Shown here: in pieces, positions 1 through 64,000 of the stretch
Layout: each line of letters opens with the position of its first letter
How positions within the stretch are numbered: the first letter of the stretch is position 1
Source of the DNA: Owenia fusiformis
Lineage: Eukaryota; Annelida; Polychaeta; Sabellida; Oweniidae
NCBI GenBank assembly: GCA_903813345.2
Contig: CAIIXF020000005.1
Span: 6,823,375 to 6,887,374, forward strand
Reading direction: 5' to 3'
Length of the DNA stretch: 64,000 nucleotides
Program-made: the position numbers and the translations under genes
Notes under the pieces: generated by a model
Database searches by the model: none
Told to the model about the DNA's origin: nothing
The model's input: the letters and a program-made list of their open reading frames with translations, nothing else

Positions 1-1
1 C

Positions 2-1283
2 ATGGATGACGATGGATTTCAATCGGCGCTGGATGATTTTGATAATTTTGTGAGTAATTATGAAACCACCAGGCGAGAGAAGCCGAGGGAAACTACTCAA
101 GATGGCCATGAATTGCTACGAGAATATAATGACAGAAAAGGTGGTAAAACTAGTTCTACATCAGTATTCTCAGATTACAACAGCTCCACGTTTGAGTCTG
201 ATAAATCTAAAAGGAAATCCCAATGTGATCGACCTTCACTACTTGGACGACATACAGAATTTCTGAGTGTATTTGACAGTGAATCAGATGATGACTATGA
301 AGATGCGCGTAGTTTTCTAAGAGGAGATAATCGCACTGATAATGAGAAAGCCTCTTCCATTCGCTACCAGAAATATGGAACAGCAAAGCTTGATTCTAAA
401 GGCAATGACTGGAGAGCAGACAAAAGCTACACCGATCCACTCAAGAAAGACAGACCAACATCAAAGTATAAAACGGACTCTTTAGATGAATATAAAACTA
501 GTAGTTTAAAATCAGATAGAAATTATGGTGATAAGTATACGAAAGACAAACCATCCACAAGGTATAAGGCTGATCCTCCAGATGCTAGCAAAGGTGATGA
601 AGGTATGTTTTTTAAAGCTAAGCGCAATTCTTCCCAGTTTAATGCTAATCCTACTAGTCGCAACAGCTTGCTTGATGAATTGTTTAGTAAACGCTCCAGC
701 TTTGGTAGAGAGTTTGATACCTTTGAGGAGGAAGCCAAAAGGCATTGGGATTCGCTCAAAAAACGTGACTTCCTTGATGATGATGATGAACATGAGTGGC
801 CATCTTGGACCAAACATGGTGGTTCAGCATCATTTGACTTTGGTCGTCCCGGGAGATATGATACTCCAGATGAAAATAAAGCAAAGCGAGGGAGCAGACA
901 TTATAGCTATAGTGATGAAATAGAGTCTGAGTACTCAAAATATGAACCTCGGGAAACGTCAACTGAATATAGCCCCAGAACAGAAAGACATTCAGAGTAT
1001 GTTCCTGCCGGGCATGGATATAGCCGCTGTGATACTGATTCTAAAGATGATACGCGTAAAACAGATATTCCTTACGACAATACCAAGCAGTATTCAAGAT
1101 TTGCTCAAAGAGAAAAAATGCATCAAGATTCAGATAGTAGTTCACGTAACACTGCTCAAAGTAAAAGTGAAGCAAAGCCTGAAAGGAAACGACAGACAAT
1201 AACAGAACGTTATAAAGAGTGGTACAAAGAAAATGATACAGAAACTGATACACCTGGTATAATAGCAAGAGATATAGAAACAG
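2..1283 (+). CDS. RASSF1: RASSF exon 1: long disordered N-terminal exon
   Basis: The frame opens with ATG at base 2 and runs to a strong donor CAG|GTAGGT at 1284. It encodes 427 residues rich in Asp, Ser, Lys, Arg and Tyr with no hydrophobic or globular segment; there is an acidic patch (FLDDDDEHEWPSW, near residues 257-269) and many SxY/KYK-type repeats, typical of an intrinsically disordered tail. The donor is phase 1, exactly what the exon 2 acceptor needs (ACA G|AT TGC, Thr-Asp-Cys), which is the main reason to join it to the RASSF gene. I do not recognise this sequence in any named family. It could instead be the end of an upstream gene, or the ATG could be internal to an exon that continues left of the window. 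Confidence 0.65.
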
Positions 1284-4200
1284 GTAGGTATAAACTGCTC
1301 AGAAATGTGTTTATTTATACAACTGGCAAGTTGCTATTAACCAGGGGATTGAATAATTACTCACAACTGTTCTTAAATATGTTTGGTAGCTTTGGAATCC
1401 TTATTTATCTGCTTTTATATAGATAGTACCTATGTTGTATATTTCTGTAATACCTTGGGTTTCAACTGTTTGAAAGTTCATGCGACTAGCTCGAAGGGGC
1501 CGATCTATGGGAGGGGTCTAGTCGGAGCAAAATTTAGGCAAATTTAAAAAAATATTCGCATCTAAAAATGCCCTGTTTTTCATATGACCTATTTCTGAAA
1601 ATGAGGCCCAAAATATACTTCAGTAGCCGCCATTTGGGTATATCAGGTTTACTTTGTATACTTTTGATTGTACCATTTACTAACTGCTTGAATGTAATAA
1701 TGCATTGCTTTTGTGGTTTTGATTTATGTTATATTGCTCTGGGTATTGGCTTACCTGGTGTTACGTTGAAATTGTTATACAAAATATTTTTGGGAAACAC
1801 ACATTTTCGTATAATATCATGATTACTCTCCAAAATTAGAGAAAGTATTAGTCTAGTTTTTATGTCACCACCACTTGTAGTGACATATTGTTATAGTTCC
1901 CAACCTTTTTTTGGTGTTCGATGGTCGATTGTTGGTGGTTAGGGTTCGGCGGTCAGTGTCTGTAACAAATGGCAGTTGGTGACATTTTGCATTTTAATGC
2001 CTTGTCCAATTATTAATTTATGAGAATTATTTTTGATGAACCTATACCCACAAATGGGGGGGGGGGGCATTTTACACGCATATTGATATTTAAATAGTGT
2101 AACATGCACATACAGCTGTGGTTGTTTTTGAAGGTATTTTCTTTTGACCATGCAGCTGTTCGATCAAGCCATTCTTGTTAATTAGTTATGAAATATTCCA
2201 TCTGTTTATGCATGCCATGCATGTCAGACTTTCAATATTCCTACACATTTAACTCAAGCTAAGGGGTTCTTAGTGGGGCCTTCCACTTTTAGGATTCCAA
2301 GATCTGCCCATGTTGAATGTCAAGTCTGTATCAACTTTAACGGAAAAATTAAATGACAGGAACTAGGGCATTTTTACCTTATGACATTATTTATTCAGTA
2401 CAATATTTTGGTGGTACATGTATGTACGAGGGTATGTAGTATATGTACACATGTACAGGTATATATATCACATTATATTTCCAAGATCTAGATTAGCTCT
2501 TTGCTTGAATTGGTAACTATTTTACTTGTTCTGGTAAAAGGAGACAATACTTCTGCCTGGTTACTGCTATTATGAAATGTTACAATTGATGAGGGATTTG
2601 ATAAACAAGGCATTTACATGCAAAATGTCACCACCTGCGCTTGTTACAGACATTGATTGCCAAACAACGAAAACCATCTCCAAAAGGTTTGGAGTCTATA
2701 TATGTTTGGTAGAATATGCTACTCTTTGAAAATGCTGTTTTTTGCCTAGTTATATTTCTCATTAATCAGTGTTTCTATTTTTATTTCAGATATACCTGAA
2801 ATAATCGGTATCTATTTAGAAAAAAGACTCCTTGATGAAAAATATTTAATATTAGTAATTATCCTACCGAATGAAGTTCGAGGGAGATATAGGAAAGCCA
2901 TCCATCTGCCCGTCCGTCCGTGTGTCTGGACGATAACTTAAATACCAATTGACGGATTTAATTCAAATTTTATTTGAGAAGGAATTTTCAATATGGCCTT
3001 TCAATTCAAAATGGCCACCATTTTTCGTACAAAATGCAATCTTTGATAACTCAAACACAAGTTGAGAGATTTGATCCAAATTTTATGTGCTGATGCCTAA
3101 GGACAAAGGAGCTTCGCTCAAGAAGAAGTTTTCAAGATGGCTGCTAAATTTCAAAATGGTGGCCATGTTTGTAAAAAAAACTAATCTGAATGGATTTGGT
3201 TCAGATTTTGTATGATGATGCCTAGGGACACAGTAGCTCTGTTAAAGAATTTTCAAGATGGTGACTGAATTTCAAAATGGCTTCCATTTTTCATAAAAAA
3301 CGTAATCTTTGATAACTCAAATACCAGTGAACGGATGTGGTTTTGTTCGTTGGGATTGCTGTTTTTCTAGTTCATTGTGTAGGTCTAATTGACAAAATAA
3401 TATAAATGTCTTGAGTTGAATATTGTATATTATTATTAGGTAGCATGTGGGCATCAAATGCTAACAATTTATACTTTGTTACCTGAACACTGCTTACCCT
3501 TTTAAAAATTTTGATATCACCTCATTTGCACTCTTCGAATAAGATAAAGTCCTTTGATCTAGCCTTAACCAACCATTTATTCCATATTCAAACTCCCACG
3601 AAAGGCTCCAACAACTTTTCAAGTCAATGAAACTCTTCACACTGGTGATCCACTTGATTACGCTGGTTTCTGAAAGAACCGTTTCGTTAACAAAATGTTG
3701 GAACCTCGAAGGTACGATTCTTCTTTTTTCCTTATTCCATGCGTTGTAGGCCAAATTCCCATGGCATTTTTGTTACAAACATGTGTCAATATCATATATC
3801 TAAGAAAATGTACATGTTTGCAAACAAATAGTTCAGAAGACCACAGAATAGCGATTTCATACCTCTCTTAAATTATGTAAACGGAACTTCGAAAAATTGT
3901 TAAGATCTGCATTCCATGTTAACGTAACTTAAGTGAGGTATTAAATTGACGATTCTGTTGTCTTCTGAACTATTTGTTCACAAACATGTACATTTTCTTA
4001 AACATATGATACTGAAACACATTTGTGATAAAAATGTTGTGAGAATTCTGCCCGCAATGCGTGACCATCGCAATCGAGTGGATCACCAGTGCTAAGGGAG
4101 AATCAGATTTATCGAGCATGCTAATCAAAAATTGTTTCGGTTTTTATAGTATTTTTGACTCATACTTTATTTCAGGAAAATTAAAAATATTTACAATAAT

Positions 4201-7200
4201 GTATTATTTTGCATAAATATGATTATGTATTAATATCAAATATGCATTATTAGGGAGATTTGAACATTTTTTCCTATTTTTCAATTTGAATCCTGAATAA
4301 CTTCACCAATTCATAAAATTTTACAGATCTTTTTGGAGATATTGTATTTGACATTGTAAGGAATAGATTGGTAGGTCAATTGTACACATTGCTTGAAGTT
4401 TTGTCACCTTATAAAAATCTGATTCTCCATTTGACATGAAAACGATATATTTTGTCATACTCAGTGTTAAACAATTACTACTAGACTCTTTGTATCAGGG
4501 TATACTGTATTATGACTTGTGAATTTTACTCTAGAAGTTTTATATAACTTATTACTTTTAGATATATGATATTATTGAAATAGTGTGGGTGACTCATTAC
4601 AAAGGTGTCTTATGATAATTGGAAACATTTGTTATTCCATCTAAGAAATTTAGGTGGATATTGAGAAAGCCTCCATCTGTCCGTCTGTCTATCTATCTCT
4701 CTGTCCAGACAATAACTCAAATATCATCGTTTGCTATACATTGTAGTTATCTAGTTTAAAAGGAGTAGGTGTTGTAAAGTCATACATTTTCTTTATCAGT
4801 AATTAAACAGTTTATTAACTTTTTTAACACATTCTTTGGGTCTAAAATACTGTAGTTTAGAAATAAGTTAAAGAAATCTAAAGGCAATGAATTTCGAAAT
4901 CTTTCTCATAACACATCAATGAAATTATACCACATGCTGTTTTGGCATAATCCGTAGACCAAAAATGCCACTATGACGTAAGGAATATGCTGGTTTAACA
5001 GTATGATCTTTCATCGAGAAACTTTTATTTTTTCTAATTTGGAGTTATCAAACTTGTGGCGAATATATCATTTATATCTGTGTTGATATTTAATGACAGT
5101 CACAACTAATAATCTAGATTATAAGATTTCATCTTTATTAGAATTATACATGTCAATATATCCATTTGACATACAACATCCATGTAACTTTACACAACTT
5201 TTCAAATTGTTCAAATTTTGATACCGACAGAACCATACCAAGTACGACTTTGTGCAAAAGATTTAACCATATATTGAAAAAGTTATATGAACCTGAAAAT
5301 AATGTGAACTAATCAGGAAGTCATTAACGTTACTGATCTACGGAACTGCCTTAATGAATGTTATTACTTTCTCACATCAGATAAGCTGAATTCCAAGAAT
5401 ATGTCTAATAATATCAGAGCATGTTTCTTATGAAACAGATACATGTAATGAGTATCAAAATATTAATCAAAGAATAATGAAGTTATATTTTGCATATTGA
5501 CGTATGTATTATGGCAACTAGTAGTTAGATCAACTTTCAAAGACAATATTTCTTCATCAGATGTCCATATCCTTGTATTTGACACTCAAGGCAACTTTCT
5601 CTTTCAGATCTCAAGACTGACAAGAAATTAGATGTCATGGTTTAGGTTTATCATGATGATGTCCATACAAATATTGACATCAGCTGCAAAGGGGCTGAAG
5701 CTGCTTGAGCTATCTATTTTGAACTAATGAAAAGTCACACTCAAAGCCTTTTATCAGATTCTTCCAGGGTATTGCTAGTTTGAAATTAGAAAGGTGTGAT
5801 GAATGGTATCTATCAACCATCTGTAGAGCAATCAATTTATTTTGGGTAGAATTATCAGTACTTTGTGCCATCTATCAATTATAGTATTGTATAAGTTACT
5901 TGATCAAACAATGATTGGGTTCAAATAACCCAATCATTGTTTGATCATGATCATTAAATAGCATTTAATGGTTATCAGGAGTTTTGTGTTGATAAATTGC
6001 TGTTCCACAGGATTTCATGATTAAATATCTTCAATGATATCAAGTCAAAATCTTGATATTATTGCATTTATGGTTGTACCATACCAAGGGCTGTCCTGGA
6101 AATCAAGTGCGAGGGGGGTGCAAAATATTCAGTACTTGTGCAAAAAAATGTTGGGCTCTGATTTAGAAATTCTGGGGCCAATTTCTTAAAATAAGGCCCA
6201 AAATGAAAATATAATGCCCAGTCATGTAAGTTTGTAATATCAATTGCCCAGTTTATGTGGGGCTAGGAGCAGATTTTTTGGGCATCATTTTTTCGGGACG
6301 TACTCAGCCATGCGTTTTTCACTTTTAAGTTTAAAGAAATGTATCAACCATTACTGTGTTTTTGCAGATTGCCAATATACTTGTCACCAGAAATGTCGAG
6401 AACTTGTGACGTTAGATTGTCGAGCATCTCCAGACAGAAAGTCTCCTGAGAAGAGCTCTTCAAATACAGAAGAAACGTCACTAAATGGGGATGGCACCAA
6501 AGAGAAAAGTCCATTACATGTGGTATGTATAAAAGTACAGAAAACCCTTTTCAGTAGAACATCTCTGTGAATAGAAAACATCCATTTCGCAAAACTTGAT
6601 GTACAGTGAACCTCTGTTCATTGAACTCCTCCAGGTAGAACATCATTTTGAGGCACTAACATAAAGTTGTTCTGTTTACAAAGGTCTTACTGTATTGTAG
6701 TTTTTATGAGGAAATGTGCATGCTACATATGAGTGTATACAACTGTGCGGATGTAACTTGGTATTGTGACACTGTTATTCTAAGAGTTTTATATACCTCA
6801 TAACATACACTACACACACATCCTCTAGCTGGATACGTCTATTTTCCGAGTTAATTCATCAATCATGGATCACAACTTGGTATTGGACTGGTTGCCAACA
6901 CCTCTTGAGACACTGAGGATGATCCCTTGGGGTAGGGGTCAGTCATAGGTAAAAGAGGCTAATTTATGATACAAGAATAGTCTAGTATCAAGACCATTTA
7001 TCCACCCCACCTCCTTCCTTCCTTTCTATCACAAGATAGAGCAAATTGAGTTATAGAGTATGACTAATACAAGTGCACTCTAGTATTGAGGCACATTTTA
7101 GTCCAGTATAAATAGATGGCATGTTGGTTCAAAATACCTTTTATACCACATGAATGTTCCAATGCACCCTGAATGTCATAGCCTAGAATATTAGCTCTAG

Positions 7201-10200
7201 TATATTAAAGCTCTCTTGTAAAGAAGCAAACCTATTGAAAAGGGAAACTCCAAAGATGTTGTTTACTTTTATATTGGTTTAAGGTAGAACTTCACTGTCA
7301 ATCAACTCTTTTTCTATAATTCAGATTTCTTGAAAAAATCTAGGTGAAAGATATACTGATCAAAGAGCAGGTATTATATCGATGAATAGATACCGCAGGG
7401 CTAGGCACAAATGTTTTCTGTACCCCTAATGTCCGAAGGAAGTAAGTGGTTCAAAAGCTTTCATGCCTAGCCCTAAGGTATTTATTCATCAATATATTTG
7501 TACATGTAATACCCAATCTGAGGTCTATATTACAATTAGAACATGAAAATTTGCCAAAATGTTGCAAAATCGTCACTTTATTACTTACTCCTGGTTAAGC
7601 ATTTGCACTGAACGAGACACTTAGTACAGACCAGGTATTGTATTGACGAATAAATACCGGATGAAATATTGACTTCGTTCACAGTTTATAGAAAGATGAA
7701 TACAGTCATGCTTGAATCTTTGATACATTAATCAAGCTACTTATACTACTAGTTGCATATTCTAATTGAACTTGTGGATAGTGCTGTTTGTGCAATAAGG
7801 CTAAGTTCGGTCATCTGCCTTACTTCATTACGATTAGATGATTTGCTTTAAATAGTTGGATTACTCTTTTTTCTAGTATCTTGTCAAGCCACTTATCTGG
7901 TCAATATATTATCATTTGTATTTTGAATGCCCAACTGCATCTTAAATGAAGAATCTGTGACTTAAAGAGACATACGAGATACTATAATGGGTTAAGAATG
8001 GGAATAACAATTACAATCAACACTAAAACCTGTATAAGTGGAACACCTTTGGTACCTCAACATATTAATATTGATTTCTTACTAAGTGTTTAGGAACTCC
8101 TACTCATTATCTCACAATTATAATACCTAATATGACACAAGTGATCTTTTCATCATGAGTAATTACTCTTGGAAACATATTCCATGATTAAATATATGTT
8201 TAGTTTTTTTGTGGCATTTTAAACATCAGGGCGTTACCTTCAACCAAAGGTACTTTTTCCTTTTTTAGAATTTAGAAATGTTTAGTTTGAAAATCCCCAA
8301 ATTTCAATGGAGTTCTTTGAGAAATAATGTTAACATCTGTATTGAAACAATAAAAAAAATCACAAATTGAGTTGCCTAGACAACCAATACAATAGCTGTC
8401 TTTGACGCAGTCAACAGTGAATGAGCAAATAATATACTTGTATTTTATGTAAGCACACAACTTATAAAATTCACACATTTTTTAATAAGCAATAAACTCA
8501 TATGTAAGTGTCCATTGCCATTACATGAGATCTTTCAAAGAGTTATAAGTTATCGGCAATCTGTGCCTCATTGCAACTTATTACACAAAAAATGAAATAA
8601 TAATGATAATGTATCCATGAAAAAACTAGTATTCGTAATACATTTTTGATTATACCATTACAAGCAAATTATAAGCAGTTGCGTGATATTGGAGAAATCA
8701 GCTTTTACCCATCATGAGAAATCAGGGCCTTTTATTAACTTCTTTCTAGAAGGCCATGAGAGAGTTTGAACTTATGGTACTCAGTGTCAATGTCTGTAAC
8801 GATTGTTGCACTTTTTCATGTTATGACATTTTCTCTTGTAACATTAAAGCCTTGTTTTTATACACCTCTGTTCATTATTGGAGGAGCTTAGTATTTCATA
8901 AGAAGATACTAATATCGCGCTGGAATAGCCTTAAGCTATGGCTGATATCCTCAGAGGTTGTTGTTAATGATTGAGCATGGAGATTCGCTTTAGTTTTATT
9001 TTAATTTTCTTTCACTACAGGTCCACAAATTAACTTTGGCATTACTCTTTTGGCATTGGTTATGTTGAATATTACCTAGTGTCTCAATTGAGCAAAAATG
9101 TATAATTTCACATATATGAGAATAACGCAGATGCGAGTAGGTAGTTACCAATTTCACCACCAGGTGGCTCGTTCGGGTCAGATAGCATGGCGGGTATGGT
9201 AGAAAGTTCCCTTTAACTTAAATTACATCTGTTTTGGTGGTTCAATTTTCATATAACCCTCATGTATCTAATAGTTATGCTAATTAAAAAATGTCCAGTA
9301 AAGGAAAATGATGTTTGTCGATAATAAGAAAAGATATTTCACTTTTTGTGACTTTGTAACATGGGGTCTATGGGGAATCAACCCGAACTAGAAATCACAT
9401 TTTCAAAATAAATTAAATTTTCAAAGTTGATGAACAATTTTCGAAATCATATTTCTAGACGTAGTTTTACATGTAGATTTCAAATATGACATCACTTTGA
9501 CTGAATTTTGAATATTTAATGACGTAAATCAAGATTTTTTCTACTCGCATCTAGTTTATTGCATTTGACAGTGTGGTTTGTATATTTGGTTTGTATATTA
9601 AATTTTCCTCTGCAACTTGCCATTTTAATTTGAATCGTTTAGTTCATGCAAAGATGAATTGGTTTGTCAACTTCTTATTTCTTCAATTGCCATATACTAT
9701 TCTTGCTGTCTAAATACTTTCTTAATAATCTTTCATTCTCCGCACAACACATATCATATATTTGCAATTTGTAATAATGTCTAATGGGAATAGAAATTAT
9801 ATCGGATTCATTTTATTATTGCAAGAAATGATGACATATTGTTATAGTCTCTAACTTTTTTATGGACAGTGTTCTGCTGTTGATGTTTGAAGTTGGGCGC
9901 CTGTAACAATTTGGAATAACTTACAAGGTCATGTCATGTTAATGCAATTGACTTCATGTTATATAAACATCTATAAGTGGAGCACCTCGCAAGTGGAACT
10001 CTTTTAAGAGGTGCCAAAGGTGTTCCACTTCCACCTGAACAGATTTTACTCTACTTCCATTGTTATAGCAAAAACTAATATTTTACACAAATGTTATCAT
10101 CGGTTTTACCTCCATCCTCTTATAGGATTAACATAGTATTTCTACAACTGTTGACTTAATTAAGCTTGAGCCAGTGTTGAATGTTTATTGTAATTTGTTA

Positions 10201-13200
10201 TCTCACCGAACAAAGTTCGAGTTGGGATATAGAGTAGCCGTTCGTCCTTTGGTCCATCTGTTTACGTATCTGGAATTTTATATGCTGATGCTAGAGAGCA
10301 AAGAACCTCCTTTGATAGATTGATGCCGAGAGGTTCATCTTTATATGCAGATAGTGTCATCTTTGAGTTTTCTGGTATTTTCCCAATCATGCTGATATCT
10401 TATAGGGTTGGACATATGCTGGAGAAAGAATTTCCTAAATGGCCTTTTCTGTGATAATTTGTATGGACCAGTTATCAGATTATGCATTATATGATTCAAA
10501 TCTGCAATTGCAAAACTGTTGCTATACATGCATAGAACCATTGCTCAAAGTAGGAACTTTCAAGGTAATTGCTGAATTCAAAATGGCTACCATTCTTAGA
10601 AACATGTAATTTTAGATAACTCAGGTATTGATTTGTATTGTATTGATTTTTATTGATATCAGATTTGGTCTAAATTTTGTGCGCTCAGGTGCCCTGACAA
10701 GAAGCTTATTATATGAATAATATGAGTCACATGTCAAACAATAATCATGGGCTGGAAACGCCAGATTCTAGTAAAGTACCAGAGACTACCTTTTAGTAAG
10801 AGACATCATGAATTTTATATAATTTTTTCACAGTATGATCACAATCCCACAATGGCCATAAATCAGTTCTTCTGCAGGAAATTTGTTTGAAACCAGTCCT
10901 GAGCTATATTGAGTTAAAAAAGCACAGACATCCTGCCTACACTCGGAAAGATTATCTCAAATTTATGTGTCTCTTTGTTCATCAAAAATATTCCATGGTA
11001 AAATGCAGGAGCAGATCAGTTGTTTTGGCGCTTTACCAAATATATTTTTGAATATTTATATTTTTTTTAAATAAAATGTACATGATGTTTTTTCAGTTTA
11101 TCTCAAAATTCAAAAATATTTGTCTTTTTATTTGAAAAATATAACTTAAAATATAACCGTTTAGTCTGGGTTTTGTTTTGTTATGAGTAGGAAAAAACAA
11201 TGCTGCCTGGTTATTTCTGCCATGAAATGTTCGAAATGAGAAATGATTCGATAAAGTATGACTTATTCGGTGAGATATGCCACTCCGTGGAGTTGCTGTT
11301 TTTCTTGTTGTTGTTCTGTAGTTGTATGCTTGCTTTGTTGATTTTGCTTCAATGTTGTGTTTTGTTTGCCACAGGATGAGGACCATTTTGCCTTCTACAG
11401 TACCGCACGTGAAAGCCTTCCAGGGATGAGACCCATACCATTGAGACCTGATCCTTCCCTTTCAACACAAAGTAACAAGATAGAGGTGACTGGCTTATTT
11501 CCTACTTATACCTTCTCTTACACTATAGATAGCATTCTTTTTGTCTAATGTATTTCTAATGAAATAGGAAATTGAATAATGTCCCCCGTAGTGTCCTGAA
11601 AAACAGATGATAAATAATCTTATCAGGTGATTACCTGGACAAAATATATCAATGTCATTCTTGTATTACATATCTAAAATCACATAACGTTTTTGCATAT
11701 CAGATATCGACATGATTTAGTGAATGATGATCTAATTTGTCAATTATTAACCTGGATTTTTTTTATTATCATGGGATAAAAGTATTATATAATATGCATT
11801 TCAAAAGCCAGATTAGGAAATTCATTTACTGAAAAAGTCTGTGAATCAAAGAATTCTCTTATGGATTAGATTTGTTACATTGCATCTATTACTTATTGTT
11901 CCATTCCATGTTCATATTATACATAGCAACGACCTTGAGATCTTGAGGATTTGAAGTCAACAGGAAAAAAATTGAAATGATTAAAAAAAGGTTTCACTAA
12001 TTGTTCTACTTTCATAATGCAATGTGTGGCCAAGGTTTATATATTATCACTTACAAGTTCAGGCTTTTCATTTTTCTTTGAATTTTATTGACTATAGTTA
12101 GTAGTAGCCATGACTAGGGCAAATGACTAATGACTACAAATGACTAGTTTTGAAGCGATATCTTAATGACCCTAGTTGTTGTCTCTCATGGGCTTTTGAA
12201 TTTGAATTAAATGGCAGCTACTCGTGAAGGTAATTGCAATTCTGATTACGTATCTAACCTTGATCAAGCTATTCTGATTGGACAGTGCTCCGTCAAAGTA
12301 TCTCCTATTCAAAGAGTGTAGTTGAAGCTCTGTTTTGAAGAAGTGAAATTACTATTGAAAAGGGTAGGTAGTGTAGTGTATAACATGGTTTGGATTTTTA
12401 TGCATGAATTCGTACAGTATTTTCTGCTGTGATTATTACACTGTGTACTGTTCATTGGATCTGACTGTTGATATTAATTAATCACATTCAATTAAATGAT
12501 ATTCATTTGACAAAATGCAGTCAGTCGTTTCTGGCTATCTACTTGCTCTGTCTATTATTGTGTCTTGTCTGTCAGTTTTCCTGTCTGTCTGTCTGTCCTA
12601 AATGTCATTTCTGTCAATTTTCATATCTGTTAATCTTGCCTGTCTGCCAGTCTTTCCTAAATGTCAATCTGTCCGTCTGTCCTATTTGCCAAATATTTGT
12701 TATTGTCAATCTGTCTTATTTGCCATGTCCGTCAGTTATTATCACCTTTCGTATTGAACATATCTTAATCTTAAATGTGAACTTTTTTAAACTTCTTTTA
12801 GCTAGTAATTAGTTGTATAGATGTACTTATGTTATGGCATATGGCATCTCTTATGGTAATGTTTGATACCTTATCTCGCAAGATACCTATCCTCAGAGTA
12901 ATAGGAATTATAGACTGTTCATTAATTTGCAAAAAGGACATTAGGGACCTTCTAATCAAAGACAATTAGATCTGACACAAAGATTATAACCATTTATAAT
13001 AGCTCAGAGGCGCATTAGAGATTAGCTAGACATTATACAAACCTTGAACCTGAACATATATGTTCATGCTCACGTATTCATTTAACCCTTTCCTGACGTG
13101 AATAGAAGAGGAGAATGTTGGCTCAGTGACGGATAAGTAAGAGCAGTTTTTCGGTAAAAACTGGAAGTGACATATACCCCAGGACCTATATTTTAAATTT

Positions 13201-16200
13201 TATCACTAAAATACAATTTTGAATAAGCATTATCACATAAGAACAACTTGTCAAAATTTGGTATAAAAGTACTGAATAGAACTGGAGATATTGCCATTTC
13301 ATCCATGTATGTAAATAAAAATAGTGGTGCCAAAAGGAGCCTATTGTCCTGAAAGGTATTACGTAATGGAGCCTATCGCCTTGAAAGGGTTAAGGTAGAA
13401 CTTCAGTGACGATCCACATTTTTTTCTACAATTCATACAATTCAGATTTTCTTCAAAAACTTATTTTATGAAAATTCACTCTCTCTGGATCTTTAGAAAA
13501 AAATAAAATAACTTTGAATATTATGAATTAGTGAGCAACAAATGTCTTGATAGATCAACATGAGTGTATCATATAAAAATAGATCAGTAAAATATATTGT
13601 TGACGGTTAAAAAATGAAAAATTAGATTCTGGCGGGTGTCAAACCCACTCTCTTGAAGTTTGAAAATTGAAAACCCAGCATTTTAATCGATTGTGCCATG
13701 GGGCATTTTACAATCACCACATAGCTTACACATAAACATAAGTTGCGCTTTCACTTATAGATGAAATCTCTACATGTACTTATTGGCTCTCTACACATAA
13801 ATCTCTGGCCCTCTCACACTGACTTGTACAAAGTATAATCTGACATCATTTTTCTGCTTCATGTTCACGCTCTGTTGAGTATCTGTAGTTTAACTTCTCT
13901 ATTGAGTGATTTATGGCACTAAAAAGACAGGTCATCAGAAAGAATTACAATGCATGTCTTTATATTTCTAAAAAGTTTGCTTTGATTAAAAAGAACTGGC
14001 AGTTCACTCAATCACTTGAAAATATACTTTGAAATATTAATTGTGTTGTCAATATATTTCATTCCCCCAGAGTCACATTTATCATTTTCTAAATATTAGT
14101 TAATATGTGTATTAATTTTCTTGGTTTTGTTCTTAAAACTAGTTGTAAATCTTAAATCTGTTGTAATTATCCCACCATATGAAGATCATAGGGAAATAGA
14201 GAAGCTGTTCATTGTTCATTCATTCGTCCATCTGTCCATCTGTCCGTTTGTCCATCCGTTTGTGTATTTGATATATCTCAAATACCGGTTGACATATTTG
14301 GTCCAAATCTTCTAGGCTTATGCCCTAGTATGGGTGTAGGACCTCTGCTGAAGAAGGAAGTTTAAATATGGCTGCTGAATTTAAAATGGCCACTTTTTTT
14401 GTTTATAAAAAACATAATATTTGATAACTCAAATACCAGTAAGTGGATTTGGTTCAATTTTTTATGCAGAAACCTAGGGATAAAAGAATTCTTTTCGAGA
14501 AGGGCTTTTCACTATGGCAGCTTAATTTTGAAATGGCTGCATTTTCTTAAAAAACGTAATCTTTGATAACTTAAATGCCAGTTGACAGATTAGGTTCAAA
14601 TTTTATATACTGGTACATTTAGACATAGTAGCTCTTTTATAAGAAGATATTTTCAAAATGGCCGCTATTTATCAAAACATGCTTTGTTTTGTGGGATTTG
14701 CTACTTCGTGAAGTTGCTGCTTTTTAGATGTATAATGTAAGGTGATATATTATACATCTATGTAAGAGGAATAGAAAATGAGCTTTTAGTTATAAATATC
14801 AGATGTTTTTGTATTTTATAAATCAAAATCATTGGTTAAGATGACATTTATTTCCTGGAATAAAAGAGCCTGAACTGTCTGCACTCTTAATGAAGTTGCC
14901 CTTTGCGACAAATGTTGTTCTTTTTAAGTAGATTTAGTATTAAAATAACAACCTCTTGCATAATATCAATATTTAACTTGGCAGTGATCTCCCCAGCATT
15001 CAAGCAAGTGGGCGCAGCACCCACCTGAGATTTTAAAAATAGGCTTGCACCCATTTGCAACCATCCATTTGCACCCACTTGAAAATGAGAAAAATCATGA
15101 AAAATGGTCAATTTTGATCAATTTTGGTCTGAATTGTGAAAATGAGAATTTTGCACCCACTTGAGAAAAAATCCTGTGGAGATCACTGCTGTACCCCGCC
15201 CCCCCCCCCCCCCCCCCCCGCCCCCCCCCCCCCCCCCCTGTACCTTTCTCAAATGCTTAGAGTTTGATCTACACTCAGAGATAATTCTTTGAAATTTTCT
15301 TACCCAGTCAGAGCAGATTGTTCATAATTGAATTGCCCCATTAGGAGGTTTTATGTTCTTTGTGGTCTTTCTAGCATCAAAACTGTTAAACTTGCACCTC
15401 TTGCTAGGAAGCTATCGTGGGTTGATCTGAGGTACCTTAGGTGATATTTTGAGCTATGATGAGAGAATATATGTCTATGATGATAAATAGCGCAAAATGT
15501 TATGTTCAAATACTTTCAGTAAATGTGTCATAATGAGGATTGTTCCTTTGATTGCTCACATGATCGGCAACCATCCAATCAATATCTCGTGAAGATTTTT
15601 AAGTTAAGAATATAACGTGACTAGTATTGATTACGAAATTAGAACTTAACGCGCTAAATTTTCAAACTGAATATGAAATGTCCTGATGTTCTAGTGATAG
15701 AATGCTTGACTGACACACGGATGGCCATGGATATGGATCGAAACCAATCATGACTTTTTTGTTTTTTTAACTGAATTGGTTTTGCTTTGATATTATGCAG
15801 AAAAAACATTAAAAACCAAGTTAACTTTATATCAAAGCATTAATAATCTTTTCAGTTGTATAAAAATGTAAAAACAATGTATGTCCAAATATTGTCTTTC
15901 ATATGAAGTTCAGCCTTTAAATTGCTCATCCAATACAAGAGCAAGTGTCACATTACATAAAATATCTTTTGATGTTTTACTAAATAGACAATTTGTCGTC
16001 TTAAATTACAGATTACTCCAGTAAAAACATCAAAAATAAATGAAAAAATTGCACTACTTATTAAACCTAGTGCAACAATTGCATATTGATGATATCGATT
16101 TCAAGATATCAATTTTTCTATTGTTATAGGGGCATTATATAGTTTTCGGTGTCTCGCTCCCTTCTTCATCTTTTTATTGTTGTATTTATATATAATATAG

Positions 16201-18015
16201 TTAAATATAGATAGTAATTAAATTGAATGTTCTCGATTCTCAGTTGAAGACGTTTGGAATTGGATCTGTTTGTGCTGGATGTCAATGTAAGCTCAGGGCC
16301 GTCAGATGGGGGGGTGCGATGGGTGCGACCGCACCCCCCTTTGTTACCCCCCAAAATAAATTTGAAAAAAAATTTGAAAAACATTTTTTTTTGAAAAATA
16401 TTTTTTTGTAATTTTTTCATTGACTCATACACTTTGAAAGTACCCAGAAAGCACCAAATAGCATCTTAAAATTGTAAAATTTTCTAGGGGTATTAGCCAC
16501 CCCTCACACCCCCCACAAAACAATGGAAAGTTCTAAATTTATTTTAGTGTTTTGTCTCAGACACTTTTAAAGTGCCCAGACATCATCAAATAGCTCTTTG
16601 ATATAGTTACCCTTTGTTACCCCCAAAAATAAATGTGAAAAAAAATTTGAAAAACATTTTTTTTTGAAAAATATTTTTTTGTAATTTTTTTTCATTGACT
16701 CATACACTTTGAAAGTACCCAGAAAGCACCAAATAGCATCTTAAAATTGTAAAATTTTCTAGGGGTATTGGCCACCCCTCACACCCCCCACAAAACAATG
16801 GAAAAGTTCTAAATTTATTTTAGTGTTTTGTCTCAGACACTTTTAAAGTGCCCAGACATCATCAAATAGCTCTTTGATATAGTTGGTGTTTCTGGGGGAC
16901 TTGCTCCCCCTCTTGCAGCTTGCACTTGCATAACCCCCCCCCCCCCCTCTGGCGCCCCCCCTCTTGACCCCCCCCCCCCCCCCCCAAAAAAAAAAAAATT
17001 GTGATTTTCTCAAATTCTTTAATTGACTCATACAATTTGAAAATGCCCAGAAAGCACCAAATAGCGTCGTAAAATTGTAAAATTTTCTAGGGGGAGTGGG
17101 CCACCCCTCACACCCCAAACAAAACAATGGAGAAGTTCTGAATTTGTTTTATGTATTGTCTCAGACACTTTTAAATTGCCCAGATATCATCACATAGCTC
17201 CTTGATAAAGTTAATGATTCTGGAAGACTAACACTTACTCGCCCTCTGGCATCCCCACTCCACCTCCCCCTCTGGCAGCCCCCCCCTAAAAAAAAAATTT
17301 GGGATGAGATTTTTCAAATTTTTTTATTGACTCATACATTTTGAAAGTGCCCAGAAAGCACCAAATAGCATCTTAAATTGTAAAATTTTCTTGGGCTTCT
17401 AGGCACAGACACTTTTAAAGTGCCCAAACTTCCAATGGAATAGCACCTTTATATTGTAAGTTTTGATATGGGGGACAAACACTTGCTCCCCCTCTGGCAC
17501 CCCAGCCCCACCTCCCCCTCTGGCACTCCTCTCCCCCCCTCTTTGACACCCCCAAAATTTGAAAAAATTGTGATTGTTTTTCAATGTTTTTATTGACTAA
17601 TACCTTTAAAAGTGCCCAGAAGCACCAACATCCCTTGTTCCCCTACTGGCACCCTACCCAACTTCACCCTCTCATCCTCTTTGACACCCCCAAAAGAATT
17701 TGAAAAAAAATTCACATTTTTCTTATTGACTCATAACGCACAGACGTACCAGATGGTTCCAAATTCGCTCCAAATACAAGCAAATTTCAAAATTTTCCTG
17801 GGGGAGAACCCCAGACCCCCCTGAATGCTCGGTTTTTTATTCACTCAACTCTTATTCTTGTGGTGGTGGCGTACTTCTAACTTAGAAACTTACACTTTGA
17901 AAGTGCACAGGAAGCACCAAATAGCATCTCAAAACTGTAAAATTACCCCCACAAAACAATTGGAACGTTTGGATGTTGCATTTGTTATTTCCAAACCAAT
18001 ATAGGAAGTAACTGA

Positions 18016-18046
<31 letters not shown>

Positions 18047-21000
18047 TGTCTTACGCAATTTGATTTACGCCGTAAAAAAATTGACAATTTTATATTCTCT
18101 TTAGGAAGCTAAAAACCGCACCCCCCTTGGAGAAAAGTGTCTTACGGGCCTGAAGCTTACCTGCTGTTTAAAGGCCAAAAATTGCACAGAAGGTCGTCTG
18201 TTAATTGAAGCCTGAAAGATTGAAGCCAGAGAGTGGCTACATTTTAATAAATAACCTGTTTTAAGAAATGTAAAAACTCACCTATACCCTTTTTGAATTA
18301 GATAATAGATATCATATAGCAGTGAAAACTGAAATATCAAAATCATGCAAAATCATGCAGTTTTCACCTTTTTGAGCGCTTTTGAGTCCCATGAGGTTTT
18401 TAAAACACCGAACCCCCTAGGCAAAAGCCTGCTAGGAGTCTGATGTGTAAGTATGTGTGACTTTAACTGATCTGATCGAGAGGACACATTGAGTGTGTCT
18501 GTTGAGGAAGCCAAGGAAGTAAGACAGGATGAGTGAACTATGTAATAATAATGACAAGTAAAACAAGGTTAATTTAATGTGAAACCACTAATCTTGTTAA
18601 GTTAAGTGATATTTATTGAGCGAATACAATGATTTGCATATATCATTGTGATTTCCCCAGGGTTTTTGAACAGGGTGCTACAACGTATAATGTCAACACC
18701 ACAAGTAGTGACATATTGTTATAGTCTCCAATTTTTGTGGATGGGGCTTGGTGTACAGCATTTGGTGGTCAGCATCTATAACAAATGGTGTCTTTAAACC
18801 TTTAAACCAGTTGTTGAATTTGTAAAAATAAAAATATGTCCAAATATTGCAATATGCATATAGAAGGTCAGTCTTTAACAAATTACAGATGGTGACATTT
18901 TGCATGTTAATGCCTTGTTTAACTTCAGGCCCGTAGCTAGGATTTTCCAAGGGGGGTTCAGTTTTCAAAAATTTCCAGGGGGGGTTCACATTTGACAATT
19001 TTTGCCCGAAAAGGGCTATCACTTGAGAAGTGCTCAAAATGGTGAGAAAAACTGCATGATTTTGAAAGAATTTTCGGCCAGGGTGGGGGGGGGGGGGGTC
19101 GCCCGAGCCCTGCAACCCCCCCCCCCCCTCTGGCTACGGGCCTGAACTTTGATACTTTTCACTCACTAGTCATTATGTACAAATCATTTGACAATTTGTT
19201 TGTTAATGCCTTGTTTACCTTTGATATTGGTTACCCTGGCAATGAATTAAAGGTCTTATACTTTTCACTTAACCAGTACTCATAAATACAAGTCATTGAC
19301 AATTGATTTCCAGTTACAGATTTCTACATAGAGTCTTACATTTATATATCACAAATCTACACTTTCATTGACCTTCACAGTTTAGTACAGAATTCAGGTA
19401 TCAGAGGGGAGAACTTGAATTTTGTATTATTTTGAAAATATTTTGAGCTGTTACATGTTACCCTCTTTTGGTTAAGTGCAGTAACTTAACATACTGTCAA
19501 TTGTATCTCAAATTGTATGTCACAATAGTTATATCAACAAAATAAACCATAAAATAAACAAAGCCACATTTAAAGTAAATAACATTATGTTCTTATCTTA
19601 TCTATATACATTGCTTCTAAGAGGAGTGTTTCTATTTATGCCTATCCTAAATGTCATTGTCCCTGATGCTAATTTTTGCCATTTCTCCATTTTTGAATGT
19701 TGTGCCTTTTTCATGGGATGGATTTCTATATGCTTTAGAGCATGACCTTAGAGTCTGTAAATTATTTCTCTCTTTTCTCATGTTTCCACTCTATTTTACA
19801 GTTAAAATCATGACCTCTGTGAGTTTATATTTACACCTGTTTATTGTATATGGTACATCAACATACATTGTCAAGTTGTAAACTGTTCATGTTATCACAT
19901 GAAATTGAAGCAAGTAAAGCAAATGTATCACATGAACTAACCAGCGATTAATCTCAAGTTTTACGGATTATGAATTACATTAGGAAAACATGGATTAGGA
20001 TTATGTATTGAATGTTAAAATATAAAGTGAAAATACAGTATAACTGCTCAATAAAGTGTTTATACCATGTATGTGTTAAGCTCCTTATATTCAATGTCAT
20101 GTTTTAAAATGAGCTTGAAATATGAACTCAAGGAGAAATAATGCAGGATCTTCAGTTGATTTGGCTGCAGATCTAATCCAGAATATAGAATTGTGACAAA
20201 ACATACCAAGGGAAATGAAAATGTTAACAGTTGAATGCATATTGATGATATTAACTGAGATATGTGTTAAATAAAACCCGGTGACATCATGGATCGAATG
20301 TACTTTCACACGGAGATGTCTCTGTGGTACTTTGAAGTAAGTACATGTATCTGATAAAGCATCAGAAAAGGGATTTTTCAAGTTTCCAAAGGACAACTGG
20401 TAACCATTAACATTTTAATAGAAATAATCACATAGATACAGTACATACAGAAATGGTAGTTACATGTATTTAAAATTCCTCTTTGTTGTAACTGAGAAGT
20501 AGTTTTCATAAATCATGTCATCAAGTTCTGCAGTTCATTAACTTTTTGTTGGTTGCGTGATTTTATTCTGTCATATGCCTCGTTAAATCCTAAGGAGTAC
20601 AAATTAATTAAGATTTAAAGCCACTTTAAAGGGATATATTAGTTGTTATTTATAACAGAATTTGTATCTACTGAATCCCTTGCAGCTTGTCTCCTATAAT
20701 TTCTGGTACACTATTATTTTTGTTAAATTCTTCAATCTTCATGTCTAAATGACTGATATTATATCCCATCAATTGTCGTTACGCTTGTTTTTTTCTTGAT
20801 TTTATGTCCTAATAAAACAATTTTTTCAATGAAGTTTCTTGTTTTATTTTACTGTCAGGGGAAATAAGGTGTCACTTTGTAAAATATTGCGACAAAGGTT
20901 CTGAGAATCCTTGTAAATTACAGGAACATGCTCAGATATCAGACTGCCGGCCAGGATGTCTCAAGTTGCCTGTAACTCAGCTGAGGGTTTAGTTATATCT

Positions 21001-24000
21001 TAGATGGAAATTAGAAAAGTAAAAATCCTACATGATTTAAGGCTAAGAATGCTTACTTAGACATGAATTTTTAGTATTATTGGTAGTATTCTTGATCATT
21101 TCTAATAAAAGTAGTGCAGTTATGACTACTTTTTTCTAAAATTGTTTTTATCTAACATTAGCAGTCAGCAATTTGGTTTAGGGGTTAGAGCTCTCATCCT
21201 TTTTAAGCCAAAGTGGGTTCAAATCCCAGCGAAGATATTTGTTTTTTGTTTTTATTTTCTTCATTTTTGAATCATAATATATTTTTTTAATTTCTTTATG
21301 TATGACACCAAGTCATTTTTATTACTTTCAAGGGCTTTAAAATATAAATAAATCCCTTTAACCACTTGAATATCAGAGTATTTTTCATTTTTTACTTGCT
21401 TTTGCCATATTTTTATCTTAAAAAACAATCTTTGATGTTCATGTTGGTAATATATCTGTACATAGAACATAAATTACACACATTTTAATACATATTTTGT
21501 GTAAATTGAAAACAAATGGTTAAGTTAAAGCAATTGTAGTGAGAAATTCTGTGACTGCATGGGTTTTCAAGGAGTTAAAATCATTAACGTCGTTGTTATC
21601 AACATTGAAACTGTAAAATCATTTGTTGGTAATCAGAGTGTATATGTAGTGTGACTGGTCATCAAGAATCAGGGTTCTGTGAGCAACAAAATTTCAATGC
21701 TAATCCAACAAAAAGTAATTTTTGATGTTTGTATACTTCCAGGATGATAATGATTCTGGTTATGCGACAGCTAAAGAAACGCTACCTGGGATGCCAGAGC
21801 CACTTATTCGACAGCCCAGTGCCGACACACTCACTCGTGAGGATTTGCGGCGGAGGATAGATCAGTTCAATAGAAATAAACACGGATTACAAATAGAAAT
21901 GGTATTTATTTAATATTCTTCTTTGTAGTTTTTTAAGGATTTTTTGTTTTTGTATTTTTCAATTTGTGAAAAAATATGAGTAGATGTGTCCCATTTTGAT
22001 TCCCCATCGTGCGGGATATCTTTTAAATTGGTCCCCGTTCCTCTTGTTATAACCTAGATCCACAATTTTCCAGAAATTTGATAATATGTACTGCATATAA
22101 TATAGCATAAACAGAATGTTGTTAAATGTTTGTGTAGTTACTTATTTTATAAACTTATATATTGCTTGATCTTTTGATGCTCGTGATCTATACATGGAAA
22201 AGAATCAAAAATCCAATAAAGATCTAGTTAACATTTATATAACCATATTCATCTTTCTACATGCATTTTCCAGTTTTTACACTTATCTTCACTTTTCACA
22301 TGTAAATTGTAGCATGAAGGAGAAACCAATAAGAACACATTCCGTGGAGTGATACGGGTTCATATGAGTCTTATACGTCCAATTAACATGTCCCTGGCAG
22401 AGAGGCCGCCATCTATATATGAGGTCCTGACACATGAGTTGGAAAATGAGGCTGATATGAATACAGCCGAAAGAAGGAAAAACAGGACCACATCGTTCTA
22501 TCTTCCTAAGGATACCATGAAAGCATTACATATCGATAGGTGAGATTTTGTATAATATTAGCAAAAAGGTGGCACTCTCAATCTCAATGGGTGTATATTT
22601 ATTTGCTAAAAGGAGACAGTAATTAGTTGTATCATACAATGATCAAGTTTACAAATGATTCAATCAAATATGTTTTGTTCCATGAGATTTGCTACTCTGG
22701 TGCTACTCTGGTGTTACTGTCACCAGAAAATGAAAATGAAATGTATCAATGAGTCTAGGAAACTACTTTTAAATTTTTTCTATGAATATTCATCTCTCTG
22801 GTAGAAATGTACTATTAACAAAGAAAAATAAATATCTCGGAGAAAAAAAATCAACAACTTTGTTAATAGTACTTTTAAATTGTCTACCATTAATTTACGC
22901 CTTATAGATGAATAACATGCCAAATTCTTGATTTTAAAGTACCCTTTTCTCACAATATATATACAGGGTGTTCATAAGGCCTCTTTACATTTTGAACATC
23001 CTTTGCATTGTAATTGTAAAGAGACTTTTTGGACACCATGTATAGTTGATATGCATATATTATGGACACCATGTATAGTTGATATGCATATATTATAGAC
23101 ACCATGTATAGTTTATATGCATATATTATAGACACCATGTATAGTTGATATGCATATATTATGGACACCATGTATAGTTGATATGCATATATTATGGACA
23201 CCCTGTATAGTTGATATGCATATATTATGGACAACATGTATAGTTGATATGCATATATTATGGACACCATGTATAGTTGATATGCATATATTATGGACAC
23301 CCTGTATAGTTGATATGCATATATTATAGACACCATGTATAGTTGATATGCATATATTATAGACACCATGTATAGTTGATATGCATATATTATGGACACC
23401 ATGTATAGTTGATATGCATATATTATGGACACCCTGTATAGTTGATATGCATATATTATGGACACCCTGTATAGTTGATATGCATATTTTATGGACACCC
23501 TGTATAGTTGATATGCAAATATTTCCAGTGACACAACCACTAGAGAGGTCATCACGACTCTGCTCTCAAAGTTCAAGATCACTGACAATCCTCGCAAGTT
23601 TGTACTCTATGAGCACACCCTGGAAATAGATGACAAGAAAGGTAACAACTCAATACTATTTTTTTAGCAAAGACTTGAATGTAAAGATTGTTTCCACCAA
23701 GTTTTGGTCAATAAATATCGGGATATTCTGCTAATGGTTAAAATGTATAACAAAATTGAAGTCATCCTGTTTCTTCGCTATTTTTGAAGAAAAGAATATA
23801 CTAGATAGAAACTAAATAAAATGTGAGCCTCATCACAAGCGCATAAAAGAGAAAAAATGAGCGGAGGGGATTGTACGGTTTCAAGAAAATTCAACAAATC
23901 TGCAAGATTTATTTTTTCATGAGGAAGTTTACTAATAAATCTAAAATTTTTTGAACGATTCATTTCTAAGCTATGAGAGCTATTTAAAAAGGTGCAATCT

Positions 24001-27000
24001 TAACAAAGTGCAAAAATCGATCTTTTTACTTAAAATTAAGCAGTAGAGGTCTGACAGATATGATGAAACCCCTTTTAGATCCCTTCTTAGGTTAAGTTCA
24101 GTGAGGAAATACTAACCAGCTAACCTAATTAATATTCCATTTAGATCTAATTATTGAAGCAAATAAATGAGGTATTTGCATATTGTCAGGTTGAATTGAC
24201 GTGGGTAAAAAAGACATATTCCAGATGTCAGTTGGGTAAATTTTTGATTAAAGTCAGGTAGCCAGATATTCTTTTGTTGTCAATTGGGTAAATGATAAAA
24301 GAAGTAGCCAGACGTTCTTATTGTTCTATTAAGCTTACAATCTTTTCTGAGCTGAAAAGAATTGAGATCTGATGGAATATGGAAATTGTTGAAGATTTAG
24401 GTTGCAGAAATGTCCTAACCTTATTGAATTTTCATTTCCGTCAGATAACCTTAAGAACAAAGGAATATACTGAGAACAAATTAAAACTGTAAGACTTATA
24501 AGAAAGTTGGCATGACATGGACGGATGAGAAGAAATAGAAATGCAGAATTGTGACATCTCTTTAAATTAAAGTGACTCTGAAGTCATCTGTAGTCTTTGT
24601 AACTCCTTCAATACAACTCAACAGGGACCTGAATATTCTCAATAGATTCCTGAGATGAATTCTTTAGAAGTGAAAAGACTTCTATGAAAAGCCATGATTT
24701 CTCTACCCTATATATTCATTTGACTAAGCTTCTTAATATATAGCTTTGTCTACTAGAGGAATATCTGAACCAATCAGAGCCAACCAGAGCTTGTCGTCGC
24801 CAGAAAGAAGATTTTCTACATATGGCCATTTCCGCTAACGTTATTGTTGTGTTGTTACCAATATTGACCAACATTACAAAATAAGAAAATGTACTCCATA
24901 TGAATACAGTGTCAGTCATCTCTTACAATGAAGACCAATTTTATTATTTTCTCCACCGCAAGTGGTAACACATTTTTACAGTCTCTAACTTTTTTGTGAA
25001 CCTTTTTTGACATTCGGCCATTGGCATTTGGCGCTTGAAATTCAGCATCTGTAACAAATGTCATGTGGTGACATTTTGTATGTTAACACCTTGTTTGTAT
25101 TTAGTATGATCTGTTTGAGTATAAGGTGACATTATAGCATGGTGGCACACTGTACTCACTTGTGCAACAATATTGCAATAGTACAACTTTTAAATTGATG
25201 ACATTAATAAAACATGAATGAATAAGATACAAATGCTGGCAATAAAAAGATGAAAATCTCGCAGTTAAATAGAAACATATTTGTTCAGCTAAATAATGGC
25301 CTAGAGCAAATAACTGATTAAACAAAACAATAAATCCAGGCTTACGTTTTTTACTCTGGCTATTAAATAACAATAGAATTGCTAGTTATGATAGCACTCA
25401 CTTACTATCCTAACAAACAAAAGGACGATACAATCATCTTTCTGAGCAATTATATGATTCACACATATGCTTTACCATAAGCAATGACCAAAGCAATCGT
25501 GTTTAGTAAATTTAGAGTATCAGAAAATGTGCCGCATTTATCTGAATATAATAACCTTGCTTATTATTTGCATGGGCTTTCTATTGAATGTCCATGAATG
25601 ATGCTATTTGTAATATCTTGAAATAGAATCTTGGTATCATCTTGCAAATATGCAGACTTTATACTTTTTTTTAATTAACCTCACTTACCAGAATAAGTTT
25701 TATATTACAAGATTAAAAAAAGGGGTTGTACCAATTATGATTGGCTGCTGAACATAACGGGTATAGTTCAAAGAAACTGGTCTACAGCATGTAGATTTAG
25801 ATATTGGTTAAGCGCCACCCAAATTTTGAAAAAATGGGGGGCGCTTATAGGCATCATTGTGTAGAATGAAATTTATCAAAACCACACATATAAGGATCAG
25901 TGGCGTAGTGTGAGTACTTTTTAATCTAGATTTAGTCTCTAGGCTTTCTAGACACTTCACCCTTACACTGTTCTCCCATTAGAAGTTTCACCCCTGACAT
26001 GTCTTAGAGGTGAAATGCCTAGAGGGTGAAATGTCCAGGGGTGAACTGTTAGGGGGTGAAACATCTAAGGAATGAAACAACCAAGGGGTGAAATGCCTAG
26101 AGGTGAAATGTCTAGGGCGTGAAATATATATGGGGTGAACCATCTGAGTAAATGAAATATCCAGGGTTTTAAAGGTCTAAGGGGTTAACTGTCTATAACT
26201 GGTATATCAAAGGGGTGAAACGTTTTGATGCCTTATTGTTTATACACATACACAGAGCTAGGCAAGGTGTGTCCGATTCCAGCCAATCTGTACACAGTAT
26301 TTCATATAACTGCAGTACATAATATCACCAATCACTGCATCCAAGATCATTTCTTATGTGGTTGTCAAGGTGACCACTTGACTCTATAAAGAAATTGATG
26401 CTTAGTGCCAACATGACCCTCGCAAAAAGTTTTATTGAAAATATTTTCTTTTCTTGATTTCATATTTGTGACATGGTAAAAAGTATATTACAATGTGTAA
26501 AAAGAATTTACATGTAAGCACAAGACTCAATGCATTGTGGAATGACCATTCCTTTCATTCTCGGCATTGTTTCTTCAAACTATTTCTCGATGCTGTGCAT
26601 TTCATGCAAAGGAAGAGATTTTGAAAATTCGCGAAATATAATAGCAGTGAAATTCCAACAGTTCTAATTCGCAAAATTAAATCGTTATTACAGTTTTAAA
26701 ATGAACATTCTACCGGAATGGCTTATTTAAAAGCCAAAATCATCAGGCGAAGGAACAATCATGGCTGATATCGAAGTCGAAAGAGTGATCTTGTATGACA
26801 AATCCACAAAAACTAATAGCCGCAATTTTTCAAAAAACTGAAAATTAGCGAACACTTCATGATTGAATTATGGCCATAATAAGTGGCCTATACATCAATA
26901 CTACTGATTATAGGTCAACAAGATACTAGTGTGCATATCAATATAATAATAAAAGCAGTATATTCATTTTGAAAAATCAGATGAATTAATTTTTTTCGTG

Positions 27001-30000
27001 GGGAAATCATAATGGAGAGTGCACTACTTCCTTTTGGAAAGCAACACCTTTAAAAATGGTCATTCCACATTGCACTGAGTACAGCATTTGAATTCTTAAA
27101 TTATATAGCCCTTGTGAAAAGACCCCTGGACCAGAAGTCTACTAGATTCTCATTCTAAGACCACATAACGGTGGATTATTAAATTGTTATTACAATTTTC
27201 CATTAGACAGGATACTTAATTGTCCAATAAAGAAAGCATTATTATCACTTTAATGTTGTTCATAACATAAGTAGAACATTGTGTTACAATTAAAAAGGAT
27301 ACAAAGGATACAAAATATCAGAATCATTATGAACCCAATACATGACAATTGCCAAGAGGGAATAATCTGGGTTTTTGTGTTACAGAAAAAGGTGTGGTCC
27401 CAAAGGTATTAAGGCATCAAAGAACAAGCATTCCCAATTAAAACCATCCATTGTATGTTTATTCAGTAGACCCTTCTAAGAAATCTGGATTGTTTTGTGA
27501 ACCAAAGAAACTATTTGGCTCATAAACTAAGCTATAAAGTCATAATTTTCATACTTTTTGCTAATTAACAAAACTGAGAGAATTTTGGAAGTTCATCCTA
27601 TTTCTGCGCTGAAACTGTAAAAATGATGCCAAACAATAGATGGCGTGATTTAACTGCACTGGCCTATGGATTCACACTGGCCTATGGATTTCCATTTCCT
27701 ATGAACTGTGACACAACAATTTCCCATTTCCTGATCTTGATCAGGTAGTTCTTGCAGAATTTGTAATCTGGTAAAACCATGCAACCATTCGCTGCACATG
27801 TACAAGGGGTGATCAAAGAGTAATAGATGCTTTATACTCAAATGATTCTCAAAACCCAATTTTTGTGATTTTGTGACCTGTGATGCATCGTTTAGTTATC
27901 TATTAGTCCCAAGGACAGAATTTGCAAGATATCTCAAGGAGTCCTAATTTTGATGAAAGTACAGAAGTACTGTAACACCAGAATTGACAATTATGTCACT
28001 GTGTCACACCGGAATAGCCTGATAATGGTAAAGTCAGATACCGTTGTCACAAATGGCAGACATAACCATTGCTTCAATTAGATTTTCATGAACTGTATGT
28101 TTAATAGAGCACCTAGACTAAATTCCTTAGGAACAACAATCAATCAAAGTGTCTTTATACACATTGTACAGTATGTAATTGTAGACCTCTCTTGAGGTCA
28201 ACTGGCAAAATTATATACCGATACTGTAAACCTTGAAAGTACTGTTGACCGAAGGTCGAGGTCAACAGTAATCTCAAGGTTTACTGTTGTGGTATACACT
28301 TTTGCCAGTTGACCGAATAGAGAGGTAAACAATTGTTTTGTTAGTCTGAAGAATATTATAATTGGAGGGATATATTATTGAGTATCACATGAACATATTT
28401 GATAAGTGTAGGTATCATATTTTAGCAACTTATTTTTTCAATTTTTTTTCAAAATTAAAAAAAATTCAATATTTAAAAAACATTTTCTTCAAAAGTAGCA
28501 GTCAACAGTACCTAGTAGAGGTCAACAGTACATATTGTTGACTGCTCATTGACCAATCAGAATTGAGTATTTCAATTGAGGTACTAACAAGGAATAATGT
28601 TCAACCATCGAAATAAAGTCTTTAATTTAACCGATCAAAATGAGATACGGGACAACGGACACTGCATTACCATATGCTATAGTCTTTGTAAATTATTTCC
28701 AATTCAGATTCTGTTGTCATTCCTGATATCGAAGACGCTATATTGTGGCAATTCATGACCCAATTTCATCGAAATGGGGATTTCATATGATAAATCATCA
28801 CAAGAGCTTAATACATGCACAGAATTAGCGACGATATAGTCCCATGAAACGAGGACCAAGTGATTGAAGAGTTGAAACGTTGTTGTGTCCGCCATTTGTG
28901 ACAACGGTATCTGAATTTACCGTGATCAGGCTATTCTGGTGTGTGTGTATTCTGAAGCTTTTTTATGTAATTTTGAAAATTAAAACCTATTTGAAATAAT
29001 AATATATGGTTCCTCTAACTAACCTTTCATAGCTTTTGGATGTGACTACAACCTTCGTCAAATCCGAAAGCTATGAAAGAAAGTAAGTTATTCAGGTTAG
29101 TTAGAGGAACCATATATTATTATTAGTCATAACTAACAGATGAACATCTTTGGCACTATTTAAAGTAATGTTTTGTCTACGGAAAAATATATATTACTTA
29201 TATGTTTTTTAATCAGTTTAGTTTCATATGATCAAGAAACCAAAATGTTTGAATGTTATTACAAGTTGTCAAAGAATTATTTCAATATGTCCAATTCTGT
29301 CATCGTTGTTCAGCATTTTTTAGGCTTATCATTTCACCACCAAGATGTGGTTTATATTGTTTTAACCCTTTCAGGACCATAGGCTCCTTTTGGCACCATT
29401 CTTTTATTTTATATACATGAATAAATTGACGATATCTCCAGTTCTGTCCATTATTTTTACACAAAATTTTGACAAGTTGTTCTAATGTGATAATCCTTAC
29501 TAAATATTGTATTTCAGTGATAAAATTCAAGGTATAGGTCCTGGGGTGTAGATAATTTGTAGTTTTCCCCTAAAAAGCGCTCTTACTTATCCGTCACCTG
29601 GGCCAACGTTTTCTTCTTCTATTCACGTCGGGAAAGGGTTAAACACCATTTATATATGACTGGTTCCCTGAGTTTGGCATTGGCAGTCAATGTTTTCCAA
29701 GTGAAGGCATTTTTTCATATCATTGCCTTGTTTAAATTTTTCTTTTGTATTTCAGTTATAGTACGTAAACTCCATGATGACGAGCAGCCATTAAAGCTTT
29801 ACTTAGACTGGAGTGAAGAAATACTCAATCGTAAAAAACTTGTTCTGCAAGAAAATGACTCAGGAGAAATACAGGTAAAACTGGCTAAGAGACCTATTGA
29901 TGTGAAGGGAGCATTTCAAAAGATCGATGTCGCGTCGGAAAATTAACTATATTTGAACAGCAACGGGAGCGGGTCATTATCCTTAAAAGTTAGGTTTCTG

Positions 30001-31820
30001 ACAAAAGTTAAAATTTAGCTTTCCAACTATATTCGAGAGAGGCTCCCTAACTGGTTTGTAATCCTACATGCAGACATACGTATACACCTAAAAGTGACCA
30101 ATTTGTTTTTTGTTGAATACCTGGTTTTTCATAACATCGCAAGAACAATTTCTAGAAACCGCATTGTAGGTAGTGCCATTACGGTGCCATTAGTCTAATT
30201 AAGCTATATCATTTGACATATAATATAAGCTCTCAGGTGAAATTAAAGATGTCATTTAGAAACAAATTTTTAGAATAGCCCAAGAGGGTTTCATAACCTT
30301 TCAGTTTTTCAGGAATTCATTAAAGACATACAAACATGTTTTTTTCACTTAAAATCCTATCTTTGAGTGCTGTAATTATTTCTGCCCCAAATTGTCAATT
30401 TTTGGCAAAATGAGGTCACTTAAGGTTTTGCATTGTCTTACTCAACTTTCTGTTAAACAAATATTAGCTGTAAACATCTTCTTATGGTATATCTTTTTGG
30501 GGCACCTGGTATTTGTACATGTATGTTGATGTGACTTCTTCATTGTTGACTCACATGGTCTCCCCTAGTAACATTCAAACAAAGAAACAGACAAATGACA
30601 TTAATTTTGATCAATTCAACATGAGGTATTTGCACAATTATTACACTATTGTGAGTCATTCTTGATATTGGAACATTGCATTGTTAAATAGCATAGTTAT
30701 CTCTTTAACCACCACCATTATGTATAATCAAATAGTTTTTTGTCTGAACAAGCACAATTGGATTTTATGTAAATCTTAATGTTATTTCTCTGCCATCTTA
30801 TGCATGTCTGTTTCTGGGTTGATGCTTTTATCCTTCTGCACACAAGGGAGTATATATCTGCAAATAATTGCTATATTTGGAAATCAGATTCTGAGGATTA
30901 CTGAATTTTAAAAAATTGTTATTATTTCTTATTGAGTTTTTATTTTTAATTAGTTTCATAAGAAGGACCGATCAAAATGAAAGCTTCACAATAAGTCATA
31001 TCTGAACTCTGATATCTACCCAGGGCCAAGAGTACATATAATTTATCTGATAGAGGAATAAAGATCATGGTTCTACCGATTACACTCGATAATATGACTG
31101 ATATTCTGTTCATTACTAAAAGACAAATCATGTAGCCTTTGGGGTACATGGCAATGGTCAGAATAAAATGTGTGGTCAAATATTTGCCATAAATCACAGA
31201 ATCAATGTCTTTGTTATGATCATTATGAGATAAAAAAATTTTGACATCACATATCGTGTAATTTTCATTGATAATTTATTTATCTACCTCTGGATAAATC
31301 TGATATCCAACCCCCCCCCCCCCCCCCATAACATACCTCATTGTATTCATGCCTTTTTTACAAAGTTGAAAAATAAATAATATTTGCTTTTGTTCCAGTG
31401 GGATGCCTTCTCATTGCCTGAGTTGAACAACTCTGTACCTCCCCCCATAACATACCTCATTGTATTCATGCCTTATAACAAAGCTGAAAAATATATAATA
31501 TTTGCTTTTGTTCCAGTGGGATGCCTTCTCATTGCCTGAGTTAAACAACTCTGACCCCCCCCTCCCCCCATAACATACCTCATTGTATTCATGCCTTTTT
31601 ACAAAGCTGAAAAATATATAATATTTTATAATATTTGTTCCAGTGGGATGCCTTCTCATTGCCTGAGTTGAACAACTTCCTTAGAATTTTGGAACTTGAA
31701 GAGCGTGAATATAAAGAACAATTGAAGGCCAAGTTCCAATTATTACGACTTCAAATGCAAATGCGTCACAAAGAACTAACACAGTTAAAACGGGAACAGG
31801 ATCGGCAGGTTTTTGTATGA
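2..31820 (+). CDS. RASSF1: RASSF1/3/5-type Ras-association (RA) and SARAH domain protein, whole spliced gene
   Basis: Joined exons 2-1283, 6368-6522, 11375-11485, 21743-21901, 22313-22539, 23529-23641, 29756-29874 and 31644-31820 total 2343 nt and read open as 780 residues plus stop; every junction has GT/AG borders and matching phases (1,0,0,0,2,1,0). Domain order: disordered region (1-427), C1 second half (428-445), linker with two TA-x-E-x-LPGM motifs (480-569), RA domain (about 575-720), SARAH helix (723-770). In the known family, RA binds Ras/Rap-type GTPases and SARAH binds MST/Hippo kinases, so the protein is expected to be a cytoplasmic or microtubule-associated scaffold of Hippo and apoptosis signalling. 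The SARAH start WDAFSLPELNNFLRIL is closer to vertebrate RASSF1 than to RASSF5, and the TUSC2 gene next door supports RASSF1. The true start may lie outside the window, and the first half of the C1 finger was not found. Confidence 0.9.
1284..1426 (+). other. In-frame extension of exon 1 if intron 1 is retained
   Basis: Past the exon 1 donor the frame stays open for 47 more codons to a TAG at 1426 and includes a hydrophobic stretch (FGSFGILIYLLLY). Retention of the intron would give a protein without C1, RA and SARAH domains but with a C-terminal membrane-like segment. The strong donor makes ordinary splicing more likely. Confidence 0.2.
1866..2012 (+). repeat. Dispersed repeat family A, copy 1
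   Basis: Shares the blocks GTGACATATTGTTATAGT, CTGTAACAAATG and GACATTTTGCATGTTAATGC (each with small changes) with copies at about 9826-9950, 18698-18925, 24950-25092 and 41895-42012, and a reverse copy at 2603-2690. About 150 bp, no coding capacity; class unknown. Confidence 0.75.
2603..2690 (-). repeat. Dispersed repeat family A, reversed partial copy
   Basis: On the minus strand this reads GTCTGTAACAAGCGC, then GTGACATTTTGCATG and TGCCTTGTTTATC, matching the 3' half of family A. It lies tail-to-tail with the copy at 1866-2012. Confidence 0.65.
2866..3380 (+). repeat. Dispersed repeat family B, copy 1
   Basis: Begins CCGAATGAAGTTCG, then a CCATCTG/CCGTCCGT block, then alternating 'GATAACTCAAAYACC' and 'AAAATGGCCACCATTTTT' modules spaced about 110 bp, and ends TGGGATTGCTGTTTTTCTAG. 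Related copies or ends lie at 10200-10700, 14165-14730, 32460-32880, 36042-36165, 22667-22730 and 52790-53585 (reverse). A non-autonomous dispersed element; superfamily not determined. Confidence 0.75.
3640..4106. repeat. Large palindrome (fold-back element)
   Basis: Arms of roughly 220 bp face each other around about 3885: CACTGGTGATCCACTTGATT on the left pairs with GAGTGGATCACCAGTG on the right, and CAAATAGTTCAGAAGACCAC pairs with GTCTTCTGAACTATTTG. An 86-residue minus-strand ORF across the left arm is probably chance. Confidence 0.75.
5901..5947. repeat. Perfect 21-bp hairpin, 5-nt loop
   Basis: TGATCAAACAATGATTGGGT plus one T is followed by the loop CAAAT and then its exact reverse complement. 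No run of T follows and no gene context explains it, so it is listed as a structure only. Confidence 0.85.
6088..6305 (+). repeat. Dispersed repeat family D, copy 1
   Basis: Aligns by eye with 42973-43205 (shared AAATCAAG, AGGCCCAAAAT-like, TTGC(C/T)CA(G/A)TTTATGTGG and AGATTTTTTG blocks) and more weakly with 1496-1640. It ends about 60 bp before the exon 2 acceptor. Confidence 0.55.
6368..6522 (+). CDS. RASSF1: RASSF exon 2: second half of C1 zinc finger
   Basis: Acceptor TTTTTGCAG|AT and donor GTG|GTATGT. It encodes DCQYTCHQKCRELVTLDC (residues 428-445), which matches the second half of the C1 finger of RASSF1A/NORE1 (Cys-x4-His-x2-Cys-x7-Cys), followed by a Ser/Lys-rich linker. The human gene also breaks the C1 finger just before this point, so the exon border is ancestral. 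The residues that should supply the first-half ligands (His and three Cys) are absent from exon 1 and were not seen in the intron. Confidence 0.9.
7370..7512. repeat. Palindromic MITE
   Basis: GATGAATAGATACCGCAGGG and GCTAGGCA on the left mirror TGCCTAGCCCTAAGGTATTT and ATTCATC on the right; the arms are about 50 bp around a short loop. A related single arm appears near 7632-7665. Confidence 0.65.
9120..9562. mobile_element. MITE with ~18-bp inverted ends
   Basis: The left end ATAACGCAGATGCGAGTAG and right end CTACTCGCATCTAGTTTATT are imperfect inverted repeats about 440 bp apart. There is no ORF of note inside. Confidence 0.55.
9826..9950 (+). repeat. Dispersed repeat family A, copy 3
   Basis: Starts GATGACATATTGTTATAGTC and carries GGCGCCTGTAACAA and CATGTCATGTTAATGC; diverged from the other copies. 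Confidence 0.65.
10200..10700 (+). repeat. Dispersed repeat family B, copy 2
   Basis: Starts with ACAAAGTTCGAGTTGGGATA and keeps an AAAATGGCTACCATTCTTA and GATAACTCAGGTATTG module; clearly more decayed than copy 1. Confidence 0.6.
11375..11485 (+). CDS. RASSF1: RASSF exon 3: first TA-x-E-x-LPGM linker exon
   Basis: Acceptor TTTGCCACAG|GATGAG and donor GAG|GTGACT; 37 codons, phase 0 at both ends, so it can be skipped without a frameshift. It encodes DEDHFAFYSTARESLPGM and then a Pro-rich stretch. The block resembles the 'SGY...EE..FFTARTS' segment that vertebrates place at the N-terminus of the short isoforms RASSF1C, RASSF3 and RAPL, and it is similar to exon 4 of this gene, which suggests exon duplication. 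Confidence 0.85.
12530..12740 (+). repeat. CTGTC-rich imperfect simple repeat
   Basis: Repeated CTGTCTGTC, CTAAATGTCA and CTATTTGCCA blocks. A 114-residue Cys/Leu-rich frame through it is a by-product of the repeat. Confidence 0.75.
13082..13393. mobile_element. piggyBac-like MITE, copy 1
   Basis: Bounded by TTAA on both sides, with ends TTAACCCTTTC and GAAAGGGTTAA; this is the TTAA plus CCC start typical of piggyBac elements. It is 312 bp including the TTAAs, non-coding, and has an inverted sister copy at 29362-29642. Confidence 0.8.
13625..13705 (-). repeat. tRNA-like SINE fragment
   Basis: On the minus strand it reads TGGCACAATCGATTAAAATG and then GTGGGTTTGACACCCGCCAG, resembling A- and B-box sequences of a tRNA-derived SINE head. 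Decayed. Confidence 0.45.
14165..14730 (+). repeat. Dispersed repeat family B, copy 3
   Basis: Complete-looking copy: ATTATCCCACCATATGAAG start, CCATCTGTCC block, four AAAATGGC/GATAACTCAAAT modules and a GGGATTTGCTACTTCGTGAA end. Confidence 0.7.
14983..15190. mobile_element. Small hAT-like MITE (CAGTGATCTCC ends)
   Basis: Left end CAGTGATCTCCCCAGCA and right end CCTGTGGAGATCACTG form inverted repeats about 208 bp apart. Inside, GCACCCACTTGA/TTTGCACCCA motifs repeat. No clear target-site duplication was found. Confidence 0.6.
15196..15238. repeat. Poly-C tract
   Basis: A run of about 40 C interrupted by one G. The length is likely unreliable in assembly. Confidence 0.85.
15685..15750 (+). 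repeat. tRNA-like fragment (probable SINE head)
   Basis: TTCTAGTGATAGAATGC resembles an A box and GGATCGAAACC a B box, at tRNA-like spacing. No clean acceptor stem was found, so it is not called a tRNA gene. Confidence 0.4.
16294..18152. mobile_element. 1.86-kb non-autonomous hAT-like transposon, copy 1
   Basis: Ends CAGGGCCGTCAGATGGGG and, inverted, CAGGCCCGTAAGACAC; flanked by the 5-bp direct repeat AAGCT (16289-16293 and 18153-18157). The interior is built from five to seven degenerate units of about 270-330 bp, each with TTGACTCATAC, CTTTGAAAGT and AGAAAGCACCAAATAGC, plus C-rich tracts. No transposase frame is visible. The inverted sister copy at 58840-60495 has its own 5-bp duplication. 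The 5-bp target site and CAGGG-type ends fit a hAT subgroup; the assignment is inferred. Confidence 0.85.
18698..18925 (+). repeat. Dispersed repeat family A, copy 4 (interrupted)
   Basis: Has AGTAGTGACATATTGTTATA and GGTGACATTTTGCATGTTAA separated by about 80 extra bases. Its 3' end (GCCTTGTTTAACTT) is cut by the MITE at 18926-19144. Confidence 0.7.
18926..19144. mobile_element. 219-bp MITE with CAGGCCCGTAGC ends, copy 1
   Basis: Ends CAGGCCCGTAGCTAG and CTGGCTACGGGCCTG, flanked by AACTT on both sides (18921-18925, 19145-19149). The second copy, 50398-50606, is about 85-90% alike by eye. The terminus CAGGCCCGTA is shared with the large elements at 16294 and 58840, so one transposase could mobilise both. 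Confidence 0.85.
21168..21240 (+). repeat. tRNA-derived SINE head
   Basis: TTTAGGGGTTAGAGC fits a pol III A box and GGGTTCAAATCCC a B box, spaced as in a tRNA. Flanks do not pair into an acceptor stem and AT-rich sequence follows, so a SINE is more likely than a functional tRNA. Confidence 0.6.
21743..21901 (+). CDS. RASSF1: RASSF exon 4: second TA-x-E-x-LPGM exon plus pre-RA helix
   Basis: Acceptor TACTTCCAG|GATGAT and donor ATG|GTATTT; 53 codons, phase 0 to 0. It encodes DDNDSGYATAKETLPGM, paralogous to exon 3 and also carrying the SGY of vertebrate short isoforms, followed by REDLRRRIDQFNRNKHGLQI, which corresponds to the 'EIEQKIKEYN' helix just before the RA domain in human RASSF1. It is probably constitutive because it contains the conserved pre-RA helix. 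Confidence 0.9.
22313..22539 (+). CDS. RASSF1: RASSF exon 5: RA domain, first part
   Basis: Acceptor AAATTGTAG|CAT and donor AG|GTGAGA (phase 2). It encodes FRGVIRVHMSLIRP (first RA strand; vertebrate FIKVxLxLxRP), then PPSIYEVL and RTTSFYLPKDTMKALHI, the signature 'RTSFYLPxDxxKxLHI' of RASSF1-5 RA domains. This ubiquitin-like fold is the expected Ras/Rap-GTP binding surface. Separated from exon 4 by only 411 bp. Confidence 0.95.
22962..23043. mobile_element. Tiny MITE with TACAGGGTG ends
   Basis: TACAGGGTGTTCATAAGGCC plus TCTTTACA faces TGTAAAGAGACTTTTTGGAC plus ACCATGTA; about 28-bp imperfect inverted ends in an 82-bp element, with TA at each border. The same TACAGGGTG-type ends occur at 37872, 51637 and 63027, a mariner-like TA-inserting style. 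Confidence 0.65.
23030..23520. repeat. 33-bp satellite, about 14-15 copies
   Basis: The unit is GGACACCATGTATAGTTGAT followed by ATGCATATATTAT, with few changes (CCATG/CCCTG). 33 is a multiple of three, so an artefactual 215-residue minus-strand frame of 11-residue repeats results. The first unit overlaps the right end of the MITE at 22962-23043, and the last unit turns into the exon 6 acceptor. Confidence 0.95.
23529..23641 (+). CDS. RASSF1: RASSF exon 6: RA domain, middle part
   Basis: Acceptor ATATTTCCAG|T (phase 2) and donor AAAG|GTAACA (phase 1). It encodes TTREVITTLLSKFKITDNPR and KFVLYEH, matching human 'REVIEALLRKFLVVDDPRKFALFE'. The acceptor region is a modified satellite unit, ATGCAAATATTTCCAG instead of ATGCATATATTATGGAC. 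Confidence 0.95.
24950..25092 (+). repeat. Dispersed repeat family A, copy 5
   Basis: CACCGCAAGTGGTAACACAT start, then TGTAACAAATGTCATGTGGT and a GACATTTTGTATGTTAACAC end. Confidence 0.7.
25955..26230 (+). repeat. Degenerate 18-20 bp minisatellite (GGGGTGAAATGYCTAG)
   Basis: At least a dozen drifting units such as AGAGGTGAAATGTCTAGG and AGGGGTGAACTGTTAG. The left border carries the inverse orientation (TTTCACCCCT), so it is partly palindromic. Confidence 0.8.
26529..27080. mobile_element. 550-bp inverted-repeat element
   Basis: Ends ATTGTGGAATGACCATTCC and ATGGTCATTCCACATTGC. The right part (26840-27045) is repeated in reverse at 42105-42310, and GGGGAAATCATAATGGAAAG recurs at 42870. No coding frame. 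Confidence 0.6.
28005..28943. mobile_element. 939-bp inverted-repeat element with internal hairpin
   Basis: Ends CACACCGGAATAGCCTGAT and ATCAGGCTATTCTGGTGTG; the inverted arms extend about 60 bp (CCGTTGTCACAAATGGCAGA against CGCCATTTGTGACAACGG). An inner hairpin spans 28188-28325 (GAGGTCAACTGGCAAAA against TTTTGCCAGTTGACC). Non-autonomous; superfamily unknown. Confidence 0.7.
28998..29127. repeat. 130-bp hairpin (MITE-like)
   Basis: AATAATATATGGTTCCTCTA and ACTAACCTTTCATAGCTTT on the left are mirrored by AAAGCTATGAAAG and TAGTTAGAGGAACCATATAT on the right. Arms about 50 bp, loop about 20. Confidence 0.85.
29362..29642. mobile_element. piggyBac-like MITE, copy 2
   Basis: TTAACCCTTTCAGGACC start and CGGGAAAGGGTTAA end, with TTAA at both borders; the interior is the reverse complement of the element at 13082-13393 (for example CTTACTTATCCGTCACC against GGTGACGGATAAGTAAG-like sequence). 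Confidence 0.8.
29756..29874 (+). CDS. RASSF1: RASSF exon 7: RA domain, last part
   Basis: Acceptor TTTTGTATTTCAG|TT (phase 1) and donor ATACAG|GTAAAA (phase 0). It encodes VIVRKLHDDEQPLKLYL and LVLQENDSGEIQ, matching human 'YLRKLLDDEQPLRLRL' and 'FVLKENDSGEVN' that end the RA fold just before SARAH. Confidence 0.95.
31399..31434 (+). pseudogene. Exon 8 partial duplicate 1
   Basis: An intact CCAG acceptor is followed by codons for WDAFSLPELNNS, then non-homologous sequence; the frame then runs through unit 2 to a TGA near 31553. If spliced it would give a receptor-like scaffold lacking a SARAH helix. Confidence 0.8.
31517..31552 (+). pseudogene. Exon 8 partial duplicate 2
   Basis: Intact CCAG acceptor, the same WDAFSLPELNNS codons (one silent GTTG/GTTA change), then a C run and a TAA within about 60 bases. 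Confidence 0.8.
31644..31820 (+). CDS. RASSF1: RASSF exon 8: SARAH domain and stop
   Basis: Acceptor TTTGTTCCAG|TGGGAT, phase 0. It encodes WDAFSLPELNNFLRILELEE and a continuing long charged helix to KREQDRQVFV, stop TGA at 31818. The first part is nearly the human RASSF1 sequence 'WDAFSMPELHNFLRIL'. SARAH helices pair with MST1/2-type kinases, linking the protein to Hippo signalling. The CAG|GTTTTT at 31808/31809 could act as a weak donor, replacing the last three residues by those of an exon at 31981. Confidence 0.95.
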   Translation, partial: WDAFSLPELNNFLRILELEEREYKEQLKAKFQLLRLQMQMRHKELTQLKREQDRQVFV

Positions 31821-31980
31821 TGGTAGATCTATAGTGCTCTGTATATGTACAGTTGGAATTAAATCTGGACTGAATAATGAGATTTTGCAGAAAGATAGAT
31901 AGAGACTTAATTATTAAGCATTGATAAGTAATTGTACCTATAGAGATACATTACATAACATATTTATTTTGTTCCCATAG

Positions 31981-32046
31981 GAAGCTATTGGTATAGCTGA
32001 TAGCTGTTGGAAATTGTCAATATCTACAGTGGCTATATTGTGCTAA
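31981..32046 (+). CDS. RASSF1: Possible alternative RASSF last exon
   Basis: A good acceptor (TTATTTTGTTCCCATAG|GAAGCT) follows exon 8 by 172 bp. Joined to the donor at 31808 it is in frame and adds EAIGIADSCWKLSISTVAIL plus Cys before TAA at 32044, giving 798 residues. Vertebrate RASSFs continue at this point with a similar short tail (QKIQEALHACP, QKLEEALRES), so 'REQDRQEAI' is plausible. The donor is weak, so read-through to the exon 8 stop remains possible. Confidence 0.45.
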   Translation, partial: EAIGIADSCWKLSISTVAILC

Positions 32047-32121
32047 ATATTCACCTTCAGATTAAGGCTTCCTTTGGGCCTGCAGTCTGATTTGTTTCTT
32101 GTCTTGACATTATCATTGTAC

Positions 32122-32127
32122 AATAAA
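32122..32127 (+). terminator. Poly(A) signal AATAAA of RASSF
   Basis: The first canonical AATAAA downstream of both possible stops (300 and 80 bp away). Confidence 0.5.
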
Positions 32128-32459
32128 CATATATTTATTCTGACTGTTAATGTATTTTTCGATTTACTTTTGAACTGAAAACATCATGCTGGGGTAATTA
32201 AATAAAATGTTTCGCTGCATTCCTACGCACATTTATTTCAGTAATGAATAATTAGATCAATGATGTATTTACATGTTTAACGTACATGTATTTTTTATTC
32301 ATTCTTTTGGCAGAATCTTTATGTTGTAAGAATTTGGCATATTTTATGGTTATTATTATTTTTGAATTATTTTTTATTATGCATTCTTTGAAGGTGTAAC
32401 AAATATAAAAATTCTTCTTTTCTCACCATACTATGAAAACATTAATGCTAAACATAGAA

Positions 32460-32880
32460 CTTAATTATCCCGAATGAAGTTTGGTAGGGATATAGCGAAG
32501 CTTCTCTCTCAGTCAGTCCATCTGTCCATTCAGAGCAAAAACTCAAATACTAGTTGACTGGTTTTCTAGTTTTCTGGAATTTGCTATAATTCAGAGATCT
32601 GTTCAAACAAAGAATGGTTACATAATAATCCTACATACACTGTAGAATTACAAATATTGTCTTGTCTTTATGATTTGAAGTACCTTTAGAACTCCTAATG
32701 ATCATGAACACCCAGATGATTAAATTTGTGGAAATTCTGATATATCTCCAATGTTTATATTTTATTATCTGCAAATAAGGATTGAGTGGATGGACAAAAT
32801 TGTGACATATACAGATTCATGAATATTTTGATCGTTAGAATTCCCTACTCTGTGGAGGGAGTAGCAGTTTATTGGTTACT
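32460..32880 (+). repeat. Dispersed repeat family B, copy 4 (decayed)
   Basis: CCCGAATGAAGTTTGGTAGG and CCATCTGTCCATTC at the start, TACTCTGTGGAGGGAGTAGC at the end; the middle modules are mostly lost. Confidence 0.55.
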
Positions 32881-33387
32881 TTAACCCAAACCCAGATGTT
32901 CCAACTATTTTCTCATTTGTATTTAATTTGAAATCGCAGTTTTCAACATAACAGTCAGGATAATAATCCCAAGAGTGGAATAACGGAAGAGACTCATCTC
33001 AATTTTAGTGAAACCTTATTTGAACTTCTTTGTACATGCAGTGATATATGATGATTAACAGTGAAAGCATTAGAACTTCCTCGTGATATGATATGGCTCA
33101 TATTGTACTTTTATTTCATGTGGTTAGGAGAGCTGACTGAAATATTAGGAGAGGGTTTGATATGATTTAGTAGAAAACACATTATTCCAGTGAACAGAGT
33201 TGAAGACTTAATTGTAAAACATTAATTTCGAACAGATAAATTTTAAATTTCAACTATTACTGTGATGATGTTAAGTACTTGTATGTTTGAAAAATATGAT
33301 AAAACTGTTTATCATTTCCTGATTTATCCAAGTCCAATTTTTAAATCACCTCGCAGTATACACTCCCAGTCTGAACTCTGATATCAC

Positions 33388-33451
33388 GTTACCGTACGGT
33401 ACCATTTGCACAGTACATTAAGAGTATGGTAACGTACGGTACCGTAAGAGA
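33388..33451. repeat. Short palindrome with KpnI-like cores
   Basis: GTTACCGTACGGTACCAT faces ATGGTAACGTACGGTACC within 64 bp; GTACGGTAC is itself palindromic. Confidence 0.75.
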
Positions 33452-36400
33452 TTGGCTGTGTAATATTGTTGTTTAAAATATCAAGAGGCATGGTTTTCTC
33501 TTGGTAATCTTGCCTGTTTTTAACTATGGTTCCTTTGTTTCAAGTTGCCGTTATCAAACTGAATTATTACAATTATGAATTTACCTAAAAGCTTTCAAAT
33601 GTCTCTTTTATAGACCGTGGTTTAAAATGATATGTAAATCTTCATTCAGTCAATTTTTGAATGGCTCTTGGATAATCTTAGGCCATAAGCCCTTCAATAT
33701 CTTCACAAATCATTCAATAATTGAATAAATCCTGGCTTCTTAATATTACTTAACTCCAGCTCTATGTCAAACTACCGGACATGGAATAAATGGTCCATGA
33801 GGACCAAAGGTGTCAGGCCCTTATTCTGAAACTGTGGTAGACCTTATTAAAGCTCATTTTTGTTATTCCATCATAACACTGTGAAACCTGTGTACATTGA
33901 ATACCTATGAAGTCACAAAAATGTGTTCACTGTAGGTGGATGCTCATTACAGAGAGAGTAATTTATACAAAGTCAGTAGAGTGTGTGGTGAGGAAGGTGT
34001 CCACTAGAGACATGTGTTCACAAGAGAGACCTGTTCACTAAGACAGGTTTTACTGTAGTTCATATAACATGTATTACTGAAAAATACACTTGTTGAGTTA
34101 ACAGAATGACAAAAGACCATTTATTTTGTGATTCAGGATAAAGTTCAATACTGATGACATAAAAACATCAGAAAAGAATAAATGGAAAAAGAATGTTTAA
34201 TCAAGTTGTTTTTGTGTTCCTCGAAATGAAAGAAATTATAGACTTGTAGATTAATTTTCATTATTGTTCCTGTAATTTTTGTCTTTGTATTTTTTATTGA
34301 TTATACATTAACATGGCTAGTTATTTCTTCACAAATGTATTTTGTTACGACATGACTTAGAAAAAATGAAACAATTCTCTTGACACATTTTAAAATGTAA
34401 AGGATTGGTATCGATATGGTGAACTGAATTCAACATTGTTTTTCTCTTAAACCAATTATTCTGTAAAAAACATGGTCTTTTATGTAATGGTCACTGATTG
34501 ATAATGATTTAATGTGAAAATTATTTATATATACTTTATATTATTGTTTTGTAAACAATTTTTGTCTCTTTGTGCAATTGTTTTTTGTTCCTTTCTACCA
34601 ATTCTTGAGAATGAAATAAAAGATCTCTCTGAACCTTGTTGGAACAAATAGCATATACAAAATTAAAACAAAAACCCCAAAAATATATAAAAATTAAGGT
34701 AAACCATTTTACTTCATTATCTAGATACCTTTTTAAATTAACCAAACTTTCCTTTGTACAATTACAATATTGACAGACCTAAACACGTTGTTCATATGTC
34801 ATTTTGTGAGTGGAATGAAGCAGCCACAATGCATTAAAACAATATAGAGAAAAGTATATATTTTTTTCAAATAACATTGTTACCATTCAAAAGATGATCA
34901 TTAAATTGACGATGTGTAAAATGTTCAGAATTTTTTGATTACTGGTTTGCAAGAAACATGCATTCAATTCAGTTAGCCATATCGATATCAATCCTTTCAA
35001 ACAGATAGTTTTTTGATTTCAGCAATTATTTACATGTAGTTGACTGTGATGATGTTAAGTATGTCTGAAAAATATGATAGAAAATATAAGATAAACCATG
35101 AGAGTTAACTTTCTTTGTTTTTGAGGTTTTGAGAAGATGATCATTTCACCGTTGCTCATATGACTGGAATATTGAACACTTCAACAATGTTCGTTTATTG
35201 TTAAAACAATTTAAAAAAATTAATTGTATGAAAGTATGCAAGAATGTATGATTGTTCTAAAATGTTCAGACTATACCGATAAGGTAATCCATGAAATCAT
35301 TAAACAATTTAAAAAGATAATTGTATGAAAGTATGCAAGAAATGTACATTTGTTTTAAAATGTCTAGACAAATAAGGTGTTCCATGAAACCTTTATTAGT
35401 CTGAAGAATACCCCGTTTGCCAGAATACTCTTCAAGATTTCAGTGGAGTCTGAAAGAGATGGCATTGAAAAGTGGGAAATCAATGGTTAATTTGAAAATA
35501 TTCCATATATAGGAGCAAAGGTATAATAGGATTTGTACAGTACAGTAATTGGATTATTTGTATAGATCTATTTTTGGTGACATGACAAAGGACTATTTGA
35601 AATTGGAAGTCTAATTTGTTTACTGCTTAACCACAGAATCAAATCCTACTTCCGATTCCGAAAGAACATTGGACTCTTCCATGGGGAATAATATGGAGGG
35701 TTTATGAGATCATACCTAGATTTTCAAAATATAAAGTAGATAGATACGATAAATAAAATACTTACTTAACGAGAATGAATTCATAATACGCCGTACTATA
35801 TGTCACATCAGAGGTGTAGATTTTTCAAAAAGACAATACTACCTATTTTCTATCATGTAATGTTAAGAACATTGGTTTGATGAAATAAGTGAACACCTCT
35901 CTCTCGTGAACAACTGCCTCTAGTGGACACTCTTCCTCCGCACATACTCTTAAAATGAATCAACCCCTCTGTAATGAACATCTACCAATACTGAACGTTT
36001 TTTGGCAAAAAATGTTCAATATGCACAGGTTTTACTAATGTTTTGTTTGATGGGTATTGCTACTCCGGGGAGTTGCCATTGTGGGATCTACTATCCATTG
36101 GAATAAAGCGTCGGGTAAAGAGGAGCTCTAATAAATCTGAATGACGAGTTGCTGTTTTTCTAGTTTCAAAAATAAAGTGTTACATTAGTTTTTGGACCAC
36201 TCTGTACCCAAGTGCATCATGGTACAATAAAGTATGTTATTCTAGTTCATAGCCAATACCTTTTTTTTTCTTTACTGAGAATGATAAATCACGTTGCAAA
36301 AGACGTTCTCTTATCAGTCCCTTATCACTTATTGTTTTTTATTTCTTCCTGTTTGTACTGCCATCAAGCTGTTATGTTTTATGAAAATGGAATAAGAGAA

Positions 36401-37261
36401 TGAAGGATGACGCGGTTCCATTTTATGATTCATTAGGTCTTTGTCGCAATCCTCTTAAGATATTGAACAAAAACATGCGATCTGTCATTTGAAAAAAGAT
36501 ATTCCCATCCAGTCAACAGGTCAAGGAATAATGAAATGTCAAAGAGCTGTCATTAGTGATATGTGGCAGATATATGTGATAAACAGTGTTTGCAATGGTC
36601 AAGGGTTTGATAAAAAACTTAGTTGTGAAAATTATTATCAAAATGTATTGAAAAATATAGACTTGCTATTTTCAGATTTTGATAAAGAGATACCTTTTCC
36701 AAGTGTCGGTTCACATTTAGAATCTAGTGTTGTCTTCACACAAAAATAAAACAGATAAATTGGAGAAGAAAATTGAGGACTACAACTTCATTACAATCTT
36801 CAATTCTAGTGTAATTGGAATGTTTGTTTCATTCTTATTAACAGACAAATGATAGGAATAGTCAACCGACAGTGGCATCAATACATACAAATAGCTACTC
36901 TTGAATAAAATGAAGTCGATTTCATTATATTGTTCCTGGAAGACATATAAATATTTAGTACTAATGCAGTAATGTAAGACCACGAACTTGCTTCTATTTT
37001 ACTGTGCAGTTGCTAAATGAATCAGGCCAATTTTGGGATCTAGTTAAAGGATAATTTGTAAACAATTTTACCCCCTGAAGTGAAGGATCCCTACATAACG
37101 CTGGTAGAACCGAAATTGCCCAAATGAGGCCCAGGATTTCAATAAAATAGAAACATATCTTTGTTTAGCTTGCTCGCTATATCAGATTCTCCCTTTAGAA
37201 GGAATCAAACTTGTTGGTCAATGTACTGTCACATGGTCAACATTGTGCGTACGTGCAATGT

Positions 37262-37402
37262 CTTGTTATTCAGTTATTATGCTATTGTAGCCTTGCCCAA
37301 GTCGATATTTTTTTACTTATCTGATCTTGAATTATTACCGGCGGTCATAATAGAAATCAAGGTAAGTATAAGAGACCGACTTGGGCAAGGCTATGTTATT
37401 GT
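37262..37402. repeat. Inverted-repeat element (140 bp)
   Basis: TATTGTAGCCTTGCCCAAGTCG is mirrored by CGACTTGGGCAAGGCTATG about 100 bp on. Confidence 0.75.
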
Positions 37403-37454
37403 AATAACGTCCAAAATAAAAGCGTTTTACATAAACAACACCTGATATGTGGAC

Positions 37455-37862
37455 TTATCCTATGCCCAGTAGAGTTTTAGGGAAATAAGTTTATAAGATA
37501 TATCCCATATCCTGATTTTGAGGTTTCCAGATCCAGAACCTCCATATCTCCCGCTCCAGGGCATATCTTCCCACTTTGAAAAATAAATTGAAAAAAAAGA
37601 ATTTTTGAAAATGAATTTGAAAAACAATTTTGAAAAAGATCTTGGGAAAAAAATATGAAAAAAAATTTGACAAAATTAAAAAAAATAGAAAACTCTATTG
37701 GTTATAGGATAAAGTAGTTATGTATGGTTGGTTTGATATGCGGTTTATACCTCGTGAGATATACAAATCTACCTTCAGTCCCTGCGGTCCCTCAGGTAAA
37801 TTTGCATATCTCCCTCTGGATAAACCCCACATCCAAAACCTCCCAGTACATAACCCTTATTT
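37455..37862 (+). repeat. ~410-bp block, copy 1 of a direct repeat
   Basis: Shares CAGTAGAGTTTTAGGG, CCTGATTTTGAGGTTTCC, TCCAGAACCTCCATATCTCC and CCTCCCAGTACATAACCC with 38398-38812. It contains its own inverted pieces, for example GAGATATACAAATCTACC against GGTAAATTTGCATATCTCC. Confidence 0.8.
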
Positions 37863-37871
37863 ATTTATATA

Positions 37872-38884
37872 CAGGGTGGGCCAAAAAAAACATTACACAA
37901 GTTTAAAGATGAATATCATAAACCGTGTCGTGTATATCATTTTGAAGAAAATTCATTTCCTTACAATATGACACCATCCGATTGTTTTCCTGTGGAGTTG
38001 GAGGTTAAGATTGACACCAGCGGTGTCATGAGCAACCAGAAAATTATTGATTGCGGATTTCAAAATTGTGGGAAATGGAGAGAAATTTTATTTTGACACA
38101 TTCAAAAGAGGTACATTAAAACATAATACTTATTTCTTTTTAATTAACTATTATTTGTGTATTACTTATGAATAGATTTATAATGATTCAATTAAGCACT
38201 GCAGCTGTGACTGCAATATGAAGGATAAATTGGGAATTTTCATTTTTTGATTTTTACGCTCATAGTCATAACAGCCATGGTGTCAATTTTAGCCTCACAC
38301 TCCACAAAAGAAAGTTTTCAATTGGATGGTGTCATATTGATAGGAAAAGATTAATCTTTACAATGATATATGATACGTCATGATATGATATGTAAATTTA
38401 TCCTATGCCAAGTAGAGTTTTAGGGTGATAAGTTGGTAAGATATATCCCGTATCCTGATTTTGAGGTTTCCATATCCAGAACCTCCATATCTCCCGCCAT
38501 ATCTCCCGCTTCGGTGCATATCTTACCGCTTCCGGTGCATATCTTCCCGCTTCCAGTAATGCAATAAAATGACTTTACATATGAATGATTTGTTTATTTT
38601 TACACCTTGTACTATTGAAATGGCCATATGCCCCTGAAAACTCTACTTGGTATAGAATAAAGCAGTTATGTACGGTCGGTTTGGATATTGGGCTCATCCC
38701 TCGTGAGATATGCACATCTACCTTCGGTCCCTACGGTCCCTCAGGTAGATATGCATATCTCCCTCTGGATAAACCCCATATCCAAAACCTCCCAGTACAT
38801 AACCCTTATATATGCTATGTCATATGGTTTATAATAAAATATTCATCTTTAAATTTGTGTATTGTTTTTAGGCCAACCCTGTAT
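37872..38884. mobile_element. Fold-back element with TACAGGGTGGGCC ends, interrupted by a block copy
   Basis: Left end ACAGGGTGGGCCAAAAAAAA and TTTAAAGATGAATAT match the inverted right end ATATTCATCTTTAAA and GGCCAACCCTGT; inner arms ACAATATGACACCATCC and GGATGGTGTCATATTG also pair. The 38398-38812 block sits inside the right arm. TA is present at each border. Confidence 0.7.
38398..38812 (+). repeat. ~410-bp block, copy 2, inserted in the fold-back element
   Basis: A direct copy of 37455-37862 (same order of landmarks, roughly 80% alike by eye). It separates the two halves of the right arm of the 37872-38884 element. Confidence 0.75.
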
Positions 38885-38984
38885 TTAAGTGTGCTATTCG
38901 TAATTTTGCTGAAATCTATACAGCAAAGCTTTTTTTAAGATCCTAATTGCAATTTTAGTTATATCGTGTTTTATTTTTAAGACG

Positions 38985-39615
38985 CACCTGTGTGCCGCTT
39001 GTTACGCGGAATATGGCATATAGTCATGGTTGCGCGGTATTTGTGATACGGATGAATATGCCATACTCACCTGCGGTATAGCATATTCCGCAGGTGAGTA
39101 TGGGATCTTCCGCAGTGAATATGCGATACATTAATTTCAGTGAATATCCGATACTCACCTGCGGAATATGCTATATACTGCGGGTGAGTATGACATATAC
39201 CGCAGTTGAAAACGTGATACAGAAAGTCTTTATTTGATTGGTTGCCAGAATCAACTCTAAATGTAAAACTACGCTGGATTACCAATATAGTGCTTCGGGT
39301 AGTAATATATGAATCCCGGATTTATTGAGTAAGTTTACCACGTGAGATTGTTGAGTGATATTCCTGCATTAGTTGATATATTCAATGCACTGTACTGATA
39401 ATTCAGTTATCATTTCAATAATTTATAAACTTTAACCCGTTTGTCCAATTGATGGAATTGACAATTACGTGCTTCCGTATCACGTTCTCATTGGTTTGTG
39501 AGTATGCCATATACCGCAGGTGAATCTGTCATACACCGCAAGTGAATATGCCCTATTCGTTGCGGAATATGACATATATTTGTATCGTGTTTACCGCGTA
39601 ACACCGCTGATACAA
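38985..39615. repeat. Palindrome field with GCGGAATATG / CTCACCTGCGG motifs
   Basis: Multiple inverted short units, for example CTCACCTGCGGTATAGCATA followed by TTCCGCAGGTGAG. The outer borders (GTTACGCGGAATATGGCATA and ATATGACATATA...TACCGCGTAAC) are also inverted, so this is probably one decayed element. Confidence 0.65.
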
Positions 39616-39642
39616 AAGCGCACTTCTGAATAATAAATAAAA

Positions 39643-39707
39643 ATGGAGGATTTTGCGAAATTCAGTCAAAAACTAGAGATTGCTGACGAAGCAGTAAATC
39701 ATTGCAG
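39643..39707 (+). other. Possible short coding start (MEDFAKFSQKLEIADEAVNHC)
   Basis: An ATG after AATAAAA opens 21 codons that end at CAG|GTGAAC. A later acceptor (TTATTGCAG at about 40352) would add eight residues and stop. Length and lack of homology make this weak; it may be part of a transposon or chance. Confidence 0.15.
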
Positions 39708-41894
39708 GTGAACGGACTCCATATTGACAATCAATATTTTATATACATAATGGTGGAAACGTCAACATACAGATGAACCGTTTGATGGTATTTAACGTTG
39801 ACGCTGCTTACATGCTGTTTTTAAAATTTACTCAAGTAAATGTAAGTTATCTGAACATGTTTGAATCCTTTCTAATCTTACTCACTTCGAGAGCCATGTT
39901 AGATTTTGAAACTTTCCACATAGCTTTCGCAGGAAGTAATTCTAATTCATTTGGCCTCAATTTAAATCCGAATGATCAGCTCGAATTCATCAAATAAATG
40001 AATCATTGAAACAAATTGAAAATCATACATCGTACATTAGACGATCATATCCGAAGCTCAAGATATTGGTATTGCCCCATAGTTTGTATCTGGGGGCCTG
40101 AAAATTATTAATCAGAATCGAGGATAAAGAAAATTACCTCAGAATTAGGCCAATTGTCTGCCCCAAAGCATGTATGCCCTTACATAAATAAGAACAAAGT
40201 CACTTGGTACTTTTCCTTGTATAGACCTGGACAGGATTAAAAGTCAAAACTGGATATTATATCTTGGAGGAACGCCATTAAGAAGTCAGATGTTATTGAA
40301 CATTAATTTGCAAGTTTATTAAATCAAACGCCATGATTATGTTTATTGCAGATTCCAACATGATTGCGCTGTGATTTGATTGGATTCAAGGTCGTAGTCT
40401 TTGCAGAGCTAATTTCAGCAAAATTGGAATAATCAACGGTGAGTGACTGTCTCAGAAAATGTTCTAAGTAATGTCATCGAACTTTGTGGAAATATAATAA
40501 ACAGATTCTTTATTACTTCGTATATCCTGGAAAATGTAATACCACGTACTGAAGACAGCTTTAGTTATGTTTGTAACGGCATTTCAAATCTTGCCACTTG
40601 ACGAACACACCGCAGTAAAACCTCATTCACATCTGCTCTACGGCGACCGTACCTCTACGGTCCTGAAATCAGTAAATTTCTTCTGTAAAATTGGGAAAGC
40701 TATGATCGCCTTAAAGTCACCTTGCGATCTCCGTTGCCGTAGAAATTACAACTTGGGAGTTGCAACTTTTTATCATTCCTGCGCACACTGTAGGAATCAA
40801 CAAGCCGCAGTCAAACCGTGGTAAGGGTCCACTGTGGCCGTACTTTGGGCGTACGGTCGACTTGCGGCTGTCATGGGATTTTAAGGTTTACAATTGACCA
40901 CGTAATTAAAAATGGAACTTGCTTGGCATGATTTGTCATTAGCTATATTTTTTCGGAAACGAAACTGCGCAAAAGTCCATTAAGGATGCGAGTAACAGCT
41001 GAGACTAACATAAACGTTTTATTTTTATAAGTCAAACACATTTTGGCTTATTTTGGGTCAGCATTACATAAAAGGACATTTAATGACCCAACCGGCTGTT
41101 CCCCACAAGATGTTTTCCTTCTAAACACGTTGAACATGTTGAAGGAAGTACAATTAGCGTAAACATACATTAATTATGGATGTGTATGTGTAGATCTGCA
41201 TGTAAAACATCTTCCATTTCAAAGAGCATGTCCTAGTCTATCCTGTAACTAATGGCAAAACAATAATTGTGACGCACGTTTGTGGAAGCCCAAGTATACA
41301 CTCGATAGATGTCTTGTTTTTTATTGTGGTTTGTAACTTTGTACAATCAGCCTCCTCGGTCTTGCTTTGCAGCATAGGTTTCTCATATTACACATGACCT
41401 TAGATCTTGTGTCTCATGTTTCCAGTTGCAAAAAATTTTGATCTATTAAACAGACATAAACATGTTTTCAACTATGTTTTAGAAGTGTTAATGTACTAGT
41501 ATAGATTATAGTATTAAGCTTACTTCTAATCTCGGCATGTTTGTGTTTATAGACTAATAAGAGACTTCTAACATAGATACAGATGAATTCATTGGGTGTT
41601 TGGGAAAATAAACTACATAAAGAGCGCTGAGCAGGCTGATATAGTGACCAAGATTTAAATATTGAAAATTCATGTAGCTACATTTACTGAAATTCAAACA
41701 TATTTTATCTGATAAATTCAACGCTAATTGAATAGTATTTTTTTGTCGACCCTGACCTTCTCAGGATTGATGTTTTTGTCAAGCTCAGCCGACTTCTCCT
41801 AGAAAGTTTACGAATTACATATGTATTTGCTAAATGCCAGCGAATAGGTGCACGTTATGGTTAAAGATTTATTGATACGCATCAAGGAGTGGGA

Positions 41895-42012
41895 GTCTAC
41901 AAGTGGTGACATATTTTTATAGTCTCTAACTTTTTGTGGCAGCATTCTGTGGTTGGCGTTCGGCGCCTGTAACAAATGCCAGGGACGACATTTTGCATGT
42001 TAATGCCTTGTT
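41895..42012 (+). repeat. Dispersed repeat family A, copy 6
   Basis: ACAAGTGGTGACATATTTTT, GGCGCCTGTAACAAATGCC and ACATTTTGCATGTTAATGCC; one of the best preserved copies. Confidence 0.8.
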
Positions 42013-42104
42013 AAAATATGTTGCTGTCACTGTCACTAGCAAAGATGTCATAAAATCGTAACGAGGAAATCATTTTATTACTATTGGATTTTTGTTTTCA
42101 GGAA

Positions 42105-42310
42105 TACACTCATGTTTATTTACACGAATAAAGGATCTAGTGCGCCCTCCATTATGATCTTCCCATGAACAAAAATAAATTCATCTGAATTTTCGAAATG
42201 AATATACTGCTTTTATTATTACATTTATATGTACACTAGTATCCTGTTGACCTATATTCAGCACTGTATTGATGAATGGGCCACTTATTAGGGCCAATAT
42301 TCAATCATAA
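42105..42310 (-). repeat. Reverse copy of the 26840-27045 segment
   Basis: GATCTAGTGCGCCCTCCATT, ATGAATATACTGCTTTTATT and ACACTAGTATCCTGTTGACC are the reverse complement of stretches in the 26529-27080 element. A further half copy lies at 42855-42905. Confidence 0.7.
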
Positions 42311-42559
42311 AGTGTACAGGGGTAGAGATGCCAAATCAGGAAGTATTTTTGTGTCTGTCAAAATCCATTTGCATCCTACACATCCCTACATCTTATCCAA
42401 ATATGTTATGAATTAATGAAACATAACAGTACAATCTTTGGATTTACAAAGTTATATGGCATTTCATAAGTGTAAAAGTTGCTTTTGAAGCATTTTTCTA
42501 TAGCCATTTTGTAAGAAAAAATGATGAAAAAATGTATAATATTTTCATTTGAAGTATCA

Positions 42560-42655
42560 CCTGAATCGATTGCAAACTTTATATTTGCATATCTGATGTG
42601 ATATACCAGTTGTGTCATATTGTGAAATTATTTAATTTGCAATCGATTCAGGTCA
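42560..42655. repeat. Inverted repeat, ~20-bp arms
   Basis: CCTGAATCGATTGCAAA and TTTGCAATCGATTCAGG, 60 bp apart. Confidence 0.8.
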
Positions 42656-42972
42656 TAGTGTATTTTAAGTATTTTTGTGAAAATCAATAGAAACCAATGA
42701 CCTTCATTGGAATCTGATGATATCAACATCTCGATGAAACACATACACCCTTGCTGAACTCAATGACCTCAACCTCAGTCCATGTGGGTCCAAATGCTTA
42801 GATATTTTCCAAAGTATTATGTGACATTGTGTTCTTTATGTTACACCTAAAATGATTCATTTTGTTCATGGGGAAATCATAATGGAAAGTGCACTAGATC
42901 CTTTTGTCCAAATTTACATAAAAAGTAAAAAGCGCACAGAAGATATACAGTGGCTGTAAAAAATACTTACGT

Positions 42973-43205
42973 TCAAGGGGCGGATCTGAAAATCAAGAGT
43001 AGGGGGTCCTAAATCTGAAAATTTGAGCCCAGTTTATAAAAACAGGCTCAAAATTAAAATAAATCATGCTCAGTAATGCCGAGTTGTTACCTTAATTGCT
43101 CAATTTATGTGGAGAGGGAAGATTTTTTGCCCTATACGTTTTTTTGGCCCTCACTTTTTGGGGCCCTCTAAAGGGGGAGGGTCGGGCCCCTGTCCTCCGC
43201 CAGAT
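42973..43205 (+). repeat. Dispersed repeat family D, copy 2
   Basis: AAGGGGCGGATCTGAAAATC start; matches 6088-6305 over most of its length. Confidence 0.55.
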
Positions 43206-44769
43206 CGACCGTTGCGTTTTACCTTATGTATGATACAACACGCATATTCAATAATAGGGTCCTCCGCCCTTGTTATTTTTCTTAAATCAATGATAGTATG
43301 TTTTACATACCGAGCGGAGGTAGTCATTTATATCATTTATAAAAACATGAGTGGTTTCCAAATTAATTTCAGGAGCCATCTTTTGAATAAACGTGGAATC
43401 CATTGACAAATGATTAAAAAACTAACGCAGACATCTATTGAGTGTATTCGAAAAAATAAGTAAACCCAGAATACTTGGGTCAGGTTAGTATACTTCGGCA
43501 AGAATCAGAATAGATGGGTAGCCAAGAATACTTGGGCCTTCACACACGTTCATCATTGTCTTTATTAATGTAATATCCTTCAACAGGTACAATGCGATTT
43601 AATTAAAGGGCAAACTAAATTCCTGCTGTTCATAAATTGTAAATCTTATAAATATAATTAAAGGTTGGTTGGTTGCGTGGGATGGGTTGGGTTTGTGGGT
43701 CGGTCGGTTTAGCCATACCATACATGTGATGACACATTTACACCTAGCAACTAGGCATGACCCCCCCCCCTCGATTTTTCGATAGTACATTGCACTTTTT
43801 TGTACACCCCGCTATGATGCCAATAAAATGAAATTCTTCAAATAATGATAGTTTTCCTATTCTAAAAGTACTGTAGAAAATCCATTGAGTGATCATTATT
43901 GCCCTGTTTGAGAGATAATCATTTAGCAGATTTGATTCCCTTTCCAACATGCTTTATTTCATGAAAATCAAGCCACTATTGAATATTTTATGAATTTCTA
44001 AAAGTAAAATACAGTTTATCGCCACGAATTCGTACCTTTGCATTCGTTTGACTTAGCTTCTAAAAGAAAGCTTCGCCTTTGGTAGTTTATAACTAGTCGA
44101 CGCCGGGTAAGTACTCGCGATTTTCGTTCTCTTCGTGAGAAAAACTGTTTTTTGCATATTCCTGATTTTTGTTCTTTGGTAAACGAACTATGATAAAAGA
44201 CCTTTCCAATTTTCAGATGATTTTTATCCTCTCCCAATTTTTCAATTTCACTATTTCGAGTTATATATCGTTTGTTTGTCTTACTTAATCACTGATTGTT
44301 ATTCATATCTACAAGTACATCTTGAAATATGAATGCTAAAGACGAAAACAAGTTGAACTGGAAATTGTTTTTAAACAGAGCGTTCCATTGATCTCAATGG
44401 ATTTTCGCGATACCTCAGATACTTGCTATCTTTGAAAGTTCAAAGTTTTTTTTGAAAGATTATTCTTTTTTGGAAATGCATTTTTGCACCAAAAATATTT
44501 TTTCGGAAGAAAGACAACAATTTATCACAAAATGTCAAAAGATAACACCCCCTAGGTTTACCTTCTTCTAAGGCCACTGTATCTATTGGCTAGAGACTCG
44601 AGTGACCCTAGGTCACGTCGACCTCAATTTGAATTGCTTTCTGAAGGGGTAATTGAACAAGGTTTACAAAAGTACCAACATTATTGAAATCAGACAAATA
44701 ATAAAGATCGCAGAAGGCAGTCCAAATGATCCCACACTTGCGACTTAGTGTTATAAAAAAGATATGGTG

Positions 44770-45075
44770 TCTTCCCATTTCGCCCCTTCCCACTTTGCCC
44801 CTTCCCATTTCGCCCCTCATTTATACCCATTTGGCCCCTTCCCATTTCGTCCCTTCCCATTTTGCCCCTTTCCCAAATTGCCCCTTTCCCATTTCGCCCC
44901 GTCCCATTATGCCCCCTTCCCATTTCGCCCCTCATTCCCCCTTCACCCCTTCCCAATTGGCCCCTTTTTTCGCCCCTCATTTATTCCCATTTCGCCCCTT
45001 CCCAATTGGCCCCTTTCCCATTTCGCCACTCATTTATTCCCATTTCTCCCTTCCCCGTTCGCCCCTTTCCCTAAA
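44770..45075 (+). repeat. Minisatellite CCCCTTCCCATTTCG, left arm
   Basis: About twenty 13-17 bp units of CCCCTTCCCATTTCG and variants (CCCAATTGG, CTCATTTATTCCC). It produces artefact Pro/Phe/His-rich frames on every strand. Confidence 0.95.
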
Positions 45076-45195
45076 TTGTAATAAAATGCCGTGATGTAGG
45101 CTACAGTATCTGACGTCGTATCATTATGTTCTAATTTCACAGCCAAATAATCTGGTAAAATTGATAAAAGATCATCGGATATTTCATTCAATAAA

Positions 45196-45492
45196 TGAGG
45201 GGCGAAATGGGAAGGGGCGAAATGGAAATGGGCCAATTGGGAAGGGGCGAAATGGGAATAAATGAGGGGCAAAATGGGAAGGGGCAAGATGGGAAGGGGC
45301 GAAATGGGAAAGGGGCAAAATGGGACTGAATGAGTGGCAAAATGGGAAGGGGCGAAATGGGAAAGGGGTGAAATGGCAAAGGGGCAAAATGGGAAAGGGG
45401 CGAAATGGGCAAGGGGCCAATTGGGAAGGGGCAAAATGGGAATAAATGTGGGGCGAAGTGACGAAATGGGAAGGGGCGAAATAGGAATAAAC
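45196..45492 (-). repeat. Same minisatellite inverted, right arm
   Basis: GGGGCGAAATGGGAA units with the same variants (CCAATTGGGAA, AATAAATGAG) in opposite orientation, 120 bp from the left arm, so the two can fold on each other. Confidence 0.95.
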
Positions 45493-46104
45493 CAAAAGAT
45501 ATAGATTTAGTATATGATACATCTTGACAAAATCATATTTAATTTCCAACAGGATATGCTACGACAAAAGTACTTCGTTTAAGCTCTCTTTATACTTGCA
45601 CAAATACTGGCATAGACAAAAATACAAGTTGAATTCAAGTTACAAATGAAATAAACTCCATTAATTCCAAATGTTTAATTTATCTTACAAACAGATTAAT
45701 CATTATCAACAACAGGGCAACACGAAGATATTGCTTTATAAGTCCAGAAAGAACACAAGATTATCTGAAATGAAATTTATAGCAGACAACAGACAGCTGT
45801 TGGAGAATGTGAATGGCCCTTTTATGTATTAACATATTATTTAATGTGTGTATGCTCTAAAAGACTTGGATTAACCCAATTTTATTTCCAATCCCATGGT
45901 ATTGGCTGGATATGACAAATACAATGCAGATTAAGGGGGATATGTTTTATGGATAATCATTTTCAATAAACTGTATTTAATTTAGAGCTTTTTAAACTAC
46001 AAAACCTTGAATACGCGATTATAATTTGTGCTTAAATAAATTTGAATTTATGGTGACTGCAATTCTAATTGTGTATGGCTAGGTCAGAGCTGGACTAGCA
46101 AACA

Positions 46105-46673
46105 CAAAGTGCAGTAAAACCTGTTTGATCCAAACACCCTTTTGAACAGAAAGTGCAGTAAAACCTGTTTGATCCAAACACCCTTTTGAACAGAAAGTGC
46201 AGTAAAACCTGTTTGATCCAAACACCCTTTTGAACAGAAAGTGCAGTAAAACCTGTTTGATCCAAACACCCTTTTGAACAGAAAGTGCAGTAAAACCTGT
46301 TTGATCCAAACACCCTTTTGAACAGAAAGTGCAGTAAAACCTGATTGATCCAAACACCCTTTTGAACAGAAAGTGCAGTAAAACCTGTTTGATCCAAACA
46401 CCCTTTTGAACACAAAGTGCAGTAAAACCTGATTGACCCAAACACCCTTTTGAACAGAAAATGCAGTAAAACCTGATTGATCCAAACACCCTTTTGAACA
46501 GAAAATGCAGTAAAACCTGATTGATCCAAACACCCTTTTGAACAGAAAATGCAGTAAAACCTGTTTGATCCAAACACCCTTTTGAACAGAAAATGCAGTA
46601 AAACCTGATTGATCCAAACACCCTTTTGAACAGAAAGTGCAGTAAAACCTGTTTAATCCAAACACCCTTTTGA
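46105..46673. repeat. 44-bp satellite, 13 copies
   Basis: Unit GCAGTAAAACCTGTTTGATC then CAAACACCCTTTTGAACAGAAAGT. Starts fall every 44 bp from 46111 to 46639. All three minus-strand frames stay open (160-211 residues) because the unit has no stop in that direction; these are not genes. The flank AGTGTTCGGATTAGCAGGTG resembles the unit, so it probably grew from a dispersed AAACCTGT-type repeat. Confidence 0.95.
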
Positions 46674-46907
46674 CCTCCCAAAAGTGTTCGGATTAGCAGG
46701 TGTTCACATTTCAATGTTTTCTAACATGGTAGTCAATGGAGGATTAAATTTGAAACAAGAAAAATTGTTTACATGATGAGGTGTTCCGATTAGAGAGGTG
46801 ATCAAATACACAGGTTTTAGTATAGATGAAACTCTTTGAAGGATGCAAAGTAAAAGTATTGAAAATGGCAAGATCTAATACAACTTTATTTTATTTTCTA
46901 TCTGGAG

Positions 46908-46965
46908 TAGGAACCTGGGCCTAATATAAGAACCTGGGCCTAATGTAGGAACCTGGGCCTAATGG
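46908..46965 (+). repeat. Three copies of AGGAACCTGGGCCTAAT
   Basis: Short tandem of 17-19 bp units. Confidence 0.9.
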
Positions 46966-47364
46966 TAAATGGATCTACAAACATAACATAGCTATGTAAC
47001 TGAAACAGATAAAATTGATTAATCAATTTCATTTTTATTGAATCATTTAGCCATTCTCGTCTGATTACAATTCTGATTATGTCAGCCTGATCTCCATCTG
47101 AATTTAAATTAAACATTCCATTTCTACAATTACAACCCAATTGGTCTGACATACCTGAGTATAGTAAAATACATATTTACAACTTATAAAATACAGTTTA
47201 GGAAACAGGCAATGGAAAACATGTTGGAACTTGGAAGTTCCCCCAGGGGTTCATCGTATATAGAATTCGAAGAGGGTCCGAGGCTGAACCCACAGATATC
47301 AATATGTTCCCATACCAATCTGCCAAATTTCAATGTGTTCCCATACCAACCAAAATAATGCCCA

Positions 47365-47505
47365 AAAGCCATACCAAATGTCTAAATATAAGATCAATTC
47401 CATACTAAATGTCCAAATATAAGACCAATCCCATACTAAATGTCCAAATATAGGACCAATGCCATACCAAATGTCCAGATATAAGATCAATGCCATACCA
47501 AATAA
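47365..47505 (+). repeat. ~37-bp tandem, 4 copies
   Basis: Units of CATACCAAATGTCCAAATAT followed by AAGATCAATGC and variants. Confidence 0.8.
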
Positions 47506-47810
47506 CAAGACCCAAAGAACAAGGCAAATATTTGAGGAAAATGATCCAAAAAAACTCAAATTAAGGATATGTGTTACTAAATATATATACAGTGAACCCC
47601 TGGCAAGTTTCACCTCAAGAATTGATTCATCTCAAGCTGTTATATAGACAGTATCAATGATTATATGTACCAGTACTTTTACATACATTAACACACTTTT
47701 TAGTCCCAGATGGCCCTTGGGTAAATACATAGAAAAATCTAGAAACTAAGGAATGTGCCATTTGATATTGGTTTACCTTGAACCTAAGATATTTTTTTCG
47801 AAACAAATGC

Positions 47811-47855
47811 ACTGGTCCTCACCTAGTTACCCTGACGATACATCAGTGTATCATG
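47811..47855. repeat. Solo end of the CTCACCTAGTTAC MITE family
   Basis: ACTGGTCCTCACCTAGTTAC and CCTGACGATACATCAG match the ends of the element at 49487-49855. Confidence 0.65.
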
Positions 47856-49184
47856 GCGGAACAACTTCCGGAATTTGAATTTGGTACAATATTTTTATTT
47901 CTCAACCTTTTTGACCCATAATATGTTTTGTTTTCTCTAAAGTCCACGATACTTATTTTTGGACCTGCAAATTGAGAGGGAAGTATAATACTGAACATTT
48001 TTCCATACCCTTGTACCAATTTTGCAATGTGGGCACATTTTCTGATTAATTAGTCAAAATGAGGTCCAAGTCAAAATTGAGTTTTCAAAACTTCCAGATA
48101 TGAGATTGATTTTATTTATCCTGAAATGCCAATATAATTTTTTACAATATTCAGTTCCATTTTTCAGAAAAAGTTTTAAAGGTTTAAATAATGGTTCACC
48201 CCAAGCTGACTTCAAGGCCTTCAAGAATAATTATAACGTGGAATAACATGTGATGTTGATCGGACTAGAATGACTACAGAGATAAGAACATTCCAAATAA
48301 TTTAATATACTGCAACACATATGACCTTAACTTCCTCATGGCACTTCCTAATCTATAGCCTAATGGTGATGTAATAATTACTGCAACAATATGGATTCAT
48401 TGTTAAACATGGCAATACAATAAAATATCCTCTCGAAACAAACATGATGAAACTGTGTTTAAATATTACCACTACATGTGTACTTTAGTGACTTTAAGGT
48501 TAAATTCACATTTTAACTGTGAATTACATGCAGTGGGAAATCGTAATTATACATGTACCGTAAAAATACAGTAGACCAGATACGTGGAAATGCATAAAAT
48601 GCTTTAAACCATTATCACTTAATACTGTACAGTTATACATACTGGTATGAGAAGTATCCAGCAAAATAATAATACCTATACTGATATCAAGTAATAAATT
48701 TTTCCTGTGTTTACTGCATAATAATTGATGAGATCAGATCATGTGTACTCAGAAGTTTTTGTTTCACCATTTATACAAATCAAATGATTTATTAATACCT
48801 ATCAATAATTCCATATAGAATAAAGTGCCTTGTAACAGTATTCCTGGTGAATGATTTATCACTGCAATTAATTCTTTTCGTGGATTGGGAGTGTTCTATA
48901 ATTGAGTTTGAAAGTAGAACATGGAAGGATACATTGATATTCCAGTGAGAAATTGATACAAGCTCAGGGACTTCAGAATCATAACCCTCCTAACCTCATT
49001 CTAATTTGTCAGAGTCTCTCTTTATATAACCTTTTATTCCAAGGATAGAACAGACTGTAGATCCAACTATGTACTAACCCCTTTCTTCAACTGTTATCAA
49101 ATAATGTATAACAGTCTTCTACAAATAAAACACATAATCACGAGTACAATTTGCTGTTAAGTGAAAATTGTCATATTATGATAA

Positions 49185-49275
49185 ATGAGGTGAAAATTGT
49201 GTAATATCATGAATGAGGTGAAAATTGTGTAATATCATGAATGAGGTGAAAATTGTGTAATATATCATGAATGAG
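49185..49275 (+). repeat. 28-bp tandem, 3 copies
   Basis: Unit GAGGTGAAAATTGTGTAATA then TCATGAAT. Confidence 0.9.
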
Positions 49276-49486
49276 TAATTGTGAAGTGATAGGCTTTCAA
49301 CAAGTAATTTCTTGCAATAAGACAGGTTAAGCTACAAATCAATATACCAGTACAAACAGTGAACCTGAAAGTGTGTGTTCATGCTCACGTGTCCCTTTAA
49401 GTTCTCTGTTATTAGAACACGTGTGTAAGCCAGAGTACATAAATATTGAATAAAGTTGCTGATTTAACCTACATAATGGCTTAGTC

Positions 49487-49855
49487 ACTGGTACTCACCT
49501 AGTTACACTGACATATCGTCAAGCTTGAAGATATTTTTATTTCTCGATTCTATACCACTTATATGTCAAGTTGTGGACAATAATTTGACTCAAAGTTAAG
49601 GATGATAGTCTAGCTTGTGAATATGCAGGCGGTTCTTATTTGGTACATTAACGAAGACACAATTTACATATTTAGTCCCTCGCTTTTGTTACGTTGACGA
49701 TCTTCATGCATATTGCCAATGTTATTATCCACAACTTAACTTATGAGTGATGATGAATCAAGAAATAAAAATATCTAACCAGAAAACGAAGCCCTGAAGT
49801 TCTTTCATCTTGTTATGCTGATGTATCGTCAGCGTAACTAGGTGAGTAGCAGTGT
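49487..49855. mobile_element. 370-bp MITE with CTCACCTAGTTAC ends
   Basis: Left CACTGGTACTCACCTAGTTA and right TAACTAGGTGAGTAGCAGTG are inverted; inner CTGACATATCGTCA and TGATGTATCGTCAGCG also pair. Confidence 0.75.
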
Positions 49856-50397
49856 TAGTGCACAATGAGGTATGTGCACTTAATTCTCTACAAATAAATC
49901 CCTGTACATTTTACGCTGATTTTTATTGTATAAGGTAGACTAATCTGATGCCATTGGTCTGTGTGTGCATTGAACTTCAGGTTCATGCTCTGCTGAATAG
50001 CTGTAGCTTAACCTCATTATTAAGAGTTTTTTTTATAATTTGACACATATAAGAGCTATAAATCATCATACACTTGAGAGCGAGAGAACACAATGTTAAG
50101 ATGTTCATGAAAATTGTTACATTTTCTCCAATGTTTACAGGATCTAATATAATTCTAAATTCTATCACCATTTTTAAAATTGAATTGAAGCCCAAAAATG
50201 AAAATAGCAAATATGATGAGAAACATTGATTAATTTCCTAAATGAAGTGAATTAAATTTTCATCAGAGCAATATTTAGATGTTACCCAATTCAACAGGAA
50301 GTATAAAAAACTAATTTGCGGTTTACTGTCTATACAAGTCTTCAAGCCATTGACAGCTGTCAGAGGAATATCCAGCTTCACTCTGGTTGACTGATAT

Positions 50398-50606
50398 CAG
50401 GCCCGTAGCCAGGATTTGTCAAGGGGGGGTTCAGTTTTCAAAAATGTCCAGGGGGGGTCACATTTGACAATTTTGGCCCAAATATGACTAAAATCACTTG
50501 AGAAGTGCTCAAAATGGTGAAAAACTGCATGATTTTGAAAGAATTTTTGGCCAGGGGGGGGTTCGCCCGAACCCTGCAAACCCCCCCCCCCCTGGCTACG
50601 GGCCTG
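50398..50606. mobile_element. 209-bp MITE with CAGGCCCGTAGC ends, copy 2
   Basis: Perfect 15-bp inverted ends CAGGCCCGTAGCCAG / CTGGCTACGGGCCTG, flanked by CTGATAT on both sides (50391-50397, 50607-50613). It lies 320 bp beyond the TUSC2 stop codon, so possibly in its 3' UTR. Confidence 0.9.
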
Positions 50607-50928
50607 CTGATATTAATGATTTATGACCCACAAATGACTTGCAAAACAAACAGTAGACTACAGTATTCCAGTGGGTGAAAATGATCTAGGGTACATGAGA
50701 AACCCTTGGAATTTGTATTTTATACCATTGGAAAGAACATATATTCTATCACACTGCATTCTGGGTTCACTTCATAAAAGCAGGTATACAGTTTCATTGC
50801 ACATTTAAAACTCATCTTGGAGTTAATTCATATCATTCTTGTGCCTGCTAATTATCCTCTCTGATGTTGATTATTTTGTGATGCCGTGTCTCTGATGTCA
50901 CTGTCTTGGTTATTAAATGATTGTGATG

Positions 50929-51009
50929 TCATCTCACTGATACTGGCGCCTCACAGAGAACAATCGGTAAATTACAGTTCAGTCGTGGAATAGCCAATTC
51001 AATTTCACC
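50929..51009 (-). CDS. TUSC2: TUSC2 exon 3 (C-terminus)
   Basis: Acceptor TTATTTTTTCAG|GGTGAA, 26 codons and TGA. It keeps the spacing of human 'G-x4-HPRIHVDFPVIL' but as IPRLNCNLPIVL, so His, Val-Asp and Phe are replaced, and it ends five residues later than human (CEAPVSVR). A distant AATAAA on this strand lies at 49922-49927; no closer signal was seen. Confidence 0.9.
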   Translation of the reverse strand, partial: GEIELAIPRLNCNLPIVLCEAPVSVR

Positions 51010-54000
51010 CTGAAAAAATAAAATTTTATTCCTTTTAGAGAATTTCTACGACAGGGCTACATTTTAAACAGTTGGAAGTTTGTCTTAACTTTTTGAATTC
51101 CTGCGACTATCATGGAGTTATGATATAGTAAATCTACGAAATTTCTGGAAACCATCCTCTAATCCAAATCTATATGTTGTATTTTCCCTGATTGGGATAT
51201 GGTATCTACCAAGATTTATGGTCCCTTAAGACAGAAATTATAATTTTTGTCAAGTACATTGGCCTATTTTACAGGCTAAGGTGATACAGGAGTAGCATGT
51301 ATTTTTCTAGGGCATGAGGTCCCAAGTTAAATTTCCAGTGCAAAAGAAAAGCAGCTTAAAGGAAGATGACAGGATAGAGACAAATTGAGACTGTTTCGAA
51401 TTTTCTGACTTTATCTCAGGAGAATCCATTGCTTAAAGTTTGGCTTCATGGTTCTGGAAAAGATGACATCGCATTCTTCAATTATAATGAATTTTGACAT
51501 TTCTGCAGTTCTACAATCTTCAATTATTTTTACATTTGATCTTTATTTTCAGAAAATAAAACCAGGATTGCTCTGCAAGAGAAACACTCAGGCTTGCTTT
51601 TTGAATGACTGATATAACACTCTCCCTTCCTTTTACAGGGTGTCCAAAACAGGACCAAAGATCAGTCAATCTAGTATATTCTGAAATTTCAGAATTATTT
51701 AGTTTATTCAATGGAAACTTTGGTGGAAAATGTAAGGTTTTGTCATTTTTGACTCAATAGTAAGATTATCATCAAACTTTCACAAAAAGTAACATTGAAT
51801 GAACTAAACAATTTTGAAATTGCAAGGCAGAATATGCAAGATTGACCAAGTTAACTTTTACTTTGGTCCTGGCTTTTTGGACACTCTGTAGTTCCTTTGA
51901 CAGAGGGTTTTGTTATATCTGTACTGATCTACATCCAATGGGATAATGAAATTATCAAGGTTAAGGTCCCAAATTCTAATTTTAAAGATTTTTTTATTTT
52001 TTTATTTCATCAGTATCATTACATATTCATATTACATAATATATATATCGTAAATCAATATCAATCATACGATCACTATAACAATTTTACAATATTATAA
52101 GTTTCTTAGTCTCATTTCATGTTCCAACATACATTCAACATTATAACTATATAGACCACATTTGTATTTGCTAATCACATGTTTTCCAACCATTAACATA
52201 AGATTAATTTTCCTTTCAACCCTTTTGTCCTCGTCCTTATATCCAAAAATAATATTGTGCTTAAATTCTATCTTTCTTTTCAATTTGAGGAACCATGTGT
52301 TATCTATTATTTCCCAGACTCGTTTTATTTTTCTACATTCTATAAAGAAATGCTCATATGTGTCCTTACATGCACAGAAATTACAAAGTTCATCATTTTT
52401 TATTTTCATTTTGAATAGCAAAACTTTGGTTGGATATATTCTGTGCATTATTTTAAATTGAAGTGATTTTAACATTGGTTCTTTAATATTTTTAAAACAT
52501 ACATTAAATTGAGAACTTATGTTAAATTCAAAAATGTCTTTGAAAGAGAGAGTTATTTAAATATCCAAAATAAAAATTACAGGCAAGCAATTTGTAGATT
52601 TAGGCTTATTCCCACAAGTTACATACATGTATAGAACTTGGTCGTCATTTGAAGCCTAAGCCAAAACCTGTCAATGAACATTTATGTAATATTTGTGGTA
52701 TTTTAGAAGATGAGCAACACTTCATCATGAAGGCAATTCACACATACACCCATTACATGACACAATGCAATAATTTTGTAAATTCCTCTTAAGTAGAGGT
52801 CATATGACCATTGCCTCTACAATTAAGACCAAATCTGATAAACATGTATATGTGCCATCAGAATACTAGTAAATATACAGTATTTCTCAAAAATGGTTGC
52901 CATTTTGAATTCAGTAGCCACCTTCTAAATTCCTTCTTGAGCAAGAGTTCTTGGCATTATATTAGCACATAAAATCTGAACCAAATTTAAGAACTGGTAT
53001 AAATTTTAGATATCCAAAATTCTATTTTCATGAAAAGTGGTGGCCATTATTAATTCAGCAGCCTTAAAAGAAATTTGTACTAGAACAGAGCAGGCCTGTC
53101 AACTTGGGAACACCTAACATGAGTGACTTGGAAATGTTGAACACCTCCCCTCAAAATGTGGACACCTTGGTCCAAATCTGAACACCTTAATCCAAATTTT
53201 GAACACCTTGGTTTGAATTTTATTACATCTTGCCAAATTTTCATGAAAAATGCTTCAAATCTGACAGCAATCTTGAAAATACCTGATGAAGAAAATTGGC
53301 AGCCAGCTTAAATTAAATGGCCATTAGCCTATAAAATGTAGACCAAATTCGATGACCAGGATCTTAGTGATCAAAAAGAAATTTGTGAAAAATTGTGGCC
53401 ATTTTGAATTCGGTGGCCATCTTGAAAATACATTCTTAAATAGAGCTCTTTTGTTTAACCTAATCTGTAGACCAGTAATTGAGTTATCGCTAAGGCAGAT
53501 GAACAGATGGACTGATGAACAGACAGACAGCTTCTCTTTATCCATACCAAAATAGTCTTAAACTTCATTTGGTATGATAACAAGCGCTTGAAAGAATAGC
53601 CTTTCATTCTTTCATACTTTGTTACTGGTTACCCTACTATCACACCAAACTAGTTCTCACTGCGTTCCCGAAAACGGGCTTCAACTGTATACGAACGGAC
53701 TAGACCTACTAAGAACCGTTTGGGATCTATTTACAAACTTCATTGAACGTACTCGAACGGGTAGGTCCTCTAGAACTTAGACAATGCTCAAAATGTTCTC
53801 GTGGTCGTCACGTTCTACAATTAGAACGAGTGACAACGTACTAACGACGAGCTGGACGTACTACGAACGGAACCGTCGTACTTCAATCCTACTAGGGACG
53901 TTTTAACAACGAGTTGAACTGTCTGCGGACGTGTTGGGAACGAGGTAGAACTAATTGCAAACGGTTTAAACTGATTAAGAACGTATTTAACACTGCTTAT

Positions 54001-57000
54001 GAACGAGTTAGCAAAAATATAGCTCTCACACCAAACAAGTTGCCACTGCGTTCTTCAAAACTGGTCTTAAACTGTGTGCGAATGGAATGAACGTAGCTGC
54101 AACTTTCTAAGGTCTATTTACAAACTTTATGAACGTTCTCAGACGGGAATGTGATTTTAGAATTTGACCATGTTGACCTTCTAGACTAAGCGTTCTACCA
54201 CGTTGCACTCCGACGTGGTGCGACCTGAACGAACTGCGAACGAGATGGACGTATTGAAGACTGTTTAAGAACGAAGAAGCTAATTATTTCAGACATATTT
54301 CCCGACCACAGCCAGATTGAGCCCGTTTGACGACGTTTTCGTAGGACTGGCAAGAACGGGTAAGAACTAGTTTGGTGTGATAGGGGGGTTACCATTTCAA
54401 TATTATGATGTTAACATACATGGCTTGACACATGAATGACACCTCTTATAATTGTCTACTTATACGATCTTTTGTAATTATGATCTACAAGTGTATGTCA
54501 AACGAGCAGACTACTTATCAGTTAATTAAAGATAAGATCAGCTTGAAAGCACCAGTATTCACATGTATCCAGTCACATCCACCAGTTTTTTCTCAACAGA
54601 TTTTAGATTTTCTAGTCATTCTGTTATTTTCCTTGGCCAATATCATATTTTCCCTCGGAATAAAATTCATATTCCATCCCTCCCATTAAATAACCTCTAA
54701 TTACTGGGAATATTTTCCACTGTACTATAACGGGCACTTTGGTAATTCTGCTGATCACTTTTCAATTCAAATTTGTACAGGTTTCAAATTTGGGGCATCT
54801 TGGATGTTAGGTGGCTTTTTTCGATTTTTTGATAATCTAGTCATCGTGATTTTCACAGCTTGCACATCGAGTTCCCACATCGCAAGCCATGTGACTTGTG
54901 TGATTTGTGATGTGGGAACTCAGTGTGTGAATGGAAAAGTTTGGTTTGATCCAACTGGTGGTTCGCGACTGAAGAAACAATATTCGTGTTGTGAGAATAT
55001 GGTTCAGGAAGGAACGAGGATAGCAAGGATGGAAATGATGACTGCCTGAGTGGAAGTGTAGGAGGCCTGAACAACAATTTACAATGTGAAGAGAGCAGAG
55101 ACAAGTTGAGAGCAACTTTCGAAAAATTTGTTACAACTTAAAATGATTTATAGAGTAATGAAAACACAGAATGAACTCCTCTGCAAAGGGCTGATGTGAA
55201 AAAGTCAGTCCAACCCAGTGGGGATCCAACCCACGACCCCTCACTTTCCGGGTGCTTGCTCTACTACTGACGCTAATATAAGAACAGACTGGCTTTTCTA
55301 CATCAACATTACATATATAGCATTGCAGGCTTGCAGCCATGTCTTAGATGCCCAGTTTCCTGGACCCCATATATGTTACCCATCTTTCCAGGTTGTCGAT
55401 CATTCTATTCATGATGAGTAAATATTTGAAATGATATCACATACCTCTGGGATAAGATTGTGTTTTTTCTTTTTCATTCTGTATCGTCTTGACCTTCTAT
55501 CCAACACTTCTTCATAGAATTCATGAGCCAAATCACCATCTTCATCAAAATACATGGAGCTAAAATTAAAAGTAAATGAGCCAAATCACCATCTTCATCA
55601 AAATACATGGAGTTAAAATTAAATGTATTATTTACAGGGTATCTCAATTGGTGATCTCCATGATACAGCATGATGACTCGGTGTAATTCAATTGGTTTCA
55701 TGAATGTGGAAGTTCAAAATGGGGGAACAGGAGTAATAAGTTTGACATTATACTCAGAATAAAAATGAGTAAAACATATGGCATAACAGATATATATCTA
55801 TCAAAATGATATAAGCAACAATTTTAGGTTGAGCATTGGAATATGTTACAGTTTGTATTAGCAAATTTCTTCAAAATACCATCAAAAGATTATCTAACTA
55901 TTGGTATTTACTGTTTACTGTAGTAGGTCAAATATTCAGATTGGACAATAAATAAATGAGTTGCAGATGTGAGGATTTTCCATGTAAAAAATAAGAGAAT
56001 TTCAAGAGGCCATATATCAGTGGATGAAAATATACAAAATGTAAAACATACACAATACACTCTAGGGGATATGTATCTTGATATTATAAGAAACTATGTG
56101 CTTTCAAACCACCATAGTCTATGGTTTGGAAATGGTGATAGAAATTCAACTACTCATTTATTTACATGTATGGTCCAAACTGTAAACGAAAATAAAACAG
56201 TCATTTGGGGCTAATGGCAGTTTAGGGTAAGTCTTCTGCATATGTTTCCTTTTGCAATATGGTTCTTTGATGGCTTATTTTTTAGATTCAAAGTTGTCAA
56301 TGAAATTACGAATCTGACTGTATAGTCTGTTGAACTTAAAAAAAAGAAATCTAAAGACCATTGTGCAATAATATTTAGAAAAAAATATTGATACTAAACA
56401 TGAATGACATTTGTATTTATCCCGTTCCCGGACTATGGTCCTGTGAACATCTCAATCTTTTGCCTGTGCGATTACAACATGGGAGAATTTTTTACTGATC
56501 TTACACTTCAGATACCTACTTCAATAGATTCCTTGGTAATTTAGCATTCTTTTCGTGTAGTTGAATCCACAATTGTCTGGGTTTATCGGCAGAACGAAGA
56601 CATTTTCGTTTTTGATCGCAATATTTGCGTGTAACATTTAACTTATTTCAACCGTCAAATTCCTCCATATTGGTACTTCCGGGCTACATCCGGGACAGCC
56701 AAACGGGGGATTCCCCTTTTAAATCCAACCGCCATTTTGAAAAGTGATGGAATCTCTCTCGATGAAAAAGAGAAAATGTTCCTGTTCTGCCGATATACCC
56801 AGACAATCGGCGGTTCCTATATATTAGAAGTTACATCTTGAGTTCTATAATGCATTGAGGTAGGTATCTTAAGTGTAAGGGGCGTAGATAATTGTCCCAA
56901 GTTGTAATCGTACAGGCAAATGAATGCGATCAGTGCAGGACTATAGTCCGGGAACGGGATAAATTTGTATATTTCAGATCATTTAGTTTTTTGTGCAATA

Positions 57001-58080
57001 AGCCTGTACCCTCCTGTAATTTGAGGTTTCTCAGCCATGTTATATTTGCAGAATAACATGGCAGAAAAGCATCAAAATATAATACATGTAGGTTACAGAT
57101 TTCATATGCCAATTAACAAGTAATCCAAGATTTACAAAGTCATTCATGTGTAATATGAATATGTTTTCCCATTTATTGTTGCACAATAGTCTTTAGTTTT
57201 CTTTAGATGGCACTTCATGCTCAACACTGTGAGGTATACAGGCAAGATTGGTGTACCTAGACCAAGTGTTCTTCCGACTAGTGTTGTCGCGATGTGCCAT
57301 AATCGTACATCGGCAATTTTCAGTAGTAAACATCGATGCACATCGCGATGTACATCAAGAAAAAGTCTGAGAAAAGTGCTCTGAAATACCGAACGCTAAT
57401 GCACTAAAATACCGAACATCCGGTTCATCCGGGAACTTCTAGTAACGGTGAAATGAAAGTAAAGTAATTTTTTTAGATTAATGTTTCATTTCGACTAGCT
57501 AAAACAGTTTTAAAGCGAAAGAATATCAGAAAACATTGGAAAATGAAATAAGACATGAGAAAGGTAAGCGATTTGCGTCAAAATAAGATAAGGGTGATTT
57601 TTAGCGAATTATTTTTTTTTAAAACATCGATGTTTTGTTTCAGACATCGATGCATCGCCAGAATCAGCTTTGGCGATATACGATGTATCGATAATCGCGA
57701 CAACGCTACTTCCGACCATACAGGAAAAATACTAATCAAGGATACCATATGGCTATAGGGTCAAATTTCTTACCCACAGGAACTTGTATCGCTATCAAGT
57801 CCTTTATGACGCTCCTCTATGATGTTCTCTGGATGTCCTAACACTCGATACATCATTCATGTCATGAGTGTGAGGACCCCAAAGGTACCACATATGGATT
57901 ACCAATAAGGACTTGATAAAATTTCCTGAGTTATTACCTGGTCCGTTTATACACAAATGGTGTCGCAGTCCCATATCTCGAAAGAACCAATTCAGGACTT
58001 GTCTCCCCGGTATTATATCCAAACATATTGGATATTGGGGACACCATCTTTTTCACCATGCTGGATCCGCTCTGCCCCAT
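50929..58080 (-). CDS. TUSC2: TUSC2 (FUS1) tumour suppressor orthologue, whole spliced gene
   Basis: On the minus strand, exons 58080-57938, 55559-55445 and 51009-50929 join in phase (2, then 0) into 112 residues plus TGA; human TUSC2 has 110. Residue order: MGQSGS at the start (Gly2 myristoylation signal, as in human MGASGS), PFVYKRT (41-47; human PFVFTRR), SMYFDEDGDLAHEFYEE (49-65; human SMFYDEDGDLAHEFYEE), a basic linker ending KHNLIPE (human HKNLIPQ), and GEIELAIPRLNCNLPIVL (87-104; human GIVKLDHPRIHVDFPVIL). TUSC2 is known as a small myristoylated, largely mitochondrial regulator of calcium handling, apoptosis and immune-cell signalling. In human it is the direct neighbour of RASSF1. Confidence 0.95.
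51270..51345 (+). repeat. tRNA-like fragment (possible SINE)
   Basis: AGGTGATACAGGAGTAGCAT and CCCAAGTTAAATTTCCAGTG loosely fit A and B boxes. Confidence 0.35.
51637..51893. mobile_element. 255-bp MITE with TACAGGGTGTCC ends
   Basis: TACAGGGTGTCCAAAACAGG plus ACCAAAG is inverted as CTTTGGTCCTGGCTTTTTGG plus ACACTCTGTA; TA at the borders. Same end type as 22962 and 37872. Confidence 0.8.
52095..52548 (-). mobile_element. LINE remnant: reverse-transcriptase C-terminal zinc-binding tail
   Basis: The minus frame has LKSLQFKIMHRIYPTKVLLF, DELCNFCACKDTYEHFFIEC and a following conserved tail, the typical post-RT segment (zf-RVT) of non-LTR elements: Cys-x2-Cys, then E-H-F-F-x2-Cys. The open stretch extends upstream to about 52548 before a stop. 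Nothing of the RT core remains. Confidence 0.85.
52570..52745 (+). mobile_element. Second LINE remnant, opposite strand, frameshifted
   Basis: The plus frame has IELGRHLKPKPKPVNEHLCN and ICGILEDEQHFIMK (GRHxKPxxxPVNERxCxxC...EDExHF type tail of another non-LTR family). An upstream piece in another frame (CRFRLIPTSY) suggests a frameshift. Confidence 0.8.
52790..53585 (-). repeat. Dispersed repeat family B, reversed copy
   Basis: On the minus strand: ATACCAAATGAAGTTTAAGA start, CCATCTGTTCATCTGCC, AAAATGGCCACAATTTTTC and related modules. Interrupted around 53096-53230 by a GAACACCT-type repeat. Confidence 0.65.
53634..54386. mobile_element. 750-bp element with CTATCACACCAAAC ends
   Basis: Left CTATCACACCAAACTAGTTC and right GAACTAGTTTGGTGTGATAG-like end (AAGAACTAGTTTGGTGTGAT) are inverted. 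GGTTACC lies directly outside on both sides (53627-53633, 54387-54393). A further copy of the left end begins near 54027, so it is a partial tandem. Confidence 0.75.
54868..54922. repeat. Short hairpin
   Basis: GAGTTCCCACATC and GATGTGGGAACTC, about 27 bp apart. Confidence 0.8.
55195..55276 (-). repeat. tRNA-derived SINE head
   Basis: Minus strand: GTCAGTAGTAGAGCAAGCAC (A box) and GTGGGTTGGATCCCCACTGG (B box). The pairing GTGGG...CCCAC mimics a T arm. No acceptor stem. Confidence 0.6.
55445..55559 (-). CDS. TUSC2: TUSC2 exon 2 (DEDGDLAHEFYEE core)
   Basis: Acceptor CTTTTAATTTTAG|CTCC (phase 2) and donor CCAGAG|GTATGTG (phase 0). It encodes SMYFDEDGDLAHEFYEEV, the most conserved block of the TUSC2 family, then a strongly basic linker RRSRRYRMKKKKHNLIPE. 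The acidic DEDGD run has been discussed in the family as a calcium-related motif. Confidence 0.97.
55523..55628 (-). repeat. 53-bp tandem duplication over the TUSC2 exon 2 acceptor
   Basis: Unit 55523-55575 (functional) and unit 55576-55628 (upstream copy) share ATGAGCCAAATCACCATCTT and CATCAAAATACATGGAG on the + strand. In the upstream copy the acceptor reads TTTTAA|CTCC instead of TTTTAG|CTCC, so it cannot splice; if it did, the frame would be lost. Confidence 0.95.
56417..56962. mobile_element. 546-bp transposon (TTATCCCGTTCCCGG ends), 8-bp TSD
   Basis: Ends TTATCCCGTTCCCGGACTAT and ATAGTCCGGGAACGGGATAA, perfectly flanked by ATTTGTAT (56409-56416, 56963-56970). Sub-terminal GTGCGATTACAAC and GTTGTAATCGTAC also pair. 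The 8-bp target site suits hAT or P; no transposase. Confidence 0.9.
57279..57708. mobile_element. 430-bp hAT MITE, 8-bp TSD
   Basis: Ends TAGTGTTGTCGCGAT and ATCGCGACAACGCTA, flanked by CTTCCGAC on both sides (57271-57278, 57709-57716). The interior carries repeated ACATCGATG/CGATGCATCG motifs. Such TAGTGTTGTCGCGAT-type ends are typical of hAT. Confidence 0.92.
57938..58080 (-). CDS. TUSC2: TUSC2 exon 1 (start, myristoylation signal)
   Basis: ATG at 58080 begins MGQSGSSMVKKMVSPISNMF; Gly2 with Ser at position 6 fits an N-myristoylation signal, which is why this start is preferred. The exon continues to GTATPFVYKRT and ends AG|GTAATA (phase 2), completed to Ser by the first base of exon 2. 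Confidence 0.95.
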
Positions 58081-58250
58081 GCTATTTTACCATAATAATA
58101 GACCCTTAATCGTGTAAAAACGAAGTAAATGAGGGCATTTTTAAAAAGTCAAAAAATTTTCAATAATTAATCTATTATCGCCCAAGGAGCATAAAGTAAA
58201 GGGAGCATAATTATTTTATTTCCACTTCTTCCCGGGGAATTTACTGATCG
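58081..58250 (-). promoter_or_regulatory. Probable TUSC2 5' UTR / promoter region
   Basis: The short stretch between the start codon and the next repeat. No TATA box or CpG island is evident, so the call rests on position only. Confidence 0.3.
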
Positions 58251-58253
58251 CCA

Positions 58254-58834
58254 TCTCGGCCAATGTCATAGGCCAAGGGTAAAGTAATAGTAAGCCGTAT
58301 ATAGAAGAGACAGGTGAACAACTCTGACTTAGACCACTTGTTAAGATGGAGATTTCAACAATATTTAGTGTATTATTTTCAAAAAGCCATGGGGAGTTGA
58401 TAGAAAATTGATAGTTTGTAGCTCTTACCTAAAATTGAAACTCAGTCAGATGATATAGAGTGAATAATGCTGAGAATGAGAGAGAATTTCTGAAAACCTG
58501 CAATTGCTTGGCAAGTTCATTAGTAAACAAGTGATCTGATTGGTCACTGCTGACCTCCACCAGTGACAATCAGTTTCAGCTTGCCAGGCAATTGCAGATA
58601 CCCATAGTTGTTGTTTTATATGCAGTATTATATGCAGTTTTTAGATAAAGATTTGAAAAAACAATGATATAAGTTTGAAAAACACTTTGAAGAAGATTTT
58701 GGAGAGATTTGGGAATACAATTTGATACCAGTAAGGAGAATTATTGCCAAGACTAAAAAAAATTGAAAAATTTTCAATCTTACTTGTGGACCTGTCTCTT
58801 CTATATACAGCTAACTATTACTTTTCCCTTGGCC
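58254..58834. repeat. Palindromic element interrupted by the next transposon
   Basis: Left CATAGGCCAAGGGTAAAGTA and right TACTTTTCCCTTGGCCTATG are inverted, as are AGAAGAGACAGGT and ACCTGTCTCTTCT. An inner hairpin sits at 58498-58600. The right arm is cut at TATGG by the 58840-60495 insertion. Confidence 0.75.
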
Positions 58835-58839
58835 TATGG

Positions 58840-60495
58840 CAGGCCCGTAAGACACTTTTCTCCAAGGGGGGTGCGGTTTTTATTAGCTTACTAAAGAGAA
58901 TATAAAATTGTCATTTTTTGCCGCGTAAATCAAATCGCGTAAGACAGGGGGTGGGGGGTCAGTTACTCCCTATATTGGTTTGGAATTAACAAATGCATGC
59001 AACTTCCTATTGTTCCAATTGTTTTGTGGGGGGTGTGAGGAGTGGTCCACTCCCCCTAGAAAATTTTACAGTTTTGAGATGCTATTTGGTGCTTTCTGGG
59101 CACTTTCAAAGTGTAAGTTTCTAAGTAGTAAGCCACCGCCACAGGAATAAGAGTTGAGTGAATACAAAACCAAGCATTCAGGGGGTCTGGGGAAAATTTT
59201 GAAATTTGGTTGTATTTGGAGCGAATTTGCAACCATCTGGTACGCCTGTGCGTTATGAGTCAATAAGAAAAATGTGAATTTTTTTCAAATTATTTTGGGG
59301 ATGTCAAAGAGGATGCTGAGAGGGTGAAGTGGGGTGGGGTGCCAGTAGGGGAGCAAGGGGTTGTCCCCCAGAAACATTGACCATATCAAGGTGCTATTTG
59401 ATGATGTCTGGGCACTTACAAAATGTCTGAGACAATACATGAAATTAAGAATATTTTCTTTTGTTTTGTGGGGGATGTGAGGGGTGGCTAACTCTCCTAG
59501 AAAATTTTACAATTTAAAGATGATATTTGGTGCTTCTGAGCACTTTTAAAGTGTATTAGTCAATAAAAACATTTTAAAACAATCACAATTTTTTTTAAAT
59601 TTTGAGGGTGTCAAAGGGGGGGGGAGGGGTGCCAGAGGGGGAGGTGGGGCTGGGGTGCCAGAGGGAGAGCAAGTGTTTGTCCCCCATATCAAAATTTACA
59701 ATATCAAGGTGCTATTCGATGAAGTTTGGGCACTTTAAAAGTGTCTGTGCCTATTTCCCAAGAAAATTTTACAATTTTAAGATGCTATTTGGTGCTTTCT
59801 GGGCACTTTCAAAGGGTATGAGTCAATAAAAAAATTTCAAAAAAATAATCTTTTTTTTTGGGGGGGGGTGTTAAGGGAGGGGGGCTGCCAGAGGGGGAGG
59901 TGGAGTGGGGATTCCAGAGGGCAAGTAAGTGTAAGTCTCAGAATCCAGAATCATTAACTTTATCAAGGAGCTATTTGATGATGTCTGGGCAATTTAGAAG
60001 TGTGTGGCCCACTCCCCTAGAAAATTTTACAATTTTACGACGCTATTTGGTGCTTTCTGGACACTTTCAAAGTGTATGAGTCAATGAAAAAAAATTACAA
60101 AAAAACTTTTTTTTGGGGGGGGGTCAAGGGGGGGGGCGCCAGAGGGGGGGGTTATGCAAGTGCAAGATGCAAGAGAGTAAGTCCCCCAGAAACACTAACT
60201 ATATCAAGGAACTATTTGATGATCTGGGCACTTTAAAAGTGTCTGAGACAAAACTCTAAAATAAATTTAGAACTTTTCCATTGTTTTGTGGGGGGGTGTG
60301 AGGGGTGGCCAATACCCCTAGAAAAATTTACAATTTTAAGATGCTATTTGGTGCTTTCTGGGTACTTTCAAAGTGTATGAGTCAATGAAAAAAAATTATA
60401 AATTTTTTTTACAATTTATTTTTTCAAATTTATTTTGGGGGGTGACAAAGGGGGGTGCGGTCGCACCCATCGCACCCCCCCATCTGACGGCCCTG
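58840..60495. mobile_element. 1.66-kb non-autonomous hAT-like transposon, copy 2 (inverted)
   Basis: The reverse complement of the 16294-18152 element: begins CAGGCCCGTAAGACACTTTT and ends GCACCCCCCCATCTGACGGC plus CCTG. Flanked by TATGG on both sides (58835-58839, 60496-60500). It has the same internal ~300-bp modules (GCTATTTGGTGCTTTCTGG, GTATGAGTCAAT). No transposase. Confidence 0.9.
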
Positions 60496-61076
60496 TATGG
60501 TCATACTTTTCTTTTGTTAATTTAGATTTTATTTATTCAGGGATATCTAATAAGAAAACATATATTTTCTTGTTACCATTAGAACCCTGTAGACGCACAT
60601 ATACACTCATGACAAGTTGACAACAAATATCAGAAAATCAGAAAAGACAAGTCTCGGTTTGGAGAATAGGCTTATACCGTGACGGCTTAGTACTGTTTTG
60701 ACTAGGGTATAAAATAAGCATTTAAAGTCAATTTACTGTCATATGTTACATTAATTTGTTAATTAGAGCATTTAAAAATGTATAATTACAGCTTGTCACG
60801 AACTGAAGCAATAAATTGATTTTTTAGATGAGCTTCAAGACTTTAAAAGATTGCCATGTGGCAGATTCGAGGGTGCCTTGTTCCAGAGAACAGCTCTATA
60901 GTTTGTGTGCCTGCATTATTACAATTTTGTTTAATAAAAATACATTTGTTTGTAGTAGCACGAGTACCATAGTGATGGGTGTCCTTAGTAAAGGTAAAAC
61001 TGTCCTGCAAGTGGGAACCAGTCCAAAGCCTTACATTAGTGTCGCTGAGCGGGTTATGCATGTCATGCCTCTCCCT

Positions 61077-61231
61077 AATACCTCGGTCACATTTGCTCCG
61101 ATTTTCACTACGGCGCCCGGCCGATTGAGTAGGCCTATTTAATTTGTTCAAAATTGAATACAATATTGAACAAAAGACTCAATCGGCCGGACGCCGGCCG
61201 ATGGATCGGAGCATATGTGACCAAAGTATTA
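61077..61231. mobile_element. Palindromic MITE with GGCCGATTGAGT core
   Basis: TAATACCTCGGTCACATTTG and GGCCGATTGAGT mirror ACTCAATCGGCCGG and ATATGTGACCAAAGTATTA. Total about 155 bp, arms 55-60 bp, TA borders. Confidence 0.8.
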
Positions 61232-61599
61232 TGGAAGGCCACTTCAGCGTATTTCTAACATCCTAGGATTATGGTGTGCGTGCGTGGGACACATTTAACT
61301 ATCAACCTACCAGCACGGTTTTGGAAACTCTGAATTTTATCTAAGAGTTGTGCTCTGTACCCAGAAATGACAGCATCACCATAATCAAAAATTGGTGTGA
61401 TCATGGTAGAACGTCGTAAAATTTACTTTTAACGCCGTCAACAACGATTTTATACTCCGTTAAGAATTACTTTGTATTCCGTCAAAGACTTTATACACAT
61501 TTATTTGTACTACCGCACTTGTACGGCTCAAGAATTTTCGGAACGGCTTCAAAACTGATTTTGACGAGAGGTGTCAAAAACCAATTTAGAGCTTAAAAT

Positions 61600-61685
61600 G
61601 ATTTTGTACGGCGTTAAAAATCATTTTGAACGGCGTCAAAAACTATTTTGAACGGCGTCAAAAATTATTTGCATTTTGCAAATTA
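61600..61685 (+). repeat. ~23-bp tandem, 3-4 copies
   Basis: Unit ACGGCGTCAAAAATTATTTT with a few changes; related GGCGTC/GCCGTC pieces are scattered from 61430. Confidence 0.75.
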
Positions 61686-62379
61686 TCTGAGGTAGTAAGA
61701 ACTAAGTATCATCATGTTCTCCATTCGGTTCATCAATCCAACAGCCTGTAGTTTCGAGAACGGGTTAACAAAAGATTTGGCTAAAACTTGAAGGGAGAGT
61801 CCGGGGACTGAAAAAACAATCGTTTGTGACATTCCTGGTGCCACTTAGAATTTCCGAAAAAGCCAATATCAACAATATTAAAATGTTTATAATGTGTGTA
61901 TATTTCTAAGAAATGCGGGTGTGTAAAGGGTGGGCCAAAAAGGGCAATCCGAACAAATGTTAATCTTACTCAGTCATTCAGCATGGATTTTAAGTCATAT
62001 TTAGCAAAATTGACCCTTGTGTAATGTTCTATCAAGTTCCATTCGGTTACAATATTTTATGGCCATTTTACACAACATGCTAGGACTGCAAAATGTCGGC
62101 GTCGAGTCGGGAGGCAAACTTGAACGTATTGGGTGAAGTTGTTCACTACACGAGCACAGGCATTAATTAAGGCATTTTGTGTAATTTTGGGCTCTCATCT
62201 TACTTCTTATCTCTTGTTTCAATAATTCAACGGCTGTTAAATGTAGGCATTAGCCCAAAAAATTAAAAACTGGGAGGTTTCATGACTTCATGTCCGGTGT
62301 TACACCGGGGTGTTGCATCATTGCCATGAGTTGTACTCGTCCTAATCAGAAGCAATGTATTTTACATTTTACCATGACT

Positions 62380-62634
62380 CTAAAACAACATAATAACTTG
62401 AAGAGTTGAGCAAACTTGGGTCAAAAGACTGAAGCTATTGTCCTTAGTTTTGAACATTGCATAATGGAAAGCAGAACGTGCCAGGAATAAGGATCTGATA
62501 AGATTACAGAGCTCTGATGGTACAAACTGTTGTTTGATAAACTCTTTCATCCCCAAGCGGTCATTTTGAACGAAATCACAATGAATTCCAAAATGTATCC
62601 AGACAATAATAACAAGACAAAATATAGCTTGCAA
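62380..62634 (-). CDS. Possible first exon of a secreted protein (uncertain)
   Basis: 84 residues starting MQAIFCLVIIVWIHFGIHCD, which looks like a signal peptide (short start, 15-residue hydrophobic core, Cys at the end), followed by a hydrophilic stretch containing QQFVPSELCNLIRSLFLARS. No family recognised. Donor candidates near the end (CAA|GTTATT) are weak and no second exon was seen, so it may be a chance frame. Confidence 0.25.
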   Translation of the reverse strand: MQAIFCLVIIVWIHFGIHCDFVQNDRLGMKEFIKQQFVPSELCNLIRSLFLARSAFHYAMFKTKDNSFSLLTQVCSTLQVIMLF

Positions 62635-64000
62635 CTTTAGAAAATATTTATACTACATTATATTTTTTATCAAAAACTCACAAAATAATGTCATTAATTG
62701 CTACGGGGAATTTAGAAATATTGGATCAATGATGGAATATGTAAGACTTGGAGAGTCAAAGTCAGCAGGTCAGTGTGTATCTGAACATGTCTCTACTGAT
62801 ATGTAACATGGCACTAACAAATCAGAGACTCACCTGATTTGAATCCCAAGTGAGACCTCGAATGTCCTGTCATATAATTGTCATATTAAGGGGACTTAGC
62901 AGAGCGTCATCTCAAAAATATTAATAAGACCTTCTTTTGTGTTTTAATGCTAGTATTGAAGAAAGAAGAAATTTAAAAGTGCCCAAGAAATATTTAAATG
63001 TTATCGAAACATATGCGAATATCTACAGGGTGGCTCAAAAACACCCATATTTTTAGTTTGCTATAACCTTTTTGAAAATGCATGTATTTCAATAAAATTT
63101 TGCCAGGATATGCAGAAATCAATTCGAAGGAACATTCCTGAAGTGGGATTAATAAATCTCTTGGGGTCCTTGAATAATAAAGATAAACAGACACCAGGGG
63201 TCTATTTGAAATGATTTGTATTATGATTTCTGGATATCCTGCCAAAATTTAATTGAAATATCAAAATGAATAATATGGACGTATTGGCTCACGTAAAGTG
63301 ATCAACGCAGACATAAATCACAGTTGTTTTTATAATTGAAATCTACACGCAGATTATAATTTGGCTCAAATAATATGGTTAGAACTTAAAAGAACACGCA
63401 ATTTGGAAATTTTGATTCTAAGAAAGCTCCAATTATACAATTAGTCACTTGCCTTTGTTACATTGACATTCGTCAAAGTCAAAGTGAATTTGCATTGCGT
63501 TTCCATTTAATATTTTAAATGATTCTACAAGCTGCATAACATTAATAATTATTTTTGAGTGACGTTGTCAAGCCTGACACTGCACTGATATATATTGTTT
63601 ATTGTTTATATCGCAACCCAAAAAGGTGTATATTAAAGGTTAACTCTGTTATCTCAAAATCTGCTTGGAACTGTACCATTGGATTTCTATGGGAAATTCC
63701 TCAAAGAGAAAATTCTAGGGATTGAGGAATGGGTACCACACAATTTGAGAAAATATTGGCATACATGAGACCTTTTTAAAACATCATTTATATTATTCAA
63801 AAGCGAATAGGATCAATGATTCCCAGTCCTTTGAAGTTTGAAAATGAAAATACCTGGAGAATCAATAGATAATTCTTGAAAATGAGAAATATTTTTTTTG
63901 GCATATCAATGAAATTCATTCGGATTACCTGTTCATCTGTCAAATGTAGATTATACGTGTAACATTTAATTCTCAAAAGACATTTGACTGACAATAGTCT
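62635..64000. other. Right end of the window
   Basis: No recognised gene. CTACAGGGTGGCTCAAAA at about 63025 is one end of a TACAGGGTG-type element; the other end was not found. Confidence 0.5.

What the first reader, a model, noticed from the sequence alone, without database searches (positions are those of the whole stretch)
2..58080. TUSC2 and RASSF1 are neighbours here, as at human 3p21.3
Both genes were identified from their own exons: SARAH/RA signatures for RASSF, and DEDGDLAHEFYEE with a myristoylation start for TUSC2. In human, TUSC2 and RASSF1 are adjacent on the same strand; here they are adjacent and tail-to-tail. Retention of the pair in a genome full of repeats implies an ancient bilaterian linkage or a shared regulatory constraint, with one local inversion.
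Basis: partly seen in the sequence, partly recalled or inferred. Interest (0 to 1): 0.8.

Follow-up and report, generated by a model that had tools for sequence, protein, structure and literature searches.

The report
TUSC2 and RASSF1-type genes, convergent neighbours
Two genes that sit side by side in a human tumour-suppressor cluster are also next-door neighbours in this animal genome, one of them flipped, most likely a leftover of very old chromosome structure rather than a new biological system.

Summary
TUSC2 (minus strand, 3 exons, 58080 down to 50929) and a RASSF1/3/5-type gene (plus strand, stop at 31820, 5' end about 12 kb before the window) have open spliced frames and are adjacent and tail-to-tail, with 19,108 bp and no recognised gene between the stop codons. 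TUSC2 has one match in the genome; the RASSF has C1, RA and SARAH domains. No N occurs in the window or in 110 kb of flanks. Of six other families of the human 3p21.31 block placed in this genome, four lie on the same chromosome C5, but 1.5 to 26.6 Mb away; NPRL2 and HYAL lie elsewhere. So C5 carries remains of the linkage group with scrambled order, and the pair is the tight remnant. Ancient linkage is the likeliest reading; "shared regulatory constraint" and "one local inversion" are not shown, because no third animal genome could be examined. The taxon is unnamed (it resembles the annelid Owenia fusiformis). New member of a known kind: a conserved gene pair. Side finding: tandem repeats duplicate or abut three splice acceptors of these genes.

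The parts
6368..6522 (+). RASSF exon with the second half of the C1 domain; the first half is outside the window, ending at C5:6811462
   Evidence: CAG before, GTATGT after; C1 E 1e-12 on the joined protein
11375..11485 (+). RASSF candidate exon, 111 bp, phase 0-0 (DEDHFAFYSTARESLPGM...), similar to the exon at 21743
   Evidence: local alignment score 65 against mean 19.8, maximum 33 in 500 shuffles
21743..21901 (+). RASSF exon, 159 bp, phase 0-0 (DDNDSGYATAKETLPGM...)
   Evidence: its end aligns with a RASSF5 chain
22313..22539 (+). RASSF exon before and into the RA domain (GVIRVHMSLIRP...TSFYLPKD)
23529..23641 (+). RASSF RA-domain exon; five bases separate it from a 33-bp x 15 tandem array (23030-23523)
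29756..29874 (+). RASSF RA-domain exon (VIVRKLHDDEQPLKL...NDSGEIQ)
31644..31820 (+). RASSF last coding exon: SARAH domain and stop
   Evidence: best PF16517 match of the genome, E 2.0e-9
31313..31677 (+). 118-bp x 3 tandem array that duplicates the SARAH-exon acceptor; TTCCAG before 31399, 31517 and 31644
31821..50928 (.). 19.1-kb intergenic stretch with no gene recognised; 20.8% repeated within the 174 kb read (window mean 20.7%)
50929..51009 (-). TUSC2 exon 3 (GEIELAIPRLNCNLPIVLCEAPVSVR and stop)
55445..55559 (-). TUSC2 exon 2 (SSMYFDEDGDLAHEFYEE...NLIPE)
55523..55627 (-). 53-bp x 2 tandem duplication over the TUSC2 exon-2 acceptor; the outer copy has AA in place of AG
57938..58080 (-). TUSC2 exon 1 with start codon and N-myristoylation motif (MGQSGS)

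Best explanation
Two ordinary genes with open frames, TUSC2 and a RASSF1/3/5-type gene, have stayed neighbours since a common ancestor with vertebrates. Chromosome C5 descends in part from the linkage group that gave human 3p21.31. Its gene order was shuffled, so other members of the block are now Mb away or on other chromosomes, while this pair was not separated and one of the two was flipped in one of the lineages. Shown: gene identities, open frames, adjacency, orientation, excess of 3p21.31-block families on C5. Inferred: common descent of the adjacency, and the flip. No special force is needed for the persistence of one such pair.
For: Open spliced TUSC2 and RASSF frames; family matches; best PDB hits for RA, C1 and SARAH are RASSF5 chains, E 1.8e-22, 7.9e-13, 3.1e-8; one TUSC2 match; a RASSF2/4/6-like gene elsewhere, C9 (label by recall); no gene recognised between; no N in 174 kb. 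Other 3p21.31-block families: TMEM115 C5:8.37 Mb, CACNA2D C5:33.5 Mb, IFRD C5:2.07 Mb, RBM5/10-type OCRE gene C5:28.67 Mb; not on C5: NPRL2 C1, HYAL C10. 4 of 6 on 8.5% of the genome, binomial P 6.9e-4; without the OCRE gene 3 of 5, P 0.0054. Two given genes on C5 would be adjacent by chance with probability about 9e-4 if C5 has its share of 26,966 genes (gene number of Owenia, PMC9977687, passages).
Against: No third animal genome was examined. NPRL2 and HYAL, both in the human 120-kb list, are on other chromosomes; for the four tested members of that list the count is 2 of 4, P 0.039. ZMYND10, RASSF1's other human neighbour, was not recognised. OCRE has a second match on C10, and which one is RBM5-type was judged by recall. 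Families were hand-chosen; human positions of IFRD2 and RBM5 are recalled. PMC8851819 (passage) reports that the vertebrate ancestor inherited 70 microsyntenic blocks, fewer than the 110 to 124 of shuffled genomes, so a bilaterian block surviving in vertebrates is not the general rule.
Confidence: 0.75

Rival explanations
1. Chance re-meeting: both genes stayed on one ancestral chromosome, were separated, and became neighbours again by shuffling within it; the human adjacency is then independent.
For: C5 order is scrambled relative to the human block; orientation differs from human (human strand recalled); the gap is 19 kb.
Against: Probability for a given pair about 9e-4, a few times that if other neighbour pairs are counted.
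Confidence: 0.11
2. Cis-regulatory or co-expression constraint: the pair is held together because regulatory DNA of one lies in or near the other.
For: In human breast cancer RASSF1A and TUSC2 expression are reported to move together, and RASSF1A demethylation to raise TUSC2 and other 3p21.3 genes (PMC10177220, passage); microsyntenic blocks with coexpression are described (PMC8851819, passages).
Against: No regulatory element was identified, none was searchable; convergent genes, 19 kb between stops and about 70 kb from the first C1 exon to the TUSC2 ATG; the gap is as repeated as the window on average.
Confidence: 0.1
3. Assembly mis-join between the two genes.
For: The stretch between them holds minisatellites and repeats, and reads were not available.
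Against: No N in the window or in 110 kb of flanks, so any join is not a marked scaffold gap; a mis-join that recreates a human gene pair is improbable.
Confidence: 0.03

Closest known systems
Human 3p21.31 LUCA cluster (HYAL2, TUSC2, RASSF1, ZMYND10, NPRL2, CYB561D2, TMEM115, CACNA2D2, as listed in PMC9576590 and PMC6678546)
   Same: TUSC2 next to a RASSF of the C1-RA-SARAH type; TMEM115 and CACNA2D on the same chromosome
   Different: Convergent instead of same-strand (human TUSC2 strand recalled); NPRL2 and HYAL on other chromosomes; TMEM115 1.49 Mb and CACNA2D 26.6 Mb away; flanking ORFs here read like HMG-box, NF-YA, a GPCR and ethanolamine-kinase genes (by eye except the GPCR)
Ancient microsyntenic blocks and bilaterian ancestral linkage groups
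   Same: Neighbourhood of non-homologous genes kept, chromosome identity kept, order scrambled
   Different: Only human and this genome are compared, so block status is not established
TUSC2 family (PF15000)
   Same: Three exons, about 110 aa, MGxxxS start, DEDGDLAHEFYEE core
   Different: The Pfam match covers residues 36-106 only, so the N-terminal 35 residues lie outside it
RASSF1/3/5 family
   Same: C1, RA and SARAH domains in that order
   Different: Two similar phase 0-0 exons between C1 and RA and a triplicated SARAH-exon acceptor (whether human genes have either was not checked)

Membership tests
TUSC2 (PF15000) | Match to the family model over its curated cut-off | tested here: met
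   103 bits against 25, E 1.5e-29
[quoted passage not shown]
   MGQSGS by sequence; signal as stated in PMC9576590; the modification itself is not testable here
TUSC2 (PF15000) | Three coding exons, about 110 aa | tested here: met
   3 exons, 112 aa; human three exons, 110 aa
RASSF1/3/5 (classical RASSF) | RA domain followed by SARAH domain | tested here: met
   RA 3.4e-17, SARAH 4.4e-11
RASSF1/3/5 (classical RASSF) | C1 domain, as in RASSF1A and RASSF5 | tested here: met
   C1 E 1e-12; best PDB C1 hits are RASSF5/Nore1
RASSF1/3/5 (classical RASSF) | Placement in a tree of RASSF paralogues | not tested
   no tree built; assignment rests on domains and best PDB hits, and the PDB does not hold every paralogue
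Conserved bilaterian microsyntenic block | Adjacency shared by several lineages, more than in shuffled genomes | not testable with these tools
   no animal genome other than this one could be searched
Same ancestral linkage group as human 3p21.31 | Excess of block members on one chromosome | tested here: met
   4 of 6 families on C5, P 6.9e-4; 3 of 5 without OCRE, P 0.0054; 2 of 4 for the published 120-kb list alone, P 0.039; hand-chosen families, two human positions recalled
Same ancestral linkage group as human 3p21.31 | Conserved local order beyond the pair | tested here: not met
   TMEM115 1.49 Mb, IFRD 4.7 Mb, RBM5-type 21.8 Mb, CACNA2D 26.6 Mb away; flank ORFs read by eye are unrelated

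The most novel reading that the evidence does not exclude
The TUSC2/RASSF pair is a co-regulated unit older than the protostome-deuterostome split, held together by cis-regulatory DNA while the rest of the block scattered, so that the co-silencing of human 3p21.3 tumour suppressors exploits an ancestral regulatory domain.
Probability: 0.1. Interest if true: 0.7.

Novelty: new member of a known kind. Interest (0 to 1): 0.36.

Why it matters
It extends the adjacency of two well-studied human tumour-suppressor genes to what is probably a distant animal genome, and shows the pair together where other members of the block have scattered. If it recurs in other phyla, the human co-regulation of the two genes becomes testable as an ancestral trait. 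My searches of open-licence PubMed Central listed no paper that pairs TUSC2 with RASSF1 and synteny in an invertebrate (listings only: 4 papers, none holding TUSC2 together with synteny, none, none; one search listed one teleost non-coding-RNA review holding both TUSC2 and microsynteny, not opened). Subscription papers and supplements were not searchable.

Tried and rejected
Species: a COX1 search gave no match, so the mitochondrial genome is absent, withheld or missed. 498.26 Mb, 525 contigs, every match so far on contigs C1 to C12, and ten of those twelve lengths seen (31.9 to 62.2 Mb) recall Owenia fusiformis (505.8 Mb, 12 chromosome-scale scaffolds; PMC9977687, passages). A paper search on the exact figures listed 10 of 42 papers, all on other kinds of organism and matched by the generic terms. 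Likely, unproven.

ZMYND10: 30 MYND matches; 13 loci read (L012, L013-L024) gave 9 readable MYND peptides, none recognised as ZMYND10 by recall. Unresolved, not counted.

TBK1, a neighbour of human RASSF3/5 (recalled): matches on C5:36.8 Mb and on C9:24.9 Mb. Ambiguous, not counted. The PF16517 match at C5:26.55 Mb was not recognisable as a RASSF. The OCRE match on C10 reads like AGGF1, by recall, so not counted as RBM5-type.

KIN17 zinc-finger matches at 46101-46673 appear in all three minus frames of a 44-bp repeat and were treated as spurious, not tested further. Not scanned with Pfam: the minus strand of 1-31.8 kb, and two of three plus frames of 10.0-12.6 kb. The Irimia et al. microsynteny paper is not held.

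Full report
What was checked. The window is C5:6823375-6887374 of a 498,259,871-base genome in 525 contigs. It holds no N, nor do the 60 kb to its left and 50 kb to its right that were read.

TUSC2. A genome search with PF15000 gives one match, C5:6878819-6878935 minus, E 2.1e-11, inside the window. Exon 1 with its start codon at 58080, exon 2 and exon 3 (found with a recalled human C-terminus as seed) have GT-AG boundaries and matching phases and splice into an open 112-aa frame, E 1.5e-29 to PF15000 over residues 36-106. It starts MGQSGS, which fits the signal Met-Gly-X-X-X-Ser/Thr stated in PMC9576590 (passages). Human TUSC2 has three exons and 110 aa (passages).

RASSF. Four plus-strand exons, 22313-22539, 23529-23641, 29756-29874 and 31644-31820, join in one open frame to the stop. 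Three further exons upstream in the window, 6368-6522, 11375-11485 and 21743-21901, and one outside it, ending at C5:6811462, have consensus splice sites; two of them carry the halves of a C1 domain split by an intron. The joined protein has C1, RA and SARAH over their cut-offs, and its best PDB relatives for each are RASSF5 chains. A gene with RA and SARAH exons on C9:29.52 Mb reads like RASSF2/4/6 (label by recall). So the window gene is RASSF1/3/5-type by domains; no tree was built. The ORF at position 2 runs from C5:6823055 to window 1423, in the intron that splits the C1 domain; its window part has no Pfam match and it has a possible phase-1 donor. It may be an alternative first exon or something else.

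Arrangement. RASSF reads plus, TUSC2 minus, tail-to-tail, 19,108 bp between stop codons. Pfam scans of both strands over 31.8-51.0 kb show no gene, with the limit that a short exon can escape such a scan, as TUSC2 exon 3 did. 20.8% of this stretch is repeated within the 174 kb read, against 20.7% for the window. Outside the pair, ORFs read by eye (names by recall) look like NF-YA, an ANF-receptor-like protein and HMG-box exons to the left, and a GPCR (7tm_1 E 2.1e-18), two ethanolamine-kinase-like genes, a phytanoyl-dioxygenase-like exon and a GMC-oxidoreductase-like gene to the right. One minus frame of the piece with the HMG-like exons gave no Pfam match. I recognise none of these as a human 3p21.31 neighbour.

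Ancient linkage. PMC9576590 and PMC6678546 list the human genes as HYAL2, TUSC2, RASSF1, ZMYND10, NPRL2, CYB561D2, TMEM115, CACNA2D2 (passages); that the list is the map order, and the TUSC2 strand, are recalled. In this genome TMEM115 is at C5:8.37 Mb, CACNA2D at C5:33.5 Mb, IFRD at C5:2.07 Mb, an RBM5/10-type OCRE gene at C5:28.67 Mb; NPRL2 is a long open frame on C1 and HYAL a cluster on C10. Four of six lie on C5, 8.5% of the genome: P 6.9e-4. Without the OCRE gene, whose identity is by recall and which has a second match on C10, 3 of 5, P 0.0054. For the tested members of the published list alone, 2 of 4, P 0.039. Families were hand-chosen, IFRD2 and RBM5 positions in human are recalled, ZMYND10 was not recognised, TBK1 is ambiguous, CYB561D2 was not tested.

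Reading. The chromosome keeps part of the ancestral linkage group, local order is gone, and the pair remains. With a gene count like that of Owenia (26,966; PMC9977687, passages) two given genes on C5 would be adjacent by chance with probability about 9e-4. Retained adjacency is the best explanation, with one gene flipped in one lineage; which lineage is unknown. Conserved microsynteny is a known kind (PMC8851819, passages); the same paper reports that the vertebrate ancestor inherited fewer bilaterian-age blocks than shuffled genomes give, which speaks against taking survival for granted. A shared regulatory constraint is possible and untested; PMC10177220 (passage) reports that RASSF1A and TUSC2 expression move together in human breast cancer.

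Taxon. Size and 12 large contigs resemble Owenia fusiformis, unproven; COX1 gave no match. If the genome were a chordate's, the linkage would only be chordate-wide.

Tandem repeats at splice acceptors. Three of nine acceptors tested are duplicated in, or lie within ten bases of, a tandem array: the SARAH exon (118 bp x 3, three intact acceptors; use of the outer two gives an early stop), TUSC2 exon 2 (53 bp x 2, outer copy AA for AG) and the RA exon (33 bp x 15, five bases away). None of eight donors is. Chance of 3 or more of 9 acceptors is 0.025 given array coverage, 0.009 if only arrays of 90 bp or more count, and 0.13 if all 17 sites are taken together. Noted after the fact, so weak.

Noticed in passing
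31313-31677: 118-bp tandem array carries three intact SARAH-exon acceptors (exon starts 31399, 31517, 31644); the two outer ones would give truncated RASSF without SARAH.
   Followed up: partly
55523-55627: 53-bp tandem duplication over the TUSC2 exon-2 acceptor; the outer copy has AA for AG, leaving one usable acceptor.
   Followed up: partly
23030-23523: 33-bp x 15 minisatellite ends five bases before the RA exon, so the RA acceptor may sit in a decayed last copy.
   Followed up: partly
11375-11485 and 21743-21901: Two similar phase 0-0 RASSF exons, possibly duplicated and alternatively used.
   Followed up: partly
window 2-1423, continuing left to C5:6823055: Long charged ORF inside the intron that splits the RASSF C1 domain; no Pfam match for its window part, possible alternative first exon.
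   Followed up: partly
46101-46673: 44-bp x 13 minisatellite open in three minus frames; its translation matches the Pfam KIN17 zinc-finger model in all three.
   Followed up: no
about 52314-52514: Sub-threshold match to a reverse-transcriptase zinc-binding model (zf-RVT, E 2.5e-5, 25.3 bits against a cut-off of 27.5) on the minus strand in TUSC2 intron 2, a likely retroelement remnant.
   Followed up: no
G000:C1:22700867-22701970: NPRL2 matches fall in one 405-aa open frame over most of the model, as a retrocopy would show; this could explain its place on another chromosome.
   Followed up: no
L001, C5:6766435 and 6769478: A gag-like ORF region occurs twice in tandem, 3,043 bp apart, with the listed ORF translations alike; recent duplication or assembly effect.
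   Followed up: no
C10:7.67 Mb (L030) and C10:7.96 Mb: An AGGF1-like OCRE exon (by recall) lies 0.3 Mb from the hyaluronidase cluster.
   Followed up: no
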